Source: Pseudothauera rhizosphaerae (lineage in GTDB: Bacteria; Pseudomonadota; Gammaproteobacteria; Burkholderiales; Rhodocyclaceae). From it: a stretch of 64,000 nucleotides of DNA. The stretch spans positions 1 to 64,000 of the forward strand of contig NZ_SSOD01000004.1 in the NCBI RefSeq assembly GCF_004801305.1, in the 5' to 3' direction. Within the stretch, counting starts at the first letter, position 1; each line of letters begins with the position of its first letter. Below the pieces are notes generated by a model. The model had not been told where the DNA came from, searched no databases, and saw nothing but the letters and a program-made list of their open reading frames with translations. Position numbers and translations under genes: made by a program. Of this stretch, positions 1 to 64,000 are shown piece by piece.

Positions 1-2
1 CA

Positions 3-116
3 GTCTGACGACCATAGCTGCTCGGTCCCACCCCTTCCCATCCCGAACAGGTCCGTGAAACGAGTACGCGCCCATGATAGTGAGGTTCCCCTCGCGAAAG
101 TAGGTCATCGTCAGAC
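3..116 (+). rRNA. rrf: 5S ribosomal RNA
   Basis: The first and last nine bases (GTCTGACGA and TCGTCAGAC) pair perfectly as the terminal helix I of 5S rRNA. The conserved inner stretch CCATCCCGAAC and a length of about 114 nt fit the family. It is the last gene of an rRNA operon whose 16S and 23S genes lie before the window, and an intrinsic terminator follows directly. Confidence 0.95.
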
Positions 117-130
117 TAACTCATACCAAA

Positions 131-165
131 ACCCCCGCCAGCACAATCCGCTGGCGGGGGTTTTT
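131..165 (+). terminator. Rho-independent terminator of the rRNA operon
   Basis: A ten-pair GC-rich stem (CCCCCGCCAG with CTGGCGGGGG) around a short loop is followed by TTTTT. It lies 15 bases after the 5S gene and should end the rRNA transcript before manC. Confidence 0.9.
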
Positions 166-251
166 GATTTAGAGGGGCGGAATTTGCCCTGAAGACGCCA
201 CAGGCGCGGTGCTATGCTCCTTGCAGTGCACAGCAAAGGCGGAACGAGGCA

Positions 252-1697
252 ATGAAGGTCCAGCCGGTGATACTCTGCGGAGGCTCGGGAACGCGGCTTT
301 GGCCGCTGTCGCGCGAACAGTATCCCAAGCAATTGCTACAACTGGCCGGCGAGCGTTCGATGCTGCAGGAGACGGTCCTGCGGATTGCCGATCTCGCCCG
401 CTTGCTGCCGGTTTCTCCTACGCCCATCGTGGTCTGCAACGAGGAGTACCGCTTCATCACGGCGGAGCAGTTGCGCGAATGCGGTTATCCGTGCGGCGAC
501 ATCCTGCTGGAACCGTTTGGCCGCAATACGGCGCCGGCCCTGACCCTGGCCGCGCTCGCGGCACTGGCGTACGAGGATGATGCCCTGCTGCTGGTGATGC
601 CGGCAGATCATCTGATCCGGGACGGCGCGGCGTTCGCGCGTGCCGTCGCGGCGGGCGCGCCGGCCGCGGAGGTGGGCGACGTGGTGACCTTCGGCATACA
701 GCCCACCCGGGTGGAGACGGGCTACGGTTATCTGCGGATCGGCGCGGTGGACGCTTCCGGTACGTTCCCGGTCGAGGCTTTCGTCGAGAAGCCGGACCAG
801 CAGACGGCCGCACGCTATGTCGCCGACGGCAATCATCTCTGGAACAGCGGCATCTTCCTGCTGCGTGCATCGGTGTGGCTGCATGCGATAGAGCGTTTCG
901 CTCCGTCCATTCTGCTTGCCTGCAAGGATGCCTTCGCCGCGGCGGTGCGTGATGCCGATTTCGTGCGGGTCGAACGCACGAGTTTCGAGGGCTGCCCGGC
1001 CGATTCCGTCGACTACGCGGTCATGGAGCATCTGCCCGGGGCGGCCAATCCCGGTGTGGGGATTCGCGCCGTGCCGATGGCGGCCGGGTGGTCGGACGTC
1101 GGTGCCTGGGACGCGCTGTGGGATGTCTCGGACAAGGATGGGCAGGACAATGTCGTGCGCGGCGACGTGCTGACCGAAGGCGTGCGCTCGTCCATGGTGG
1201 TTGCCACCGATCGCCTGGTGGCCTGCGTCGGCGTCTCCGACCTGGTCGTGGTCGAAACCGCGGACGCGGTGCTTGTAGCGGGCAAGGATGCGACGCAGGG
1301 AATCAAGGATGTCGTCGCCCGGCTCAAGCGCGAAGGTCGTGTCCAGGCCGATGCCCACCGCAAGATCCATCGCCCCTGGGGTTACTACGACGCCATCGAC
1401 GCCGGCGAGCGCTTCCAGGTCAAGCGCATCGTTGTGAAGCCGGGCGGGACCTTGAGCCTGCAGATGCACCACCATCGCGCCGAGCACTGGGTCGTGGTAC
1501 GCGGGACGGCGCGCGTGACACGCGGCGAAGAATGCTTCCTGCTGGGCGAAAACGAGTCCACCTATATTCCGCTCGGCGTCACGCATCGCCTGGAAAATCC
1601 CGGCAAACTTCCGCTGGAGATCATCGAGGTGCAGTCGGGCAGTTATCTCGGCGAGGACGACATCGTTCGCCTGGAGGATTACTACGGCCGCGGCTAG
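252..1697 (+). CDS. manC: Mannose-1-phosphate guanylyltransferase / mannose-6-phosphate isomerase
   Basis: A bifunctional type II enzyme of 481 residues that makes GDP-mannose for surface polysaccharides. The N-terminal nucleotidyltransferase domain shows the pyrophosphorylase signature GGSGTRLWPLSREQYPKQ near residue 10, then GRNTAPA and FVEKP. The C-terminal third (from about residue 375) is a cupin-type isomerase domain with RPWGYYD, FQVKRI and QMHHHRAEHW. The length is typical of ManC/AlgA/CpsB. The ATG has a purine-rich ribosome site (GGAACGAGG) a few bases upstream. It stands alone between the rRNA operon and the convergent bamD, so no polysaccharide cluster is visible. The family is certain; the specific polysaccharide served is not. 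Confidence 0.93.
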   Translation: MKVQPVILCGGSGTRLWPLSREQYPKQLLQLAGERSMLQETVLRIADLARLLPVSPTPIVVCNEEYRFITAEQLRECGYPCGDILLEPFGRNTAPALTLAALAALAYEDDALLLVMPADHLIRDGAAFARAVAAGAPAAEVGDVVTFGIQPTRVETGYGYLRIGAVDASGTFPVEAFVEKPDQQTAARYVADGNHLWNSGIFLLRASVWLHAIERFAPSILLACKDAFAAAVRDADFVRVERTSFEGCPADSVDYAVMEHLPGAANPGVGIRAVPMAAGWSDVGAWDALWDVSDKDGQDNVVRGDVLTEGVRSSMVVATDRLVACVGVSDLVVVETADAVLVAGKDATQGIKDVVARLKREGRVQADAHRKIHRPWGYYDAIDAGERFQVKRIVVKPGGTLSLQMHHHRAEHWVVVRGTARVTRGEECFLLGENESTYIPLGVTHRLENPGKLPLEIIEVQSGSYLGEDDIVRLEDYYGRG

Positions 1698-1703
1698 ATG
1701 AAA

Positions 1704-1723
1704 AAGGGGCGTTGCCGCCCCTT
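1704..1723 (-). terminator. Intrinsic terminator of bamD
   Basis: Stem AAGGGGCG/CGCCCCTT with a four-base loop. On the minus strand it is followed by a run of T, so it should end the bamD transcript. On the plus strand it may also slow read-through from manC. Confidence 0.7.
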
Positions 1724-1743
1724 CGTTCACCCGGCGCCGAAGT

Positions 1744-2541
1744 TCACCAAAGCTGCCACCACGGGCGGTCGTCGGCAGGGCCGCCGGCGAAGTACACGCT
1801 GTCGGGGAAGTTCTTGCGCAGGATGCGTTCGGCGTCGTCGCGCAGGTCGGCCATGCCCAGCGCGTCGTAACTGCGCATCAGCAGAAACAAGGCTTCTTCC
1901 ACGGCGGGCGTCTGCGGATAGTTCGAAATCGCCGCCTGCGCGCGGTTGATGGCCGCCACGTGCGCGCCGCGGCGGGAGTAATAGCGTGCGACGTGGACCT
2001 CGTGGCTGGCCAGGGCGTTGACGAGGTACTGCATGCGCAGACGGGCGTCGTCGGCGTAGCGGCTTTCCGGGAAGCGGCCGACCAGTTCCTTGAAGGTATC
2101 GAAGGATTCCTGCGCACCCTTGGGATCGCGTTCGGAGAGATCCTGGTTCGCCAGTGTGCCGAGCAGGCCGAGGTCTTCGTTGAAGGTCGCCAGCCCCTTC
2201 AGGTAGTAGGCGTAATCGACGTTCGGATGATCGGGGTGCAGGCGGATGAAGCGGTCCGCGGCGGTGATCGCCAGCGCCGGCTCGCCGGACTTGTAGTAGG
2301 CGTAGGCGATCTCGATCTGCGCCTGTTGGGCGTAGCGGCCGTAGGGGTAGCGCGCTTCGAGCTTCTCGAACAGTTGAATGGCGCGGTCATAGCCGCCCTC
2401 GATCATCGACGCCTTGGCTTCGGAATAGAGCTTCTGGGCATTCCAGTCGGACGTCTCGTCGATCTGTTCGGGCAGCAGGCCGCAGCCGCCGAGCAGCAGG
2501 GCGCCGATAACCGCTAAACTTCGCAGGGTGAACCTAGCCAT
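1744..2541 (-). CDS. bamD: Outer membrane assembly lipoprotein BamD
   Basis: A 265-residue lipoprotein component of the BAM complex that inserts beta-barrel proteins into the outer membrane. The N-terminus is a lipoprotein signal peptide with lipobox LGGC (Cys20). It is followed by tetratricopeptide-like repeats (YSEAKASMIEGGYDRAIQ, RYPYGRYAQQAQIEIAYAYY) typical of BamD/ComL. The length is normal for the family. It is divergent from rluD, an arrangement common in proteobacteria, and has its own -10 element about 30 bases upstream. Confidence 0.95.
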   Translation of the reverse strand: MARFTLRSLAVIGALLLGGCGLLPEQIDETSDWNAQKLYSEAKASMIEGGYDRAIQLFEKLEARYPYGRYAQQAQIEIAYAYYKSGEPALAITAADRFIRLHPDHPNVDYAYYLKGLATFNEDLGLLGTLANQDLSERDPKGAQESFDTFKELVGRFPESRYADDARLRMQYLVNALASHEVHVARYYSRRGAHVAAINRAQAAISNYPQTPAVEEALFLLMRSYDALGMADLRDDAERILRKNFPDSVYFAGGPADDRPWWQLW

Positions 2542-2554
2542 CGAGAACTCTCGC

Positions 2555-3517
2555 GTGAGTGAACGCGGCGATTATAGCCCAGAGGACGAAGACGCCCCCT
2601 GTCATGTCCTGGCGATTCCCGCGGATTGTGCCGGGATGCGCCTGGACCAGGCGCTGGCGGCGCTCTTCCCCGAGCACTCGCGCAGCCGGCTGCAGGGCTG
2701 GCTGAAGGCGGGTCGCATCAGGCTCGACGGTAGCGTGCCGGAGGCCAAGCACCGAGTCGCGGGGGGCGAGCGGCTGGAGGTGGAAGAGATACCGCTGCCC
2801 GAGGAGCAGGGGGCTGCTGCCGAGGACATTCCGCTGGCGGTGGTGTACGAGGACGCGGACATCCTGGTCATCGACAAGCCTGCCGGCCTCGTCGTCCATC
2901 CGGGCAGCGGCAACTGGAGCGGAACCCTGCTCAACGCCCTGCTGCACCACGCCCCGCAACTGGCCGGCGTGCCGCGGGCGGGCATCGTGCACCGGCTGGA
3001 CAAGGAGACCTCCGGCCTGCTCGTGGTGGCCAAGACGCTGGCCGCCCAGACCGATCTCATCCGCCAGCTCCAGGCGCGTACGGTGAGCCGGCGCTACCTC
3101 GCCCTGGTGCGCGGACAGTTGAACGGTTCGGGCCGGATCGATGCGCCCATCGGCCGCCACCCGACCCAGCGTACCCGCATGGCGGTGGTCGATGGCGGCC
3201 GGGATGCGGCCACGCAGTACATGGTGCGCGAACGCTTCGCCGACTGCACGCTGGTGGAGTGCCGGCTGGAGACCGGGCGCACGCACCAGATTCGCGTACA
3301 CATGGCCCACAGGGGCTTTCCGTTGGTCGGCGATGCGACCTACGGTGCGCGCCGGCGCGGCAATCCGCTGCTCGACGCCTTTCCCCGCCAGGCCCTGCAT
3401 GCGTGGCGGCTGGGCCTGCTGCATCCGGTGAGCAGGGAAGCCCTGGAGTGGGAATCGCCGCTGCCGGAGGACTTCGCGCGCCTGTTGGCTGACCTGCACC
3501 GTACGGAGGGGGCATGA
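2555..3517 (+). CDS. rluD: 23S rRNA pseudouridine(1911/1915/1917) synthase RluD
   Basis: Modifies helix 69 of 23S rRNA. An S4-like domain comes first (RLDQALAALFPEHSRSRLQGWL), then the RluA-type catalytic domain with motif HRLDKETSGLLV carrying the catalytic Asp, and later GRTHQIRVH. I chose the GTG at 2555, which gives 320 residues starting MSERGDYSPEDED. The earlier in-frame GTG at 2528 would run into the bamD start codon region. The gene overlaps pgeF by ATGA, so the two are probably translationally coupled. Confidence 0.92.
   Translation: MSERGDYSPEDEDAPCHVLAIPADCAGMRLDQALAALFPEHSRSRLQGWLKAGRIRLDGSVPEAKHRVAGGERLEVEEIPLPEEQGAAAEDIPLAVVYEDADILVIDKPAGLVVHPGSGNWSGTLLNALLHHAPQLAGVPRAGIVHRLDKETSGLLVVAKTLAAQTDLIRQLQARTVSRRYLALVRGQLNGSGRIDAPIGRHPTQRTRMAVVDGGRDAATQYMVRERFADCTLVECRLETGRTHQIRVHMAHRGFPLVGDATYGARRRGNPLLDAFPRQALHAWRLGLLHPVSREALEWESPLPEDFARLLADLHRTEGA
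2571..2576 (-). promoter_or_regulatory. -10 element of the bamD promoter
   Basis: A perfect TATAAT on the minus strand, 29 bases before the bamD ATG. No good -35 hexamer is visible at 16-18 bases. It lies inside the first codons of rluD, so the two divergent genes overlap in their control regions. Confidence 0.55.
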
Positions 3518-4257
3518 CGGTAAGCGACTGGATCGTGCCGGACTGGCAGGCACCGGCCCGCGTGCGCGCGCTGATGACCACGCGCCACGGCGGTGTCAGT
3601 CGCCCGCCCTACGACGAACTCAACCTCGGCGCCCACGTGGGTGACGATCCGGCCGCCGTGGCCGCCAATCGCGCCCGGGTCCGCGCCCGCGTCGGCAGCG
3701 AGCCCCTGTGGCTGGAGCAAGTACACGGCACGGACGTGGTGGATGCGGCCGAGGCCGTCGGGCAGGGTGTGCCGCGGGCGGATGCCGCGCTGGCGCGTCG
3801 TCCGGGCGTGGTGTGCGCGGTAATGACTGCGGACTGCCTGCCGGTGCTGTTCTGCGACGATGACGGCACCGTGGTGGCGGCCGCCCACGCCGGCTGGCGC
3901 GGCCTGTGCGCCGGGGTGCTGGAACGCACGGTGGAGCGCATGGCGGTTGCGCCTTCGTCCATCCAGGCCTGGCTGGGGCCGGCGATCGGTCCCACGGCCT
4001 TCGAGGTGGGCGGAGAGGTGCGCGAAGCTTTCCTTGGCCACGACACCGCGGCCGGCAGTGCCTTCGTGCGCGCCGGCGCTCCCGGGAAATGGCTCGCCGA
4101 CCTCTATGGGCTGGCGCGCCAACGCCTGGCAGGCGCCGGGGTGACGCGGATCGGCGGCGGGGAATACTGCACCTGGTCCGACTCGGCCCGCTTCTTCTCC
4201 TATCGCCGTGACGGGACGACTGGGCGCATGGCGGCGCTGATCTGGCTGCAGGAGTGA
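3514..4257 (+). CDS. pgeF: Peptidoglycan editing factor PgeF (YfiH/LACC1 family)
   Basis: A 247-residue protein of the multicopper-polyphenol-oxidase-like family, long annotated as laccase. In E. coli, PgeF removes wrongly incorporated amino acids from peptidoglycan precursors. The sequence shows the family motifs TADCLPV, AHAGWRGL and GPAIGPTAFEV, with conserved Cys and His of the metal/catalytic site. It overlaps the rluD stop by four bases; the rluD-pgeF pair is widespread. Family assignment is firm; the substrate here is inferred from E. coli. Confidence 0.9.
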   Translation: MTVSDWIVPDWQAPARVRALMTTRHGGVSRPPYDELNLGAHVGDDPAAVAANRARVRARVGSEPLWLEQVHGTDVVDAAEAVGQGVPRADAALARRPGVVCAVMTADCLPVLFCDDDGTVVAAAHAGWRGLCAGVLERTVERMAVAPSSIQAWLGPAIGPTAFEVGGEVREAFLGHDTAAGSAFVRAGAPGKWLADLYGLARQRLAGAGVTRIGGGEYCTWSDSARFFSYRRDGTTGRMAALIWLQE

Positions 4258-4289
4258 GACCGCATGCGTCACGACACCGTGGCGGACGC

Positions 4290-4511
4290 CTATTGCCTGC
4301 CGTCCGAATCGGCTCTATCGTTGTGACTCGGGTCTTCGGCGGCACGCCTGGCCGCGGCGCGGTGACGTGCCGGGGTACCGAACAGCCACAGGTAGAGCGC
4401 CAGCGGACCGATGCCGAAGAACAGGAAAGTCAGCACGCCGCCGACCACCGTAGTGTTGGCGATGGCGACGAGCAAGGCCACGTAGAGCCAGGCAATGGCA
4501 ACGATGTACAT
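4290..4511 (-). CDS. Small two-helix membrane protein of unknown function
   Basis: A 73-residue protein with two hydrophobic segments (about residues 3-18 and 22-44) and a charged, arginine-rich C-terminal tail. I do not recognise a family. GC-rich codon use is like that of its neighbours, which supports a real gene. It lies alone on the minus strand between pgeF and phaC. A TAGAAT -10-like hexamer sits only seven bases before the ATG, so the message may be leaderless. Confidence 0.6.
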   Translation of the reverse strand: MYIVAIAWLYVALLVAIANTTVVGGVLTFLFFGIGPLALYLWLFGTPARHRAAARRAAEDPSHNDRADSDGRQ

Positions 4512-4518
4512 GGCGCCG

Positions 4519-4524
4519 ATTCTA
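4519..4524 (-). promoter_or_regulatory. Possible -10 element of the small membrane gene
   Basis: TAGAAT on the minus strand, seven bases before the ATG at 4511. If used, transcription would begin at or next to the start codon. No -35 element is convincing. Confidence 0.35.
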
Positions 4525-4594
4525 CCGCCGCCCGCGCACGGGGGCCGGACGGCAGGATGCGCGGCGCACCGTAACGATGCCTCAGGAGGGGCGG

Positions 4595-6337
4595 ATGTCA
4601 GATTCAGGTGAAAAGATCCCCGCGGCGATCGTGCAGGGCATGCTCCAGTTCGGCCAGACCATGGCGCAGGGGTTCTTCGACGTGCTCGCCAAGCAGCACG
4701 CGGCCATGCAGGACACCAGCGGTACTGCGGCGCCCAGCCTGCCGCTGCCGGAAGCCGAACAATTCACCCGCCTGCAGAAGGAGTTCGCCGAGAAGCACGC
4801 CGAACTGTGGTCGGCCATGCTTGCGCGCCAGAAGGGCGAGCCGGGGACGGCGGTGGTCCAGCCGCCGCCGGGCGACCGCCGTTTCAGCGCCCCCGACTGG
4901 TCCGAGAGTCCTGTATTCGATTACGTGCGCCAGGCCTATCTGCTCAACGCCGGCTTCCTGCAGCAGGTGGCCGAGGAGATGCCGATCGCCGATGGCCGGG
5001 CCAAGTCCCGCATCCAGTTCCTGACCCGGCAGTACGTGGACGCCCTGGCGCCGACCAATTTTGCCGCGACCAATCCGGAGTTCATCCGTACCGCCATCGA
5101 AAGCAAGGGCGAGAGCATCTCGCGCGGCATCCGGAACATGCTTTCCGACCTGGAGAAGGGCCGCATCTCCATGACCGACGATGCGGCCTTCGAGGTGGGG
5201 CGCAACCTGGCGCTCACGCCGGGCTCGGTGATCTACGAGAACGAGCTGATGCAGCTCATCCAGTACGCGCCGCTCACCGACAAGGTGGCGCAGGTGCCGC
5301 TGCTGATCGTGCCGCCGTGCATCAACAAGTTTTACATCATGGACCTGCAGCCGGAAAACTCGCTGGTGCGCTTCGTGGTCGAGCAGGGCTTCACGGTATT
5401 CCTGATCTCGTGGAAGAATCCGAAGAGGGAGGAATCCCAGGCGACCTGGGACGACTACCTTGCCAAGGGGCCGCTGGCGGCGCTGGACGTGGTGCGCGCG
5501 GTGACCCGGGTCAAGAAGCCCAACGTGCTCGGCTTCTGCGTCGGCGGCACCATCCTGGCCTCGGCGCTTGCCGTCGCCAAGGGGTGTGGCGAGGACCCGG
5601 TGACCAGCCTGACGCTGATGACGACCCTGCTGGATTTCGCCGATGCCGGCGAACTGGGCTGCCTGGTGGACGAGGCCAGCGTCACGGCGCGCGAGGCGGC
5701 GATCGGCAAGGGCGGGCTGCTCCAGGGACAGGAACTGGCCAACGTGTTCTCGGCCCTGCGCGCCAACGACCTGGTATGGCAGTACGTGGTCGGCAACTAT
5801 CTCAAGGGCAACAAGCCACAGGCCTTCGACCTGCTCTACTGGAACGCGGACAGCACCAATCTGCCCGGCCCCTTCCTGACCTGGTACCTGCGCAACATGT
5901 ACCTGGAGAACAACCTGCGCGTGCCGGGCAAGCTCAAGATGCAGGGGGTCAAGGTGGACCTCGGCAAGGTGGACGTGCCGGCCTACCTGATGGCCGCGCG
6001 CGAGGATCACATCGTGCCGTGGAAAAGCGCCTACCTGTCGCGCAACCTGCTCGGCGGCGAGACCACCTTCGTCCTCGGCGCGAGCGGGCACATCGCCGGC
6101 GCCATCAACCCGGCGAGCAAGAACCGGCGCAGCTACTGGAAAAGCGACGCGAGTGCGAGCGATCCGGACGAGTGGCTGGAAACCGCCGTCGAAGCTCCGG
6201 GCAGTTGGTGGCTGCACTGGGTGGAATGGCTCAGGGGGAATGGCGGCAAGCAGGTCGCCGCGCGCGGGCGCGCGGGCAATGCCAGGTACAAACCCATCGA
6301 GCCCGCCCCGGGGCGCTATGTGAAGGAGAGGGCCTGA
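4595..6337 (+). CDS. phaC: Class I poly(3-hydroxyalkanoate) polymerase PhaC
   Basis: Polymerises 3-hydroxyacyl-CoA into PHA granules. The protein of 580 residues has the N-terminal PhaC domain and an alpha/beta-hydrolase core with the lipase-like box GFCVGGT (catalytic Cys about residue 315; Cys319 in Cupriavidus), a catalytic Asp in AREDHIVPW and His in GASGHIAG. I chose the ATG at 4595 because AGGAGG lies five bases upstream; an earlier ATG at 4577 has no such site. It heads a PHA block followed by phaB. No phaA thiolase is present in the window. Confidence 0.95.
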   Translation: MSDSGEKIPAAIVQGMLQFGQTMAQGFFDVLAKQHAAMQDTSGTAAPSLPLPEAEQFTRLQKEFAEKHAELWSAMLARQKGEPGTAVVQPPPGDRRFSAPDWSESPVFDYVRQAYLLNAGFLQQVAEEMPIADGRAKSRIQFLTRQYVDALAPTNFAATNPEFIRTAIESKGESISRGIRNMLSDLEKGRISMTDDAAFEVGRNLALTPGSVIYENELMQLIQYAPLTDKVAQVPLLIVPPCINKFYIMDLQPENSLVRFVVEQGFTVFLISWKNPKREESQATWDDYLAKGPLAALDVVRAVTRVKKPNVLGFCVGGTILASALAVAKGCGEDPVTSLTLMTTLLDFADAGELGCLVDEASVTAREAAIGKGGLLQGQELANVFSALRANDLVWQYVVGNYLKGNKPQAFDLLYWNADSTNLPGPFLTWYLRNMYLENNLRVPGKLKMQGVKVDLGKVDVPAYLMAAREDHIVPWKSAYLSRNLLGGETTFVLGASGHIAGAINPASKNRRSYWKSDASASDPDEWLETAVEAPGSWWLHWVEWLRGNGGKQVAARGRAGNARYKPIEPAPGRYVKERA

Positions 6338-6455
6338 CGGCGGGCCGCCGCAAGAAAAGCACGAAGACAGGCGAGCGGCAGCGGGTAACGGGAGGGGCGC
6401 TGCCGCGGAAGATCGACTTCCCCCCGGAGAGCCCAGTTTGGGAGAGGAGAAAACC

Positions 6456-7196
6456 ATGTCAAGAATTGCACTCGTAACCGGCGGCATGGGCGGTTTGGGA
6501 GAAGCGATCTGCATCAAGCTGGCGGCACTCGGCTACCGTGTGGTGACCACCCACTCGCCCGGCAACACGAAGGCTGCCGAGTGGCTGCAGACCATGAACA
6601 ACATGGGCTACGGCTTCAAGGGTTACCCCTGCGACGTGTCGGATTTCGATTCCGCGAAGGCCTGCGTGGAGCAGGTGACCAGGGAGGTCGGGCCGGTGGA
6701 CGTGCTGGTGAACAACGCCGGCATCACCCGCGACATGACCTTCAGGAAGATGACCAAGGCGGATTGGGATGCGGTGATCAGCACCAACCTCGACAGCGTG
6801 TTCAACCTGACCAAGCAGGTCATGGACGGCATGGTCGAGCGCAGGTGGGGGCGTGTGATCAACGTATCCTCGGTCAACGGCCAGAAGGGCGCTTTCGGGC
6901 AGACCAACTACTCGGCGGCGAAGGCCGGCATGCACGGCTTCACCAAGGCCCTGGCGCTGGAGGTGGCACGCAGCGGCGTCACGGTGAACACGATTTCGCC
7001 GGGCTACATCGGTACCAAGATGGTGATGGCGATCCCGCAGGAAATCCTGGATTCCAAGATCCTGCCCCAGATTCCCATCGGCCGGCTCGGCAAGCCGGAA
7101 GAGATCGCCGGCCTGGTGGCCTACCTGGCCTCCGAGGAAGCGGCTTTCGTGACCGGCGCCAACATCTCCATCAACGGCGGCCAGCACATGTTCTGA
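6456..7196 (+). CDS. phaB: Acetoacetyl-CoA reductase PhaB (copy 1)
   Basis: A short-chain dehydrogenase of 246 residues that reduces acetoacetyl-CoA to (R)-3-hydroxybutyryl-CoA with NADPH. Visible are the Rossmann motif TGGMGGLG, NNAGIT, the active-site SSVNG serine and NYSAAKAG (Tyr-x3-Lys), and the PhaB-specific GYIGT.MVMAI stretch. The ATG at 6456 follows GGAGAGGAG; an upstream TTG at 6438 is less likely. It lies about 120 bases after phaC and ends at a strong terminator. A second, clearly related copy follows. Confidence 0.93.
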   Translation: MSRIALVTGGMGGLGEAICIKLAALGYRVVTTHSPGNTKAAEWLQTMNNMGYGFKGYPCDVSDFDSAKACVEQVTREVGPVDVLVNNAGITRDMTFRKMTKADWDAVISTNLDSVFNLTKQVMDGMVERRWGRVINVSSVNGQKGAFGQTNYSAAKAGMHGFTKALALEVARSGVTVNTISPGYIGTKMVMAIPQEILDSKILPQIPIGRLGKPEEIAGLVAYLASEEAAFVTGANISINGGQHMF

Positions 7197-7215
7197 CCGC
7201 TCCCCGCGGCGACGA

Positions 7216-7260
7216 GGAAGGCGGCGCACCCCGTTCCGGGGGCGCCGCCTTCGTTTTTTT
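7216..7260 (+). terminator. Intrinsic terminator after phaB copy 1
   Basis: A long stem (AAGGCGGCGC with GCGCCGCCTT plus an inner CCCC/GGGG) followed by seven T. It separates the phaC-phaB transcript from the second phaB. Confidence 0.88.
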
Positions 7261-7289
7261 GCGATGCAACATTCGCTCACGAAACTGTT

Positions 7290-7295
7290 TATAAT
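7290..7295 (+). promoter_or_regulatory. -10 element for phaB copy 2
   Basis: A perfect TATAAT in a locally AT-rich stretch, 110 bases before the phaB2 start. The -35 region (GCAACA at 18 bases) is weak. It implies that copy 2 is transcribed separately with a leader of about 100 bases. Confidence 0.45.
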
Positions 7296-7405
7296 CGTGC
7301 GCGTGGTGGCTTGCGCAGCGCCGCATCACGTTACGGAAGGGACCGCCCGCGAGCCTTGCTCCGCCGTCCCTGCTTCAATCGAACTGCAGCAAAAGGACTC
7401 GAACA

Positions 7406-8146
7406 ATGACTCAGAAAGTCGCGCTCGTCACCGGCGCCATGGGCGGCCTCGGCACCGCCATCAGCCAGGCTCTGGCCAAGGACGGCTTCAAGGTGTTGGC
7501 CAACTGTCTGCCGGGTTTCCCGCAGAAGGATGAGTGGCTGGCCCAGCAAAAGGCCGCCGGTTTCGATTTCGTCGCCGCCGAGGGCGACGTGTCCGACTAC
7601 GAATCCTGCAAGGCGATGGTCGAGAAGATCGAAGCCGAAGTCGGCCCCATCGACGTGCTGGTCAACAATGCCGGCATCACCCGCGACAAGTTCTTCCCGA
7701 AGATGGAAAAGGCGCAGTGGGATGCGGTGATCAACACCAACCTGAACAGCCTGTTCAACGTCACCCACCACATTTCGCCGAAGATGGCCGAGCGCGGCTG
7801 GGGCCGCATCATCAACATCTCCTCGGTCAACGGCGTCAAGGGCCAGGCCGGGCAGACCAATTACTCCACCGCCAAGGCCGGCGTGCTGGGCTTCACCAAG
7901 GCACTGGCGGCCGAACTGGCGACCAAGGGCGTCACCGTCAATGCCGTCGCCCCCGGCTACATCGGCACCGACATGGTCATGGCGATCCGCGACGACATCC
8001 GCCAGGCCATCATCGACACCGTGCCGATGAAGCGTCTGGGCAAGCCGGAAGAGATCGGTGCGCTGTGCGCCTACCTGGCCTCCGACCTGGCCGGCTACGT
8101 CACCGGTGCCACGATCAACATCAACGGCGGCCTGCACATGTGCTGA
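7406..8146 (+). CDS. phaB: Acetoacetyl-CoA reductase PhaB (copy 2)
   Basis: A 246-residue short-chain dehydrogenase paralogous to the gene before it, with the same motif order: TGAMGGLG, NNAGITRD, SSVNGVKGQ, NYSTAKAG and GYIGTDMVMAI. It should be an NADPH-dependent acetoacetyl-CoA reductase. An AAGGA ribosome site precedes the ATG by about ten bases. Unlike copy 1 it has its own promoter-like TATAAT and its own terminator. The two copies differ at many positions, so they are an old duplication or separately acquired and may differ in expression or acyl specificity. Confidence 0.93.
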   Translation: MTQKVALVTGAMGGLGTAISQALAKDGFKVLANCLPGFPQKDEWLAQQKAAGFDFVAAEGDVSDYESCKAMVEKIEAEVGPIDVLVNNAGITRDKFFPKMEKAQWDAVINTNLNSLFNVTHHISPKMAERGWGRIINISSVNGVKGQAGQTNYSTAKAGVLGFTKALAAELATKGVTVNAVAPGYIGTDMVMAIRDDIRQAIIDTVPMKRLGKPEEIGALCAYLASDLAGYVTGATININGGLHMC

Positions 8147-8180
8147 TGCCGCATCGGCGCCATGCGCGCCCCGATGCACG

Positions 8181-8206
8181 ACCCCGTCCGATGGCGGGGT
8201 TTTTTA
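8181..8206 (+). terminator. Intrinsic terminator after phaB copy 2
   Basis: Stem CCCCG/CGGGG around an eight-base loop followed by TTTTTT. Confidence 0.8.
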
Positions 8207-8219
8207 TTGCGCAGCGCGG

Positions 8220-8225
8220 TATAAT
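8220..8225 (+). promoter_or_regulatory. -10 element of the phaR promoter
   Basis: A perfect TATAAT, 49 bases before the phaR ATG and just after the phaB2 terminator. No clear -35 is visible. Confidence 0.5.
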
Positions 8226-8274
8226 TCCGCACCATGAGAGTGCGGGAAAACCGCCGCCGAGGAGATGACCGAAA

Positions 8275-8874
8275 ATGGCCGAGCAAGTGCGTCTGATCAA
8301 GAAATATCCCAATCGCCGTTTGTATGACACCCGCACCAGTTCCTACATCACGCTTGCCGACGTGAAGGAACTGGTGCTGGGCAGCGAGGACTTCCAGGTG
8401 GTGGACGCCAAGACCGGCGAAGATCTCACCCGCAGCATCCTGCTGCAGATCATCCTGGAAGAAGAGGCCGGCGGCGCGCCGATGTTCACCAGCGACCTGC
8501 TCGCGCACATGATCCGTTTCTATGGCAACGCCATGCAGGGCATGCTGGGCAAGTACCTGGAAAACAACATCAAGGCCTTCACCGACATGCAGGCCAAACT
8601 GCAGGAACAGGCACGCGCGCTTTACGGCGAGAACAGCCCCATCAACCAGGACCTGTGGGCCCAGTTCCTCAATTTCCAGGGGCCGGCCATGCAGAGCATG
8701 ATGGGTGCCTACGTCGAGCAGAGCAAGAAAATGTTCCAGCAGATGCAGGAACAGATCGAAAGCCAGACGCGCAACATCTTTACCGGTTTCCAGTTTCCCA
8801 CCTATAACAAGACCGGGCAGGACGAGAAATCCGCAGAGACTTCCTCCACCGGCAAGGGGCAAGGCAAGTCCTGA
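8275..8874 (+). CDS. phaR: Polyhydroxyalkanoate synthesis regulator PhaR
   Basis: A 199-residue DNA- and PHA-binding repressor that senses granules and controls phasin and its own gene. The conserved N-terminal domain is clear ([27 protein letters not shown]), then the PHB accumulation domain ([15 protein letters not shown]), and a variable glutamine-rich tail. The ATG has GAGGAGATGACCGAAA upstream. It stands directly after the two phaB genes, as expected for a PHA block. Confidence 0.94.
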
Positions 8875-8932
8875 GACGGCCGGCCCGGCGGTGCCGCGCG
8901 CATTCGCGGTCCCCTGGAGTTTCCCCAACAGC

Positions 8933-10264
8933 ATGAACCAGAGAGTTTCCCAGGGTATGCCGCGAGTGGGCTTCGTGTCCCTCGGCTGTCCCAAGGCCAC
9001 AACCGATTCCGAGCACATCCTGACCCGTCTGCGTGCCGAGGGTTACGAGATATCGGGCAGCTACGACGAGGCCGATCTGGTGGTGGTCAACACCTGTGGT
9101 TTCATCGATGCGGCGGTCGAGGAGTCGCTGGACGCGATCGGCGAAGCGCTGGCCGAGAACGGCAGGGTCATCGTCACTGGCTGTCTGGGCGCCAGGGACG
9201 ACGTGGTGCTCGCCGCCCATCCACAGGTGCTGGCGGTCACCGGCCCCCACGCCACCGAGGACGTGATGCACGCGGTGCACAAGCACCTGCCCAAGCCGCA
9301 CGACCCCTTCGTGGACCTGGTGCCGCCCCAGGGTGTGCGCCTCACCCCGCCGCACTACGCCTACCTGAAGATTTCCGAAGGCTGCAACCACCGCTGCACC
9401 TTCTGCATCATCCCGTCCATGCGCGGCGACCTGGTCAGCCGGCCCATCCACGAGGTCATGCGCGAGGCCGAGTCGCTGGTGGAGGCCGGCGTCAGGGAGA
9501 TCCTGGTGATCTCCCAGGACACCAGCGCCTATGGGGTGGATGTGAAGTACCGTACCGGCTTCTGGGGCGGCAGGCCGGTCAAGACCCAACTGCTCGATCT
9601 GGCCAAGGCGCTGGGCGAACTGGGCATCTGGATCCGCATGCACTACGTCTATCCCTATCCCAGCGTGGACGACCTGATTCCGCTGATGGCCGAGGGCAGA
9701 ATCCTGCCTTACCTGGACGTGCCCTTCCAGCACGCCAGCCCGCGCATCCTGAAGGCCATGCGGCGCCCGGCCAATGCCGAGAACGTGCTCGAGCGCGTGC
9801 GCAAGTGGCGCAGCATCTGTCCGGATCTCACCATCCGCTCGACCTTCATCACGGGTTTCCCCGGCGAGACTGAAGAGGATTTCGATCAGTTGCTGGAGTT
9901 CCTCGACGAGGCCCGCCTCGACCGTGTGGGCGCCTTCGCCTACTCGCCGGTGGAGGGGGCTGCCGCCAACGAGCTGCCCGACCCGATACCGGAGGACGTG
10001 CGCGAGGAACGTCGCATGCGGCTGATGTCCTTCCAGGAGGACATCTCCACGCAGCGCCTGGAAGCCCGCATCGGCCGCGAAATGACCGTGCTGGTGGACG
10101 ACGTGGATGAGGACGGCGCGCTGGCCCGCTCGCCGGGTGACGCGCCGGAGATCGACGGACTGGTCATCATCCCGGATGCAGACGATCTCGCCCCGGGCGA
10201 CTTCGTGCAGGTGCGCATCACCGACTGCGACGTGCACGATCTCTACGCCGAACGGATCGATTGA
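8933..10264 (+). CDS. rimO: Ribosomal protein S12 methylthiotransferase RimO
   Basis: A radical-SAM enzyme that methylthiolates Asp89 of ribosomal protein S12. The 443-residue protein has the N-terminal methylthiotransferase domain ([26 protein letters not shown] cysteines), the radical-SAM motif CNHRCTFC followed by IIPSMRG, and a C-terminal TRAM domain. The length equals that of E. coli RimO (441). Two ATGs are possible, 8933 and 8957; the first has GGAG upstream. It follows phaR by 58 bases. Confidence 0.94.
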
Positions 10265-10274
10265 GACCAAGCTC

Positions 10275-11192
10275 ATGATCGATCTCGCCCCCACCCGAGG
10301 CAGTTCCGGCGGCCCCCTCGTCGGGGTGGCGCTGGGCGGAGGCGGGGCGCGTGGGTGGGCGCATCTGGGCGTGCTGCGCGCGCTCGAGGAGGAGGGCATC
10401 CGCCCCGATCTGGTGTGCGGCTGCTCCATCGGCGCGCTCGTCGGCGCGGCGTTCGCGTCGGGAAAGCTCGCCGAACTCACCCAATGGACCGAATCGCTCG
10501 ACTGGCAGGGCGTGGTGTCCATGCTCGACATCGGCCTCAAGGGCGGGCTGATCCGCGGCGATAAGGTCATGCAGTACTGCACCCGCCATTTCCTCGCCGA
10601 CGACTTCCAGCGTCTGTCCATTCCCTTCGCCTGCGTTGCCACCGAGCTCGAATCCGGGCGCGAGGTATGGCTGCGCCAGGGCAGCGTGGCCGACGCGGTG
10701 CGCGCCTCGATCGCGCTGCCCGGCCTGATCTCGCCCACCGTGCACGACGGGCGGGTGCTGGTGGACGGCGGCCTGGTCAACCCGGTGCCGGTTTCCCTGT
10801 GCCGCGCCATGGGGGCGGACGTGGTGATCGCAGTGGATCTCGGCTCCGACCTGGTCGGTCGCGCCCGCCGTCGCCAGCCAAAGCACGAACTGCCTGCCGA
10901 CACATGGAGCCAGCGCCTGCTGGCCATGGTCGGACTGGGCAACGGCAACGATGCGGCGACCGAGCCGGACCTGCCTTCGCTCGCCACCATCCTGACCACC
11001 AGCATCAACATCATGCAGATGCGCATCGCGCGCAGCCGCCTGGCCGGGGAGCCGGCCGACGTGCTGATCACGCCGCGCGTCGCGCAACTGGGCATCATGG
11101 ATTTCGACCACGCCACGGAAGCCATTGCCGAGGGCAGGGCCGCGGCCGAGCGCGCCCGCCCGACCCTGCGCCACGCGTTGGCGCTGGACTGA
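10275..11192 (+). CDS. Patatin-like phospholipase family protein (RssA-type)
   Basis: A 305-residue serine hydrolase-like protein. It shows the patatin oxyanion loop GGGGARG, the nucleophile motif GCSIG (Ser51) and the catalytic Asp in VDGGLVNPVP, so the Ser-Asp dyad is complete. It resembles the RssA/YchK group, whose substrates are not well known. It starts 10 bases after rimO and ends 3 bases before the next gene, so the three probably form one transcript. Confidence 0.85.
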   Translation: MIDLAPTRGSSGGPLVGVALGGGGARGWAHLGVLRALEEEGIRPDLVCGCSIGALVGAAFASGKLAELTQWTESLDWQGVVSMLDIGLKGGLIRGDKVMQYCTRHFLADDFQRLSIPFACVATELESGREVWLRQGSVADAVRASIALPGLISPTVHDGRVLVDGGLVNPVPVSLCRAMGADVVIAVDLGSDLVGRARRRQPKHELPADTWSQRLLAMVGLGNGNDAATEPDLPSLATILTTSINIMQMRIARSRLAGEPADVLITPRVAQLGIMDFDHATEAIAEGRAAAERARPTLRHALALD

Positions 11193-11195
11193 ACG

Positions 11196-12611
11196 ATGGA
11201 CGGCGCGGTGAAACTGCTGGAGGCACTGGCTGCGACGGTGGGCGCGGAGCGCGTGCTCACCGACGCGGCCGATACCGAGCCGTATTTCACCGACTGGCGC
11301 CGACGCTATCGGGGCCGTGCACTGGCCGTGGTGCAGCCGGGCAACGTGGATGAGCTCGCACGGGTCGTGCGCGCCTGTGCCGAGGCCGGCGTGGCCATCG
11401 TTCCGCAGGGCGGCAATACCGGCCTGTGCGGCGGGGCGACGCCGCCGGCCGACGGGCGTTCCGTCCTGCTCAGCCTGTCGCGCATGAACCGCATCCGGGC
11501 GGTGGATGCCGACAACAACACGCTGATCGCCGAAGCCGGGTGCACGCTCGCGGCGGTCCAGCAGGCTGCGGAGGAGGCCGGGCGGCTGTTCCCGCTGTCG
11601 CTGGGTTCGCAGGGCAGTTGCGAAATCGGTGGCAACCTCTCCACCAATGCCGGCGGCGTGCACGTGCTGCGCTACGGCAACATGCGCGAGCTGACCCTGG
11701 GGCTGGAGGTGGTGCTGCCCGATGGCCGCGTGTGGGACGGCCTGCGCGGTCTGCGCAAGGACAACACCGGCTACGACCTCAAGCAGCTCTTCATCGGCGC
11801 CGAAGGGACGCTGGGCGTCATCAGCGCGGCGGTGCTGAAGCTTTTCCCGTGTCCGCGCGCGCAGGCGGTAGCCTGGCTCGCTGTCACCGGCCCCGCTGCG
11901 GCCGTCGCGCTGCTCGGTTTCCTGCGCGACCACGTGGGTGAGCGGCTGACTGCCTTCGAACTGATCGGGCGCAACGCGCTGGAACTCGTCCTGCGGCACA
12001 TCCCGGGCGCCCGTTCGCCGCTGCCCGCGGTGCCGGAGTGGTCGTTGCTGGTGGAACTGAGCGATCCGCACCCCGATGCGGTGCTCGACGAACTGCTCGG
12101 CGGCGTGCTGGAAGAGGCGCTCGGCCACGGTTGGGTGCAGGATGCGGCGCTGGCCGCCAGCCTCGCCCAGCGTGCCGAGCTGTGGGCGCTGCGCGAGAAC
12201 GTCTCGGAAGCGCAGAAGATCGAGGGCTTCGCCATCAAGCACGACGTGGCGGTGCCGGTGAGCCGCATCCCCGACTTCCTCGCCGCAGCCGAAGCCGCGC
12301 TGCGAGCCGTGTGGCCCGTCGTGCGCATCGTCGCCTTCGGCCACCTGGGCGACGGCAACCTGCACTACAACCTGTCCTTGCCGCGGGCCGAGGACAACGT
12401 CGCCTTCATCACTCGCACCGCCGACGTCAACCGCATCGTGCACGACATCGTCGACGGGCTGGACGGCACCATTTCGGCGGAGCACGGCATCGGTCAGCTC
12501 AAGCGTGCGGAACTCGTACACTACAAGTCACAAGTGGAGCTCGACCTGATGCGCGCGGTCAAGACCGCACTCGATCCCCAGGGGTTGATGAACCCCGGCA
12601 AGGTGCTTTGA
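11196..12611 (+). CDS. FAD-binding oxidase, GlcD/D-2-hydroxyacid dehydrogenase family
   Basis: A 471-residue flavoprotein of the vanillyl-alcohol-oxidase fold. The FAD-binding domain shows PQGGNTGLCGGA and LGSQGSCEIGGNLSTNAGG. The C-terminal FAD-oxidase domain has the metal-site motif FGHLGDGNLHYN and the ending ALDPQGLMNPGKVL. This order fits D-lactate, glycolate (GlcD) or D-2-hydroxyglutarate dehydrogenases; no glcE or glcF partner follows. The substrate cannot be settled from sequence alone. It directly follows the patatin-like gene and is the last gene before the tRNA cluster. Confidence 0.85.
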   Translation: MDGAVKLLEALAATVGAERVLTDAADTEPYFTDWRRRYRGRALAVVQPGNVDELARVVRACAEAGVAIVPQGGNTGLCGGATPPADGRSVLLSLSRMNRIRAVDADNNTLIAEAGCTLAAVQQAAEEAGRLFPLSLGSQGSCEIGGNLSTNAGGVHVLRYGNMRELTLGLEVVLPDGRVWDGLRGLRKDNTGYDLKQLFIGAEGTLGVISAAVLKLFPCPRAQAVAWLAVTGPAAAVALLGFLRDHVGERLTAFELIGRNALELVLRHIPGARSPLPAVPEWSLLVELSDPHPDAVLDELLGGVLEEALGHGWVQDAALAASLAQRAELWALRENVSEAQKIEGFAIKHDVAVPVSRIPDFLAAAEAALRAVWPVVRIVAFGHLGDGNLHYNLSLPRAEDNVAFITRTADVNRIVHDIVDGLDGTISAEHGIGQLKRAELVHYKSQVELDLMRAVKTALDPQGLMNPGKVL

Positions 12612-12664
12612 AGCGGGTCGTCTCCGCTGTTTCCCGAATGGGCGAAAAAAGTGTGGGCGAGCGC

Positions 12665-12693
12665 TTTACAGGTCAGGGGGGTGTTCATATAAT
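12665..12693 (+). promoter_or_regulatory. Promoter of tRNA triplet 1
   Basis: TTTACA, a 17-base spacer, then TATAAT, ending 18 bases before the tRNA-Ala. This is a near-consensus sigma-70 promoter, as expected for stable RNA. Confidence 0.85.
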
Positions 12694-12711
12694 GCGCGCT
12701 CTTTCGCGGTC

Positions 12712-12787
<76 letters not shown>

Positions 12788-12797
12788 ACCCGAATAG

Positions 12798-12873
12798 GTC
12801 CCCATCGTCTAGAGGCCTAGGACACCGCCCTTTCACGGCGATAACCGGGGTTCGAATCCCCGTGGGGACGCCA
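12798..12873 (+). tRNA. tRNA-Glu (anticodon TTC)
   Basis: Cloverleaf of 76 nt. The acceptor GTCCCCA pairs with TGGGGAC, the anticodon loop CTTTCAC gives TTC, and CCA is encoded. Confidence 0.97.
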
Positions 12874-12936
12874 GTCACGGCGAACCTGCGATGAGCAGGT
12901 GAGCGAGCCGGCAGTGATGCCGGAGCAGGTCAGCGC

Positions 12937-13013
12937 GGAGTGGTAGTTCAGTCGGTTAGAATACCGGCCTGTCACGCCGGGGGTCGCGGGTTCGAGTCCC
13001 GTCCACTCCGCCA
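12937..13013 (+). tRNA. tRNA-Asp (anticodon GTC)
   Basis: Cloverleaf of 77 nt. The acceptor GGAGTGG pairs with CCACTCC, the anticodon loop CTGTCAC gives GTC, and CCA is encoded. A 63-base spacer with two small hairpins separates it from tRNA-Glu. Confidence 0.97.
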
Positions 13014-13075
13014 CGTATTACCCGCGAAGTCGGCATGATTCGTGGTTCCGGGAGAAGATGCCAGCCCGGAGAAGC

Positions 13076-13104
13076 TTGCGGTGGCCTTTACCGGCCGCTA
13101 TAAT
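13076..13104 (+). promoter_or_regulatory. Promoter of tRNA triplet 2
   Basis: TTGCGG, a 17-base spacer, then TATAAT, 13 bases before the second tRNA-Ala. The promoter sequence differs from that of triplet 1. Confidence 0.75.
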
Positions 13105-13117
13105 CTTCGACTCTGTT

Positions 13118-13193
<76 letters not shown>

Positions 13194-13201
13194 ACGAATA
13201 G

Positions 13202-13277
13202 GTCCCCATCGTCTAGAGGCCTAGGACACCGCCCTTTCACGGCGATAACCGGGGTTCGAATCCCCGTGGGGACGCCA
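13202..13277 (+). tRNA. tRNA-Glu (anticodon TTC), second copy
   Basis: Identical to the gene at 12798. The gap to tRNA-Ala is two bases shorter than in triplet 1. Confidence 0.97.
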
Positions 13278-13340
13278 GTCACGGCGAACCTGCGATGAGC
13301 AGGTGAGCGAGCCGGCAGCAATGCCGGAGCAGGTCAGCGC

Positions 13341-13417
13341 GGAGTGGTAGTTCAGTCGGTTAGAATACCGGCCTGTCACGCCGGGGGTCGCGGGTTCGAG
13401 TCCCGTCCACTCCGCCA
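13341..13417 (+). tRNA. tRNA-Asp (anticodon GTC), second copy
   Basis: Identical to the gene at 12937. The spacer before it differs from that of triplet 1 at only two bases. Confidence 0.97.
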
Positions 13418-13419
13418 CC

Positions 13420-13455
13420 AAAAAACGGGAGCCACATGGCTCCCGTTTTTCTTTC
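13420..13455 (+). terminator. Intrinsic terminator of the tRNA cluster
   Basis: AAAAACGGGAGCC, a short loop, then GGCTCCCGTTTTT: a perfect stem with A and T runs on both sides. It can end both the tRNA transcript and the convergent TAXI-protein gene. Confidence 0.9.
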
Positions 13456-14770
13456 AGTGGCCGCCCTGCGCCTTGCGCAGCAGGCTGCGCCGCACCAGTT
13501 GGATGTGCTCGCGCAAGGTGTACAGCTCGTTGGCGAATGCCAGCGGCACCTTGCGCCGGTTGGCCTGCTCCTCGATGCGGTCCAGGTGGGCGAAATAGTC
13601 TTCCGTCCGCTGCGGTTCGAAGTGGCGGGCGATGTCGCTTTCCAGGAACTTCAACTCCCCGTACCAGCGATAGATGCGCGAACGCATCCGCCAGGCGTAG
13701 AGCGCCGGTGTGATGCGCATCAGCGGGATCAGCAGCGCCACTACCGGCAGCAGCGAGACCAGCAGCCGGTCCACGAGGACCGCGAGCCAGAAAGGCAGGT
13801 AGCGCTGCAGCAACGGCGGGCCGGATTCGTGGAAGCGCCGCGCGGTGGGGCTGAGCGGCAGTTCGCGGCCACCCGCCTGCGGGTATTCGCCGACATGCTG
13901 GAACAGGCCGGGCCGGCCGTGGATGTCGCGGGCGGCGAGGAGCAGCAGGCTGACGATGGCCGGATGCAGGTCTTGGCGGGCAACCAGGCCGGCGGTCGCC
14001 CCCAGCAGGCGGACATCGTGCGCCGGCCTGACGTGGGCCAGATCGAGGGCGCCGGCCGGCAGCGTCAGCGGCGTCAGATGCGGGAGGCGGCGGGCGAAGG
14101 CCGGTGCCTGGGCGAGGTCCACCAGGCCGATCTCGGGGCGCTCCAGCAGGCGCTGGACCACCGGCGCCTCGGGTGCGGCGACGATGAAGGCGGCGTCGAT
14201 GTCGCCGGCCAGCAGCGCTTCGGCTGCGGCGTTGTCGTCCAGCGCGAGCAGCCCCTTCGCGTCCACCGCGAAGCCGCTGGCGGCGAGCAGTTGCAGCGCA
14301 AACAACTGAGTGCCGCTTCCCGGACTGCCGACCGCCAACCTGCGGCCGGCGAGTTCGGTGAGGCGGGTCGGGGTCTGGCCGAGGCGGTGGAAGATCCATA
14401 CGGGCTCCACGTACATGCTGCCGAGGGACATCAGGTCTTCCGATTCCGGCTCCACGGCGATGCCGCTCTGGACGAAACCGAGATCGATGGCCGGGTCGGT
14501 CTTGAGCAGGCGCAGGTTCTCGACCGAACCCGAAGTCGGGCGGATCACCAGTTCGATGCCTTCGCGCGCCAGCGCGGCGCGGTAGCGCTCCGCGAACATC
14601 GCATAGGCACCGCCTTCGGTACCAGCGGCGATGGTGACCGTCCTGGGCGGTGCCGGGCGGACGAAATGGAACAGCAGCCAGAAGGCCGCGAACAGGCCGG
14701 CGAAGATGCCGAGCAGGGTGAGAACGAGCATGGGCCGGGACTGGTGCCGCAGCCAGGTGATCAGGGTCAT
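13454..14770 (-). CDS. TAXI-family solute-binding protein with membrane anchors
   Basis: A 438-residue protein of the TRAP-associated extracytoplasmic immunogenic (TAXI) family. An N-terminal membrane helix (residues about 15-38) leads to a periplasmic binding domain with the family features [34 protein letters not shown] and GSPGSGT. After about residue 340 there is a second hydrophobic stretch ([16 protein letters not shown]) and a basic, probably cytoplasmic helical tail. The tail is unusual for a simple binding protein, and no TRAP permease gene is nearby. The ligand is unknown. Confidence 0.82.
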
Positions 14771-14861
14771 GCCGTCAGCCTAGCCCGGCGCAGGCCCCGT
14801 TGTCCATCGACGCCGGCGGTGGCCGCAGGGCTGGCGCGACATGGGCGAATAGGCTAAATTC

Positions 14862-14887
14862 GAATCCATACGCTGCGGTATGGATTC
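14862..14887. promoter_or_regulatory. Perfect inverted repeat, probable operator before the 3-hydroxybutyryl-CoA dehydrogenase gene
   Basis: GAATCCATAC and GTATGGATTC, ten bases each, are separated by GCTGCG. A -10-like TAAATT lies immediately upstream (14855-14860), so the repeat would cover the transcription start, as repressor sites do. The dyad ends 53 bases before the start codon, and no T run follows it, so it is not a terminator. Confidence 0.6.
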
Positions 14888-14940
14888 CGTCGTCTGTGGA
14901 TCCACTGCGGCATGTTCATCGATCAAAGGAGAGATTCAAG

Positions 14941-15795
14941 ATGACGATCAGGAAGATCGGCGTGGTCGGCGCCGGCACCATGGGCAACGGCATTGCGCAG
15001 GCGTTCGCGGTCTCCGGTTTCGAGGTGGTGATGACCGACGTGGCCGAAGCGGCACTGCAGCGCGGCCTGGCCACCATCGGCGGCAGTCTGGACCGCCTGA
15101 TCAAGAAAGACAAGATGACCGAAGCCGAGAAGGCTGCGGCGCTCGCCCGCATCGGCACCTCCACCGACGTGAAGGCTGTGGCCGACGCCGACCTGGTGAT
15201 CGAGGCCGCCACGGAAAATCTCGAACTCAAGCTCAAGATTTTCGCCCAGCTCGACGCCGCGGCGAAACCCGAAGCCATCATCGCCACCAACACCTCGTCG
15301 ATCTCGGTCACCAAGCTGGCGGCGGCCACCGGCCGTCCCGACCGCGTGATCGGCATGCACTTCTTCAACCCGGTGCCGCTGATGGCGCTGGTCGAACTGA
15401 TCCGCGGCCTGCAGACCTCGGATGCGACCTATGGGGCGGTGGAGGCGGTGTCGAAGGCGGTGGGCAAGACGCCGGTGCAGATCAAGAACAGCCCGGGCTT
15501 CGTCGTCAATCGCATGCTGTGCCCGATGATCAACGAGGCGATCTTCGCCCTCGGCGAGGGGCTGGCCAGTGCCGCCGAGATCGACGAGGCCATGAAGCTG
15601 GGCTGCAACCACCCCATCGGCCCCCTGGCCCTGTGCGACATGATCGGCCTGGACGTGGAACTGGCAGTGATGCAGGTGCTGTTCGAAGGTTTCAAGGATC
15701 CCAAGTACCGCCCGGCACCGCTGCTGGTGGAGATGGTGGAGGCCGGCTACCTGGGCCGCAAGACCGGCAAGGGGTTCTTCGACTACTCGAAATGA
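14941..15795 (+). CDS. 3-hydroxybutyryl-CoA dehydrogenase
   Basis: Oxidises (S)-3-hydroxyacyl-CoA with NAD(P), linking fatty-acid, butanoate or aromatic degradation to acetoacetyl-CoA. The protein has 284 residues, typical of the stand-alone family (Hbd/PaaH). It has the Rossmann motif [11 protein letters not shown], the catalytic His140 in [22 protein letters not shown], and the C-terminal helical domain with NHPIGPLAL. The ATG follows AAAGGAGAG. It is a single gene with a palindromic operator candidate upstream and a terminator downstream. Confidence 0.93.
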
Positions 15796-15822
15796 AGGCC
15801 GCGCAGCAGCAGGCCTGAAAAC

Positions 15823-15850
15823 GGAAAAGCCACCCGCGGGTGGCTTTTCC
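15823..15850 (+). terminator. Bidirectional terminator between the dehydrogenase gene and rho
   Basis: GGAAAAGCCACCCG pairs perfectly with CGGGTGGCTTTTCC. The flanking A and T stretches suit termination in both directions for the convergent pair. Confidence 0.8.
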
Positions 15851-15872
15851 TTTGACGCCCGGCGGGGGGCGT

Positions 15873-17135
<1,263 letters not shown>

Positions 17136-17277
17136 GGCGGGGGATGAAAGCGAGACTTCGGTGATGGGATCGGGGGCGGGTGCCGCTGGCGCGGATTCTT
17201 CGCGGCGCCGGCTGTTGCGGCGGGGAGGCCGGGCGGCGTCGCGGGAGGCGGCCGGATCGAGTTCCGGCGCGATGGGG

Positions 17278-17604
17278 TCAGAGATTGCTGTCAATGAAGG
17301 CCGTCAGTTGAGATTTGGACAGGGCACCCACCTTGGTGGCTTCCACGTTGCCGCCCTTGAACAGCATCAGGGTCGGGATGCCGCGGATGCCGAACTTGGC
17401 AGGCGTGTCCTGGTTTTCGTCGATGTTGAGCTTTGCAACCTTGAGTTTGCCGGCATATTCTTTGGCGACGTCGTCGAGAATGGGGGCGATCATCTTGCAC
17501 GGACCGCACCATTCCGCCCAGTAATCAACCAGCACGGGCGTTTGCGACTGCAGCACCTCGGACTCGAAATTGCCGTCGGTCACGTAATGGATATGCTCGC
17601 TCAT
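17278..17604 (-). CDS. trxA: Thioredoxin 1
   Basis: A 108-residue cytoplasmic disulfide reductase with the active site WCGPC (Cys33, Cys36), the conserved cis-proline context [11 protein letters not shown], and normal length. It is transcribed upstream of rho from a recognisable promoter about 110 bases before the ATG. Confidence 0.97.
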
Positions 17605-17713
17605 GATTCCTCACATCAGGGGGACTGTGTTGCTGAACCGGGTCGGGGATCGGGGCCTGGGACGGCCCGCAGGAGCGAGGCTAGGAGTGTGGCCGCGCTT
17701 GGGAGTTTTGCGA

Positions 17714-17742
17714 AAGTTATGCGAACCCGGGGCCGCCGTCAA
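17714..17742 (-). promoter_or_regulatory. Promoter of trxA-rho
   Basis: On the minus strand: TTGACG (17742-17737), a 17-base spacer, then TAACTT (17719-17714). Good sigma-70 fit; the trxA leader would be about 100 bases. The rest of the 266-base gap to fdxA holds no gene that I can see. Confidence 0.65.
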
Positions 17743-17806
17743 CAAAATATGGACGAAGTCTCACCCCGGGATTCGGGGGGCGTGGCAAAAAAGCGATGCC
17801 CTGGAC

Positions 17807-17812
17807 TATATT
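17807..17812 (+). promoter_or_regulatory. Possible -10 element of fdxA
   Basis: TATATT, 59 bases before the fdxA ATG, preceded by a weak -35 region. Confidence 0.4.
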
Positions 17813-17870
17813 TGATGGCCAAGCGTCCGTTCCCGGCGTGCCGCTGGACGACGCCCGACGGAGAAAAAAC

Positions 17871-18194
17871 ATGACTTACGTCGTAACCGAGTCCTGTATT
17901 CGGTGCAAGTATACCGACTGCGTGGACGTCTGCCCCGTGGACTGCTTCCGCGAGGGCCCCAACTTTCTCGTCATCGATCCCGACGAGTGCATCGATTGCA
18001 CGCTGTGCGTGGCCGAATGCCCGGTGGAGGCGATCTACGCCGAGGACGACGTGCCCGCGGGCCAGGAGCATTTCGTCGCGCTCAACGCCGAACTGTCGAA
18101 GAAATGGCCTGCAATCGTCGAGCGCAAGGATGCGCTGCCCGACGCCGAGGAGTGGGCGAAGGTCAAGAGCAAGCTCGACCAACTGAAGAAATAG
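17871..18194 (+). CDS. fdxA: 7Fe ferredoxin FdxA
   Basis: A 107-residue electron carrier with one [3Fe-4S] and one [4Fe-4S] cluster. The cysteine pattern [17 protein letters not shown] near the N-terminus and [15 protein letters not shown] around residue 45 fits the Azotobacter-type FdI/FdxA family, as does the acidic-basic C-terminal extension. The ATG follows GGAGAAAAAAC. An upstream in-frame start at 17796 is not supported. Confidence 0.93.
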
Positions 18195-18302
18195 AGGGCA
18201 AGCCGGGCCGCGGCCGGCGGCCGCGCACTCTTTTCGTCCCGCCGGCGATGCACTAACATGGCGCACGACGCCGTCAATATCGGATCACGAGGTCACATCA
18301 GG

Positions 18303-18755
18303 ATGCTGGTCAGCGAAATTCTCGCCATCAAGGGCAAGGTGCTCTATACCATCGCGCCCAACCGCAGCTTGGCCGAGGCCGTCGCCATCATGACCGAGCA
18401 GGACGTGGGTTCCCTGGTCGTGTTCGACCACGGGCGCATGGCGGGCCTGCTGACCTTCCGCGAAGTGCTGGGTGCCGTGCACGCGGGTGGTGGCAACTGG
18501 CAGGCCACGGCGGTGGAGCAGGCCATGCTGCGCGACCCGCTGGCGGCTGCGCCGGACATGGAACTGGACGAATTGCGCCGGCTGATGGTGGATCGCCACC
18601 AGCGCTATCTGCCGGTGATGGACGGCGGCACGCTGCTGGGCGTCGTCTCCTTCCACGACGTGGCCAAGGCAGTGCTCGAGGAGCAGAGCTTCGAGAACCG
18701 CATGCTGAAGAACTACATCCGCAACTGGCCCGCCGAGAGCGACGAGCAGGGCTGA
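18303..18755 (+). CDS. CBS-domain-pair protein
   Basis: A 150-residue cytoplasmic protein made almost only of two CBS domains (about residues 8-63 and 77-130), which bind adenosyl ligands. Typical segments are LAEAVAIMTEQDVGSLVVFD and HQRYLPVMDGGTLLGVVSFHDV. I chose the ATG at 18303 with GAGGT ten bases before it; an ATG at 18258 would add 15 unconserved residues. Partner and ligand are unknown. Confidence 0.82.
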   Translation: MLVSEILAIKGKVLYTIAPNRSLAEAVAIMTEQDVGSLVVFDHGRMAGLLTFREVLGAVHAGGGNWQATAVEQAMLRDPLAAAPDMELDELRRLMVDRHQRYLPVMDGGTLLGVVSFHDVAKAVLEEQSFENRMLKNYIRNWPAESDEQG

Positions 18756-18770
18756 GCGGAAGATGAACAC

Positions 18771-18805
18771 GCCGGCCGGATGCCGCAGGGGGGCGTCCGG
18801 CCGGC
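18771..18805 (+). terminator. Terminator-like hairpin after the CBS gene
   Basis: GCCGGCCGGA and TCCGGCCGGC form a perfect ten-pair stem around 15 bases. There is no T run, so it may be a Rho-assisted end or an mRNA-stabilising stem. Confidence 0.45.
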
Positions 18806-18856
18806 GGTAAAGAACTAGAACAATACGTCCGGGCCTCTTACGGACAAGAGCAGTAC

Positions 18857-18951
18857 GTTGGAAGACGCGATGCCGCATGCGCGGCGCGCGTTTCGCCTCG
18901 GGAGGGCGGTGCACCAGCCACGTAACACAGTGGAATGCGGCATTTTCCAAC
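18857..18951 (+). promoter_or_regulatory. Long-range hairpin in the fadD leader
   Basis: GTTGGAA (18857-18863) pairs with TTCCAAC (18945-18951), and ATGCCGCAT (18870-18878) pairs with ATGCGGCAT (18935-18943). That makes 16 pairs with an internal bulge around a 56-base loop. The stem ends two bases before the strong ribosome site AAGGAGG of fadD. It could control access to the TTG start. Confidence 0.5.
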
Positions 18952-18967
18952 ACAAGGAGGAGACAAC

Positions 18968-20653
18968 TTGGACAAGATCTGGCTGCAAAGCTACCCCCCT
19001 GGCGTGCCCGCGGAGATCGACCAGAACGAGTTCCGCTCGCTGGTCGATCTGTTCGAACGGGGTGTGCAGCGGTATGGCGAACGTACCGCGTACATCAACA
19101 TGGGCAAGTCGATCAGCTACGCCGAGCTCGATCGCCTGTCGGCGCGCTTCGCCGCCTGGCTGCAGCACGAGCTGAAGCTGCCGCGCGGTGCGCGGGTGGC
19201 GCTGATGATGCCCAACGTCCTGCAGTATCCGATCGCCATGTTCGGTGTGCTGCGCGGCGGGTATACGGTCGTCAACGTCAATCCCTTGTACACCGCGCGG
19301 GAGTTGGAGCATCAGCTCCGGGATTCCGGCGCCGAGGCGATCGTGATCCTGGAGAATTTCGCCCACACGCTGGAGCACGTGCTGCCGCGAGCCCCTGTGC
19401 GCACGGTAATCGTCACCAGTCTGGGGGAGATGCTCGGCTTCCCGAAGGGCGCGATCGTCGATTTCGTCGTGCGCCACGTGAAGAAGATGGTGCCGGCCTG
19501 GCGCGTCCCCGGGTACGTGCGTTTCGCCACGGTGCTTGCCCGCGGCGCACGCCATGAGCTCGCGCCGGTGGAGCTCGGCCACGACGACGTCGCCTATCTG
19601 CAGTACACCGGCGGCACCACGGGAACCGCCAAGGGCGCGGTGCTGACCCACGGCAACATCGTCGGCAACCTGCAGCAGGCCCATGCGTGGATCAAGCCCT
19701 ATGTGGAGGAGGGCGCAGAGACCATCATCACCGCGCTGCCGCTCTACCACATCTTCTCCCTCACCGCGAACTGCCTGACCTTCTTCAAGATCGGCGCCAC
19801 CAACGTGCTGATCACCAACCCGCGCGACATTCCCGGCTTCGTCAAGGAACTGGCGAAGTACCCGTTCACGGTCATCACCGGGGTAAACACGCTGTTCAAC
19901 GCCCTGCTCAACAATCCGGACTTCGCCAGGCTCGATCTCTCCCACTTCAAGATCGCGCTGGGCGGCGGCATGGCGGTGCAGCAGGTGGTGGCGGAGAAAT
20001 GGAAGAAAGTCACCGGCAAGGTGCTGTTCGAGGCCTACGGGCTCACCGAGACTTCGCCGGCGGTCACCATCAATCCGCTGGACCTGGCCGAGTTCAACCA
20101 CTCCATCGGTTTGCCGGTGCCGTCCACCGACATCAGCATCCGCGACGACAACGGCAAGGAGGTGGCGCTGGGCCAGCGCGGCGAGTTGTGCGTGCGCGGC
20201 CCCCAGGTGACGAAGGGCTACTGGAACCGGCCGGAGGACACCGCCCGCGCGTTCACCGCCGACGGCTTCCTGCGCACCGGCGACATCGTGGTGATGGACC
20301 CGCAGGGCTTCATCCGCCTGGTGGACCGCAAGAAGGACATGATCCTGGTGTCGGGCTTCAACGTATATCCGAACGAGGTCGAGGACGTCATCGCCAGCCA
20401 TCCGGGCGTGCTGGAGGTGGCCGCGGTGGGCGTGCCGGACGAGCGCAGCGGCGAGGTGGTGAAGGTGTTCGTGGTGAAGAAGGATCCCGCGCTCACCGTG
20501 GAAGCCGTCATCGCCCACTGCCGCGAGAACCTGACCGGCTACAAGGTGCCGCACCACGTGGAGTTCCGCAAGGAACTGCCCAAGACCAACGTGGGCAAGA
20601 TCCTGCGCCGCGCGCTGCGCGACGAGGCGGTGCATTCTGCGCAAGGCGCTTGA
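18968..20653 (+). CDS. fadD: Long-chain fatty acid-CoA ligase
   Basis: Activates fatty acids with ATP and CoA for beta-oxidation. The 561-residue adenylate-forming enzyme has the P-loop [18 protein letters not shown], the motif YGLTETSP, the fatty-acyl signature [16 protein letters not shown] and the C-terminal lysine region [11 protein letters not shown] chose the TTG at 18968 because a perfect AAGGAGG lies seven bases upstream and the protein then begins with a typical [10 protein letters not shown]. An ATG at 18935 lies within the leader hairpin. It is a single gene with a long structured leader. Confidence 0.93.
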
Positions 20654-20687
20654 AATGCGGCCGGATTCGTGTTCTCATCCTCGGCAC

Positions 20688-20810
20688 TGACCGTTCTGTC
20701 CGAACAATGTCCAGCTTCCTCCGCTCCCTCGCCGTAGTCCTGTCCGTACGCGTAGTAGTAGGCGTAGGCGGTCGCGCGTCGTAGCGGGTCAGGACAGAAC
20801 CAGCAGGTCA
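20688..20810 (+). promoter_or_regulatory. Leader RNA pairing around the ilv leader peptide
   Basis: GTTCTGTCC (20693-20701) before the leader peptide is exactly complementary to GGACAGAAC (20792-20800) after it; TGACC (20688-20692) and GGTCA (20806-20810) extend the stem past a bulge. CTGTCC inside the peptide frame (20740-20745) can pair with the same downstream strand. These are the competing structures expected of a transcription attenuator. Confidence 0.6.
20707..20784 (+). CDS. ilvBN leader peptide (attenuator peptide)
   Basis: A 25-codon reading frame, MSSFLRSLAVVL then SVRVVVGVGG, ending in RAS. Seven Val and three Leu codons fall in 25, clustered as VRVVVGVG. The E. coli ivbL leader peptide has a comparable valine run before ilvBN. 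It sits 118 bases before ilvB and is followed by a terminator hairpin. No strong ribosome site is seen. High valine/leucine supply would let the ribosome finish the peptide and favour termination. Confidence 0.75.
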   Translation: MSSFLRSLAVVLSVRVVVGVGGRAS

Positions 20811-20818
20811 CCGAATCC

Positions 20819-20860
20819 AAACCCCCGTCGGCGCGCAAGCCGGCGGGGGTTTTCGTTTTT
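20819..20860 (+). terminator. Attenuator terminator before ilvB
   Basis: AACCCCCG-CGGC pairs with GCCG-CGGGGGTT around a short loop, followed by TTCGTTTTT. It lies between the leader peptide and ilvB with no other gene to end, which supports attenuation. Confidence 0.8.
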
Positions 20861-20901
20861 GCCGCCGGTCCTGACGTCGCACACCGTTCCAGGAGAACAA
20901 G

Positions 20902-22569
20902 ATGAAGCAGATGACCGGCGCCGAACTGATCGTGCGCCTGCTCGAACGCCAGGGCGTTCGCACCGTTGCCGGCATTCCCGGCGGCGCCATCCTGCCGCTG
21001 TACGATGCGCTGTCCGGCAGCACGCTGATCCACCACGTGCTGGCGCGCCACGAGCAGGGCGCCGGCTTCATGGCCCAGGGTATGGCGCGGGTGTCCGGCG
21101 TGCCGGCGGTGTGCTTCGCCTCCAGCGGTCCCGGCGCCACCAATCTGGTGACCGCGATCGCCGACGCGCGGCTGGATTCCATCCCCATGGTGGCCATCAC
21201 CGGCCAGGTGCCCCTGTCCATGATCGGCACCGACGCCTTCCAGGAGGTGGACATCTACGGCATGACGGTGCCGATCACCAAGCACAACTTCCTCGTGCGT
21301 TCGGTGGACGAACTGCTGGAAGTGATTCCGGCGGCCTTCCGCATCGCCATGTCCGGCCGTCCCGGCCCGGTGCTGGTGGATGTGCCCAAGGACGTGCAGA
21401 ACCAGATCGTCGCCTGCGAGGACTTCCCGCCTCCGGCCACCCCCGATGCGCCGCCGGCGCTCGACATGGCGGCCATCGCGGAGGCCGCGCGCCTGATCAA
21501 CGAAGCCGAACAACCGGTGCTCTACCTGGGCGGCGGGGTCATCCATTCGGGTGCCGCGCAGCAGGCGGTGACGCTGGCCGAGCAGGCCGGGCTGCCGACC
21601 ACGATGACGCTGATGGCGCTGGGCGCGATGCCCGTGGACCATCCCCTGTCCATCGGCATGCTGGGCATGCATGCCGCGCGCCACACCAACTTCGTGCTGG
21701 AAGAGGCCGACCTGCTGGTGTGCGTGGGCGCGCGCTTCGACGACCGCGCCATCGGCAAGGCCGCCCAGTTCTGTCCGAAGGCGAAGATCGTGCACATCGA
21801 CGTGGATCCGTCCGAACTGCACAAGATCCGCCAGGCCCACGTGGCGATCAACGGCGACGTGGCCCGGGTGCTGGAAGCGCTGCTGCCGCGGGTGGAGGTG
21901 AGCCTGCGCAAGCGCTGGCTGTCCCGCGTGGAGAGCCTGAAGAGCCGCTTCCCGGTGCCGTGGGCGAACCAGGACGATCCGCGCACCCATTACGGCCTGG
22001 TGCAGGCGGTGGCCGCGGCGCTGGACGACGAAGCAGTGATCGCCACCGACGTGGGCCAGCACCAGATGTGGGTGGCGCAGGCCTACCCCTTCCGCCGTCC
22101 GCGCCAGTGGCTCACTTCCGGCGGGCTGGGCACCATGGGCTTCGGCGTGCCGGCGGCGATGGGGGCGGCGCTGGCCGAACGGGACCGTACCGTGGTGTGC
22201 TTCTCGGGCGACGGTAGCCTGATGATGAACGTCCAGGAGCTTGCCACGCTGGCCGAGGAATGGCTCAACGTGAAGATCGTGCTGATGAACAACAACTCCC
22301 TGGGCCTGGTGTACCAGCAGCAGAACCTCTTCTACGGCAAGCGCGTGTTCGCGTCCAAGTACCGCGGCGCGCCGGACTTCGTGAAGATCGCCGAAGGCTT
22401 CGGCATTCCGGCGGTGGACCTGGACACCGCCGCCAACCCGCGCGGCACGTTGGCGCAGGCGCTCCACACGCCGGGGCCGTGCCTGATCCACGTGTCCATC
22501 GACCGCGAGCAGTTCGTCTACCCCATGGTGCCGCCGGGCGCCGCCAACACTGAAATGATCGGAGGCTGA
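20902..22569 (+). CDS. ilvB: Acetolactate synthase, large (catalytic) subunit
   Basis: The first common enzyme of branched-chain amino acid synthesis: condenses pyruvate with pyruvate or 2-oxobutyrate, using ThDP, FAD and Mg. It has 555 residues. The catalytic Glu region is LARHEQGAGFMAQGMAR, the FAD domain follows, and the ThDP motif FSGDGSLMMNVQEL with NNNSLGLVYQQQ is near residue 435. The ATG has AGGAGAACAAG upstream. It sits behind a leader-peptide attenuator and is followed three bases later by the regulatory subunit. Confidence 0.95.
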   Translation: MKQMTGAELIVRLLERQGVRTVAGIPGGAILPLYDALSGSTLIHHVLARHEQGAGFMAQGMARVSGVPAVCFASSGPGATNLVTAIADARLDSIPMVAITGQVPLSMIGTDAFQEVDIYGMTVPITKHNFLVRSVDELLEVIPAAFRIAMSGRPGPVLVDVPKDVQNQIVACEDFPPPATPDAPPALDMAAIAEAARLINEAEQPVLYLGGGVIHSGAAQQAVTLAEQAGLPTTMTLMALGAMPVDHPLSIGMLGMHAARHTNFVLEEADLLVCVGARFDDRAIGKAAQFCPKAKIVHIDVDPSELHKIRQAHVAINGDVARVLEALLPRVEVSLRKRWLSRVESLKSRFPVPWANQDDPRTHYGLVQAVAAALDDEAVIATDVGQHQMWVAQAYPFRRPRQWLTSGGLGTMGFGVPAAMGAALAERDRTVVCFSGDGSLMMNVQELATLAEEWLNVKIVLMNNNSLGLVYQQQNLFYGKRVFASKYRGAPDFVKIAEGFGIPAVDLDTAANPRGTLAQALHTPGPCLIHVSIDREQFVYPMVPPGAANTEMIGG

Positions 22570-22571
22570 CC

Positions 22572-22886
22572 ATGATCGAACAGGTCGCAGAACCCCTGCA
22601 GCAGTCCGGCTTCGCCAAGGTGATCCTGGAGATCGACGTCAACAACCACCCCGGCGTCATGAGCCACATCTGCAATCTCTTCGCCCGGCGCGCGTTCAAC
22701 GTGGAAGGCATCCTGTGCATGCCGGTCTCCGACGGCAAGCGCAGCCGCATCTGGCTGCTGGTGTTCGAGGACCAGCGCCTGGAGCAGATGGTCCGCCAGC
22801 TCGAGAAGCTGCAGGACGTGCTGGCGGTGCGCCGCCACAGTGCCGGGCACGAGGTCTTCGAACGCCTGGAGGACTTCTTCCACTGA
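22572..22886 (+). CDS. ilvN: Acetolactate synthase, small (regulatory) subunit
   Basis: A 104-residue subunit consisting of one ACT domain ([34 protein letters not shown]), which binds the feedback inhibitor valine. It lacks the second domain found in the roughly 160-residue IlvH of most betaproteobacteria, so it is of the short E. coli IlvN type. The start lies two bases after the ilvB stop, with GGAGG just inside the end of ilvB. Confidence 0.92.
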
Positions 22887-22908
22887 GCCCTTCGGCTTCG
22901 CTCAGGGC
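22884..22908. repeat. Small palindromic REP-like element
   Basis: TGAGC/GCTCA and GCCCT/AGGGC form overlapping stems around TTCGGCTTCG, directly on the ilvN stop codon. Elements of this look are often dispersed in proteobacterial genomes. Only one copy is in this window. Confidence 0.4.
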
Positions 22909-22942
22909 AGGCGTGCCGGGCCCCGGGAGCGGGGGAGCGCTG

Positions 22943-22951
22943 TGCTAAACT
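22943..22951 (+). promoter_or_regulatory. Extended -10 promoter of aroC
   Basis: TGCTAAACT matches the extended -10 form TGnTAnAAT with one mismatch. It is 38 bases before the aroC ATG. Confidence 0.4.
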
Positions 22952-22989
22952 CCCCGCCTTCCGCCCGCATTCCTGAACACGAGTCCGCG

Positions 22990-24120
22990 ATGTCCGGCAA
23001 CACCCTCGGTACGCTGTTTGCCGTCACCTCCTTCGGCGAATCCCACGGCCCGGCCATCGGCTGCGTGGTGGATGGCTGCCCGCCGGGGCTGGCGCTCAGT
23101 GCGGCGGACATCCAGATCGAGCTCGACCGGCGCAAGCCGGGCACCTCCCGCCACGTCACCCAGCGCCGCGAGCCGGACGAGGTGGAGATCCTCTCCGGCG
23201 TGTTCGAGGGCATCACCACCGGCACCCCGATCGCGCTCCTGATCCGCAACCAGGACCAGCGTTCGAAGGACTACGGCAACATCGCCGATACTTTCCGCCC
23301 GGGGCACGCCGATTACCCCTACTGGCAGAAATACGGCATCCGCGACTACCGCGGCGGCGGGCGCTCGTCCGCGCGGGAGACCGCGGTGCGCGTGGCGGCC
23401 GGCGCCATCGCCAGGAAGTGGCTCGCCGAGCGCTACGGCATCGTGATCCGCGGCTGGATGGCCCAACTCGGCAGCATCGAGATTCCCTTCGTATCCTGGG
23501 ACGAGATCGACAACCCCTTCTTCGCCCCCAATGCCGCCATCGTGCCGCAACTGGAAACCTACATGGACGAGCTGCGCAAGTCCGGCGATTCCATCGGCGC
23601 GCGCATCAGCGTGGCAGCGAGCGGCGTGCCGGTGGGCTGGGGCGAGCCGGTGTACGGCCGCCTGGACGCGGACATCGCCTGGGCCATGATGGGCATCAAC
23701 GCGGTCAAGGGCGTGGAGATCGGCGCCGGTTTCGCCAGCATCGCCCAGCGCGGCAGCGAACACGGCGACGAACTGACGCCGGAGGGCTTCCTGTCCAACA
23801 ACGCCGGTGGCGTGCTGGGCGGCATTTCCACCGGCCAGGACATCCTGGTGAGCATGGCGATCAAGCCCACCTCCAGCATCCGCCTGGACCGCCGTTCCAT
23901 CGACAAGCAGGGCCATCCGGCCATCGTCAACACCCACGGCCGCCACGATCCCTGCGTGGGCATCCGTGCCACGCCCATCGCCGAGGCCATGCTGGCGCTG
24001 GTGCTGATCGACCACGCCCTGCGCCACCGTGCCCAGTGCGGCGACGTGGCCACCGCCACGCCGAAGGTTGCCGGACTGGCGCCGGGCGGCGTGCAGGCCG
24101 TGCCCAGCCCGCGCGCCTGA
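22990..24120 (+). CDS. aroC: Chorismate synthase
   Basis: The last step of the shikimate pathway: converts EPSP to chorismate with reduced FMN. It has 376 residues with the signatures [18 protein letters not shown] at the N-terminus, the [10 protein letters not shown] motif, and the C-terminal [17 protein letters not shown]. Chorismate feeds tryptophan synthesis (trp genes in this window) and could feed the aromatic starter of the aryl polyene. It is followed 22 bases later by an MFS gene. Confidence 0.96.
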
Positions 24121-24142
24121 GGCGCGCGGCTTCTCGCGCGCC

Positions 24143-25300
24143 ATGCTGCCTTACTGGCGCCTGTCGGCCTATTACTTCTTCTATTTCGGCTTCGTCGGCG
24201 CGTTCTCGCCGTATTTCACGCTCTACCTGCAGTCGCTGCGGTTCTCCGCCACCGACATCGCCATCCTGATGTCGCTGATGCAGGTCATGCGCATCCTCGC
24301 GCCCAACCTGTGGAGCTGGCTGGCCGAGCACCTCGGCGTGCCGGTGTCCATCCTGCGCTTCTCCGCCGTGGCCAGCCTGGCCGGCTTCTCGGTGTTCTTC
24401 TTCACCACGGAGTTCACCGGCATCTTCGCCGGCATGGCGCTGATGGCCTTCTTCTGGAGCGCCGCGCTGCCGCTGATCGAAAGCGTCACCTTCCGCCACC
24501 TGGGGCGCGACAGCCACCGCTACGGCAACATCCGCCTGTGGGGTTCGGTGGGCTTCGTCGTCGCGGTGCTCGGCATGGGCCATGCCCTGGACCATCTGCC
24601 GATCGCATCCGTGCTGTGGATGACGGCCCTGATCCTGGCCGGCATCATGCTCTGCGCGCTGGGCGTGCCGGAGGCGACCCATGCCGCCGTGCAGCGCAAC
24701 GGCGCCAGCCTGCGCGAGACGCTGCGCCGCCCCGAAGTGCGGGCGCTGCTCGGCGCCTGTTTCTTCATGTCCGCCGCCCACGGTGCGCTGTACGTTTTCT
24801 ATTCCATCTATCTTGTCGACAACGGCTACGGCAAGGCGCTGGTCGGGTGGATGTGGACGCTGGGCGTGCTGGCGGAGATCGCCGTGTTCCTGTTCATGCC
24901 CCGCCTGGCGAAGCGTTTTACGCTGCGCGCCATCCTGCTGTTCGCCTTCGCCGCCGCCATACTGCGCTTCGTGCTCATCGGCTGGGGCGTGGGCAGCCTG
25001 CCGGTGCTGGTGTTCGCCCAGTTGCTGCACGGCGCCACCTTCGGCGCCTATCACGCCGCCGCCATCGCGGCGGTGAACCTCTGGTTTCCGGGCAGGCTCC
25101 AAGCCAGAGGGCAGGCGCTGTACGGCAGCCTGTCCTTCGGCGCGGGCGGCATGGTGGGCGGTTTGCTGAGCGGTTTCACCTGGGACACCATAGGCCCGGC
25201 GTGGACCTACACGCTGGGTTCGGCATTCGCGCTGGCCGGCTTCGTCTGGCTGCTCAGAGGCTGGCGGCAGGGTGTGCCCGGAACGGAAGTACACGAGTGA
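24143..25300 (+). CDS. MFS transporter, 3-phenylpropionate permease (HcaT)-like
   Basis: A 385-residue inner-membrane protein with about 12 hydrophobic segments in two halves, beginning LPYWRLSAYYFFYFGFVGAF. The pattern SPYFTLYLQSLRFSATDIA and the basic loop HLGRDSHRYGNIRLWGSVGF resemble the PPP/HcaT and LacY-related MFS groups. The ATG at 24143 is the first start after aroC. The substrate cannot be deduced; the link to aroC suggests, but does not show, an aromatic compound. Confidence 0.8.
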   Translation: MLPYWRLSAYYFFYFGFVGAFSPYFTLYLQSLRFSATDIAILMSLMQVMRILAPNLWSWLAEHLGVPVSILRFSAVASLAGFSVFFFTTEFTGIFAGMALMAFFWSAALPLIESVTFRHLGRDSHRYGNIRLWGSVGFVVAVLGMGHALDHLPIASVLWMTALILAGIMLCALGVPEATHAAVQRNGASLRETLRRPEVRALLGACFFMSAAHGALYVFYSIYLVDNGYGKALVGWMWTLGVLAEIAVFLFMPRLAKRFTLRAILLFAFAAAILRFVLIGWGVGSLPVLVFAQLLHGATFGAYHAAAIAAVNLWFPGRLQARGQALYGSLSFGAGGMVGGLLSGFTWDTIGPAWTYTLGSAFALAGFVWLLRGWRQGVPGTEVHE

Positions 25301-25311
25301 GGAGACGATCC

Positions 25312-26130
25312 ATGGGATCTTTGTTTCGAAACGCCTTCCCGGCCGTGCTCGCGGCCATGGTGGCGGTGGCCTGCCAGACGGTGCAGACCACCGGCGGCGG
25401 CGCGGTGGGGGTGGACCGCGGGCAGATGATGATGGTGTCCGCGCAGGAGGTGGAGCAGGCCTCGGCCCAGCAGTACCAGCAGATCATCGCCGAGGCGCGC
25501 AAGCAGAACGCGCTCAACCGCGACCCGGCGACGGTGCAGCGCGTGCAGCGCATCGTGAACCGGCTTGCCGCCCAGAGCGGCGTGTTCCGCAGCGACGCGA
25601 CGCGCTGGCAATGGGAGGTCGCCGTGCTCAGTTCCGACCAGCTCAACGCCTGGTGCATGGCCGGCGGCAAGATGGCGATCTACACCGGGCTCATCGACCA
25701 GTTGAAACTCACCGACGACGAAATCGCCGCGGTGCTGGGGCACGAGATTGCCCATGCGCTGCGCGAACACGCGCGCGAGCGCATCTCCAAGTCCATGGCC
25801 ACGAACATCGGCATTTCCGTGGCGGGCGCGCTGTTCGGCGTGGGCGATGCGGGGCAGAGCCTGATGGGGCAGGTGGCCAAGGTCACCTTCGAACTGCCCA
25901 ATTCGCGCCTGCACGAGACCGAGGCCGACCGCATCGGCGTCGAACTGGCCGCGCGCGCCGGTTACGATCCGCGGGCGGCGGTCACGCTGTGGAACAAGAT
26001 GGCCAGCAAGTCGTCGGGGGCACCGCCCGAATGGCTGTCCACCCACCCCTCCCACACCAGCCGCCAGCGCGATCTGGCCGAGTATGCGGAGCGCGTGATG
26101 CCCCTGTACCGTCAGGCGGGCGGGCGCTAG
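25312..26130 (+). CDS. M48-family metalloprotease lipoprotein
   Basis: A 272-residue protein with a lipoprotein signal peptide (lipobox VAVAC, Cys21) and the zinc motif HEIAH (144-148), with the third ligand in the ETEADRIG stretch. This is the LoiP/YggG-type M48 family, periplasmic proteases tied to outer membrane quality control. GGAGACGATCC precedes the ATG. It begins 11 bases after the MFS gene and may be co-transcribed with it. Confidence 0.9.
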   Translation: MGSLFRNAFPAVLAAMVAVACQTVQTTGGGAVGVDRGQMMMVSAQEVEQASAQQYQQIIAEARKQNALNRDPATVQRVQRIVNRLAAQSGVFRSDATRWQWEVAVLSSDQLNAWCMAGGKMAIYTGLIDQLKLTDDEIAAVLGHEIAHALREHARERISKSMATNIGISVAGALFGVGDAGQSLMGQVAKVTFELPNSRLHETEADRIGVELAARAGYDPRAAVTLWNKMASKSSGAPPEWLSTHPSHTSRQRDLAEYAERVMPLYRQAGGR

Positions 26131-26170
26131 CGAACCGGGGCGGGCTGGCTGTTCAGGCACCCGGCCGCTG

Positions 26171-26179
26171 TGAAATAAT
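26171..26179 (+). promoter_or_regulatory. Possible extended -10 of the leu operon
   Basis: TGAAATAAT fits TGn plus a -10 with one mismatch, 33 bases before leuC, in a short AT-rich gap. Confidence 0.4.
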
Positions 26180-26212
26180 CAAAACCTTTTCCATTTGCGC
26201 GGAAGTCAACGG

Positions 26213-27622
26213 ATGGCACCCCAAACGCTGTACGAAAAGCTCTGGTCGAGTCACGTCGTTCACCAGGAGGCCGACGGCACGGCGCTGATCTATATCGATC
26301 GCCACCTCGTACACGAGGTCACCAGCCCGCAGGCCTTCGAAGGCCTCAAGCTGGCCGGCCGCAAGCCCTGGCGCATCTCCTCCATCGTCGCCACCGCCGA
26401 CCACAACACGCCCACCGACCACTGGGACGAAGGCATCACCGACCCGGTGTCGCGCCAGCAGGTGGAGACGCTGGACGCCAACATCCGCGAAGTGGGCTCG
26501 CTGGCCTACTTCCCGTTCAAGAACGAGCGCCAGGGCATCATCCACGTCATCGGGCCGGAAAACGGTACCACGCTGCCGGGCATGACCGTGGTGTGCGGCG
26601 ATTCCCACACCTCCACCCACGGCGCCTTCGCCTGTCTGGCGCACGGCATCGGCACCTCCGAGGTGGAGCACGTGCTCGCCACCCAGTGCCTGCTGCAGAA
26701 GAAGTCGAAGACCATGCTGGTCAAGGTGGAAGGGCAACTGGGCCGCGGCGTCACCGCCAAGGACGTGGTGCTGGCCGTGATCGGCCGCATCGGCACCGCC
26801 GGCGGTACCGGCTACGCCATCGAGTTCGGCGGCAGCGCCATCCGCTCCCTGTCCATGGAAGGCCGCATGACCGTGTGCAACATGGCCATCGAGGCCGGTG
26901 CGCGCGCCGGCCTGGTGGCGGTGGACGAGACCACCATCGCCTACCTGCGGGACAAGCCCTTCGCGCCCAAGGGCGAACTGTGGGACAAGGCGGCGGCCTA
27001 CTGGCGCACCCTAAAGTCCGACGAAGGCGCCCAGTTCGACAAGATCGTGGAGATCGATGCAGCCACCATCGCACCGCAGGTGACCTGGGGCACGTCGCCC
27101 GAGATGGTCACCACCGTGGACGGCCGCGTACCGGACCCGGCCCAGTTCGCCGACCCGGTCAAGCGCGAGGGCGCCGAGCGGGCACTCAAGTACATGGGCC
27201 TCGCACCGAATACGGCAATCACCGAGATCGCCGTGGACCAGGTTTTCATCGGCTCGTGTACCAACTCGCGCATCGAGGATCTGCGCGAGGCCGCCGCGGT
27301 GGCCAAGGGGCGCCGCAAGGCCGCAAGCGTCAAGCGCGTGCTGGTGGTGCCGGGGTCCGGCCTGGTCAAGCATCAGGCCGAGGCCGAGGGGCTGGACAAG
27401 GTGTTCCTCGAGGCCGGCTTCGAATGGCGCGAGCCGGGCTGTTCCATGTGCCTGGCGATGAACGCCGACCGCCTGGAGCCGGGCGAGCGCTGCGCCTCCA
27501 CTTCCAACCGGAACTTCGAGGGCCGACAGGGCGCTGGCGGGCGCACCCATCTGGTGAGCCCGGCGATGGCCGCCGCCGCCGCGGTCACCGGACATTTCGC
27601 CGACGTGCGCGAGCTCGCCTGA
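26213..27622 (+). CDS. leuC: 3-isopropylmalate dehydratase, large subunit
   Basis: An aconitase-family [4Fe-4S] enzyme that isomerises 2- to 3-isopropylmalate in leucine synthesis. It has 469 residues. The three cluster cysteines are in [14 protein letters not shown] and [28 protein letters not shown] is also typical. I took the ATG at 26213, seven bases after GGAAG. It forms a heterodimer with LeuD, whose gene follows after an inserted small lipoprotein gene. Confidence 0.96.
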
Positions 27623-27645
27623 GCCGTTCGACTACGGAGAGAAGC

Positions 27646-27774
27646 ATGAAAAAGCTGATTTCATTGTTTGCCGTGATCATGGCCGGCGTGCTGCTGGCCG
27701 GTTGCAACACCGTGCACGGCCTGGGCAAGGATATCGAGAAAGGTGGCGAAGCCATCCAGAAGGCGGTGAAGTGA
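27646..27774 (+). CDS. Entericidin-like small lipoprotein
   Basis: A 42-residue lipopeptide. The signal peptide [20 protein letters not shown] has lipobox LAGC (Cys20), followed by an amphipathic stretch ([19 protein letters not shown]). This is the form of entericidin A/B, small membrane lipoproteins linked to stress or programmed lysis in E. coli. It has its own GGAGAGAAGC ribosome site and overlaps the leuD start (TGATG), so it is fully embedded in the leucine operon. Confidence 0.85.
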
Positions 27775-28412
27775 TGAAGCCCTTCCAGACCTTCGACGGG
27801 CTCGTCGCGCCGATCGACCGCGCCAACGTGGACACCGACGCGATCATCCCCAAGCAGTTCCTCAAGTCGATCAAGCGCAGCGGCTTCGGCCCCAACCTGT
27901 TCGACGAGTGGCGCTACCTGGACGTGGGCCAGCCCGGCCAGGACTGCACGAACCGGCCCAAGAACCCGGACTTCGTGCTCAACCAGCCGCGCTACCAGGG
28001 CGCGCAGATACTGCTCGCCCGCGACAACTTCGGCTGCGGCAGCTCGCGGGAGCATGCGCCGTGGGCGCTGGAAGACTATGGCTTCCGCGTCATCATCGCG
28101 CCCAGCTTCGCCGACATCTTCTTCAACAACAGCTTCAAGAACGGCCTGCTGCCGATCAAGCTGGACGCGGCCGAACTGGACGTATTGTTCGCCCAGTGCG
28201 AGGCCACCGAAGGCTACCGCTTGAAGGTGGATCTGGCCGCCCAGACCATCACCCGCCCGGATGGCAAGGCGATCCCTTTCGACGTGGACCCCTTCCGCAA
28301 GGAGTGCCTGCTCAACGGCTGGGACGACATCGGCCTGACCCTGCGCCACGACGACGAGATCCGCGCCTTCGAAGCGAAGCGGCGCACCGAGCACCCGTAT
28401 TACTTCGCCTGA
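27774..28412 (+). CDS. leuD: 3-isopropylmalate dehydratase, small subunit
   Basis: A 212-residue partner of LeuC forming the swivelling domain of the aconitase fold. It shows [16 protein letters not shown] near the start, [13 protein letters not shown] and [12 protein letters not shown]. The start codon shares one base with the stop of the small lipoprotein gene, indicating coupling. Confidence 0.95.
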
Positions 28413-28440
28413 CCGTTGTCGGGCGCCCAGGAGAGAGTGG

Positions 28441-29493
28441 ATGAAGATTTGCGTTCTGCCCGGTGACGGCATCGGCCCCGAGATCACGGCCGAGGCCGTG
28501 CGCGTGCTGCGTGCGCTGGACCTGAAGTTCGAGCTGGAAGAGGCCCTGCTGGGCGGCAGCGCGGTGGACGCCACCGGCAGTCCCTATCCGGAGGCCACTT
28601 CGAAGCTTGCGCGCGAAGCCGACGCGGTGCTGCTGGGCGCCGTGGGCGGCCCCAAGTGGGACACGCTGCCCCGTGAGCAGCGCCCGGAGCGGGGCCTGCT
28701 GGGCATCCGCAAGGAACTCGGCCTGTTCGCCAACCTGCGCCCGGCCATCCTGTACCCGGAACTGGCGAATGCGTCCTCGCTGAAGCCCGAGATCGTCGCC
28801 GGCCTGGATATCCTGATCGTGCGCGAGCTGACCGGCGACATTTACTTCGGCCAGCCCCGCGGCATCGAAGTGCGCAACGGCGAGCGTTACGGCTTCAACA
28901 CCATGCACTACACCGAGTCGGAAATCCGCCGCATCCTGCGCGTGGCCTTCGAGGCCGCCCGCAAGCGCAACCGCAAGCTCTGCTCGGTGGACAAGATGAA
29001 CGTGCTGGAAACGACGCAATTGTGGCGCGACGTGGCCAACGAACTGGCGCCGGAATACCCGGACGTGGAACTCACCCACATGCTGGTGGACAACGCCGCG
29101 ATGCAGCTCGTGCGCGCCCCCAAGCAGTTCGACGTGATGGTCACCGGCAACATGTTCGGCGACATCCTGTCGGACGAAGCCTCCATGCTCACCGGCTCCA
29201 TTGGCATGCTGCCCTCGGCCTCCCTGGACGAGAACAACAAGGGTCTGTACGAACCCTCCCACGGCTCGGCGCCGGACATCGCCGGCAAGGGCGTGGCCAA
29301 CCCGCTCGCCACCATCCTGTCGGCGGCGATGCTGCTGCGCTACACCTTCGCGCAGGAAGAGGCCGCCCAGCGCGTCGAGGGCGCGGTGAAGAAGGTGCTG
29401 GCGCAGGGTTATCGCACCGGCGACATCTTCGAGCCGGGCACGAAAAGGGTCGGCACCCGGGAAATGGGCGACGCCGTGCTGGCGGCGTTGTAA
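28441..29493 (+). CDS. leuB: 3-isopropylmalate dehydrogenase
   Basis: Oxidative decarboxylation of 3-isopropylmalate to 2-oxo-isocaproate with NAD. It has 350 residues, typical of the family, with [20 protein letters not shown], the catalytic Tyr/Lys region and the metal/NAD motif [15 protein letters not shown]...[22 protein letters not shown] precedes the ATG. It is third in the leu operon; asd follows 35 bases later. Confidence 0.96.
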
Positions 29494-29528
29494 GCTTCGG
29501 TTACAGGTCTGGTTCGAAAGGAAGAGCA

Positions 29529-30662
29529 ATGAGCAAGGTTGGTCTGGTCGGCTGGCGCGGCATGGTCGGTTCCGTGCTGATGCAGCGCATGGTGGAAGAG
29601 GGCGATTTCGCCCACATCGACCCGGTGTATTTCTCCACGTCCAACGCCGGCGGCAAGGCGCCGTCCTTCGGCGGCAAGGAAGCGAACGCCCCGCTGCAGG
29701 ACGCGACGAACATCGACGCGCTCAAGGCCTGCGACATCATCGTTACCTGTCAGGGCGGCGACTACACCAAGGAGGTGTATCCGAAGCTGCGCGCGGCGGG
29801 CTGGAACGGCCACTGGATCGACGCGGCCTCCGCGCTGCGCATGGCCGACGACGCGGTGATCGTCCTCGACCCGGTCAACCGGCACGTCATCCAGGATGCG
29901 CTCGCCAGGGGCGGCAGGAACTGGATCGGCGGCAACTGCACCGTGTCGCTGATGCTGATGGGCCTGGGTGGCCTGTTCAAGCACGACCTGGTGGAATGGG
30001 TTTCCGCCATGACCTACCAGGCCGCCTCCGGCGCCGGTGCGCAGAACATGCGCGAACTGATCGCGCAGATGGGCGCCATCCACGGTTCGGTGGCCGACCT
30101 GCTGGCCGATCCGGCTTCGGCCATCCTCGACATCGACCGCAGGGTGGCCGAAACCATCCGTTCTGAATCCTTCCCGAAGAAGAACTTCCGCAACACCCCG
30201 CTTGCCGGCAGCCTGATCCCGTGGATCGACGTGCCGGTGGAGCACGGCCAGAGCAAGGAAGAATGGAAGGGCGGCGCCGAATGCAACAAGATCCTCGGCA
30301 AGCCGGCCTTCCGCAGCGCGGGCAGCATCCCCATCGACGGCCTGTGCGTGCGCATCGGCGCCATGCGCTGCCACTCCCAGGGCCTGACCATCAAGCTGAA
30401 GAAGGATGTGCCGCTGGACGAGGTTACCCAGATCATCGCCACCGCCAACGACTGGGTGAAGGTGGTGCCGAACGAACGCGAGATCACCGAGCGCGAACTG
30501 TCGCCGGCCGCCGTCACCGGCACGCTCTCCGTTCCGGTCGGCCGCCTGCACAAGCTGGCCATGGGGCCCGAATATCTGGGCGCCTTCACCGTGGGCGACC
30601 AGTTGCTGTGGGGCGCGGCGGAGCCGCTGCGCCGCATGTTGCGCATCCTGCTGGAGCGCTGA
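29529..30662 (+). CDS. asd: Aspartate-semialdehyde dehydrogenase
   Basis: Reduces aspartyl phosphate for lysine, diaminopimelate, methionine and threonine synthesis. It has 377 residues, close to the Gram-negative Asd length, with the NADP motif [11 protein letters not shown] and the catalytic Cys137 in [10 protein letters not shown]. It follows leuB, and the association of asd with leuB and fimV/usg-like genes is conserved in proteobacteria. Confidence 0.95.
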
Positions 30663-30864
30663 GCGTCCGGCCGCGGGCGAGGGCGGACCGGCTTTCGCCC
30701 GTGCTGTCGCGGCCGACACTAACCCAAAGGGCCTAGCTTGTTCTTTACTCTTGCCGATTAAACAATTGCTGCGCAAAGTTAAAGAAGATGCTAGATTGCT
30801 AGCCCAAGTCCATGAAGCTATGTCCTTTACTGCTTGGCTCAGGCAAGGGAACGCGCAGAGAACG

Positions 30865-33800
30865 ATGAAAACTTTTTTCAAGGCATCCCTGATCGCGACC
30901 GCGATTGCATCCATCCCGTCCAGCGCATTCGCGCTCGGAGCGGGGCCGATCAACGTTCGCAGCGGCCTCGGTCAGCCCTTGCGCGCCGAGGTGCCGTTGT
31001 CCGCGACGGCGCAGGAGCTGCAGACCCTGTCGGCGAAGGTCGCGTCACCCGATGCATTCCGCCAGGCGAACATCACATACTCTGCCACGCTCACCGGGCT
31101 GCGGCTCAGCGTGGATAGTTCCGGCTCCCGGCCGGTGCTGCGGATCACCAGCGAGCGGCCGGTCAATGAGCCCTTCATCGATCTGCTGGTCGAGTTCAAC
31201 TGGGCGTCCGGCAAACTGACGCGCGAATACACCTTCCTGCTCGATCCGGTGGATTTGGCCCCGGCTCGCCCGCTGGCCGCGCCGGTCACGCAGCCGAGCG
31301 TCGCCGCGGCGCCGGTGCCTCCGCTGCGCCCGGCGCAAGCCGGCCCGTCCGCCGGTGCCGACAGCTACACGGTGCAGCGTGGCGATACCCTGCAGCGCAT
31401 CGCCGATACCCACCGCCCGGCCGACACCACTCTGGATCAAATGCTGATCGCCCTGCTGCGGGCGAACCCCGCGGCTTTCCACGACGGCAACATCAACCGC
31501 CTGCGTGCGGGGGCGGTGCTGCGCATTCCGCCGGCCGAGCAGATCGGCGAGATCGCGCCGGCCGAGGCGCGTCGCGAGGTCGTTGCCCAGGCAGCCGATT
31601 TCGACGCCTACCGGAAGCGTCTCGCAGGCGCTGCGACCACGGTGAGCGAGCCGGCCGACGAGGCCGCGCAGGCCGCCGCCGGGCGCATCACGCCGCGAGT
31701 GGAAGAGACTCCGACCGAAGCCGCCGCCACCGACCGCGTGCAGGTTTCGCGCGCGGCGGATGCTGACGCCGCAGGCGGAAGCGATGGTGCCCGCGACGAA
31801 CGGCTGCGCGCGCTCGAAGAAGACCTGGTCGCCCGCGACCGTGCTCTGACCGAAGCCAACGAGCGGCTCGGCGAGCTCGAACGCAGCATTCGCGACCTGC
31901 AGAAACTGATCGAACTCAAGAGCGAGCAACTCGCCCAGCTTCAGCAACAAACCGGCACCGGCGCGCCGCCGGCCGAAGCGCCGGCTGCACCTGCCGCCGC
32001 ACCCGGGGCCGCGCCAGCCGAACCGGCGCCCGCGGCCGAAGCCGAGTCGAAACCTGCGGCCGAAGCCGCACCGGCGGTTCCGGCCGCCGAACCGGCACCG
32101 GTGCAGGTCGCCGCCGAAGTGGCGCCGAAACCGGCCGAGCCCGCGCCCAAGCCGGTCGAAGCCGCACCCAAACCGGCGCGCAAACCGGTGGTGCCGCCCG
32201 CGCCCGAGCCGCAGCCGAGCTTCGTCGACGAATTGCTGGGTGATCCCCTGACGCTCGCCGCGGGCGGCGGTGTCCTCGCGTTGCTGCTCGGCTACGCCGG
32301 CTACAAAGTGAGCCGGCGGCGCAAGGAAAACGAAGGGGCGAGCCCGACCATCGGCCTGATGTCCGAGGCGCCCACGGGGCCGAATTCCGTGTTCGGCGTG
32401 ACCGGCGGGCAGAGCGTCGACACCAGCAACAGCAGCGTCCTGCAGACGGATTTCAGCCAGACCGGCCTGTCCTCGATCGACACCGACGAAGGGGTCGACC
32501 CGGTTGCCGAAGCCGACGTCTATATGGCTTATGGGCGCGATGCGCAGGCGGAGGAAATCCTCGTCGATGCGCTCAAGGCCGATCCTTCCCGTATCGCGAT
32601 CTACCTCAAGCTGCTGGAAGTCTATGCTGCGCGCAAGAGCCTGAAGCAGTTCGAGACCACGGCCGCCGAGCTCTATGCCCGCACCGGCGGGGAAGGTCCG
32701 GAATGGGCGAAGGCGGCTGCGCTCGGCCGTGATATCGATCCCGAGAATCCGCTCTATCTCGGCGGCGATTCGTCCGCACCGATCACCGAACAGGGCGAGA
32801 AGGTCCGCTCCAGCGCGGCCGCGAACGCTGCGGCGGCGGCCGCGGTGGTGGCCGGCCTCGCGGAGGAGAGCGAAGCCGAAGCGCTGCCGGCTGCGGATGA
32901 ATCCGCGGGCGCGCTCGATTTCGAACTGCCCGACGTGGCCGAACAGACGCTGGAGTCCGCCGCGGCGGCCCTCGACGAGGCGGCCGGGCAGGCGGCGAAT
33001 GTGCTCGATCTGCCTGAAGCCGGTGCTGCCACCGCCGCGCAGATGAAGGACACCTGGGCCATGCCGGGCGGCCTGTCGCCGTTCGGCGGCACCGATGCCG
33101 CGGCACCTGCCGAGCCGGCAGGCGAGGCGGTGGATACGAACGTGCTCGATTTCGATCTCGGCTTCGGCGATGCGTCCGAAACGCCTGCGCCTGCTGCCGA
33201 GGGCGAACCGGCTGTCGCCGGCAACGACCTGGTGCTCGACTTCGATACCGACCTGCCGGCAGCGGGCGGCGAGGTTCCCTCGGTCACCGCGACCGTGGTC
33301 GGCAGCCCCGCCGACATCGAGCGGCTGGGCGGGATCGGGGAAGCCTCGGTGGTCCAGGCGCTGGAGACCGGTGCCTCCGAAGAGTTCGACGCGACCGCCA
33401 CCGTCGTCGAATCGCTCGGTACCTACGGCCAGACGAAGCGCAACGAGGCCGTCGTCGATCTCGAATCTCCCGAGGCGCCGCAGTCCTTCGACCTTTCCGC
33501 CACGGTCATCGAATCTTCCGGCACCTACGGCGCCGGCGGCGAGCAGGAAGACGAGGGGGTCATCGACCTGGAGAAGACGAGTTTCGACAACAGCCTGCTC
33601 GACTTCGATTTCGAGATCGATGCGCCCGCGACGCCGGCTGCCGGCGAACCTCCGGCGATGGATCTGTCCAGCATCGACCTGAACCTCGAACCCGCGGCAG
33701 CCGAGAAGGCCGGTGCGGAGCCGGCCGCCGCGGCTGAAGGCGGTGCGGGCCAGGAAGTCGATACCAAGCTGGAACTGGCCCGTGCCTACGAGGAAATGGG

Positions 33801-33900
33801 CGACAAGGAAGGCGCGCGCGAACTGCTGGAGGAGGTGCTGCGTGAAGGCAGCGCCGAGCAGCAGGCATCGGCCCGCCAGGTATTGAGCCGGCTCGACTGA
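30865..33900 (+). CDS. fimV: FimV-like pilus assembly / peptidoglycan-binding protein
   Basis: A 1011-residue inner-membrane protein that organises type IV pili and polar complexes. It has a signal peptide ending near SSAFA, a conserved N-terminal FimV domain (INVRSGLGQPLRAEVPLS) and a LysM domain (YTVQRGDTLQRIAD, about residue 168). A coiled coil follows (EALEEDL...LKSEQLAQLQQQ), then an Ala/Pro-rich linker and one membrane helix (LTLAAGGGVLALLLGYAGY). A long acidic cytoplasmic region with TPRs ends in the FimV C-terminal motif (LARAYEEMGDKEGARELLEE). I chose the ATG at 30865 because it gives the signal peptide; the frame is open to 30751. Confidence 0.92.
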   Translation: MKTFFKASLIATAIASIPSSAFALGAGPINVRSGLGQPLRAEVPLSATAQELQTLSAKVASPDAFRQANITYSATLTGLRLSVDSSGSRPVLRITSERPVNEPFIDLLVEFNWASGKLTREYTFLLDPVDLAPARPLAAPVTQPSVAAAPVPPLRPAQAGPSAGADSYTVQRGDTLQRIADTHRPADTTLDQMLIALLRANPAAFHDGNINRLRAGAVLRIPPAEQIGEIAPAEARREVVAQAADFDAYRKRLAGAATTVSEPADEAAQAAAGRITPRVEETPTEAAATDRVQVSRAADADAAGGSDGARDERLRALEEDLVARDRALTEANERLGELERSIRDLQKLIELKSEQLAQLQQQTGTGAPPAEAPAAPAAAPGAAPAEPAPAAEAESKPAAEAAPAVPAAEPAPVQVAAEVAPKPAEPAPKPVEAAPKPARKPVVPPAPEPQPSFVDELLGDPLTLAAGGGVLALLLGYAGYKVSRRRKENEGASPTIGLMSEAPTGPNSVFGVTGGQSVDTSNSSVLQTDFSQTGLSSIDTDEGVDPVAEADVYMAYGRDAQAEEILVDALKADPSRIAIYLKLLEVYAARKSLKQFETTAAELYARTGGEGPEWAKAAALGRDIDPENPLYLGGDSSAPITEQGEKVRSSAAANAAAAAAVVAGLAEESEAEALPAADESAGALDFELPDVAEQTLESAAAALDEAAGQAANVLDLPEAGAATAAQMKDTWAMPGGLSPFGGTDAAAPAEPAGEAVDTNVLDFDLGFGDASETPAPAAEGEPAVAGNDLVLDFDTDLPAAGGEVPSVTATVVGSPADIERLGGIGEASVVQALETGASEEFDATATVVESLGTYGQTKRNEAVVDLESPEAPQSFDLSATVIESSGTYGAGGEQEDEGVIDLEKTSFDNSLLDFDFEIDAPATPAAGEPPAMDLSSIDLNLEPAAAEKAGAEPAAAAEGGAGQEVDTKLELARAYEEMGDKEGARELLEEVLREGSAEQQASARQVLSRLD

Positions 33901-33924
33901 TCCTCGGGGTTGCGCGAAGTATCA

Positions 33925-33956
33925 GGCACCGGGCGGGGCGTTCCCCGCCCGGTGCC
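33925..33956 (+). terminator. Strong hairpin after fimV
   Basis: GGCACCGGGCGGGG pairs perfectly with CCCCGCCCGGTGCC around four bases (14 pairs), followed by only GTTT. It is likely a terminator or 3' protective stem. Confidence 0.65.
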
Positions 33957-33983
33957 GTTTCGGGACTGCGGCGGGTTGGTGCG

Positions 33984-34577
33984 ATGCACGCGGGTTTTCT
34001 GATTCTGCTCTGGATCGCGGTGGTCGGTGCGCTGCAGTTTCTGCGCCCCGATCTGCTGGTGGCCGTGGTTGCCGTCCTGGCCGCGATCGCACTGTGGGTG
34101 GCGCGTGCGCGCACTCTGCGCCTGCTGCGCCGGGTGCGCATCCTGCTCGTCGCCATCGTCGTGCTGTTCGCCGGCTTCACGCCGGGCGAGGCGGTGCTGG
34201 CCGACTGGCCGGCGCTGAGCCCCAGCCGCGAGGGATTGCTGCTGGCGCTCGAGCACGCCGGCAGGCTGGTGGCGGTGGTGTTCTGCGTCGCCATCCTGCT
34301 GCAGAAGCTGTCCACCGACCGTCTCGTCGGCGGCCTGTACGCGCTGAGCAGGCCGTTCGCGCTGGTGGGCCTGTCGTCGGAACGCGTCGCGGTGCGCATG
34401 CTGCTGGTGCTGCGCTACGTGGATGATCCCCAGGGCCGCGGCTGGCGGCACTGGCTGGACGACGAGGTGGAGGCCCCTGCGGAAACCCTGCACCTGCAGC
34501 GTGAGAGGCTCGGCACGGTGGAGCGGGTGCTGCTCGTCACGGCGCTGCTGACGCTGGCCTGGTGGTACGCGAGATGA
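33984..34577 (+). CDS. CbiQ/EcfT-like membrane protein
   Basis: A 197-residue hydrophobic protein with about five membrane segments. It resembles the transmembrane (T) component of energy-coupling-factor or cobalt transporters in its helical pattern and in the Arg-containing cytoplasmic loop near RLVGGLYALSRPF. No ATPase (cbiO/ecfA) or substrate-binding gene is next to it, so transport activity is uncertain. It overlaps truA by ATGA and lies in a conserved betaproteobacterial position between fimV and truA. Confidence 0.6.
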   Translation: MHAGFLILLWIAVVGALQFLRPDLLVAVVAVLAAIALWVARARTLRLLRRVRILLVAIVVLFAGFTPGEAVLADWPALSPSREGLLLALEHAGRLVAVVFCVAILLQKLSTDRLVGGLYALSRPFALVGLSSERVAVRMLLVLRYVDDPQGRGWRHWLDDEVEAPAETLHLQRERLGTVERVLLVTALLTLAWWYAR

Positions 34578-35368
34578 GAATAGCGCTGGGCGTCGAGTAT
34601 GCCGGCAATGCCTTTCGCGGCTGGCAGAGCCAGCGCGGCGGCGGCGGCGTGCAGGACGCGCTGGAGGCCGCGCTGGCCCAGGTGTGTGCCCACCCGGTGC
34701 GCACCCATTGCGCGGGGCGCACCGACGCCGGCGTGCATGCCACCGCGCAGGTCGTGCATTTCGACACATCCAGCGTCCGGCCGCTCACGGCCTGGGTGCG
34801 GGGCATCAACGCCCTGCTGCCGGATGCGGTCGCGGTGCGCTGGGCGGTCGAGGTGGACGAAAGCTTCCATGCCCGCTATCTGGCCTGCGGGCGGCGCTAC
34901 CGCTACATCCTGCACAACGCACCGGTGCGTCCGGCCCTGCTCGCCGGCCGGGTGGGCTGGTTCCATCCCCCGCTCGACGCCGGGGCGATGGCCGAGGCCG
35001 CCCGCTGCCTGCTCGGGCGGCACGATTTCAGCGCCTTCCGCGCCGCCGGCTGCCAGGCGAAGACGCCCGTGCGCAAGGTGGACGAGGCGAGCGTGCACCG
35101 CGACGGCGAGTTCATCGTGTTCGATTTCCATGCCGACGGCTTCCTGCACCACATGATCCGCAACCTGGTCGGTGCGCTGTGCTACGTCGGCAAGGGGCGC
35201 TACCCGGTCGAATGGCTGGCCGAATTGCTGGCCAGCCGCGACCGCCGCCTGGCGGCACCCACCTTCGCGCCGGACGGCCTCTACCTGTGCGGTGTGGACT
35301 ACCCCCCGCACTGGCCGCTGCCGGGGGATGGGCGTATCATCGCGCTGCCCCGCATCCCCCTCATCTGA
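34574..35368 (+). CDS. truA: tRNA pseudouridine(38-40) synthase TruA
   Basis: Isomerises uridines 38-40 in the anticodon arm of tRNAs. The 264-residue protein carries the catalytic Asp51 in the motif GRTDAGVHA and the family motifs GWQSQRGGGGVQ and FLHHMIRNLVGAL. The ATG at 34574 overlaps the previous stop; an earlier in-frame ATG-like start at 34562 is less natural. trpF begins at the next base after its stop. Confidence 0.95.
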   Translation: MRIALGVEYAGNAFRGWQSQRGGGGVQDALEAALAQVCAHPVRTHCAGRTDAGVHATAQVVHFDTSSVRPLTAWVRGINALLPDAVAVRWAVEVDESFHARYLACGRRYRYILHNAPVRPALLAGRVGWFHPPLDAGAMAEAARCLLGRHDFSAFRAAGCQAKTPVRKVDEASVHRDGEFIVFDFHADGFLHHMIRNLVGALCYVGKGRYPVEWLAELLASRDRRLAAPTFAPDGLYLCGVDYPPHWPLPGDGRIIALPRIPLI

Positions 35369-35978
35369 ATGTCCCGAACGCGAATCAAGATCTGCGGCCT
35401 GACTAGGCCGGAAGACGTACTCGCCGCAGTCGATGCGGGGGCGGACGCGGTCGGCTTCGTCTTCTATCCACCCAGCCCGCGCCACGTGGCGGTGGACCAG
35501 GCGGCGGCGCTGGCGGCGCTGCTGCCGCCCTTCGTCACTGCGGTGGGCCTGTTCGTCAATGCGGACGAAGCCTGGGTGCGCGGCGTGCTCGACGCGGTGC
35601 CGCTGCAACTGCTGCAGTTCCACGGCGAGGAGGGCGAGGCCGAGTGCGCGCGCTACGGCCGTCCGTGGATCAAGGCGGCGCGCATGCGTCCGGGAATCGA
35701 TCTGATAGAATTCTCGGCTTCCCATCCGGGGGCGCGCGGCATACTCGTCGACGCCTTCGTGGATGGCTATGGGGGTGCGGGCGAGGTTTTCGACTGGGCG
35801 CTGATCCCGCGGGGTTTTGCGCGTCCGCTGGTGCTGTCCGGCGGCCTCACGCCGGACAACGTCGGCGAGGCCGTGCGGCGCGTGCGCCCCTGGGCGGTGG
35901 ACGTGTCCAGCGGCGTCGAGTCCGCCAAGGGCATCAAGGACGCCCGCCTGATCACCGCCTTCATCGCCGGAGTTCGCA

Positions 35979-35992
<14 letters not shown>
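35369..35992 (+). CDS. trpF: Phosphoribosylanthranilate isomerase
   Basis: The third step of tryptophan synthesis from anthranilate. A 207-residue TIM barrel with the start motif [14 protein letters not shown] (catalytic Cys), [15 protein letters not shown] and the C-terminal [10 protein letters not shown] and DVSSGVE phosphate-binding loops. It directly abuts truA and overlaps trpB by 14 bases. Confidence 0.96.
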
Positions 35993-37193
<1,201 letters not shown>

Positions 37194-37239
37194 TCCCGCC
37201 GGGGCGTACCGTTCCGCGCCCCGCCACACGTAGACGAAC

Positions 37240-38055
37240 ATGTCGAAAATCCAGGCCACCTTCCAGCGCCTTCAGGCCGCCGGCCGCAAGGCGCTGATCC
37301 CCTTCATCACCGCGGGCGATCCCGACCCGGCCGCCACCGTGCCGCTGATGCACGCGCTGGTCGAGGGCGGGGCGGACGTCATCGAACTGGGCGTGCCCTT
37401 CTCCGACCCCATGGCCGACGGCCCGACCATACAGCGCGCTTCCGAGCGGGCGCTGGCCAAGGGCATGAGCCTGCGCAAGGTGCTCGCCCTGGTCGCCGAG
37501 TTCCGCCGCACCGACACGAATACCCCGGTGGTGCTGATGGGCTACGCCAACCCCATCGAGGCCATGGGCGGGCAGGCGTTCACGGCGGCCGCGCGCGAGG
37601 CGGGCGTGGATGGCGTGCTGGTGGTGGACTACCCGCCCCAGGAATGCGTCGAGTTTGCTGCCACGCTCAAGGGCGCCGGCCTCGATCCCATCTTCCTGCT
37701 GGCGCCGACCTCGTCCGCGCAGCGCTTCGCCGAAGTGGCGCGGGCGGGCAGCGGTTACATCTACTACGTTTCGCTGAAGGGCGTGACCGGTTCGGCCAAC
37801 ATCGACCTGGACGAGGTCGCCCGGCGCATCCCGCAGATCCGCGCCGCGGTGGGCATGCCGGTGGGCGTGGGCTTCGGCATCCGCGATGCGGAATCCGCGC
37901 GGCGCATCGGCGAACTGGCCGACGGCGTGGTGATCGGCAGCCGCATCATCGAGGAAATCGAGAACAGTGCCCCGGGCGAGGTCGTCGCCCGGGTGCGGGA
38001 CTTCATCAAGGGCATCCGCACGGCCCTGGATCAGATCGGAGAAACGGCCCGATGA
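37240..38055 (+). CDS. trpA: Tryptophan synthase alpha chain
   Basis: Cleaves indole-3-glycerol phosphate to indole. A 271-residue TIM barrel with the signature [18 protein letters not shown] (here VIELGVPF), catalytic Glu and Asp, [19 protein letters not shown] and [11 protein letters not shown]. It overlaps accD by ATGA. Confidence 0.96.
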
Positions 38056-38924
38056 GCTGGCTGCAGAAACTGCTTCCCCCCAAGATCAAGCGCGCCGAAG
38101 TCAGCGCGCGCAACAAGTCCATTCCCGAGGGCCTGTGGAGCAAGTGCACGGCGTGCGAGGCGGTGCTCTACCGCTCCGACCTGGAAAGCAACCTCAGCGT
38201 CTGCCCCAAGTGCGGCCATCACCAGCGCATCCGCGCGCGGGCGCGCCTGGACATGCTGCTCGACGCCGAAGGCCGCTTCGAGATCGGCGCCGAGGTGGTG
38301 CCGGTGGACCCGCTCAAGTTCAAGGACTCGCGCCGCTATCCCGAGCGTCTCTCCGCCGCGGCCAAGGATACCGACGAGGCCGATGCGATGGTGGTCATGC
38401 AGGGCGCCATCCTGAACGTGCCGGTCGTGGTGGCCTGCTTCGAGTTCGAGTTCCTCGGCGGCTCCATGGGTTCAGTAGTCGGCGAACGCTTCGTGCGCGG
38501 TGCCCGGGCGGCGCTGGAACAGCGCGTCCCCTTCATCTGCATCACCGCCACCGGCGGCGCACGCATGCAGGAAGGCCTGTTCTCGCTGATGCAGATGTCC
38601 AAGACCACCGCGGCCATCACCCAGCTCGCCCAGCGCAAGCTGCCCTTCATCACCCTCCTCACCGACCCGACCATGGGCGGCGTGTCGGCGAGCTTCGCCT
38701 TCATGGGTGACGTGGTGATCGCCGAACCGGGCGCGCTGATCGGCTTCGCCGGCCCGCGCGTGATCGAGCAGACCGTGCGCGAGAAACTGCCGGAAGGCTT
38801 CCAGCGCTCCGAGTTCCTGCTCGAGAAGGGCGCCATCGACCTCATCGTCGATCGCCGCCAACTGCGCGCCAAGCTCGCCGAACTGCTGACCCTGCTGACC
38901 CGTCAGCCGGCGCTCCAGGCCTGA
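38052..38924 (+). CDS. accD: Acetyl-CoA carboxylase carboxyltransferase subunit beta
   Basis: Transfers the carboxyl group from biotin to acetyl-CoA together with AccA, giving malonyl-CoA. It has 290 residues with the N-terminal zinc ribbon [10 protein letters not shown] and [11 protein letters not shown], and the crotonase-like motifs [20 protein letters not shown] and [12 protein letters not shown]. Malonyl-CoA is also the extender for the aryl polyene. It is followed by folC, as in many proteobacteria. Confidence 0.96.
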
Positions 38925-38932
38925 CCCGCGCC

Positions 38933-40240
38933 ATGGCCGGCAGCACACCGCCGTCCACGGTGGACGGCTGGCTGGCCCTGATCGAGGGACGCCACGGGCA
39001 GCACATCGAACTCGGCCTGGAGCGCGTGCGCGCGGTGCGCGATGCGCTCGGTGCGGCCAGCGAAGCGGTGGTGATCACGGTCGGCGGCACCAACGGCAAG
39101 GGTTCCACCTGCGCCATGCTGGAGGCCATCCTCGCCGCGGAGGGCTACCGCGTGGGCTGCTACACCTCGCCGCACCTGCTGCGCTACCACGAGCGCGTGC
39201 GCATCGGCGGCCGCGAGATCGACGACGCGGCACTCGCGGAAGCCTTCGCGGCGGTCGAACGCGCGCGTGGCGACACCCCGCTGACCTATTTCGAGCACGG
39301 TACGCTGGCTGCCTGGTGGGCCTTCTGCCGCGCGCCGCTGGACGTGATCGTCCTGGAAGTCGGCCTGGGCGGGCGGCTCGACGCCGTCAACATCTTCGAC
39401 GCCGATTGCGCCATCGTCACCAGCGTGGCCATGGACCACATGGACTATCTGGGCGATACGCGCGAGCAGATCGGCTTCGAGAAGGCCGGCATCTTCCGCG
39501 CCGGGCGCCCTGCCGTGTGCGGCGATCCGCAGCCGCCCGCCAGCCTGCTGGAGCACGCTCGGGCCATCGGCGCCCAACTGTGGGTGAGCGGGCGCGATTT
39601 CGGCTTCGGCGGCGACCGTCAGCAGTGGGGCTACTGGCGCTACGCCGGGCCGCCCGCGCAAGGATCGCTCACGCGCCGCGGCGGGCTGGCCTATCCGGCG
39701 CTGCGCGGCGCCAACCAGTTGCTCAATGCGTCGGCCGTGCTGACTGCGCTGGATCTGCTGCGCGCGCGCCTGCCGGTGTCCATGCAGGCGGTGCGCCAGG
39801 GGTTGATGCTGGTCGAACTGCCAGGCCGCTTCCAGGTGCTGCCGGGCCGTCCGGCGGTGGTGCTGGACGTGGCGCACAATCCGCAGGCGGCCGGCGTGCT
39901 GGCGGAGAACCTCTCCGGCATGGGTTTCTACCCGGAGACCTGGGCGGTGCTGGGCATGCTCGCCGACAAGGACGTGGAGGGCGTGCTCGCGCTGATGCGC
40001 GAACGGGTCGAGCACTGGCTGCTCGCCACGCTGCCGGGGCCGCGCGGCCTGCCGGCCGAGGAACTCGCGCTGCGCCTGCGCGCAGCCGGCATCGAGGGCG
40101 ACGTCCGCTGTTTCGCGGCGCCGCGCGAAGCCTTTGCCGCGGCACGGAAAAGCGCTGCCGAGGGTGATAGAATCGTCGCCTTTGGTTCGTTCCTGACCGT
40201 GGCCGACGTGCTTGCCGCCATCCACGCCGAACGCCATTGA
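38933..40240 (+). CDS. folC: Bifunctional folylpolyglutamate / dihydrofolate synthase
   Basis: Adds glutamate to dihydropteroate and folates. A Mur-ligase family protein of 435 residues with the ATP loop VGGTNGKGSTCAMLE, YTSPHLLRYHERVRI, the catalytic core EVGLGGRLDAVN and the C-terminal VLDVAHNPQAA. It starts nine bases after accD. Confidence 0.95.
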   Translation: MAGSTPPSTVDGWLALIEGRHGQHIELGLERVRAVRDALGAASEAVVITVGGTNGKGSTCAMLEAILAAEGYRVGCYTSPHLLRYHERVRIGGREIDDAALAEAFAAVERARGDTPLTYFEHGTLAAWWAFCRAPLDVIVLEVGLGGRLDAVNIFDADCAIVTSVAMDHMDYLGDTREQIGFEKAGIFRAGRPAVCGDPQPPASLLEHARAIGAQLWVSGRDFGFGGDRQQWGYWRYAGPPAQGSLTRRGGLAYPALRGANQLLNASAVLTALDLLRARLPVSMQAVRQGLMLVELPGRFQVLPGRPAVVLDVAHNPQAAGVLAENLSGMGFYPETWAVLGMLADKDVEGVLALMRERVEHWLLATLPGPRGLPAEELALRLRAAGIEGDVRCFAAPREAFAAARKSAAEGDRIVAFGSFLTVADVLAAIHAERH

Positions 40241-40252
40241 GATCATCGCGCG

Positions 40253-40927
40253 ATGGACACTGACAACCTCGAGCTCAAGAAGCGCTCGCGGCGGCGCCTG
40301 GTGGGCGCGGCGGCGCTCGCGCTGCTGGCCGCCATCCTGCTGCCGATGGTGATGGACCAGGAGCCGCGCTCGCCCAGTCAGGACATCCAGATCACCATTC
40401 CCGACCGCGATGCCGAACTGTCGCGGCCGATCGCCGGGCGTGCCCCGGTCAACGTCGAGCCGGACGTCGCCCCGCCGCCGCAGGAACAGCCGCCGGCCGC
40501 CGCTGCGGCGCCGACCGCCCCCGAACTTGCCGCTCCGCCGGCCGCCACCCCCAGCCCGGCGCCTGCTCCTGCATCCAAACCCCCGGCAACGGCAGCCGCG
40601 CCGCAGCGCGCGCCGGCGCAGGCCGCTACCCCGGCCAAGCCGCCCCAGGACGAAGCCGCGCGCGTGCGTGCCATCCTGGAAGGCAAGGTGCCGCCGCCGA
40701 GCACGGCCGGCGACGGTTTCGTGGTCCAGGTCGCCGCTTTCGGCGAGGTGGCCAAGGCCGAGGCGCTGGCACGGGAACTCAAGGGCAAGGGATTTGCCGC
40801 CTATACCGAGAAGGCCGGCAACGTGACCCGCGTGCGCGTGGGCCCGTTCCCGGCGCGGGCCGAGGCCGACCGCGCCGCCGAACGGCTGCGGGCGCAGGGC
40901 CAGACCCCGGTGGTGACGGCGCGTTGA
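40253..40927 (+). CDS. SPOR-domain membrane protein (DedD-like)
   Basis: A 224-residue protein with a short basic cytoplasmic start (KKRSRRRLVG) and one membrane helix (about residues 14-33). A long Ala/Pro-rich periplasmic linker leads to a C-terminal SPOR domain (GFVVQVAAFGEVAKAEALA...TRVRVGPFPARAEADRA) that binds denuded septal peptidoglycan. By form and position between folC and cvpA it matches DedD, a cell-division accessory protein. Confidence 0.88.
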   Translation: MDTDNLELKKRSRRRLVGAAALALLAAILLPMVMDQEPRSPSQDIQITIPDRDAELSRPIAGRAPVNVEPDVAPPPQEQPPAAAAAPTAPELAAPPAATPSPAPAPASKPPATAAAPQRAPAQAATPAKPPQDEAARVRAILEGKVPPPSTAGDGFVVQVAAFGEVAKAEALARELKGKGFAAYTEKAGNVTRVRVGPFPARAEADRAAERLRAQGQTPVVTAR

Positions 40928-40937
40928 GCGGCAACCG

Positions 40938-41429
40938 ATGACGGTTTTCGATTACGTTTTTCTCGCCATCCTCGCCCTGTCGACGGTCATCGGCCTGTGG
41001 CGCGGGCTGGTGAGCGAGGTGATGGCACTGGTGGCCTGGGTGCTGGCTCTGTTCCTGGCCTGGCGCTATGCGCACGTGGTGGCGCCGTGGTTCTCCGGCT
41101 GGATCAATGAGCCCGCCTGGCGACACGTGGCGGGCTTCGCGGCGGTGTTCGTGGCCGTGCTGCTGGTCGCCGCGCTGTTGCGCTTCCTGTTGCGGGAACT
41201 GTTGCGGGCCATCGGCCTGGGGACGGCCGACCGCCTGTTCGGTGCCGTCTTCGGCCTGTTGCGGGGGCTGGCCATCGCGCTGCTTATTGTTTTGCTCGGG
41301 GGAATGGTGGGAATTTCCCGCGAGTCCTGGTGGTCGAACGCGCTGTTCGCACCGCCGCTGGAAACGGCGGTGATCGCCGCCAAACCGTGGCTGCCGGATG
41401 TGGTGGCCAGTAAAGTTCGTTTCAGATAG
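40938..41429 (+). CDS. cvpA: CvpA family membrane protein
   Basis: A 163-residue inner-membrane protein with four hydrophobic segments. It begins [20 protein letters not shown] with the family Arg-Gly-Leu turn, and has [19 protein letters not shown] and [17 protein letters not shown]. In E. coli, CvpA is linked to colicin V production and envelope homeostasis and lies upstream of purF, as here. Confidence 0.92.
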
Positions 41430-41440
41430 GCAGGTCTTCC

Positions 41441-42979
41441 ATGTGCGGAATCCTTGGGGTGGTCGCCACCTCTCCGGTGAATCAGTTGCTCTACGACGGT
41501 CTGCAGGTGCTCCAGCACCGGGGCCAGGACGCGGCGGGCATCGCCACCTCGGAAGGGGGGCGCTTCCACATGCACAAGGGGTCGGGCCTGGTGCGCGACG
41601 TGTTCCGCACGCGCAACATGCGCAACCTGGAGGGCAACTGGGGCATCGGCCACGTGCGCTATCCCACCGCCGGCTCGGCCTACAATGCCGCCGAGGCCCA
41701 GCCCTTCTACGTCAATTCGCCCTTCGGCCTGCTGCTCGCCCACAACGGCAACCTGACCAATTCCGAGGCGCTCAAGCGCGAGATGTTCCTCGCCGATCTG
41801 CGCCACATCAATACCAACTCCGACTCGGAAGTGCTGCTCAACGTGCTCGCCCACGAGCTGCAGGCCGCGGCCAACGGGCTGAAGCTGGACGAGGAAGCGG
41901 TGTTCCGCGCCGTGGCCGGCGTGCACCGGCGCTGCCGCGGTGCCTACGCGGCGGTGGTCATGATCGCCGGCTACGGCCTGCTCGCCTTCCGCGACCCCTA
42001 CGGCATCCGCCCGCTGGTGGTGGGGCGCAACGACACCGCGCAGGGCACCGAGTGGATGGTGGCTTCCGAATCGGTGGCCCTGGACGTGCTGGGCTTCAAG
42101 CTGCTGCGCGACGTGGCGCCGGGCGAGGCCATCCTGGTGGATACCGCCGGCAACTTCAGGAGCCGCCAGTGCGCCGAGCGCACCGTGGAAGCGCCGTGCA
42201 TGTTCGAGTTCGTCTATCTGGCGCGGCCGGACTCCATCATCGACGGCGTGTCGGTGTACGAGTCCCGCGTCAAGATGGGCGAATTCCTCGCCGACAAGCT
42301 CAAGCGCACGCTGCCGCACGCAACCATAGACGTGGTGATCCCGATCCCGGACTCCAGCCGCCCGTCGGCCATGGAAATGGCCCACAAGCTGGGGCTGCCG
42401 TACCGGGAAGGCTTCGTCAAGAACCGCTACATCGGCCGCACCTTCATCATGCCGGGGCAGGCCACGCGCAGGAAGTCGGTGCGCCAGAAGCTCAACACCA
42501 TCCCGCAGGAATTCCGCGGCAAGAACGTGTTGCTGGTGGATGATTCCATCGTGCGCGGTACGACCAGCAAGGAAATCGTCAACATGGCGCGCGAGGCCGG
42601 CGCGGCCAAGGTCTATCTCGCCTCGGCGGCACCTCCGGTGCGCTACGCCAACGTGTACGGCATCGACATGCCGACCCGCGGCGAGCTGATCGCCTCCGAC
42701 CGGGACGAGGCGCAGATCTGCGCCGAGATCGGCGCGGACGGGCTGATCTACCAGGATCTGTCGGACCTGAAAGCGGCCGTGCGGGCGGTCAATCCGGCGA
42801 TCAGCCTGTTCGAGACCTCCTGTTTCGACGGCCACTACATCACCGGCGACATCACCGCCGAGTACCTCAGTGGCGTGGAAAACCAGCGCGGCGAGGGGCA
42901 GCCCGCCGGCACCAGCCAGACGGACGACCCCGAGGACGGCCAGCTCGACCTCAACCTCGTGACCCACAACGACCACTGA
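41441..42979 (+). CDS. purF: Amidophosphoribosyltransferase
   Basis: The first committed step of purine synthesis. It has 512 residues. The N-terminal nucleophile Cys2 (MCGILGVV) shows the class II glutamine amidotransferase domain with HVRYPTAGS and AHNGNL. The phosphoribosyltransferase domain has the PRPP loop [17 protein letters not shown]. The acidic C-terminal tail is usual for proteobacteria. It follows cvpA by 11 bases. Confidence 0.97.
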
Positions 42980-42990
42980 GCGGCGGGCCC

Positions 42991-44160
42991 ATGGACGCAT
43001 TCGACTTCGACACCCTGGCGGTGCGCGCCGGCATCGAGCGCAGCCAGTTCAACGAACACAGCGAGGCGCTCTACCTGACCTCCAGCTTCGTGTTCGAGAA
43101 CGCCGCGCAGGCCGCGGCCCGCTTCTCCGGCGAGGAGGAGGGCAACGTCTATGCGCGCTTCTCCAATCCCACCGTCACCGCCCTGCAGCGGCGCCTGGCG
43201 GCGCTGGAAGGGGCGCAGGGCTGCATCGCCACCGCCTCCGGCATGTCCGCCATCCTGTCGCTGGCCATGGCCACGATGCAGAGCGGCGACCACATCGTCG
43301 CCTCCCGCGGGCTGTTCGGCGCCACTCAGCAACTGTTCAGCAACATCCTGAGCAAGTTCGGCATCGAAACCACTTTCGTGCCGGCCACCGACCTGGCGGC
43401 CTACCGCGCGGCCGTGCGCCCGCGCACCCGGCTGTTCTTCATCGAGACGCCGTCCAACCCGCTCACCGAGGTCGTCGACATCACCGCCGTGGCCGAGATC
43501 GCCCATGGTGCCGGCGCGCTGCTGGCGGTGGACAACTGCTTCTGCACCCCGGCGCTGCAGCGTCCGCTGGAACTGGGTGCCGACGTGGTGGTGCATTCGG
43601 CCACCAAGTACCTGGACGGCCAGGGCCGCGTGCTGGGCGGCGCCGTGGCCGGGCGCGCGGACGTGGTCGAGGAAGTGTTCAAGTTCCTGCGCACCGCCGG
43701 GCCGTGCATCTCGCCCTTCAACGCCTGGGTCATCCTCAAGGGCCTGGAAACCCTGCGCATCCGCATGGAAGCGCAGTCCGCCGCGGCGCTGGAACTGGCG
43801 CGCTGGCTGGAAGCGCAGCCCGGCGTGCGCCGCGTGTTCTATCCGGGCCTGCCCTCGCATCCCCAGCACGAACTGGCGCTGCGCCAGCAGAAGAGCGGCG
43901 GCGCCATCGTCAGCTTCGAGGTGGACGGCGGGCGCGAGCGCGCCTGGCGGGTGGTGGACTCCACCCGGGTGATCTCCATCACCGCCAACCTGGGCGATAC
44001 CAAGACCACCATCACCCACCCGGCCTCCACCACCCACGGGCGGATCAGCGCCGAGGCACGCGCGGCAGCCGGCATCTCCGAAGGACTGCTGCGCGTCGCG
44101 GTGGGGCTGGAGTCGGTCGAGGATCTGAAGGCCGACCTGGCGCGCGGCCTGGCCGGCTAA
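42991..44160 (+). CDS. metZ: O-succinylhomoserine sulfhydrylase
   Basis: Makes homocysteine from O-succinylhomoserine and sulfide with PLP, bypassing cystathionine. It has 389 residues of the Cys/Met metabolism PLP family, with the PLP lysine K206 in HSATKYLDGQGR, ATASGMSAI and DNCFCTPALQ. The MetZ type is favoured over MetB or MetC by its place after purF, which is typical of Pseudomonas and betaproteobacteria. It is the last gene of the long plus-strand series. Confidence 0.93.
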   Translation: MDAFDFDTLAVRAGIERSQFNEHSEALYLTSSFVFENAAQAAARFSGEEEGNVYARFSNPTVTALQRRLAALEGAQGCIATASGMSAILSLAMATMQSGDHIVASRGLFGATQQLFSNILSKFGIETTFVPATDLAAYRAAVRPRTRLFFIETPSNPLTEVVDITAVAEIAHGAGALLAVDNCFCTPALQRPLELGADVVVHSATKYLDGQGRVLGGAVAGRADVVEEVFKFLRTAGPCISPFNAWVILKGLETLRIRMEAQSAAALELARWLEAQPGVRRVFYPGLPSHPQHELALRQQKSGGAIVSFEVDGGRERAWRVVDSTRVISITANLGDTKTTITHPASTTHGRISAEARAAAGISEGLLRVAVGLESVEDLKADLARGLAG

Positions 44161-44180
44161 CGCCGGCCGGCGTTTCCCAC

Positions 44181-44206
44181 ATCCCGCGCGGCCGGCCGCG
44201 CGGGAT
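44181..44206. terminator. Palindromic terminator between metZ and the polyene operon
   Basis: A perfect 26-base palindrome (ATCCCGCGCGGCC and its complement) lies between two converging transcripts. There is no T run, so termination may need Rho. Confidence 0.55.
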
Positions 44207-44634
44207 TACTGGCGGGCGAATTCGAGGGTGAAGTCGCTCACCAGGGTCTTCACCCACTTGTTGTACGACGGATGGATCAGCGGGCGCTCCGGGTCGTCGG
44301 GGTTGGGCGCGTAGCCGAGAACGGCGCTGTCGCGGTAGACGATGTCGTACTGCCTGCCGTCGATGCGGATGGTCACGTCCAGCGTGTGCTTGCGGATCGG
44401 CAGGTGGGCGTTCAGCGTGCCATCGGCGTTGCGCGTGATCTTCCAGCCGCGCGCGGCGCCGGCGCGCGTCATGGCCTGTTCGGCTTCTACTGCCGAGAGC
44501 GGTTTGCCGCTGGTGGTTTCGATCGGATTGCCGAGGAAGAGCTCCATCGGCTGGGACGGGCGGGCGGCATGGGCGGCCGTGCCTATCGTGAGCGTGGCGG
44601 CCAGGGCCATGAGAATTCGCAACCAGTTTTTCAT
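44206..44634 (-). CDS. Secreted protein of unknown function, end of the polyene operon
   Basis: A 142-residue protein with a signal peptide (cleavage near AAHAA, residue 23) and a mature part with no family I can name. It contains ETTSGKPLSAVEAEQAMTRA and a beta-rich segment TVRIDGRQYDIVYRDSAVL (first residues as TIRIDGRQ). AGGAG lies nine bases before the ATG. It is the last gene of the minus-strand aryl-polyene series, 34 bases after another secreted protein, so both may serve pigment placement in the envelope. That role is inference from position. Confidence 0.65.
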   Translation of the reverse strand: MKNWLRILMALAATLTIGTAAHAARPSQPMELFLGNPIETTSGKPLSAVEAEQAMTRAGAARGWKITRNADGTLNAHLPIRKHTLDVTIRIDGRQYDIVYRDSAVLGYAPNPDDPERPLIHPSYNKWVKTLVSDFTLEFARQ

Positions 44635-44668
44635 GCTGTCGATCTCCTGATGCGTGGGGGGAAAGGGG

Positions 44669-45124
44669 TCACTTGCCGATGCGGGCGAGATCGCCGCGCA
44701 GCGCGACGCCGGCCATGAGAGCGCCGACGTGGCATTCGAAGTCCGTCGTGCTCTTGTACTCGTTCTTGCGGAAGTAGCTGACGATGTTGGTCACGGCGTT
44801 GGCGCCGGCATTGCGCGCCGCATCCTGCAACTGGATGAGCGCGGACTGGGCGGTCCAGATGCACGCCTGTTCGTGGTCCTTGGCGAAGGCGTTGCTCTTC
44901 TTGTTGGTGAGCGCGCTGGCCTTCAGGACTTTGCCCTTGGGGCCGGTGCCGGCCAGGTAGAACTTGACGCTGCCGTCGAGCTTGCCGGACGCGGTGGCGG
45001 CGTCGATGGCCTTCTGCAGCGGAACGTGGATGACGTCGTCGGCGGCAAGGGCGGTGCCGCTAGCGGCCAGGGCCAGGGCGGCGGAGGCGCCCAGGTGGGC
45101 GAGTCGAACGCGGATCGTAGGCAC
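44669..45124 (-). CDS. Secreted protein of unknown function, next to last in the polyene operon
   Basis: A 151-residue periplasmic protein with a signal peptide ending near GTALAADD. The C-terminal half has an ALIQLQDAARNAGANAV stretch of the kind seen in small periplasmic YbjQ/RcsF-like domains, and two cysteines (QACIWT and DFECHV) that could form a disulfide. It starts at GTG with a perfect AAGGAG eight bases upstream. The function is not known. Confidence 0.65.
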   Translation of the reverse strand: MPTIRVRLAHLGASAALALAASGTALAADDVIHVPLQKAIDAATASGKLDGSVKFYLAGTGPKGKVLKASALTNKKSNAFAKDHEQACIWTAQSALIQLQDAARNAGANAVTNIVSYFRKNEYKSTTDFECHVGALMAGVALRGDLARIGK

Positions 45125-45179
45125 GGGTGATTCTCCTTGTTGTCGGTGGAACGATGCAGAGGCGAAAAACGGAGCCGGC

Positions 45180-46406
45180 CTAGGGCCAGCGCCGGAAGAT
45201 CAGCGAGGTGTTGAGGCCGCCGAAGGCGAAGTTGTTGTTCATGACGTACTCGTGCTCGGCCCGGCGTGCCCGGCCGGTGATGTAGTCGAGTTCGCCGCAG
45301 CGCGGGTCGATCTCGGTCAGGTTCAACGTGGGGGCGAAGCGGCCGTTCCTGAGCATCTCGATGCTGAACCAGGATTCCAGTGCACCGCAGGCGCCCAGGG
45401 TGTGGCCCAGGTAGCTCTTCTGCGAGCTGATCATCACGCGCGGGCCGAACACAGCATGGGTGGCCTGGGTTTCGGCGATGTCGCCGTGCTCGGTGGCGGT
45501 GCCGTGGCCGTTGATGTAGCCGATCGCGTCGGGGGGCAGGCCGGCGTCGGCCAGTGCCTGTTCCATGGCGATGCGCATCGTGGCGGCTTCCGGGCGGGTG
45601 ACGTGGGTGCCGTCCGAATTGCTGCCGAAGCCGACGATCTCGGCGTGGATGCGCACGCCGCGCGCCTGGGCGTGGGACAGCGACTCCAGCACCAGCATGC
45701 CTGCGCCTTCACCGATGACCAGGCCGTCGCGGGCGCTGTCGTAGGGCCGCGGCGAGAGTTCGGGTGTGTCGTTCTTCTGGCTGGTGGCGTACAGGGCGTC
45801 GAATACGATGGCCTCGCTGGCGCACAGTTCCTCGGCGCCGCCGGCCAGCATCAGGGCCTGGCGGCCGTAGCGGATGGACTCGAAAGCATAGCCGATGCCC
45901 TGGCTGCCCGAGGTGCAGGCGCTGGAGGTGGGAATGACGCGGCCCTTGAGGCCGAAGAAGATGCCGATGTTGGCCGCCGTGGTGTGCGGCATCATGCGCA
46001 CGTAGGAGTTGGCGTTGAGGTTGTCGGTGACGCCGTTGAGCAGCATGTTGCCGAAGGCGCGGATCTCCGCCGTGCTGCCGGTGGACGAGCCGCAGGCCAC
46101 GCCCATGCGGCCGTCGGCGATGGCCGGGTCGTTCAGCAGGCCGGCGTCGGCCAGGGCACGCTCGGCCGCGTAGACGGCGAGCTGCGACACCCGCCCCATG
46201 CTGCGCAACTGCTTGCGGGTCCAGTGGTCGGGCACCTCGAAGGCGGGCAGCGGTGCGCCCAGGCGGGTGTTGAGGTCGGCATAGCGGTCCCATTCGGGCA
46301 TCACGCGCACGGCGCTGCGGCCGGCGTCGAAGGCCGCCTCGATCCGGGCCCATTCATCGCCCAGCGCGCTGATGCCGGCCATGCCGGTGACGACGACGCG
46401 TTCCAT
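45180..46406 (-). CDS. apeR: Aryl polyene beta-ketoacyl-ACP synthase (ApeR-type)
   Basis: A 408-residue FabF-like ketosynthase with a complete Cys-His-His triad: Cys164 in SSACTSGSQG, His301 in NGHGTATEHGD and His335 in LGHTLGA. It condenses malonyl units in aryl-polyene synthesis. It is the fourth gene of a KS-DH-KR-KS block in the same order as apeO-apeP-apeQ-apeR of the E. coli cluster, and it overlaps the ketoreductase by one base. The name is assigned from this order. Confidence 0.88.
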   Translation of the reverse strand: MERVVVTGMAGISALGDEWARIEAAFDAGRSAVRVMPEWDRYADLNTRLGAPLPAFEVPDHWTRKQLRSMGRVSQLAVYAAERALADAGLLNDPAIADGRMGVACGSSTGSTAEIRAFGNMLLNGVTDNLNANSYVRMMPHTTAANIGIFFGLKGRVIPTSSACTSGSQGIGYAFESIRYGRQALMLAGGAEELCASEAIVFDALYATSQKNDTPELSPRPYDSARDGLVIGEGAGMLVLESLSHAQARGVRIHAEIVGFGSNSDGTHVTRPEAATMRIAMEQALADAGLPPDAIGYINGHGTATEHGDIAETQATHAVFGPRVMISSQKSYLGHTLGACGALESWFSIEMLRNGRFAPTLNLTEIDPRCGELDYITGRARRAEHEYVMNNNFAFGGLNTSLIFRRWP

Positions 46407-47137
46407 CAGCACAGCCCTCCGTTGACGGCCAGCACCTGGCGGGTGATGTAGGCCGCGCCCGGCGACATCAGGAACACCACCGCGGCGGCGACCTCCTCGG
46501 GCGTGCCCATGCGCTGGGCAGGCACGGCCTTGAGGATTTCTTCCACGGGTACGTTCTCGTCGATCATGTCCGTGTCGATGAGGCCGGGGGCCACGCAATT
46601 GACGGTGATCCGGCGCTTGGCCAGTTCCACCGCCAGCGCCTTGGCGGCGCCGATCAGGCCGGCCTTGGAGGCGCTGTAATTGACCTGGCCGCGGTTGCCG
46701 GTGAGGCCCGATACCGAGGCCATGCAGACGATGCGTCCGTCCGTGCGGCGGCGGATCATGGGCATCACCACCGGGTGCAGCACGTTGTAGAAGCCGTCGA
46801 GGTTGGTGCGCAGCACCTGGTCCCAGTCGTCGTCCGACAGGGCCGGGAAGGCGCCGTCGCGCGTCAGGCCGGCGTTGAGCACCACGCCGTAGTAGGCGCC
46901 GTGGGCGTCGATGTCGGCGAGCAGCGCGGCGCGCGCGGCATTGCGGTCGCCGACGTCGAACTGCAGCACGCGGGCGTCGCGGCCCAGTTCGCGCACGGCC
47001 TGGGCCACGGCCTCGGCCTCTTCGGCCTTGCTGCGGCAGTGGATGACGAGATCGTGGCCCGCCTGCGCGAGGGCGAGAGCGATGGCGCGGCCGATGCCGC
47101 GGCTGGAACCGGTGACGAGGATGGACGAACTGTTCAT
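46406..47137 (-). CDS. apeQ: Aryl polyene 3-ketoacyl-ACP reductase (ApeQ-type)
   Basis: A 243-residue FabG-like short-chain dehydrogenase with the NADPH loop TGSSRGIG, NAGLTRDGAF, the catalytic serine in MASVSGLTG and NYSASKAG. It reduces the beta-keto group after each elongation. I took the ATG at 47137, which overlaps the preceding dehydratase stop (ATGA). Confidence 0.9.
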   Translation of the reverse strand: MNSSSILVTGSSRGIGRAIALALAQAGHDLVIHCRSKAEEAEAVAQAVRELGRDARVLQFDVGDRNAARAALLADIDAHGAYYGVVLNAGLTRDGAFPALSDDDWDQVLRTNLDGFYNVLHPVVMPMIRRRTDGRIVCMASVSGLTGNRGQVNYSASKAGLIGAAKALAVELAKRRITVNCVAPGLIDTDMIDENVPVEEILKAVPAQRMGTPEEVAAAVVFLMSPGAAYITRQVLAVNGGLC

Positions 47138-47601
47138 GTGGATCGAGGTGGTTGGGACTCTTGGACGAAGGAATTCACATCGCGGGGGCTGAAGACGTTG
47201 AGCCTGGCCTGGGCGAGCGTGGCGCCCGCGCCGAGGAGGCGGCATTCGAACATGCCCATGCCGGTCGCATCGTGCAGGGAGCGGCTCACGTCCACCAGCA
47301 GTTCGGTGCCGGCCGCGAAGGCCGGCACGTGGCATTCGTAGTTGCGCGTGCCGAGCAGGAAGCCCAGTTCCACCGGCCGGCCGGCGGCGCGGGCATGGCA
47401 GCCGGCCCAGGCCGCCACTGCCTGGGCCATGATCTCCAGGCCCATCCAGTTGGGCAGGCTGCCGTCGGGCTCGCTGAACAGGCCGTCCGCCCGCACCGTG
47501 GCGCGGGCCTGCAGCGTGTCGGTATCGAAGGCGAGCACATGGTCGAGAAGCACCATGTCGCCCGCGTGGGGGATGAGGTCGGTGACGGGCCAGGGGATCA
47601 T
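47134..47601 (-). CDS. apeP: Aryl polyene dehydratase subunit (ApeP-type)
   Basis: A 155-residue hotdog-fold protein. The central helix NWMGLEIMAQAVAAW resembles the FabZ helix that carries the catalytic acid (Glu in GLE). The FabZ-type GHFP histidine motif is absent; only LIPHAGDMVLLD is seen. The His motif is found instead in the hotdog domain fused to the adenylation enzyme of this cluster, suggesting that the two make a mixed active site. It overlaps both neighbours by ATGA. Confidence 0.82.
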   Translation of the reverse strand: MIPWPVTDLIPHAGDMVLLDHVLAFDTDTLQARATVRADGLFSEPDGSLPNWMGLEIMAQAVAAWAGCHARAAGRPVELGFLLGTRNYECHVPAFAAGTELLVDVSRSLHDATGMGMFECRLLGAGATLAQARLNVFSPRDVNSFVQESQPPRST

Positions 47602-48809
47602 GCGTGCGTTCCCAGGATGAGGCTGGCGTTGTTGCCGCCGAAGGCGAAGGAATTGCTCATGGCAATGCGCGGCCGGCCGGCGGCGAAGGACTGCGCGCCG
47701 GTGCAGAAATCCAGCGCGGGCAGGGCGGGGTCGGGCACGCCGTCCCAGACGTGGGTAGGCAGGCGGCCGTCCGTATTGGCGGGTGACAGGGCCATCCAGC
47801 ACAGCGCCGCTTCCAGGGCGCCGGCCGCGCCCAGGGCGTGGCCGGTGAGGCCCTTGGTGGAGGCGCAGGGCACGCCGGCGGGGAAGACGGCGTGCATGGC
47901 GTGGCTTTCCATGGCGTCGTTGAGTTCGGTGGCGGTGCCGTGCAGATTGACCCAGCCGATATCGGCAGCGTCCACTCCGGCGTCGGCCAGTGCCCCGAGC
48001 ATGGCCTGCCGCGCACCCGCACCGCTGGGGTCGGGGGCCGACATGTGCCAGGCGTCGGAACTGCCCGCGCCGCCCAGCAGGGCGATGCCGGCGGGGTCGG
48101 CAGGCGTGCGCTCCATGAGGAACAGCACGCCGGCTTCGCCGATGTTGATGCCACGCCGGTTGGCGGAGAAGGGCAGGCAGTGCGCGTCGGAGATCGCTTC
48201 GAGGGCGGCGAAGCCGTTGATGGTGAGACGGCACAGGGTGTCGGCACCGCCGCACACCACGGCGTCGCACAGGCCCAGATCGAGCAGGCGGCGCGCCGAC
48301 AGCAGGGCGCGGGCGCTGGACGTGCACGCCGTCGACAGCGTATAGGCGGGGCCGGTGGTGCCCAGCCAGGCGGCGAGGAACTCGGCCGGCGCGTTGAGGT
48401 ACTGGCGGCGGTAGTCGTAGTCCGCCGGCCAGTAGCCGTCCCGGGCCAGCGCGCCGAAGGCGGGGGCGTTGTCGTTGACGCCAGAAGTGCTGGTGCCCAG
48501 CACGATGGCCACACGGGCCGCGCCGTAGCGCTGCACCGCGGCGCGCAGGGGCGCCTCGATCTGCAGCGCGGCGGCGAGCAGAAGGCGGTTGTTGCGGCTG
48601 TGCAGGTGGGCGGGCAGTTCGGCGGGCAGGGCCGGCAGCGGCGTGCTCACGGCGCCCAGCGTGGGCATGCGGTCCATGATCCAGCCCGACAGGGGCGCGA
48701 GTCCGCCCGTATCGCCGGCCATCAGGCGCTCGCGCACCTGGGCCGTGCCGGCGCCCAGCGCGCAGATCACGCCGGGTTCAGCGAGCCAGCAGGGTCGGTT
48801 TGCAGCCAT
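47598..48809 (-). CDS. apeO: Aryl polyene beta-ketoacyl-ACP synthase (ApeO-type)
   Basis: A 403-residue ketosynthase with a complete triad: Cys162 in STACTSSARA, His290 in NLHGTATELND and His324 in GLTGHALGAAG. In E. coli, ApeO works with a chain-length-factor partner (ApeC); a matching short CLF-like gene heads this operon. I used the ATG at 48809, which overlaps the previous stop; a GTG three bases earlier is also possible. Confidence 0.87.
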   Translation of the reverse strand: MAANRPCWLAEPGVICALGAGTAQVRERLMAGDTGGLAPLSGWIMDRMPTLGAVSTPLPALPAELPAHLHSRNNRLLLAAALQIEAPLRAAVQRYGAARVAIVLGTSTSGVNDNAPAFGALARDGYWPADYDYRRQYLNAPAEFLAAWLGTTGPAYTLSTACTSSARALLSARRLLDLGLCDAVVCGGADTLCRLTINGFAALEAISDAHCLPFSANRRGINIGEAGVLFLMERTPADPAGIALLGGAGSSDAWHMSAPDPSGAGARQAMLGALADAGVDAADIGWVNLHGTATELNDAMESHAMHAVFPAGVPCASTKGLTGHALGAAGALEAALCWMALSPANTDGRLPTHVWDGVPDPALPALDFCTGAQSFAAGRPRIAMSNSFAFGGNNASLILGTHA

Positions 48810-49327
48810 CACTGTGTCTCCAGGGGGGCGACGGTCCAGTGCGTGCCGTCGCCCAGCTCAAGCCGCAGGTGCATGCCGTCCGACCTGGCGGTGACCACCG
48901 GGCGGCCGTGGGCAGCCAGGGTGCGCACGCCGTCGCCGACGACGACGTTGGCCGCGCCGTAACGCGCCGCCAGCTCCGCCGCAGGCGTCCAGGCGAACAC
49001 CAGAGCGGAAAACAGCGTGCGCGCCGTGTCGTTGGGCGGCAGGAAGCCGTCGTTGCGCCAGTTCCCCGCGTGCAGTATCTGGCGCGCCTGCGGCGCTCCC
49101 AGCGGGTCGAACAGCGACCAGCGGGTGCCCTGCGCCTCGGCCTGTACCACCAGCACGCCATCCGCCGCCGGCCGTCCGGGCACGTGGTGGGTCACGTGCA
49201 GCATGCGTGGCAGGCTGAAGGCGGGGGTCTGGTCCGGTACCGGCACGGCGGTGGCGCAGCCGGCGAGCGCGCCGGCCAGGGCTAGCGTGGCCAGGCTGCG
49301 CTGCAGGGCGGGGGAGAGGGCTGGCAT
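48809..49327 (-). CDS. DUF3261-type lipoprotein
   Basis: A 172-residue lipoprotein with lipobox LAGC (Cys24) after a hydrophobic signal. The mature part is beta-rich (VLVVQAEAQGTRWSLFDPLG, PVVTARSDGMHLRLELGDG) and resembles the DUF3261 proteins found in aryl-polyene clusters. It probably sits on the inner face of the outer membrane and could assist lipid or pigment insertion with the LolA-like protein; this is inference. Confidence 0.7.
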   Translation of the reverse strand: MPALSPALQRSLATLALAGALAGCATAVPVPDQTPAFSLPRMLHVTHHVPGRPAADGVLVVQAEAQGTRWSLFDPLGAPQARQILHAGNWRNDGFLPPNDTARTLFSALVFAWTPAAELAARYGAANVVVGDGVRTLAAHGRPVVTARSDGMHLRLELGDGTHWTVAPLETQ

Positions 49328-49337
49328 CACGGGGATC

Positions 49338-50588
49338 TCAAGCGGTGGCGGCGGCGCGTGCGGTGGAGCCGGCGCAGATCGAAGCCAGCGCCTGCAGGCG
49401 GCGTCCCGGCTCGGCCACATAAGGATTGTCGCGGTCCCAGGCATAGCCGGCCAGTACGGAGCTGATCATGCGGCGGATTTCGGGCTGGGCCTGTTCGTAG
49501 AACACCACGTCCTGGAAGCTGCCGTCGTACCAGCCGTTCACGTAGGCGCGGAAGGTCTCCACGCCTACCATCAGCGGGTCGGCGAAATCGGCCTGCCAGT
49601 CCACCGCTTCGCCGCGGAGCTGGCGGTGCAGCGCGTCGGCGGCGAGCTTGGAGGAGCGCAGGGCGATGGTCACGCCCGAGGAGAACACCGGGTCGAGGAA
49701 CTCCGAGGCGTTGCCGAGCAATGCGTAGCCGGGGCCGTACAGGGAGGTGACGCTGGCCGAATAACCGGTGATGGTGTTGGCCGGAGTGTCCCATTGGGCG
49801 TTCCCGAGCAGGCGGCGCAGGTTGGGGGCACCGTCGCACATATGGCGCAGCGTGTCCATGAGCGCTTCGCCGGGGGCGCCGAATTCCTCGACGCGGCCCA
49901 CCACGCCGATGGAACTGCGGCCGTTGGAGAAGGGGATCAGCCAGTACCAGATGCTGCGAATCTCGGGATGTACGCTGATGAGGATCTTTTCCCGGTCGAA
50001 GGCGGGATCGTCGATGCGGTCCTCGATGTGGGTGAACACCGCCTTGCGCGGCGGCAGCGCCGACGGTTGCTCCAGATCGCACAGGCGGGCCAGCACGCGG
50101 CCGTAGCCGCTGGCATCGAGGACGAAGCGGCAGCCGACGCGGCAGGTCGTGCCGTCGGCCGCGCGGATGTCGAGCACCGGTGTCTCACCGCCGAAATCGG
50201 CAGCGACGACTTCCTGTTCGTAGCGTATCTCCACGCCTTGGCGTTCGGCCTCATCGGCCAGCAGTTTGTCGAAGCGGGCCCGCTGCACCTGGAAGGTGGC
50301 GCCCGGGCCCGGCGAGAACTTGTCGCGGAAATCGAAGTGCGTGCTCGTGTCGCCGCAGGCGAAGGCGGCACCGTTCTTGATCTGGAATCCGGCGGCGCGC
50401 ACGGCGTCCATCATGCCGGCCTCCTCGATGAACTCCAGGCAATGGGCCAGCAGGCTCTCGCCGATGCAGAAGCGCGGAAAGCGTTCGCGTTCGAGCACCA
50501 GCACGTCGTGGCCCTGGCGCTTGAGCAGGGCGGCGGCCACCGCGCCGGAGGGGCCGGCGCCGATCACTACGACTTCACGGGTTTCCAT
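49338..50588 (-). CDS. FAD-dependent oxidoreductase with halogenase motifs
   Basis: A 416-residue flavoprotein. The N-terminal FAD motif GAGPSGAVAA is followed by RFCIGESLL. It also has the two marks of flavin-dependent halogenases: a lysine (K71) in GFQIKNGAAF and a WxWxIP motif (WYWLIP, residues 213-218). Halogenase-like proteins occur in xanthomonadin clusters, whose pigments are brominated. It overlaps the exporter by 14 bases. It could halogenate the aryl head or only reduce or hydroxylate; the sequence favours, but does not prove, halogenation. Confidence 0.72.
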   Translation of the reverse strand: METREVVVIGAGPSGAVAAALLKRQGHDVLVLERERFPRFCIGESLLAHCLEFIEEAGMMDAVRAAGFQIKNGAAFACGDTSTHFDFRDKFSPGPGATFQVQRARFDKLLADEAERQGVEIRYEQEVVAADFGGETPVLDIRAADGTTCRVGCRFVLDASGYGRVLARLCDLEQPSALPPRKAVFTHIEDRIDDPAFDREKILISVHPEIRSIWYWLIPFSNGRSSIGVVGRVEEFGAPGEALMDTLRHMCDGAPNLRRLLGNAQWDTPANTITGYSASVTSLYGPGYALLGNASEFLDPVFSSGVTIALRSSKLAADALHRQLRGEAVDWQADFADPLMVGVETFRAYVNGWYDGSFQDVVFYEQAQPEIRRMISSVLAGYAWDRDNPYVAEPGRRLQALASICAGSTARAAATA

Positions 50589-52974
50589 GGATGTAAGGCC
50601 TTTCTATGCAGGTTGTTCTTGTGACCAGGGAGGAATCCGGTGCCGTTCGCGCAGGCATCCAGGCCGCGAACAGCACCGAGAATAGGACGCCCACGGCGAC
50701 GGCGAGGCCGAAGCTGGCGATGGCCGGGGTGGCGCTGGCGGCCAGCAGGCCGAAGGACAGCAGCGTGGTGACCGCGCCCAGGCCGATGCCGATGAGGCAG
50801 GCGGGCGCGCCGCCCACGCCTTCGTACATGAAGATGGCGTAATCCACGCCCAGGGCAGAGACCAGCAGCAGCCCGAACAAGGCGAACAGGGTGACCGGCT
50901 GGCCGGCATAGCCCAATACGGCCAGCGTGCACAGCGTGGCGGCGAGCGGCACGGCGAGAATGCGCCACACTGCGGCACGGCCCAGCATCTGCCACAGCAA
51001 CAGCGTGGCCACGGCGTAGGAGGCGAGCTTGAGCTCGGCGGCTTCGAGCCGGGTGGCACCGAACAGGACGTTGAGCTCGCCGCTGCGGTCCACCAGTTCG
51101 ACGCCGGGCAGGCCGTCCGCGAGCGCGGCCAGGCCGTCGGCGGAGGCCAGCCCCTGCAGCGTGACCAGGCCGACCGCCTGGCCGTCGATCTGCCCCAGCC
51201 ACAGGGAACGCCAGCGTTCGGCCAGCGGCGAATCCAGCACCTGGGGCAGCGGGAGCACGGGCAGCGCCGCCAGCGCCCGCAGTTCGGCCTGCAGCGCGGC
51301 CGGCGGCACACCGACCGCGGCGAGGGGTTGCCAGACTGCAGGGGTGTCGGCCAGCGCGGCCAGGTGTGTACGCAGCCGGGTCTGCGTCTCGGCTGGTGCA
51401 GCGGCCTGGCTCAGGGCGTCGTAGCCGCGCAGCCGGCCCTGGGCCACCAGCGGGTCCAGGCGCGCGGCGAGTTCCGCCTGGCGGCGCAGCAGGGCGTCGG
51501 CGTCGGGGGCGCGTACGAGGAAGAACTGGCTGGTGGGCATGATGCCGGTGATGGTGCCGATGGCCTGCGCGTCGTCCACGAGCGCGGGCGGCACGCCCAG
51601 CCACTGGCGCATGTCGTCGTGCAGGTTCAGGCGCGCGATGCCGGCGGCACACAGCGCCGCGGCCACCAGCGCGAGAGCGAGGCGCTGCGGCCAGGCCAGG
51701 CGGCGTGTCCGCTCGACGGTAGCGAGCAGGCGGGCCGCCCCCTGCGCCAAGCCCGGCCAGGGCTGCGGCCGCCAGCGGCCGAACAGGGCGGGCAGCAGCA
51801 ACAGGGTGCAGGCGTAGGCGGCAGCGAGGCCGGCGGCCGAGAAGACGGCGGTCTGCGTGAGGGCCGGGAAGGGTGTGAAGAGCAGCGCGAGATAGCCCAC
51901 CAGCGTCGTGGCGAGGCTGATCGTCAGCCCCGGGCGCACCTGGCGCATGGCGCTCCAGGCCTGCCAGTCGGGCAGTCCGTAGGCTTTGCCCAGCCAGTGC
52001 ATGGGGAAGTCGATGGCGATGCCGAGCAGGCTCGCACCGGTGACCAGGGTGAAGACGTGGATGTGGCCGAAGACCGCCACGCACGCGGCGGTGCCGGCGG
52101 CAAGGCCGGCACCCACCGGCAGGAAGGCCACCAGCGTGCGCGGGCGCCGCAGCGCGAGCAGCAGCACCAGTACGGTGCCGGCGAGGGACAGCGCGCCGAT
52201 GCGCGTGCTTTCGAGTCTGGCCTGGGTGCTGCCGGCCGCGGCATAGAGGGCGCCGGCGGCGGCGAGCAGACGGCCGCCGTCCCCTGTCACCGCGGCGCGC
52301 GCCGCATCCACGGCGGCGGCCACGCGCGCACTGGCCTGATGGTCGAAGCCGTCGCCCCGCGCCTGGGCGACGATGAGCACCCAGTGGCGGCCGTCGCCGT
52401 CGGCCTGCAGGGTGTTGCTGGCGAGGTCCACCCGCAGCGCGCCGGTGGGCTGCAGGGCGTGTTCGATGCGCCCGCCCAGGCCGAGGAAGTCGTCCTGCAG
52501 CGGCAGGATGCCGGCGCTGGCGAACGGATCGACCAGTTCGGCCGCGCGCTGCGCCGCGTAGACGGCCGGGTCGCCGGCCAGGCGCGCACGCTCGGGCGCG
52601 GGCAGCATGGCCAGGCGTGCCGCCAGCAACTGGGCGCGCAGGGCGGGGACGTCGACGCCGATCTCCAGTTGCACGCCGGTGAATTCGCCGCTCCCTTCGA
52701 GTTGCCCGGCTGCGGTGCGGGCGAGCGCCACCGCGCGCTGGCGTTCCTCATGGCCCACCAGCACCACCAGCCGCTGGGCCAGCGGTGCGTCCACGCGTTG
52801 CTGTGCCCGGCGGCGCAGGTCGTCCTGGGCGGTCTGCGGCGCCAATTCGAGCAGATCGGACGACACCGGCCAGCCGTCGCGGCATTGCCACGCCAGCAGC
52901 GCCAGCAGTGCGGCCAGCGCGATCCAGGCGCAGTACTGCAGGCGCCGTTCAGTCGGTGTAGGCGCGCTGTTCAT
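50575..52974 (-). CDS. MMPL/RND-family exporter (ApeM-type)
   Basis: A 799-residue inner-membrane transporter with the two-fold RND layout: one helix, a large periplasmic loop, then about five helices, repeated. Typical segments are FTLVTGASLLGIAIDFPMHWLGKAYG and, in the second half, VSALGVDYAIFMYEGVG, each with the conserved acidic/aromatic pattern of MMPL proteins. In aryl-polyene clusters such a protein is thought to extract the lipid-linked pigment. It overlaps its neighbours on both sides. Confidence 0.85.
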   Translation of the reverse strand: MNSAPTPTERRLQYCAWIALAALLALLAWQCRDGWPVSSDLLELAPQTAQDDLRRRAQQRVDAPLAQRLVVLVGHEERQRAVALARTAAGQLEGSGEFTGVQLEIGVDVPALRAQLLAARLAMLPAPERARLAGDPAVYAAQRAAELVDPFASAGILPLQDDFLGLGGRIEHALQPTGALRVDLASNTLQADGDGRHWVLIVAQARGDGFDHQASARVAAAVDAARAAVTGDGGRLLAAAGALYAAAGSTQARLESTRIGALSLAGTVLVLLLALRRPRTLVAFLPVGAGLAAGTAACVAVFGHIHVFTLVTGASLLGIAIDFPMHWLGKAYGLPDWQAWSAMRQVRPGLTISLATTLVGYLALLFTPFPALTQTAVFSAAGLAAAYACTLLLLPALFGRWRPQPWPGLAQGAARLLATVERTRRLAWPQRLALALVAAALCAAGIARLNLHDDMRQWLGVPPALVDDAQAIGTITGIMPTSQFFLVRAPDADALLRRQAELAARLDPLVAQGRLRGYDALSQAAAPAETQTRLRTHLAALADTPAVWQPLAAVGVPPAALQAELRALAALPVLPLPQVLDSPLAERWRSLWLGQIDGQAVGLVTLQGLASADGLAALADGLPGVELVDRSGELNVLFGATRLEAAELKLASYAVATLLLWQMLGRAAVWRILAVPLAATLCTLAVLGYAGQPVTLFALFGLLLVSALGVDYAIFMYEGVGGAPACLIGIGLGAVTTLLSFGLLAASATPAIASFGLAVAVGVLFSVLFAAWMPARTAPDSSLVTRTTCIERPYIHGNP

Positions 52975-53545
52975 CGTCGCTGAGGGTGTCGTCGGCGCGG
53001 GCGCCTTCCATGCGCAGCACGGTGCGGTCGCCCTGGGTTTCGCGCAGTTCGATCCGCTGCACCAGGGCGCCGCCGCGGATTTCGATGTCGGTGAAGATCT
53101 GGCGCAGGATGGCCGAACTGGGGGTCATCACCATGCGCCAGTCGGCGGCGCTGCCTTCGAGGCGGAGGTCGAAGCTCTCCCCCAGCCCTTGCGTGTCGCC
53201 GGCCAGCAGGGCGAGGAAGAGGCCGTTGTCGCGGCTGCCGGCGTCTGCCGCCTGCCAGCTTCCGTCGGGCAGGCGGCGCGCGACCCCCTGCGGGGTGATG
53301 CGCAGGGTGTGGGCGAGGGGGGACTGCAATTGCCACAGCAGGCCGCGCCCGGCCACCAGCACGAACTCGCCGCGGGACACCAGCGGCTGGGGCAGGGCGC
53401 GCAGGTGCTTCTCCTGCACGAAGCTGCCGCGCACCACAGGCGCCGCGCCCAGTTGGGTGCGCAACTGGGCCAGGTCGAAGGCCCAGCCGGCGGCCGGCAG
53501 CAGGGCCGTCGCCAGCAGCGCGGCGCGCAGCAGGGGGCGCCTCAT
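52949..53545 (-). CDS. LolA-like outer membrane lipoprotein carrier (ApeL-type)
   Basis: A 198-residue periplasmic protein with a signal peptide ending near AAGWA. The mature domain has the LolA pattern: RGSFVQEKHLRALPQPLVS, then GEFVLVAGRGLLWQLQSP. It is a cluster-specific paralogue rather than housekeeping LolA, to judge by its place between a thioesterase and the MMPL exporter. It may ferry the pigment-lipid across the periplasm. Confidence 0.82.
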   Translation of the reverse strand: MRRPLLRAALLATALLPAAGWAFDLAQLRTQLGAAPVVRGSFVQEKHLRALPQPLVSRGEFVLVAGRGLLWQLQSPLAHTLRITPQGVARRLPDGSWQAADAGSRDNGLFLALLAGDTQGLGESFDLRLEGSAADWRMVMTPSSAILRQIFTDIEIRGGALVQRIELRETQGDRTVLRMEGARADDTLSDDEQRAYTD

Positions 53546-53985
53546 CGCAGCGCCCCGAGTTCCGCGAGCCGGCGCTCGATGGCTATGCGCATGGCGGGGG
53601 GCGAGACGAGCTGCATCTCGCGGGTGGCGATGTCCACCGCCACCTGCACCGTGCTGGCGCGGGTCAGGCGCGTGCCGCTGGCGGCGTCGGTGATCAGGTA
53701 GTGGATCTTCAGGCGGCTTTCCCATTCCACCAGTTCGGCGCGCACCGTGAGATGCTGGCCGAACACGGCCGGCTGCACGTAGCGCAACTGCATGTCGATC
53801 ACGGGCCAAGCGTAGCCGGAGGCCAGCATGGCCGGATAGTCGTGTCCCAGTTCGGCCAGCAGCGCGCAGCGTGCCTGTTCCAGGTACTTGACGTAGTGGC
53901 CGTGCCAGACCACCTGCATCATGTCCACGTCGAAGAAGGGCACTTCGACGGCGATCTGCACGCTATGGACGCCGCGGCTGCGCAT
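53542..53985 (-). CDS. Acyl-CoA/ACP thioesterase, 4HBT family (ApeK-type)
   Basis: A 147-residue hotdog thioesterase with the active-site stretch DVDMMQVVWHGHYVKYLE (Asp21), typical of the YbgC/FadM group. It may release or edit acyl chains during polyene assembly. The ATG follows GGAGAGACG and lies inside the end of the acyltransferase gene. Confidence 0.82.
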   Translation of the reverse strand: MRSRGVHSVQIAVEVPFFDVDMMQVVWHGHYVKYLEQARCALLAELGHDYPAMLASGYAWPVIDMQLRYVQPAVFGQHLTVRAELVEWESRLKIHYLITDAASGTRLTRASTVQVAVDIATREMQLVSPPAMRIAIERRLAELGALR

Positions 53986-54919
53986 CGTCTCTCCAGAAAG
54001 GGTAGAAGTTGAACCATTGCAGCGGCGCGCCGGCGCAGGCCTGCGCCAGCCGGTCCGCATAGGCCTGGGCCCAGCGCGCGACCTCGCGCTCGCGGGTGCT
54101 GCGGGTCCAGCGCACGCCATCGGTCAGGCGCGCCAGTTCGATGCGGTAGCGTCCGTCCTGGCGGGTGCAGGTCAGCAGGTTGACCGGGCAGCCCAGCAAC
54201 CCCGCCAGCAGCCACGGGCCCTGGGGCAGCGGCGCGCGGGCGCCGAGGAAATCCACGTCCACCGTGCGCTCGCCCGTCAGCGGCACGCGGTCGCCGGCGA
54301 TGGCGATCCATTCGCCGCGGGCCTGCGCCTGCGCCAGTTCCAGCATGCGCGCTGCGTCCAGTTCGCTGACTTCGATGAGGCGCAGGTGCTCGGCGCCGGC
54401 CTCGCCGAGCAGGCGGTTGAAGGCCTGGGCGTGCTTGTTGTGTACGAGGACGTTGAGCGTGAGCTTCTGTTCGCGCTCGGCCAGCGCCCGGCAGATTTCG
54501 ATGTTGCCCAGGTGCGCGCCGACCAGAAGCTGGCCTGCGCCGCCGGCCATCTGGCGGTGCACGTCGTCGGGGTCGACGAGGTCCACGTCCGTCAGCCGGA
54601 TGCGGCCCTGCCAGGCGTCGAGCTTGTCGAGCAGGGCGGCGGCGAAGGCCAGGTACTGGCGGTAGACCGGCGCGCGGCGCGGCAGGGCGGCCTGCGGATA
54701 GGCCGCTGCCAGCCGCGCCTGGTAGCGCGCGATGCTGAGGCGCGCGCGCCGGCCGGTGAGGTAGAAGTACAGCACCACCAGCCACACCACCGGCGCCACG
54801 GCGCGCCGGCCGAGGTGGCGCGCGGCCCAGGCGGTAAGGCGCATCAGCAGCGGGCTGCCACGCTCGCGCTGGTCGGCCCAGTGGGTCGAATCGGAGGCGG
54901 AAACCATGCCGGGCTTCAT
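53963..54919 (-). CDS. LpxL/HtrB-like acyltransferase
   Basis: A 318-residue member of the lysophospholipid/lipid A acyltransferase family with one N-terminal membrane helix (VVWLVVLYFYLTG) and the catalytic motif HLGNIE (H136-x4-E141). It probably acylates the glycolipid part of the polyene. In some aryl-polyene clusters this domain is fused to a glycosyltransferase (ApeJ); here the two are separate genes overlapping by ATGA. Confidence 0.82.
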   Translation of the reverse strand: MKPGMVSASDSTHWADQRERGSPLLMRLTAWAARHLGRRAVAPVVWLVVLYFYLTGRRARLSIARYQARLAAAYPQAALPRRAPVYRQYLAFAAALLDKLDAWQGRIRLTDVDLVDPDDVHRQMAGGAGQLLVGAHLGNIEICRALAEREQKLTLNVLVHNKHAQAFNRLLGEAGAEHLRLIEVSELDAARMLELAQAQARGEWIAIAGDRVPLTGERTVDVDFLGARAPLPQGPWLLAGLLGCPVNLLTCTRQDGRYRIELARLTDGVRWTRSTREREVARWAQAYADRLAQACAGAPLQWFNFYPFWRDDAQPRRP

Positions 54920-55668
54920 GTTGGTCTCCCTCCAAGGCGTCTCACCAGCAGCCGGGGCGAGCGCAGCAGCATGCCGAAGAACAGACGCGCGTGCATGCGG
55001 CTGATGAGCAGGTTGTCCGCCAGGCCGCGGAAATGGGAGATGCCGCCTTCCGGGTAGCGCACCTGCGTGGGCAGCCAGCGCATGGGCACGCCGGCCCAGT
55101 GCAGGCGCACCAGCACGGCGATGTCGAAGTCCATGCGCGCGCCGCAGCCGGGCAGCACCGGCAGCACGCGGGCGAGGGGGTAGACGCGGAAGCCGCACAT
55201 GGCGTCGGGGATGTCCCGCGACAGGGTGTTGATCCACACCCATACGCGGGTCAGCCAGCGCCCGTACAGGCGCGCGCGCGGCACGTCGGCACCGTACACC
55301 GGCAGGCCGCCGATCAGCGCATCGGGATGGGCGCGGGAGGTCTGCAGCAGGCGCAGGGCGTCGGCCAGATCGTGCTGGCCGTCGGCGTCCACCTGCAACG
55401 CGTGGGTGTAGCCGGCCTGGGCGGCTGCGCGCAGGCCGTCCCGCACCGCGGCGCCCTTGCCGCCGTTGACGGCGCGGCGCACCAGGGTCACGCCGGGACC
55501 GGCGAGGGTGTCGAGCACGGCGGCGCAATCGGCGCGGGAGCCGTCGTCCACCAGCACGCAGGGCAGTTCCAGGGCGGCGAGCGCCGCCACCACCGCGCCC
55601 ACCGTGGCGCCGTGGTTGTACACCGGGATGACCGCGCAGGGCCTATGGGGCGGCGTGTTCATGGGCAT
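54916..55668 (-). CDS. Family 2 glycosyltransferase
   Basis: A 250-residue GT-A fold transferase with VIPVYNHGATVGAVVAAL, CVLVDDGSRAD and the metal-binding DADGQHD region, close to dolichyl-phosphate-mannose synthase-like proteins. It should attach a sugar in the lipid anchor of the polyene. The start is the GTG/ATG pair at 55668/55662; the gene overlaps the adenylation enzyme by 26 bases. Confidence 0.82.
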   Translation of the reverse strand: MPMNTPPHRPCAVIPVYNHGATVGAVVAALAALELPCVLVDDGSRADCAAVLDTLAGPGVTLVRRAVNGGKGAAVRDGLRAAAQAGYTHALQVDADGQHDLADALRLLQTSRAHPDALIGGLPVYGADVPRARLYGRWLTRVWVWINTLSRDIPDAMCGFRVYPLARVLPVLPGCGARMDFDIAVLVRLHWAGVPMRWLPTQVRYPEGGISHFRGLADNLLISRMHARLFFGMLLRSPRLLVRRLGGRPT

Positions 55669-57352
55669 GCACGATGCGGCCGGAGGAGCAGGGCTCGTCG
55701 GCCAGGCGATAGACGAAGCTGAGCTTGGCGCGCGCGGCGTCCCAGCGCAGGGTCAGGGTGGCGCGGTCGCCGGGGCGCATCAGGCGCTGGAACTTGAGGT
55801 TCTCGATGCCCCCGACGCGCAGTTCGGGGCGGATGTGGGCGCGCGCCACCTGCAGCGCCCAGCCGATCTGGGCCACGCCCGGCACCACGGGGGTGGCGGG
55901 GAAATGGCCGGAGAAGAACGCCAGGTCGGGCGGCACTTCGAATGCGGTCTGCCAACTGCCGTCTTCGAGCGCCACCGGCGCTTCGAACTGCGGCTGGCGC
56001 GGCCGCGGGCCGGCGAGCGCGGCGAACTGCTGCTGGTTGAGCTTGCCTTGCGCGTTCCACGGAATCTGGCGCAGCAGCCGCCACACGCGCGGAATGGCGA
56101 GGGGTTCGACGCGGCCGGCCAGATGCCTGCGCAGCGCGCCGATGAGCGCACGCCGGCCGCCGTTGCGCAGGGCGTGCAGGCCGCCGGCGGACAGGCCGAG
56201 CAGGGCGGCGAGGCGCGGCGTGCCAGCGCTCAGGCCCACGCGCGCCTCGGCCACGTAGGGATGCGCTTCCAGCGCGGCTTCCACGGTGGGCAGGCCGATG
56301 CGTTTTTCCTCCAGCTTGACCACGCGGTCCAGTCGCCCCAGCAGATGCAGGCCCTGCGGGCCCAGTTCGGCGGCATCGGCGGTCTGTTCGCGCGCGCCGG
56401 CGGTCCATGGCGAGGCCACCCACAGGGCGCCGGCCGCGTCCGTGCCGGCTTCGACGCCGTCGAACAACTGCCAGGCGCCGGCGCCCTGGCGCGTCGCCAC
56501 GATGCCGGTCTCGGTGCTGCCGTAGATCTCGGTGGGACGGCAGCCGCAGGCCGAGGCGATGTGGTCGGAGATGGCGGCGGGCAGGGGGCTGCCCGCCGTG
56601 TAGAGGGCGCGCAGCCGGCCGCACAGGCCGGCCCAGTCGATGCGCTCGCCGACGCGGCGCAGCAGCGCCGGGCTGGCGATCCACACGAAGCGCTCGTGGG
56701 CCAGGCTGGTGCGTTCCAGTTCTTCGGGGTAGTGGCGCTGGCGGCGGTCGATGGCGTGGCCGGCGCACAGGGGCCACAGCACGCGGAACGGCAGGCCGAA
56801 CATATGGTGCGCGCCCACGCTGCCCAGTACGCACAGGGCTTCGTCGGCGGGCCAGCGTGTTGCGAGCGTGCGCACTTCGCTGGCGAGCTGTTGCCAGCTC
56901 TTGCGGATCTGCTTGGGCCGGCCGCTCGAACCTGAGGTATAGAGCACGAGCCCCGCGGCCGCCTCGTCCAGCATGCCGGCGGCCAGCGGCGGCGCATCCA
57001 TCAATGCCTGCGGCGCGTGGGTGCGGCCGGCGGGCAGGGGCAGGTCGGTGTCGGTCAGCCACAGGTCCACGTCGGCATCGACGAGGGCGCAGGTGGGCGG
57101 GAGCACGTCGTTGGGAATCACCGCGACCACGCCGGCGCGCCAGCACGCCAGCAGTGCCGCGGCCAGTTCGGCGGCGTCGTCGAACCACAGCGCGGCACGC
57201 CGGGCGCCACGCGCCGCCAGGCCGCCGGCCAGGCCCAGGCTGCGGGCAACGAAGGCGGCATGGTCGAGCGCCGGGTCGCAGGCGACCGGGCGTTCGGCCG
57301 AAGGGGTGCGCAGCAGTTCGGTGGGGTCGATCCAGAGGGCGGGATGGGGCAT
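55643..57352 (-). CDS. Aryl-acid adenylation enzyme fused to a hotdog dehydratase domain (ApeH-ApeI fusion)
   Basis: A 569-residue fusion. Residues 1-450 are an adenylate-forming enzyme (P-loop LYTSGSSGRPKQIRKS, about 137-152; IYGSTETG; C-terminal lysine K437 in NAQGKLN), expected to load the aromatic starter, probably 4-hydroxybenzoate, onto an ACP. Residues 455-569 are a FabZ-like hotdog with GHFPATPVVPGV (His483). The Glu that follows PGV in FabZ is missing (GVAQIGW). E. coli has separate ApeH and ApeI proteins for these two roles. Confidence 0.82.
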   Translation of the reverse strand: MPHPALWIDPTELLRTPSAERPVACDPALDHAAFVARSLGLAGGLAARGARRAALWFDDAAELAAALLACWRAGVVAVIPNDVLPPTCALVDADVDLWLTDTDLPLPAGRTHAPQALMDAPPLAAGMLDEAAAGLVLYTSGSSGRPKQIRKSWQQLASEVRTLATRWPADEALCVLGSVGAHHMFGLPFRVLWPLCAGHAIDRRQRHYPEELERTSLAHERFVWIASPALLRRVGERIDWAGLCGRLRALYTAGSPLPAAISDHIASACGCRPTEIYGSTETGIVATRQGAGAWQLFDGVEAGTDAAGALWVASPWTAGAREQTADAAELGPQGLHLLGRLDRVVKLEEKRIGLPTVEAALEAHPYVAEARVGLSAGTPRLAALLGLSAGGLHALRNGGRRALIGALRRHLAGRVEPLAIPRVWRLLRQIPWNAQGKLNQQQFAALAGPRPRQPQFEAPVALEDGSWQTAFEVPPDLAFFSGHFPATPVVPGVAQIGWALQVARAHIRPELRVGGIENLKFQRLMRPGDRATLTLRWDAARAKLSFVYRLADEPCSSGRIVHAHEHAAP

Positions 57353-57366
57353 CGGGGATATTGCGG

Positions 57367-57915
57367 TCAGGCGCGCGCGGCAGCCGGGCGCAGCAGCCAT
57401 TCGCCGCCCAGCAGCAGGCCCATCAGGGCGTAGCTGGCGGCGCCGTTGTACCAGGTCCAGGCGCTCCAGGAACCCCACAGCGCGAGCGCGGCGGCGATGC
57501 CGCCATTGACGAGGAAGAAGCCGCACCACACCTCGGTGACGCGGCGCGTGTAGCGCACGCCGGCTTCCGGCAGGTCGGGGTGGCGCAGGCGGGCGAGGCG
57601 TTCGATGACGGGGCGGCCGTGCATCAGGCTGGCGCCGAACACGGCGAGCAGCAGGGCATTGACCATGACCGGATACCAGCGCAGCGCAGCCTGGGTGTCG
57701 GCCAGCGCGATGGCGGTGCAGAAGGCCAGCGCCAGGCCGGGCAGCCAGCGGCCGCCGAACTGGCCGGCCTCCGGGCGGCACAGGGCGCGCGTCAGCCACA
57801 GCGCGGCGGCGGCAGCGGCCAGCCAGCCCGGACGCACGTGCTCGAGGCTGAAATACACCGCGAACGGGTAGGCCACGCCCAGCAATGCGAGCGCCGCGCC
57901 CAGCGCGCGCTTCAT
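57367..57915 (-). CDS. COG4648-type membrane protein of aryl polyene clusters
   Basis: A 182-residue inner-membrane protein with five or six hydrophobic segments (ALGAALALLGVAYPFAVYF, GLALAFCTAIALAD, ALLLAVFGASL, GFFLVNGGIAAALAL, ALMGLLLGGEWLL). It lies between the ACP genes and the adenylation gene, a place where aryl-polyene clusters carry a small membrane protein. The role is unknown. I use the ATG at 57915, overlapping the ACP stop. Confidence 0.7.
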   Translation of the reverse strand: MKRALGAALALLGVAYPFAVYFSLEHVRPGWLAAAAAALWLTRALCRPEAGQFGGRWLPGLALAFCTAIALADTQAALRWYPVMVNALLLAVFGASLMHGRPVIERLARLRHPDLPEAGVRYTRRVTEVWCGFFLVNGGIAAALALWGSWSAWTWYNGAASYALMGLLLGGEWLLRPAAARA

Positions 57916-58166
57916 GGGGCGGAGCCGATCTTCTGCCACACGGCGTCCACGACGTCCTGCACGGTGCGTACCGCGCGGAAATCGTCGGCCGCCAGCTTGT
58001 GGCCGGTCTCGCGCTTGATGTGATCGATCAGGTCGATGGCGTCGATGCTGTCGATTTCCAGATCGGTGTAGAGATTGGCCGCGGGCGTGATGCGCTCGGG
58101 CTCCAGTTCGAAGAGTTCGATCAGCGCATCGCGCAACACGGCGAAAACGTCATCCCGGGTCTGCAT
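57912..58166 (-). CDS. apeF: Acyl carrier protein (ApeF-type)
   Basis: An 84-residue acyl carrier protein with the phosphopantetheine serine Ser40 in LEIDSIDAIDLI. The ATG at 58166 has GGGGAG about eight bases upstream; an earlier in-frame start at 58193 runs into the neighbouring gene. One of two ACPs in the operon. Confidence 0.88.
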   Translation of the reverse strand: MQTRDDVFAVLRDALIELFELEPERITPAANLYTDLEIDSIDAIDLIDHIKRETGHKLAADDFRAVRTVQDVVDAVWQKIGSAP

Positions 58167-58182
58167 GAGGGACTCCCCTGTG

Positions 58183-58443
58183 TCAGGCGGCACGCTGGGC
58201 GGCCACGAATTTGCTCAGGTTGGCGACCGTGGCGAAGTGGTCGCGCATGTTGCGGGTCTCCGGGTCGATGACCACGCCGTACTTCTTCTGCAGCGCCAGG
58301 CCGAGTTCCAGCGCGTCGACGGAGTCCAGGCCGAGGCCGTCGCCGAACAGGTTGGCATCGTTGTCGATGTCTTGCGGTGCAATGTCTTCCAGCCCCAGCG
58401 ACTCGATGATCAGGGCTTTGATTTCGTTTTCCAGTGCGGTCAT
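58183..58443 (-). CDS. apeE: Acyl carrier protein (ApeE-type)
   Basis: An 86-residue acyl carrier protein with Ser41 in GLGLDSVDALELGLALQ. It overlaps the acyltransferase gene by ATGA. The two ACPs differ clearly in sequence, so they probably carry different intermediates. Confidence 0.88.
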   Translation of the reverse strand: MTALENEIKALIIESLGLEDIAPQDIDNDANLFGDGLGLDSVDALELGLALQKKYGVVIDPETRNMRDHFATVANLSKFVAAQRAA

Positions 58444-59225
58444 TGTCTTGCGAGTTCCCTCTCGAAATATGCGTGCAGATGATCGTTCATCCTGCGCCCG
58501 GCTATGGGCAGCGGATGCCGCGAGGTCCAGTCGGCGGGATCGATGTCCTCGCCCACCTGGATGCTGTATTGCATCCGCCTCCTGGGTATGCGGTACCACG
58601 GTTCACCCTTGGTGAGGCTGCGCGGACTCATGCGGATGACCACCGGGGTGATGATGCGTGCGCCGCGCATGGCGATGGCGCAGGCGCCGCGGTGGAAGCG
58701 CGGCAGGCTGTCGCGCGGCGTCCGCGTGCCTTCGGGAAAGACGATCAGCGTATCGCCCTCGCGCAGCGCCGCTGCGGCCTGGTCGAGCATGTCCGTGCTC
58801 TCGTTGTTGCTGATGTAGCCGGCGGCGGTGATGGGGCCGCGCGTGAACACGTTTTCCACCAGGCCGTGCCTGACGATGCAGCTGGCACCCGCCACGTGGC
58901 CGATCAGGAACACCACGTCCAGCAGGGAGGGGTGATTGGCGATGATCATCTGGCCGGGCCGGCCGAGGCGCTCGGCTCCCCTGAAATCGACGGTCAGGAT
59001 GCCCACCCGCACCATGAAGCGGATGAAGCAGCGGAACGACCAGGTGATGGCGGCTCGCGACCGGCACCGGCGCAACGCGGCGTCGCCGCCCAGCAGCCGC
59101 ATGGGCGGGAACACGATGAAACGCAGCACCAGCCCCCCCAGGCCGAACAGGCTGAAGGCCATGCCGGTGGCGCACAGGCGCCAGAGCCATGCGTCCTGGC
59201 GCGGTTCGGAAAGCTCGGCACTCAT
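58440..59225 (-). CDS. PlsC-type acyltransferase (ApeD-type)
   Basis: A 261-residue 1-acylglycerol-3-phosphate acyltransferase-like protein with N-terminal hydrophobic helices, the motif NHPSLLD (H98-x4-D103) and FPEGTRT. It probably transfers the finished aryl-polyene acyl chain from the ACP to a lipid acceptor. It overlaps both neighbours by four bases. Confidence 0.83.
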   Translation of the reverse strand: MSAELSEPRQDAWLWRLCATGMAFSLFGLGGLVLRFIVFPPMRLLGGDAALRRCRSRAAITWSFRCFIRFMVRVGILTVDFRGAERLGRPGQMIIANHPSLLDVVFLIGHVAGASCIVRHGLVENVFTRGPITAAGYISNNESTDMLDQAAAALREGDTLIVFPEGTRTPRDSLPRFHRGACAIAMRGARIITPVVIRMSPRSLTKGEPWYRIPRRRMQYSIQVGEDIDPADWTSRHPLPIAGRRMNDHLHAYFERELARQ

Positions 59226-59962
59226 GCGCGGTGGCGGGTCCAGGTCCAGCGGCGGGCGGCACGGTCATGCCGCCAGGCGGGGGTCTCGTTGATGAGGTGG
59301 CGCAGCAGGTTCAGCGGATGGGGCCAGTCAGGCTCATCGTCCACCGCCGCTGCGGCGGGCGTGGCGTCCGGTTCGACGCGCCACTGGGGGGCATTGCCGA
59401 CGCGGAATGCCGCCGCATAGGAGAAGGGAACGTCGGTGATCCAGTGCGCATAGTCGGCGGGCGGGCGCTCTTCGGCCGCCACCACCAGGACGCGCGGCGA
59501 GTCGGCACGCAGCAGGGCGCAAGCTTCGATGAAGGCGTGTTCGAGCATGTCGGCCTCGCCCGCCAGGGCCACGCCTTCGGCGGTTTCCTTGCGGATGATG
59601 GACCACTGGCCGACGATGGCGTTGTGCACCGACAGGCCGAACGCGGTGGGCGAGAGCGGTTCGCCCGCGGCGAGCGTCTGCAGTTGTGCGAAGTTGCGAT
59701 TGGTTTCGCCATGGCGCGAGGCGAAGACGATGGGCATGGGGTCCAGCCCGTCCGCCAGCGGCCAGGCGCAGTCGAACACCATCCGGGCCAGCGGGCTCAG
59801 GCGGCGGCGTTGCAGGGGAGGCAGGAAAGAGGTACCGGGCAGATCGGCAGCGCTCGTCCGGCCGGCAGGGCAATAGGGGAAACGGGCCCAGTGGCGCCAG
59901 TTGTCTTCGTCATGCAAACCGGGTGCCCACGCCTGCCATTTCTCGATTGAGAACGTAAACAT
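59222..59962 (-). CDS. apeC: Ketosynthase-like chain length factor (ApeC-type)
   Basis: A 246-residue protein resembling the N-terminal half of a ketosynthase (MVFDCAWPLAD, IVFASRHGETNRNFAQL, PTAFGLSVHNAIVGQW). It has no ketosynthase active-site Cys at the SVHNA position (111-115), so it should be an inactive chain-length partner for the ApeO ketosynthase. It is the first gene of the operon; a TATAAT lies only eight bases before the ATG. Confidence 0.8.
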   Translation of the reverse strand: MFTFSIEKWQAWAPGLHDEDNWRHWARFPYCPAGRTSAADLPGTSFLPPLQRRRLSPLARMVFDCAWPLADGLDPMPIVFASRHGETNRNFAQLQTLAAGEPLSPTAFGLSVHNAIVGQWSIIRKETAEGVALAGEADMLEHAFIEACALLRADSPRVLVVAAEERPPADYAHWITDVPFSYAAAFRVGNAPQWRVEPDATPAAAAVDDEPDWPHPLNLLRHLINETPAWRHDRAARRWTWTRHRA

Positions 59963-59970
59963 GGCGTGCG

Positions 59971-59979
59971 ATTATAAAG
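59971..59979. promoter_or_regulatory. Overlapping divergent -10 elements between the polyene operon and the PPTase gene
   Basis: ATTATAAAG reads TATAAT on the minus strand (59976-59971) and TATAAA on the plus strand (59974-59979). The gap between the two starts is only 42 bases. The minus-strand hexamer ends eight bases before the operon ATG, which would make its message nearly leaderless. Confidence 0.5.
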
Positions 59980-60004
59980 AACATTTCAAGGAAGTAACCG
60001 GATT

Positions 60005-60700
60005 TTGCAGACCGTAGCCGAGGGTAATCACGATGCCGGCATCCGTATCGCCTTCGGCGGTCCGGAACTGGAAGCTGCGTACGATGTACAGGCATTGAGC
60101 CGGGCCGACAGGCTGCGCGCATCGATGCCGCGGGCGGCGCGCGCCGAGCGTGACTGGCGCGTGAGCCGGGCGCTGGCAGCATGGCTGCGCCGGCAGGCGG
60201 GCCTGGCGGCGGATGCGCCGGTCAGTCTGAGCCACAGCCGGGCGCATGCCCTGGCAGCCGATGCGCCGCAGGGATTTGCGCTGGGCGTGGATGTGGAGCT
60301 GTGCCGTCCGCGCGATGCGGGGGCGCTGGCGCAATGGGTGTGCACGCCGGCCGAGCGTGCCCTGCTCGATGGCGTGGCCGATGCGGCCGCGCGCCTGGAG
60401 TATTTCTACGTGCTGTGGACGCTGAAAGAGGCGCTGCTCAAGGCAGCCGGACTGGATTTCCCGGCCGGCATGGCGACGGTGGGGCTGCGCCCGGCCGGCG
60501 AGGGCTGCGCCGGCACGGTGCTGCGTGCGCCGCCGGGGGCATGGGAAGCGGCAGTGTGCGGCCTGCCGGACGGCTGGATCGCGGCGGTGGCCTGGCGCCT
60601 CCCACCCGGTTTGCCGCCGGCCGAGCCCGCCGCGAGGCTGCGCTGGCTTGTTCCGGCAACCGGGGTGCGGATGCTGGGTGCCTGGCGTGCGGGGGGATAG
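60005..60700 (+). CDS. 4'-phosphopantetheinyl transferase
   Basis: A 231-residue Sfp/AcpT-like transferase that activates carrier proteins with the CoA arm. It shows the magnesium-binding GVDVELC and the second motif WTLKEALLKAAG. It probably primes the two ACPs of the adjacent polyene operon. No ATG is suitable; the start is a TTG at 60005 with AAGGAAG upstream at a long distance. It is transcribed divergently from the operon. Confidence 0.88.
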   Translation: MQTVAEGNHDAGIRIAFGGPELEAAYDVQALSRADRLRASMPRAARAERDWRVSRALAAWLRRQAGLAADAPVSLSHSRAHALAADAPQGFALGVDVELCRPRDAGALAQWVCTPAERALLDGVADAAARLEYFYVLWTLKEALLKAAGLDFPAGMATVGLRPAGEGCAGTVLRAPPGAWEAAVCGLPDGWIAAVAWRLPPGLPPAEPAARLRWLVPATGVRMLGAWRAGG

Positions 60701-60716
60701 GGTGCTGCGTGCGGCA

Positions 60717-61442
60717 TCAGACGGCCAGTTCGCCCGTACGAAAGCACTCGCCGTCGAAGGCGAGATAGCGCGCCGTGGCGTGCCAGTCGGCGAGCACCCA
60801 GCGCTGGCACGCGTGGCCGTCTACCAGGTGTTCGTGGCAGGCCGGCCGATGGGTGTGGCCGTGGATCAGGGTGGGGTAGCCGTGCTCGCGCAGCAGGGCT
60901 TCGACCGCGGCACGGTTCACGTCCATGATCGCCATCGCCTTTTCCCGTTTGCCCACTTCGCTGCGCCGGCGCAGGTCCTCGATGAAGGCCTTGCGCTCGG
61001 CCAGCGGCCGGGCGAGGAAGGCGGCCTGCCAGGCGGGGTCGCGCACCTGGCGGCGGTAGGCCTGGTAGGGCAGGTCGTCGGTGCACAGGATGTCGCCGTG
61101 GCTCAGCAGCATGCGGGTCTTGCCCAGCACGAGCGGGAAGGGGTCGGGCAGCAGGGCCATGCCGGCCTGCGCGGCATAGGCTTCGCCGAGCAGGAAGTCC
61201 CGGTTGCCGGCCATGAAATGCACCGGGGTGCCGCCCTGCGCCAGCGCGCGCAGGGTGTCGGCGATCCGTCGGTTGAGCGGGGCGTCGCCATCGTCGTCGC
61301 CGGCCCAGTATTCGAACAGGTCGCCGAGGATGTAGAGCGCTTCCGCCTTGCGCGCAGGACCGGCCAGGAAGGCGAGGAGGGCGGCGGTGGCTTCGGGGCG
61401 TTCCTCGGCCAGATGCAGATCGGCGACGAACAGCGCCCGCAC
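60717..61442 (-). CDS. lpxH: UDP-2,3-diacylglucosamine diphosphatase LpxH
   Basis: The fourth step of lipid A synthesis: hydrolyses UDP-2,3-diacylglucosamine to lipid X. A 241-residue calcineurin-like metallophosphoesterase with FVADLHLAEERP (metal ligands), GDLFEYWAGDD, GNRDFLLGE, SHGD and HGHTHRP. The start is GTG at 61442, giving MRALFVADLHL; it lies 29 bases after ppiB. This ppiB-lpxH order is widespread in proteobacteria. Confidence 0.94.
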   Translation of the reverse strand: MRALFVADLHLAEERPEATAALLAFLAGPARKAEALYILGDLFEYWAGDDDGDAPLNRRIADTLRALAQGGTPVHFMAGNRDFLLGEAYAAQAGMALLPDPFPLVLGKTRMLLSHGDILCTDDLPYQAYRRQVRDPAWQAAFLARPLAERKAFIEDLRRRSEVGKREKAMAIMDVNRAAVEALLREHGYPTLIHGHTHRPACHEHLVDGHACQRWVLADWHATARYLAFDGECFRTGELAV

Positions 61443-61471
61443 CGGCCGCGCCTTCGATCCGGGTGGGGAGA

Positions 61472-61966
61472 TCAGACGACTTCCGCGCGCTGGATCACCA
61501 CGTCCTCCACGGGCACGTCCTGGTGGAAGCCCTTGGAGCCGGTCTTGACCGCGCGGATCTTGTCCACCACGTCCAGGCCTTCGCTGACGCGGCCGAACAC
61601 GCAGTAGCCCCAGCCTTGCAGGTCCTGGGAGCGGAAGTTGAGGAAGTCGTTGTCGGCCACGTTGATGAAGAACTGGGCGGTGGCGGAGTGCGGCGCCTGG
61701 GTGCGCGCCATGGCGATGGTGCCGCGTGCGTTCTTGAGGCCGTTGTCGGCCTCGTTCTTGATCGGCTCGCGGGTCGGCTTCTGGTTCATGCCCGGCTCGA
61801 AGCCGCCGCCCTGGATCATGAAGCCGTCGATGACGCGGTGGAAGACGGTGTTGTCGTAGTGCCCCGCCTCGACGTAGGCGAGGAAGTTCTCCACCGTCGC
61901 CGGGGCCTTGTCGGCGTCCAGTTCCAGGGTGATGGTGCCGAGGCTGGTGTGCAGTTTGACGGCCAT
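61472..61966 (-). CDS. ppiB: Cytoplasmic peptidyl-prolyl cis-trans isomerase B
   Basis: A 164-residue cyclophilin without a signal peptide. The core is [39 protein letters not shown] and [23 protein letters not shown] precedes the ATG. It is paired with the periplasmic paralogue ppiA upstream. Confidence 0.95.
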
Positions 61967-62014
61967 GGGGGTTCTCCTCCGGGGGTTTGTTGGATTTTGG
62001 ATTGCGGCGCGCGT

Positions 62015-62575
62015 TCAGTGGGTTTCGAGCACGCGGGCGCGCTTGACGATCACGTGCTCGGCCGGGACGTTCTGGTGGAAGCCGACGTTGCGCACCGGCA
62101 GCTTGCCGATCTTCTGCACCACGTCTAAACCCTGGGTGACCTTGCCGAACACCGCGTAGCCCCAGCCGTCGAAGGAAGGGTAGTCGAGGGATTCGTTGTT
62201 CACCAGGTTGATGAAGAACTGCGAACTGGCCGAGTGCGGTGCCTGGGTGCGGGCCATGGCGATGGAGCCGGCAACGTTCTTGAGGCCATTCCTGGCCTCG
62301 TTCTCGATCGGCGCGCGGGTCGTCTTCTGGTTCATCTGCGCGTCGAAACCGCCGCCCTGGACCATGAAGCCGTCGATCACGCGGTGGAACACGGTGCCGT
62401 CGTAGTAGCCGCTGGAAACGTACTCCAGGAAGTTGGCCACGGTCTTGGGCGCCTTGTCGGGATAGAGCTCCAGCACGATGCGGCCCTGGGTGGTGTCGAG
62501 TTCCACCTGAGGATTGGCGGCGCCGGCGGTGGCGATGCAACCGAGCAGGGCGAACAGGGCGAGCAGCTTCTTCAT
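62015..62575 (-). CDS. ppiA: Periplasmic peptidyl-prolyl cis-trans isomerase A
   Basis: A 186-residue cyclophilin with a signal peptide (cleavage near ATAGAA, residue 19-20) and the same core motifs as PpiB ([35 protein letters not shown]). It acts on envelope proteins in the periplasm. The two isomerases are a tandem duplication with different targeting. Confidence 0.95.
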   Translation of the reverse strand: MKKLLALFALLGCIATAGAANPQVELDTTQGRIVLELYPDKAPKTVANFLEYVSSGYYDGTVFHRVIDGFMVQGGGFDAQMNQKTTRAPIENEARNGLKNVAGSIAMARTQAPHSASSQFFINLVNNESLDYPSFDGWGYAVFGKVTQGLDVVQKIGKLPVRNVGFHQNVPAEHVIVKRARVLETH

Positions 62576-62615
62576 CGGAAAGCCTCTTGCGGATTGCGGG
62601 GATTCGGGATGGGGC

Positions 62616-63833
62616 TCAGACGCCGCCTTCGTAGACGACGCGCCACTGGCCGTCTTCCTTGGTCCAGTACTGGCGCTTGCGCATGGTGTCGGTATAGCCG
62701 GCGCTGCGGTAGGTCTGTTCGAAGGTGACTTCCACCAGGGACTCTTCGCCGGGCTGGCGGAACATGCTCATCTTGCCGATCTCGACCTTGACCCAGTCGC
62801 GCGCGTTCGCGACCCGCCGCTTGCGTGCCACCCACTCGGCGTAGCCCAGCTTGTCGCTGCGGAAGTCGCGCGAGTAGTGGGCCAGGTAGCGCTCTACGTC
62901 CAGGCTTTCCCAATCGCTGCGCCAGGCCTCGATGGCGTCGTTGAGCGCGCTGCGTTCGGCCTGCCAGTCGTCGAGGGACAGCCATTCGATGTCGTTGCTG
63001 ATGATCACCGGGGTCAGGCCGGGCCGCACGAAGTTGCTCAGGCTGCTGAAGTCCTGGTTGGCCAGCACCACGCAGCCCTCGGAGGCGCGCGGCGGGCGGG
63101 CGTAGGTGTCGCTGGGCGTGCCGTGCAGCCAGATGCCGTAGCCGGTGCGGCCGAGGCGGCGGTCCCAGGTGTTGGGGTAGTTGATCGGGAAGGCGCCGCG
63201 GCCGTAGAAATCGGGCAGCTTGGCCGGGTCGATGAAGGAGGTGACGTGATAGACGCCCACCGGCGTCTTGTTGTCGCCTTCGAACTGCTTGGCCGAGCCG
63301 GCCTTGCCGTGGCTGGCGTAGTAGTCGGCGACGAAGCGCGGCTTGCCGTCTTCGTTGCGGTACACGTACAGCCGGGCGCGCTGCGTATCGACCACCACCG
63401 CATACTCCTGCTCGGGGCCCATCTGCAGCAGATAGCGCGGCACGTAGTCGGTTGCGCCCGGCCGTTCGCGGTAGGCGCGCAGGCGGGCGCTAGCCTCGTC
63501 GCGCAGTTCCTGCAGGCGTTCGTCCGGCGCGCTGGCGTTGCCGAAGGTGGAGATCGGCTGGGAGCGGGCGAGCAGCAGGTCGCCGCGGATGAGGTGGGCG
63601 AGGCGGAAGTTCGGATAGGCCTGCAGCAGGACCTGGGTGCGGTCCAGCGCGGCGTCCAGGCGGTTGGCCTCGATCTCGGCGAAGATCTGCCGCAGCGCGG
63701 CTTCCGGTCCGGCATCGGAGATCCGCCGGTCCTCGGGAGCGGCACAGGCCAGGCCGGCGCCCACGGCGACGGCCAGCATGCCGACCACGTGCGCGAGGCG
63801 GCGACGGGCGCTATCGGCCTTGATCCGTTTCAT
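62616..63833 (-). CDS. L,D-transpeptidase with C-terminal NTF2-like domain
   Basis: A 405-residue exported protein (signal peptide ending near ACAAP). The YkuD catalytic domain spans about residues 142-275 with HGTP (His237) and SEGCVVL (Cys254), so it is complete. The last 120 residues form an NTF2/Cds6-like domain (ARDWVKVEIGKMSMF, VEVTFEQTYRSAGYTDTM, DGQWRVVYEGGV) as in LdtF-type proteins. It may cross-link or edit peptidoglycan or its lipoprotein anchor. It overlaps the gene before it by ATGA. Confidence 0.88.
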   Translation of the reverse strand: MKRIKADSARRRLAHVVGMLAVAVGAGLACAAPEDRRISDAGPEAALRQIFAEIEANRLDAALDRTQVLLQAYPNFRLAHLIRGDLLLARSQPISTFGNASAPDERLQELRDEASARLRAYRERPGATDYVPRYLLQMGPEQEYAVVVDTQRARLYVYRNEDGKPRFVADYYASHGKAGSAKQFEGDNKTPVGVYHVTSFIDPAKLPDFYGRGAFPINYPNTWDRRLGRTGYGIWLHGTPSDTYARPPRASEGCVVLANQDFSSLSNFVRPGLTPVIISNDIEWLSLDDWQAERSALNDAIEAWRSDWESLDVERYLAHYSRDFRSDKLGYAEWVARKRRVANARDWVKVEIGKMSMFRQPGEESLVEVTFEQTYRSAGYTDTMRKRQYWTKEDGQWRVVYEGGV

Positions 63834-64000
63834 TTTCCGACCGTCTCCCGGGCGATGCGCCAGCGGTCCCCACGGCGGACCAGTTCCAGAATCTTGATGG
63901 TGTTGGCCTTGTAGTTCGAAGCGCGATAGCGCTGCAGAAAGCGGACCTCGGCGCGCTCGCCGTCGATGCGGACCCGCGGATTATCGATTTCCACGCTGAT
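63830..64000 (-). CDS. 3' end of a gene with an NTF2/Cds6-like C-terminal domain (partial)
   Basis: The last 56 codons of a gene that enters from the window edge. The translated end (AEVRFLQRYRASNYKANT, then ILELVRRGDRWRIARETVGK) resembles the C-terminal domain of the adjacent L,D-transpeptidase. Its TGA overlaps the transpeptidase ATG, so the two form an operon. The start and main domain lie outside the window; a second transpeptidase-related protein is likely. Confidence 0.75.
   Translation of the reverse strand: MSVEIDNPRVRIDGERAEVRFLQRYRASNYKANTIKILELVRRGDRWRIARETVGK

Follow-up and report, generated by a model that had tools for sequence, protein, structure and literature searches.

Gene content and order of the locus

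The window, a stretch of 64,000 nt from Pseudothauera rhizosphaerae, carries 19 minus-strand genes between positions 44206 and 59962 (15.76 kb), neighbors overlapping or lying at most 55 nt apart (Table 1). A gene for a 4'-phosphopantetheinyl transferase (PPTase) runs divergently from a point 42 nt beyond the first operon gene. The spacing suggests that the 19 genes form a single transcript. Promoter and terminator scans, which were not relied on, returned one promoter-like site before the PPTase gene and none for the operon.

Table 1. Features of the locus in window coordinates, with the match on which each name is based
Feature	Coordinates	Strand	Basis
Inserted block, ~16.5 kb, operon and PPTase	44161..60725	.	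empty site in genus relatives
ApeA-like secreted protein, last operon gene	44206..44634	-	weak tblastn match to E. coli ApeA, 24% identity, E 6e-10 in a search against 39 loci
Small secreted protein, "excinuclease"-like by neighbors' annotation	44669..45124	-	40-51% identical to Pseudoalteromonas and A. baumannii genes
ApeR, second ketosynthase	45180..46406	-	NF006587 equivalog 730.5 bits, over cutoff; Cys-His-His motifs; PDB 4ewg, 7f27
ApeQ, ketoreductase	46406..47137	-	TIGR01831 FabG2 381.6 bits, over cutoff
ApeP, dehydratase part	47134..47601	-	PF22817 ApeP-like 80.2 bits, over cutoff; PDB 6qsr_B
ApeO, main ketosynthase	47598..48812	-	NF006618 502.1 bits, over cutoff; Cys-His-His motifs
ApeN-like lipoprotein, DUF3261 weak	48809..49327	-	PF11659 E 0.0065, under cutoff
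Flavin-dependent halogenase-like enzyme	49338..50588	-	between ApeM and ApeN
ApeM, MMPL/RND exporter	50575..52974	-	PF03176 20.0 bits, just under Pfam cutoff 20.5
ApeL, LolA-like	52949..53545	-	PF19574 LolA_3 35.8 bits, over cutoff
ApeK, thioesterase	53542..53985	-	PF13279 4HBT_2 49.1 bits, over cutoff
LpxL-like acyltransferase	53963..54919	-	PF03279 36.4 bits, over cutoff; matches C-terminal half of E. coli ApeJ
GT2 glycosyltransferase	54916..55668	-	PF00535 58.1 bits, over cutoff; matches N-terminal half of E. coli ApeJ
ApeH ligase-ApeI dehydratase fusion	55643..57352	-	PF00501 76.9 bits, PF22818 ApeI-like 60.5 bits, both over cutoff
ApeG-like membrane protein (COG4648 type)	57367..57939	-	tblastn to E. 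coli ApeG, 56% over 63% of query
Acyl carrier protein	57912..58166	-	PF00550 47.6 bits; NF003757 116.4 bits, over cutoff
Acyl carrier protein	58183..58443	-	PF00550 41.5 bits; NF006617 88.8 bits, over cutoff
ApeD, lysophospholipid acyltransferase type	58440..59225	-	PF01553 51.5 bits, over cutoff
ApeC, chain length factor, first operon gene	59222..59962	-	PF13723 (Ketoacyl-synt_2) 220.5 bits, over cutoff; PDB 6qsp_B, 7f28_A
PPTase, divergent	60005..60700	+	PF01648 51.1 bits, over cutoff

Pfam and NCBIfam searches assigned domain families to two acyl carrier proteins (ACPs), two ketosynthases (KS), a chain length factor (CLF), a FabG2-type ketoreductase (KR), the ApeP and ApeI dehydratases (DH), an AMP ligase, two acyltransferases, a GT2 glycosyltransferase, a 4HBT thioesterase, a LolA-like protein, and an ACPS-family PPTase. 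One locus thus holds the core of an ApeEc-type aryl polyene (APE) system: the ApeO-ApeC KS/CLF pair, ApeR, ApeQ, ApeI/ApeP, ApeH, and the two ACPs. The transport genes ApeK, -L, -M, -N, and -G are all present, ApeM and ApeN by a weak family match plus position. These two names were kept despite the weak scores because six Achromobacter/Bordetella clusters have matches at the corresponding position; there, the ApeM counterparts are 53 to 60% identical and the ApeN counterparts, partial to full matches found in all six, are 41 to 58% identical. Neither Pfam nor NCBIfam matched the COG4648-type protein, whose name comes from its location and from the tblastn hit to ApeG.

A sequence-only reading of this DNA had described a complete APE operon with all core functions, made of 19 overlapping or nearly touching minus-strand genes over 15.8 kb and with the KS-DH-KR-KS order of apeO-P-Q-R. 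The coordinates, the family matches (with position for ApeM and ApeN), and the E. coli gene order all agree with that description. The functions that it listed are present, but it missed the flavin-dependent enzyme and the ApeA-like gene, and the ApeI dehydratase turned out to be fused to the ligase.

The two ketosynthases share a fold family with FabF and FabB. Domain searches that placed them in ordinary fatty acid synthesis would have spoken against an APE system. These searches were run and refute such a role, whose probability we regard as negligible: ApeR scores over its own NF006587 equivalog cutoff and under that of fabF in NCBIfam, CLF, ApeP, and ApeI partners are present, and a separate ketosynthase on another contig, C8, scores much higher with PF00109 (211.9 bits). 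The APE assignment stands.

Two small genes lie downstream of ApeR. The product of the first is 59 to 69% identical to Achromobacter/Bordetella counterparts, and counterparts annotated as "excinuclease" sit downstream of ApeR in Pseudoalteromonas and Acinetobacter baumannii as well. The ApeA-like gene had no Pfam or NCBIfam match; some Pseudomonas loci, L053 and L067 among them, have similar genes after ApeR. None of the seven Achromobacter/Bordetella loci contained a match to it, which points to a different history for this gene or to its loss there.

Insertion site and related clusters

The end of metZ and the gene beyond the PPTase gene adjoin in all five other genomes of the genus, with the matched segments 73 to 92 bp apart. 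Because these flanking genes stand side by side in every relative compared, the operon and the PPTase gene constitute a clean insertion of ~16.5 kb. The GC content of the operon is 71.1%, versus 67.3% and 67.6% in the window flanks. Of three PPTases encoded in the genome, the one at this locus is matched at the same place in 6/6 Achromobacter/Bordetella clusters by copies 45 to 56% identical. This conservation and its position within the inserted block assign it to the operon and bear out the proposal that it is a dedicated PPTase.

Clusters in Achromobacter and Bordetella sp. LUAb4 (L164 to L169) are the closest in layout. Of the 19 operon genes, 18 are matched there without change of order, the flavin gene among them, and the divergent PPTase gene occurs in 6/6 complete clusters. 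As in the operon here, there is no ammonia lyase or methyltransferase match; these clusters also have no unmatched stretch of at least 300 nt inside the operon. The ApeA-like last gene of the operon here is the unmatched one, and identities range from those of ApeN up to 80 to 83% for ApeR. In contrast, ApeR was only 59 to 67% identical in the 12 genomes of the own family that matched at an E value of 1e-100 or better, among 120 searched besides the own genome. The ApeR and ApeQ trees group the window with Achromobacter, Bordetella, and Pseudomonas, leaving the own-family rows outside, and do not resolve its sister group inside the Achromobacter/Pseudomonas clade. In the ApeO tree, the own-family rows came from loci holding only ApeR and were disregarded as the wrong paralogue.

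The neighboring metZ is 88 to 90% identical within the genus and 82% and 77% identical in two family members, with no match in genome G111. Outside the family, identities are 64% in Stutzerimonas, 45% in two Achromobacter genomes, and 35% in Bordetella, with no match in a third Achromobacter; the Achromobacter/Bordetella matches are probably not orthologues, which makes the metZ contrast weak for Achromobacter.

Vertical inheritance within the genus was rejected, given the empty site in 5/5 relatives and the ApeR identities. A transposon-borne insertion was also rejected: the ends of the block show no direct repeat longer than 7 nt, and none of the 20 genes is a mobility gene. The block was apparently acquired as one unit from an Achromobacter-like source. 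In sum, the locus is best read as a complete, horizontally acquired APE operon laid out as in Achromobacter/Bordetella (probability of roughly 0.88), and its predicted product type is a yellow membrane pigment of the aryl polyene class. One species with a complete APE block, PPTase included, in a genus where other genomes carry xanthomonadin-type genes instead is a clean natural case, and insertion at a site empty in all five relatives shows the genes traveling together as a working unit.

More distant clusters differ in defined ways. The E. coli APE_Ec cluster (KE47 annotation and the table in PMC8253772) agrees with the window from ApeC to ApeR in functions and their order; it also has an ApeA homologue and, in KE47, an AcpT-type PPTase beside the cluster. 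Unlike the window, it includes the ApeB methyltransferase and has no match to the flavin gene; ApeH and ApeI are separate and ApeJ is one fused gene, the reverse of the arrangement here. In the clusters of A. baumannii (L035) and Pseudoalteromonas (L034), the genes follow one another as here and the flavin gene again separates ApeM from ApeN; that of A. baumannii also has the PPTase and the ApeH-ApeI fusion, a fusion reported for this species in PMC8041823. Both differ by an aromatic amino acid ammonia lyase gene between the acyltransferase and thioesterase genes, which in the window overlap by 23 nt. ApeB is not universal in APE clusters and is missing from the A. baumannii L035 annotation.

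Source of the aryl head

No methyltransferase family match corresponding to the head-group methyltransferase ApeB was found among the 20 genes with Pfam and NCBIfam, and, as the sequence-only reading had noted, the operon also contains no chorismate lyase or ammonia lyase. This makes an unmethylated head plausible, as had been suggested; the absence of ApeB also means that the product would differ in some respect from that of E. coli. As for the suggestion that the head must come from elsewhere, nothing unusual is required: the genome encodes UbiC, which PMC8253772 proposes as supplying the head group in E. coli. Most likely, the aryl head is 4-hydroxybenzoate from the genome's own UbiC.

By analogy with published work on other APE clusters, the PPTase would arm both ACPs, and the ApeH domain would adenylate UbiC-derived 4-hydroxybenzoate and load it onto one of them. 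ApeO-ApeC, with help from ApeR, together with ApeQ and the ApeI/ApeP dehydratase, would then add conjugated C2 units. ApeK, ApeD, the GT2 enzyme, and the LpxL-like acyltransferase would release the finished chain or transfer it to a membrane lipid, which ApeM, -L, -N, and -G would carry to the outer membrane. The predicted end product is an unmethylated 4-hydroxyphenyl polyene lipid.

The locus had also been linked to the arcuflavins of Azoarcus, and aryl polyenes are made by both cluster types. In an arcuflavin/xanthomonadin-type system, a XanB2-type chorismatase would supply a 3-hydroxybenzoate starter and the polyene would be joined to a dialkylresorcinol. The arcuflavin genes of Azoarcus sp. 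BH72 share KS, CLF-like, KR, DH, ligase, ACP, LolA, exporter, and glycosyltransferase functions with the window, and the gene list in PMC3949708 also includes a halogenase gene. That source describes xanthomonadin-type clusters at two unlinked loci, with a XanB2-type chorismatase and separate dialkylresorcinol genes, whereas the operon here is continuous; the BH72 genes also include a methyltransferase and follow another order. Three of the five other genus genomes have an arc-like KS-CLF-DH-KR run (L002 to L004, with a weak CLF match) together with a chorismatase. The own genome has a single CLF, in the APE context, and no match to the XanB2-type chorismatase family PF21168. Run on the own genome alone, this search had no positive control; repeated over the genus, it gave scores over the cutoff in G002, G004, and G005, which serve as controls, and under it in G003. 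The arcuflavin link was not borne out, and a system of this type, whose arc-like run and chorismatase occur in three relatives and had no match in the own genome, was rejected as very improbable.

A flavin-dependent enzyme between ApeM and ApeN

One gene of the locus stands out as halogenase-like and conserved in APE clusters. Its product has the halogenase motifs GxGxxG and WxWxIP and a conserved Lys, the window residues being WYWLIP and FQIKNGA; we take the Lys of the latter motif to be the catalytic Lys of halogenases. The halogenase fold spans the whole length of the protein, which is 23 to 27% identical to the carrier-protein-type flavin halogenases Mpy16, ChlB4, PltA, and Bmp2. VIA-align fold comparison ranked halogenases first, followed by aromatic hydroxylases, which tie with CmlS. 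The nearest solved structure is flavoprotein 3nix (42% identical), to which the resources consulted assign no reaction.

Related loci were tallied over the best 80 of 568 confirmed candidates, 7 from Achromobacter/Bordetella and 73 from Pseudomonas and other non-Alcaligenaceae; as they were chosen by ApeR similarity, the tallies are not descriptive of all APE clusters. Among these 80, the flavin gene occurs in 75, and the five without it belong to the 73 non-Alcaligenaceae loci. An ammonia lyase gene is found in 69 of the same 73, mostly alongside the flavin gene; it is missing from L065 and L076, and L054 and L070 were not scorable. This association, together with the unassigned reaction of 3nix, would fit a coumarate or cinnamate starter and a flavin enzyme that works on it as oxygenase or oxidase, a remnant of the ammonia lyase cluster type. 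We consider this unlikely: aromatic ammonia lyase had no match in the own genome or in 7/7 Achromobacter/Bordetella loci, and the WxWxIP and Lys motifs of halogenases are present in 81/81 copies of the flavin enzyme.

The probable role of the flavin enzyme is to modify the aryl head, and the modification may be a halogenation. A more specific proposal, possible though doubtful, is that it is an ACP-dependent aryl-head halogenase and that many strains of Achromobacter, Pseudomonas, Acinetobacter, and Pseudoalteromonas have APE lipids brominated or chlorinated like xanthomonadins, or make such lipids once halide is available. The flavin gene has no match in the E. coli APE cluster and, to our knowledge, is lacking in that of Xenorhabdus; halogenation of APE may have been overlooked because the gene is missing from such well-studied clusters.

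Literature consulted on halogenated APE included PMC3691225, PMC8776678, and PMC11573776. Close to APE genes of Acetobacteraceae, PMC8776678 already records a probable halogenase, and halogenase genes near xanthomonadin-type pairs are mentioned in PMC3691225.

Gene content and layout of the operon

Between the two flanking genes, the reading frames give 19 genes on the minus strand, overlapping or separated by no more than 55 nt, and a single divergent gene on the plus strand. In reading direction the operon encodes ApeC (chain length factor, CLF), the ApeD acyltransferase, two ACPs, an ApeG-like membrane protein, an ApeH ligase-ApeI dehydratase fusion, a GT2, an LpxL-like acyltransferase, the ApeK thioesterase, ApeL (LolA-like), ApeM (MMPL), a flavin enzyme, an ApeN-like lipoprotein, ApeO, ApeP, ApeQ, ApeR, and two secreted proteins, the first "excinuclease"-like and the second ApeA-like. 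The core aryl polyene (APE) set was assigned by Pfam and NCBIfam profile searches, and the expected motifs were found in the ketosynthase and ACP pairs as well as in the ligase and dehydratases. The top solved-structure matches were 4ewg and 7f27 for ApeR, 6qsp_B and 7f28_A for ApeC, and 6qsr_B for ApeP; we take the last four to be APE enzymes of Xenorhabdus and Acinetobacter. 4EWG is named as an ApeR in the available text of PMC8358021. Families, motifs, and structure matches bear out the APE operon recognized in the sequence-only reading, whose gene list held for the core set but omitted the ApeA-like and flavin enzyme genes.

Features of the window and of compared loci (L numbers)
Sequence	Feature	Position	Strand	Remark
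Window	Polyhydroxyalkanoate-like run	4577-8874	+	By eye
Window	metZ	ends 44160	+	Flank; by eye
Window	APE operon	44206-59962	-	
Window	Flavin (halogenase-like) gene	49338-50588	-	
Window	PPTase gene	60005-60700	+	
Window	lpxH-like gene	beyond about 60720	-	Flank; by eye
Window	Isomerase-like gene	61472-61966	-	By eye
Window	Isomerase-like gene	62015-62575	-	By eye
L038	Flavin enzyme copy	10821-12074		
L048	Extra gene site	4700-5857		
L055	Extra gene sites	about 3950-5084, 6233-7054		
L072	Extra gene site	6284-7012		

The functions from ApeC to ApeR and their order match the E. coli cluster (available text of PMC8253772; KE47 annotation), but that cluster carries an ApeB methyltransferase and has no match to the flavin gene. 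In the A. baumannii and Pseudoalteromonas clusters the flavin gene likewise lies between ApeM and ApeN and the "excinuclease" gene downstream of ApeR, while an aromatic amino acid ammonia lyase sits between the acyltransferase and thioesterase genes, which overlap by 23 nt in the window. The ApeH-ApeI fusion is also described in A. baumannii (PMC8041823, available text). In six complete Achromobacter and Bordetella clusters (L164-L169), every operon gene except the ApeA-like one (18/19) has a match, with gene order unchanged, and a divergent PPTase gene precedes ApeC in each (45-56% identity over 67-82% of the query). These six clusters gave no match to an ammonia lyase or methyltransferase, and no operon-internal stretch of at least 300 nt was left unmatched. 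Cupriavidus campinensis has almost the same gene set, without ammonia lyase. We conclude that the locus is an ordinary, complete APE operon laid out as in Achromobacter, with one testable loose end, the halogenase-like gene.

Among six APE clusters from other genera of the family (L158-L163), four matched the ammonia lyase (L158, L160, L161, and L162) and one the flavin gene (L163). Pseudomonas APE loci (L048, L055) carry extra genes beside the flavin gene, cation antiporter- and SAM methyltransferase-like by eye; another, L072, has a methyltransferase-like gene (by eye) and lacks the flavin gene. An Aureispira anguillae plasmid (Bacteroidota, L038) encodes a flavin enzyme copy (42-43% identical) near a trifunctional MMPL/acyltransferase/methyltransferase gene, a neighborhood that hints at a flexirubin-like locus.

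Origin of the operon and its PPTase

In all five other genomes of the genus that were compared, the matches to the metZ end and to the sequence beyond the PPTase gene lie 73-92 bp apart, which places the insertion limits almost exactly where the sequence-only reading drew them, with the PPTase gene inside. The GC content of the operon is 71.1%, versus 67.3% and 67.6% in the window flanks. Among the best 80 of 568 confirmed candidate loci, ranked by similarity to ApeR, identity was 80-83% in seven Achromobacter/Bordetella loci and 73-77% in the remaining 73, from Pseudomonas and kin; of 120 own-family genomes searched besides the window's own, the 12 matching at an E value of 1e-100 or better reached 59-67%. 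For the CLF, four Achromobacter genomes gave 61-66% identity, while a fifth Achromobacter genome and Bordetella gave 51-52%, four genomes of Pseudomonas-like bacteria 49-54%, and Cupriavidus 39%; within the family, identity did not exceed 40%. ApeR and ApeQ trees group the window sequences with those of Achromobacter, Bordetella, Ventosimonas, and Pseudomonas in a single clade (100/100 and 100/99), outside which the own-family rows fall. metZ, which shares 88-90% identity across the genus and 82% and 77% with copies from two other members of the family, behaves by these comparisons as a native gene. Judged from sequence, the operon and PPTase gene appear to be a horizontally acquired block.

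The window genome holds three PPTase-family genes. Because the one adjoining the operon belongs to the inserted block and occupies the same position in 6/6 Achromobacter/Bordetella clusters, its earlier description as "dedicated" is well supported as to ancestry.

Starter unit and the arcuflavin question

A UbiC-type chorismate lyase is present in the window genome (assembly rated 99.9% complete), where neither an aromatic ammonia lyase nor a chorismatase was matched. The E. coli starter is predicted to be 4-hydroxybenzoate, from UbiC (PMC8253772), and this compound was used in assays of Acinetobacter enzymes (PMC8041823; available text of both). The pigment head is predicted to be 4-hydroxyphenyl and unmethylated.

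The sequence-only reading had also linked the operon to arcuflavins. According to the available text of PMC3949708, Azoarcus sp. BH72 makes arcuflavin from two xanthomonadin-type loci that are not linked and that include genes for a XanB2-type chorismatase and a methyltransferase; dialkylresorcinol genes come in addition. Across the six genomes of the genus that were searched, an ApeC query found the window genome's own copy and weak matches (28-33%) in G002, G004, and G005; the weak matches lie in a KS-CLF-DH-KR run like arcK-J-I-H. The chorismatase profile PF21168 exceeded its cut-off in exactly these three, fell below it in G003, and had no match in the window genome or G001. These searches assign the arcuflavin-like type to 3/6 genomes and the APE type to the window's alone (1/6). 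The arcuflavin link does not stand: an arcuflavin-type identity was rejected for the window operon, given no chorismatase match and a sole CLF that is the operon's ApeC. The arcuflavin-like runs, from three other species of the genus, are L002 (G005), L003 (G004), and L004 (G002), and L172-L174 also belong here.

Elsewhere in the window, two similar neighboring genes resemble peptidyl-prolyl isomerases by eye, and one of them has a signal peptide; the polyhydroxyalkanoate-like run would comprise genes for a synthase and a PhaR-like regulator and a tandem pair of reductase genes.
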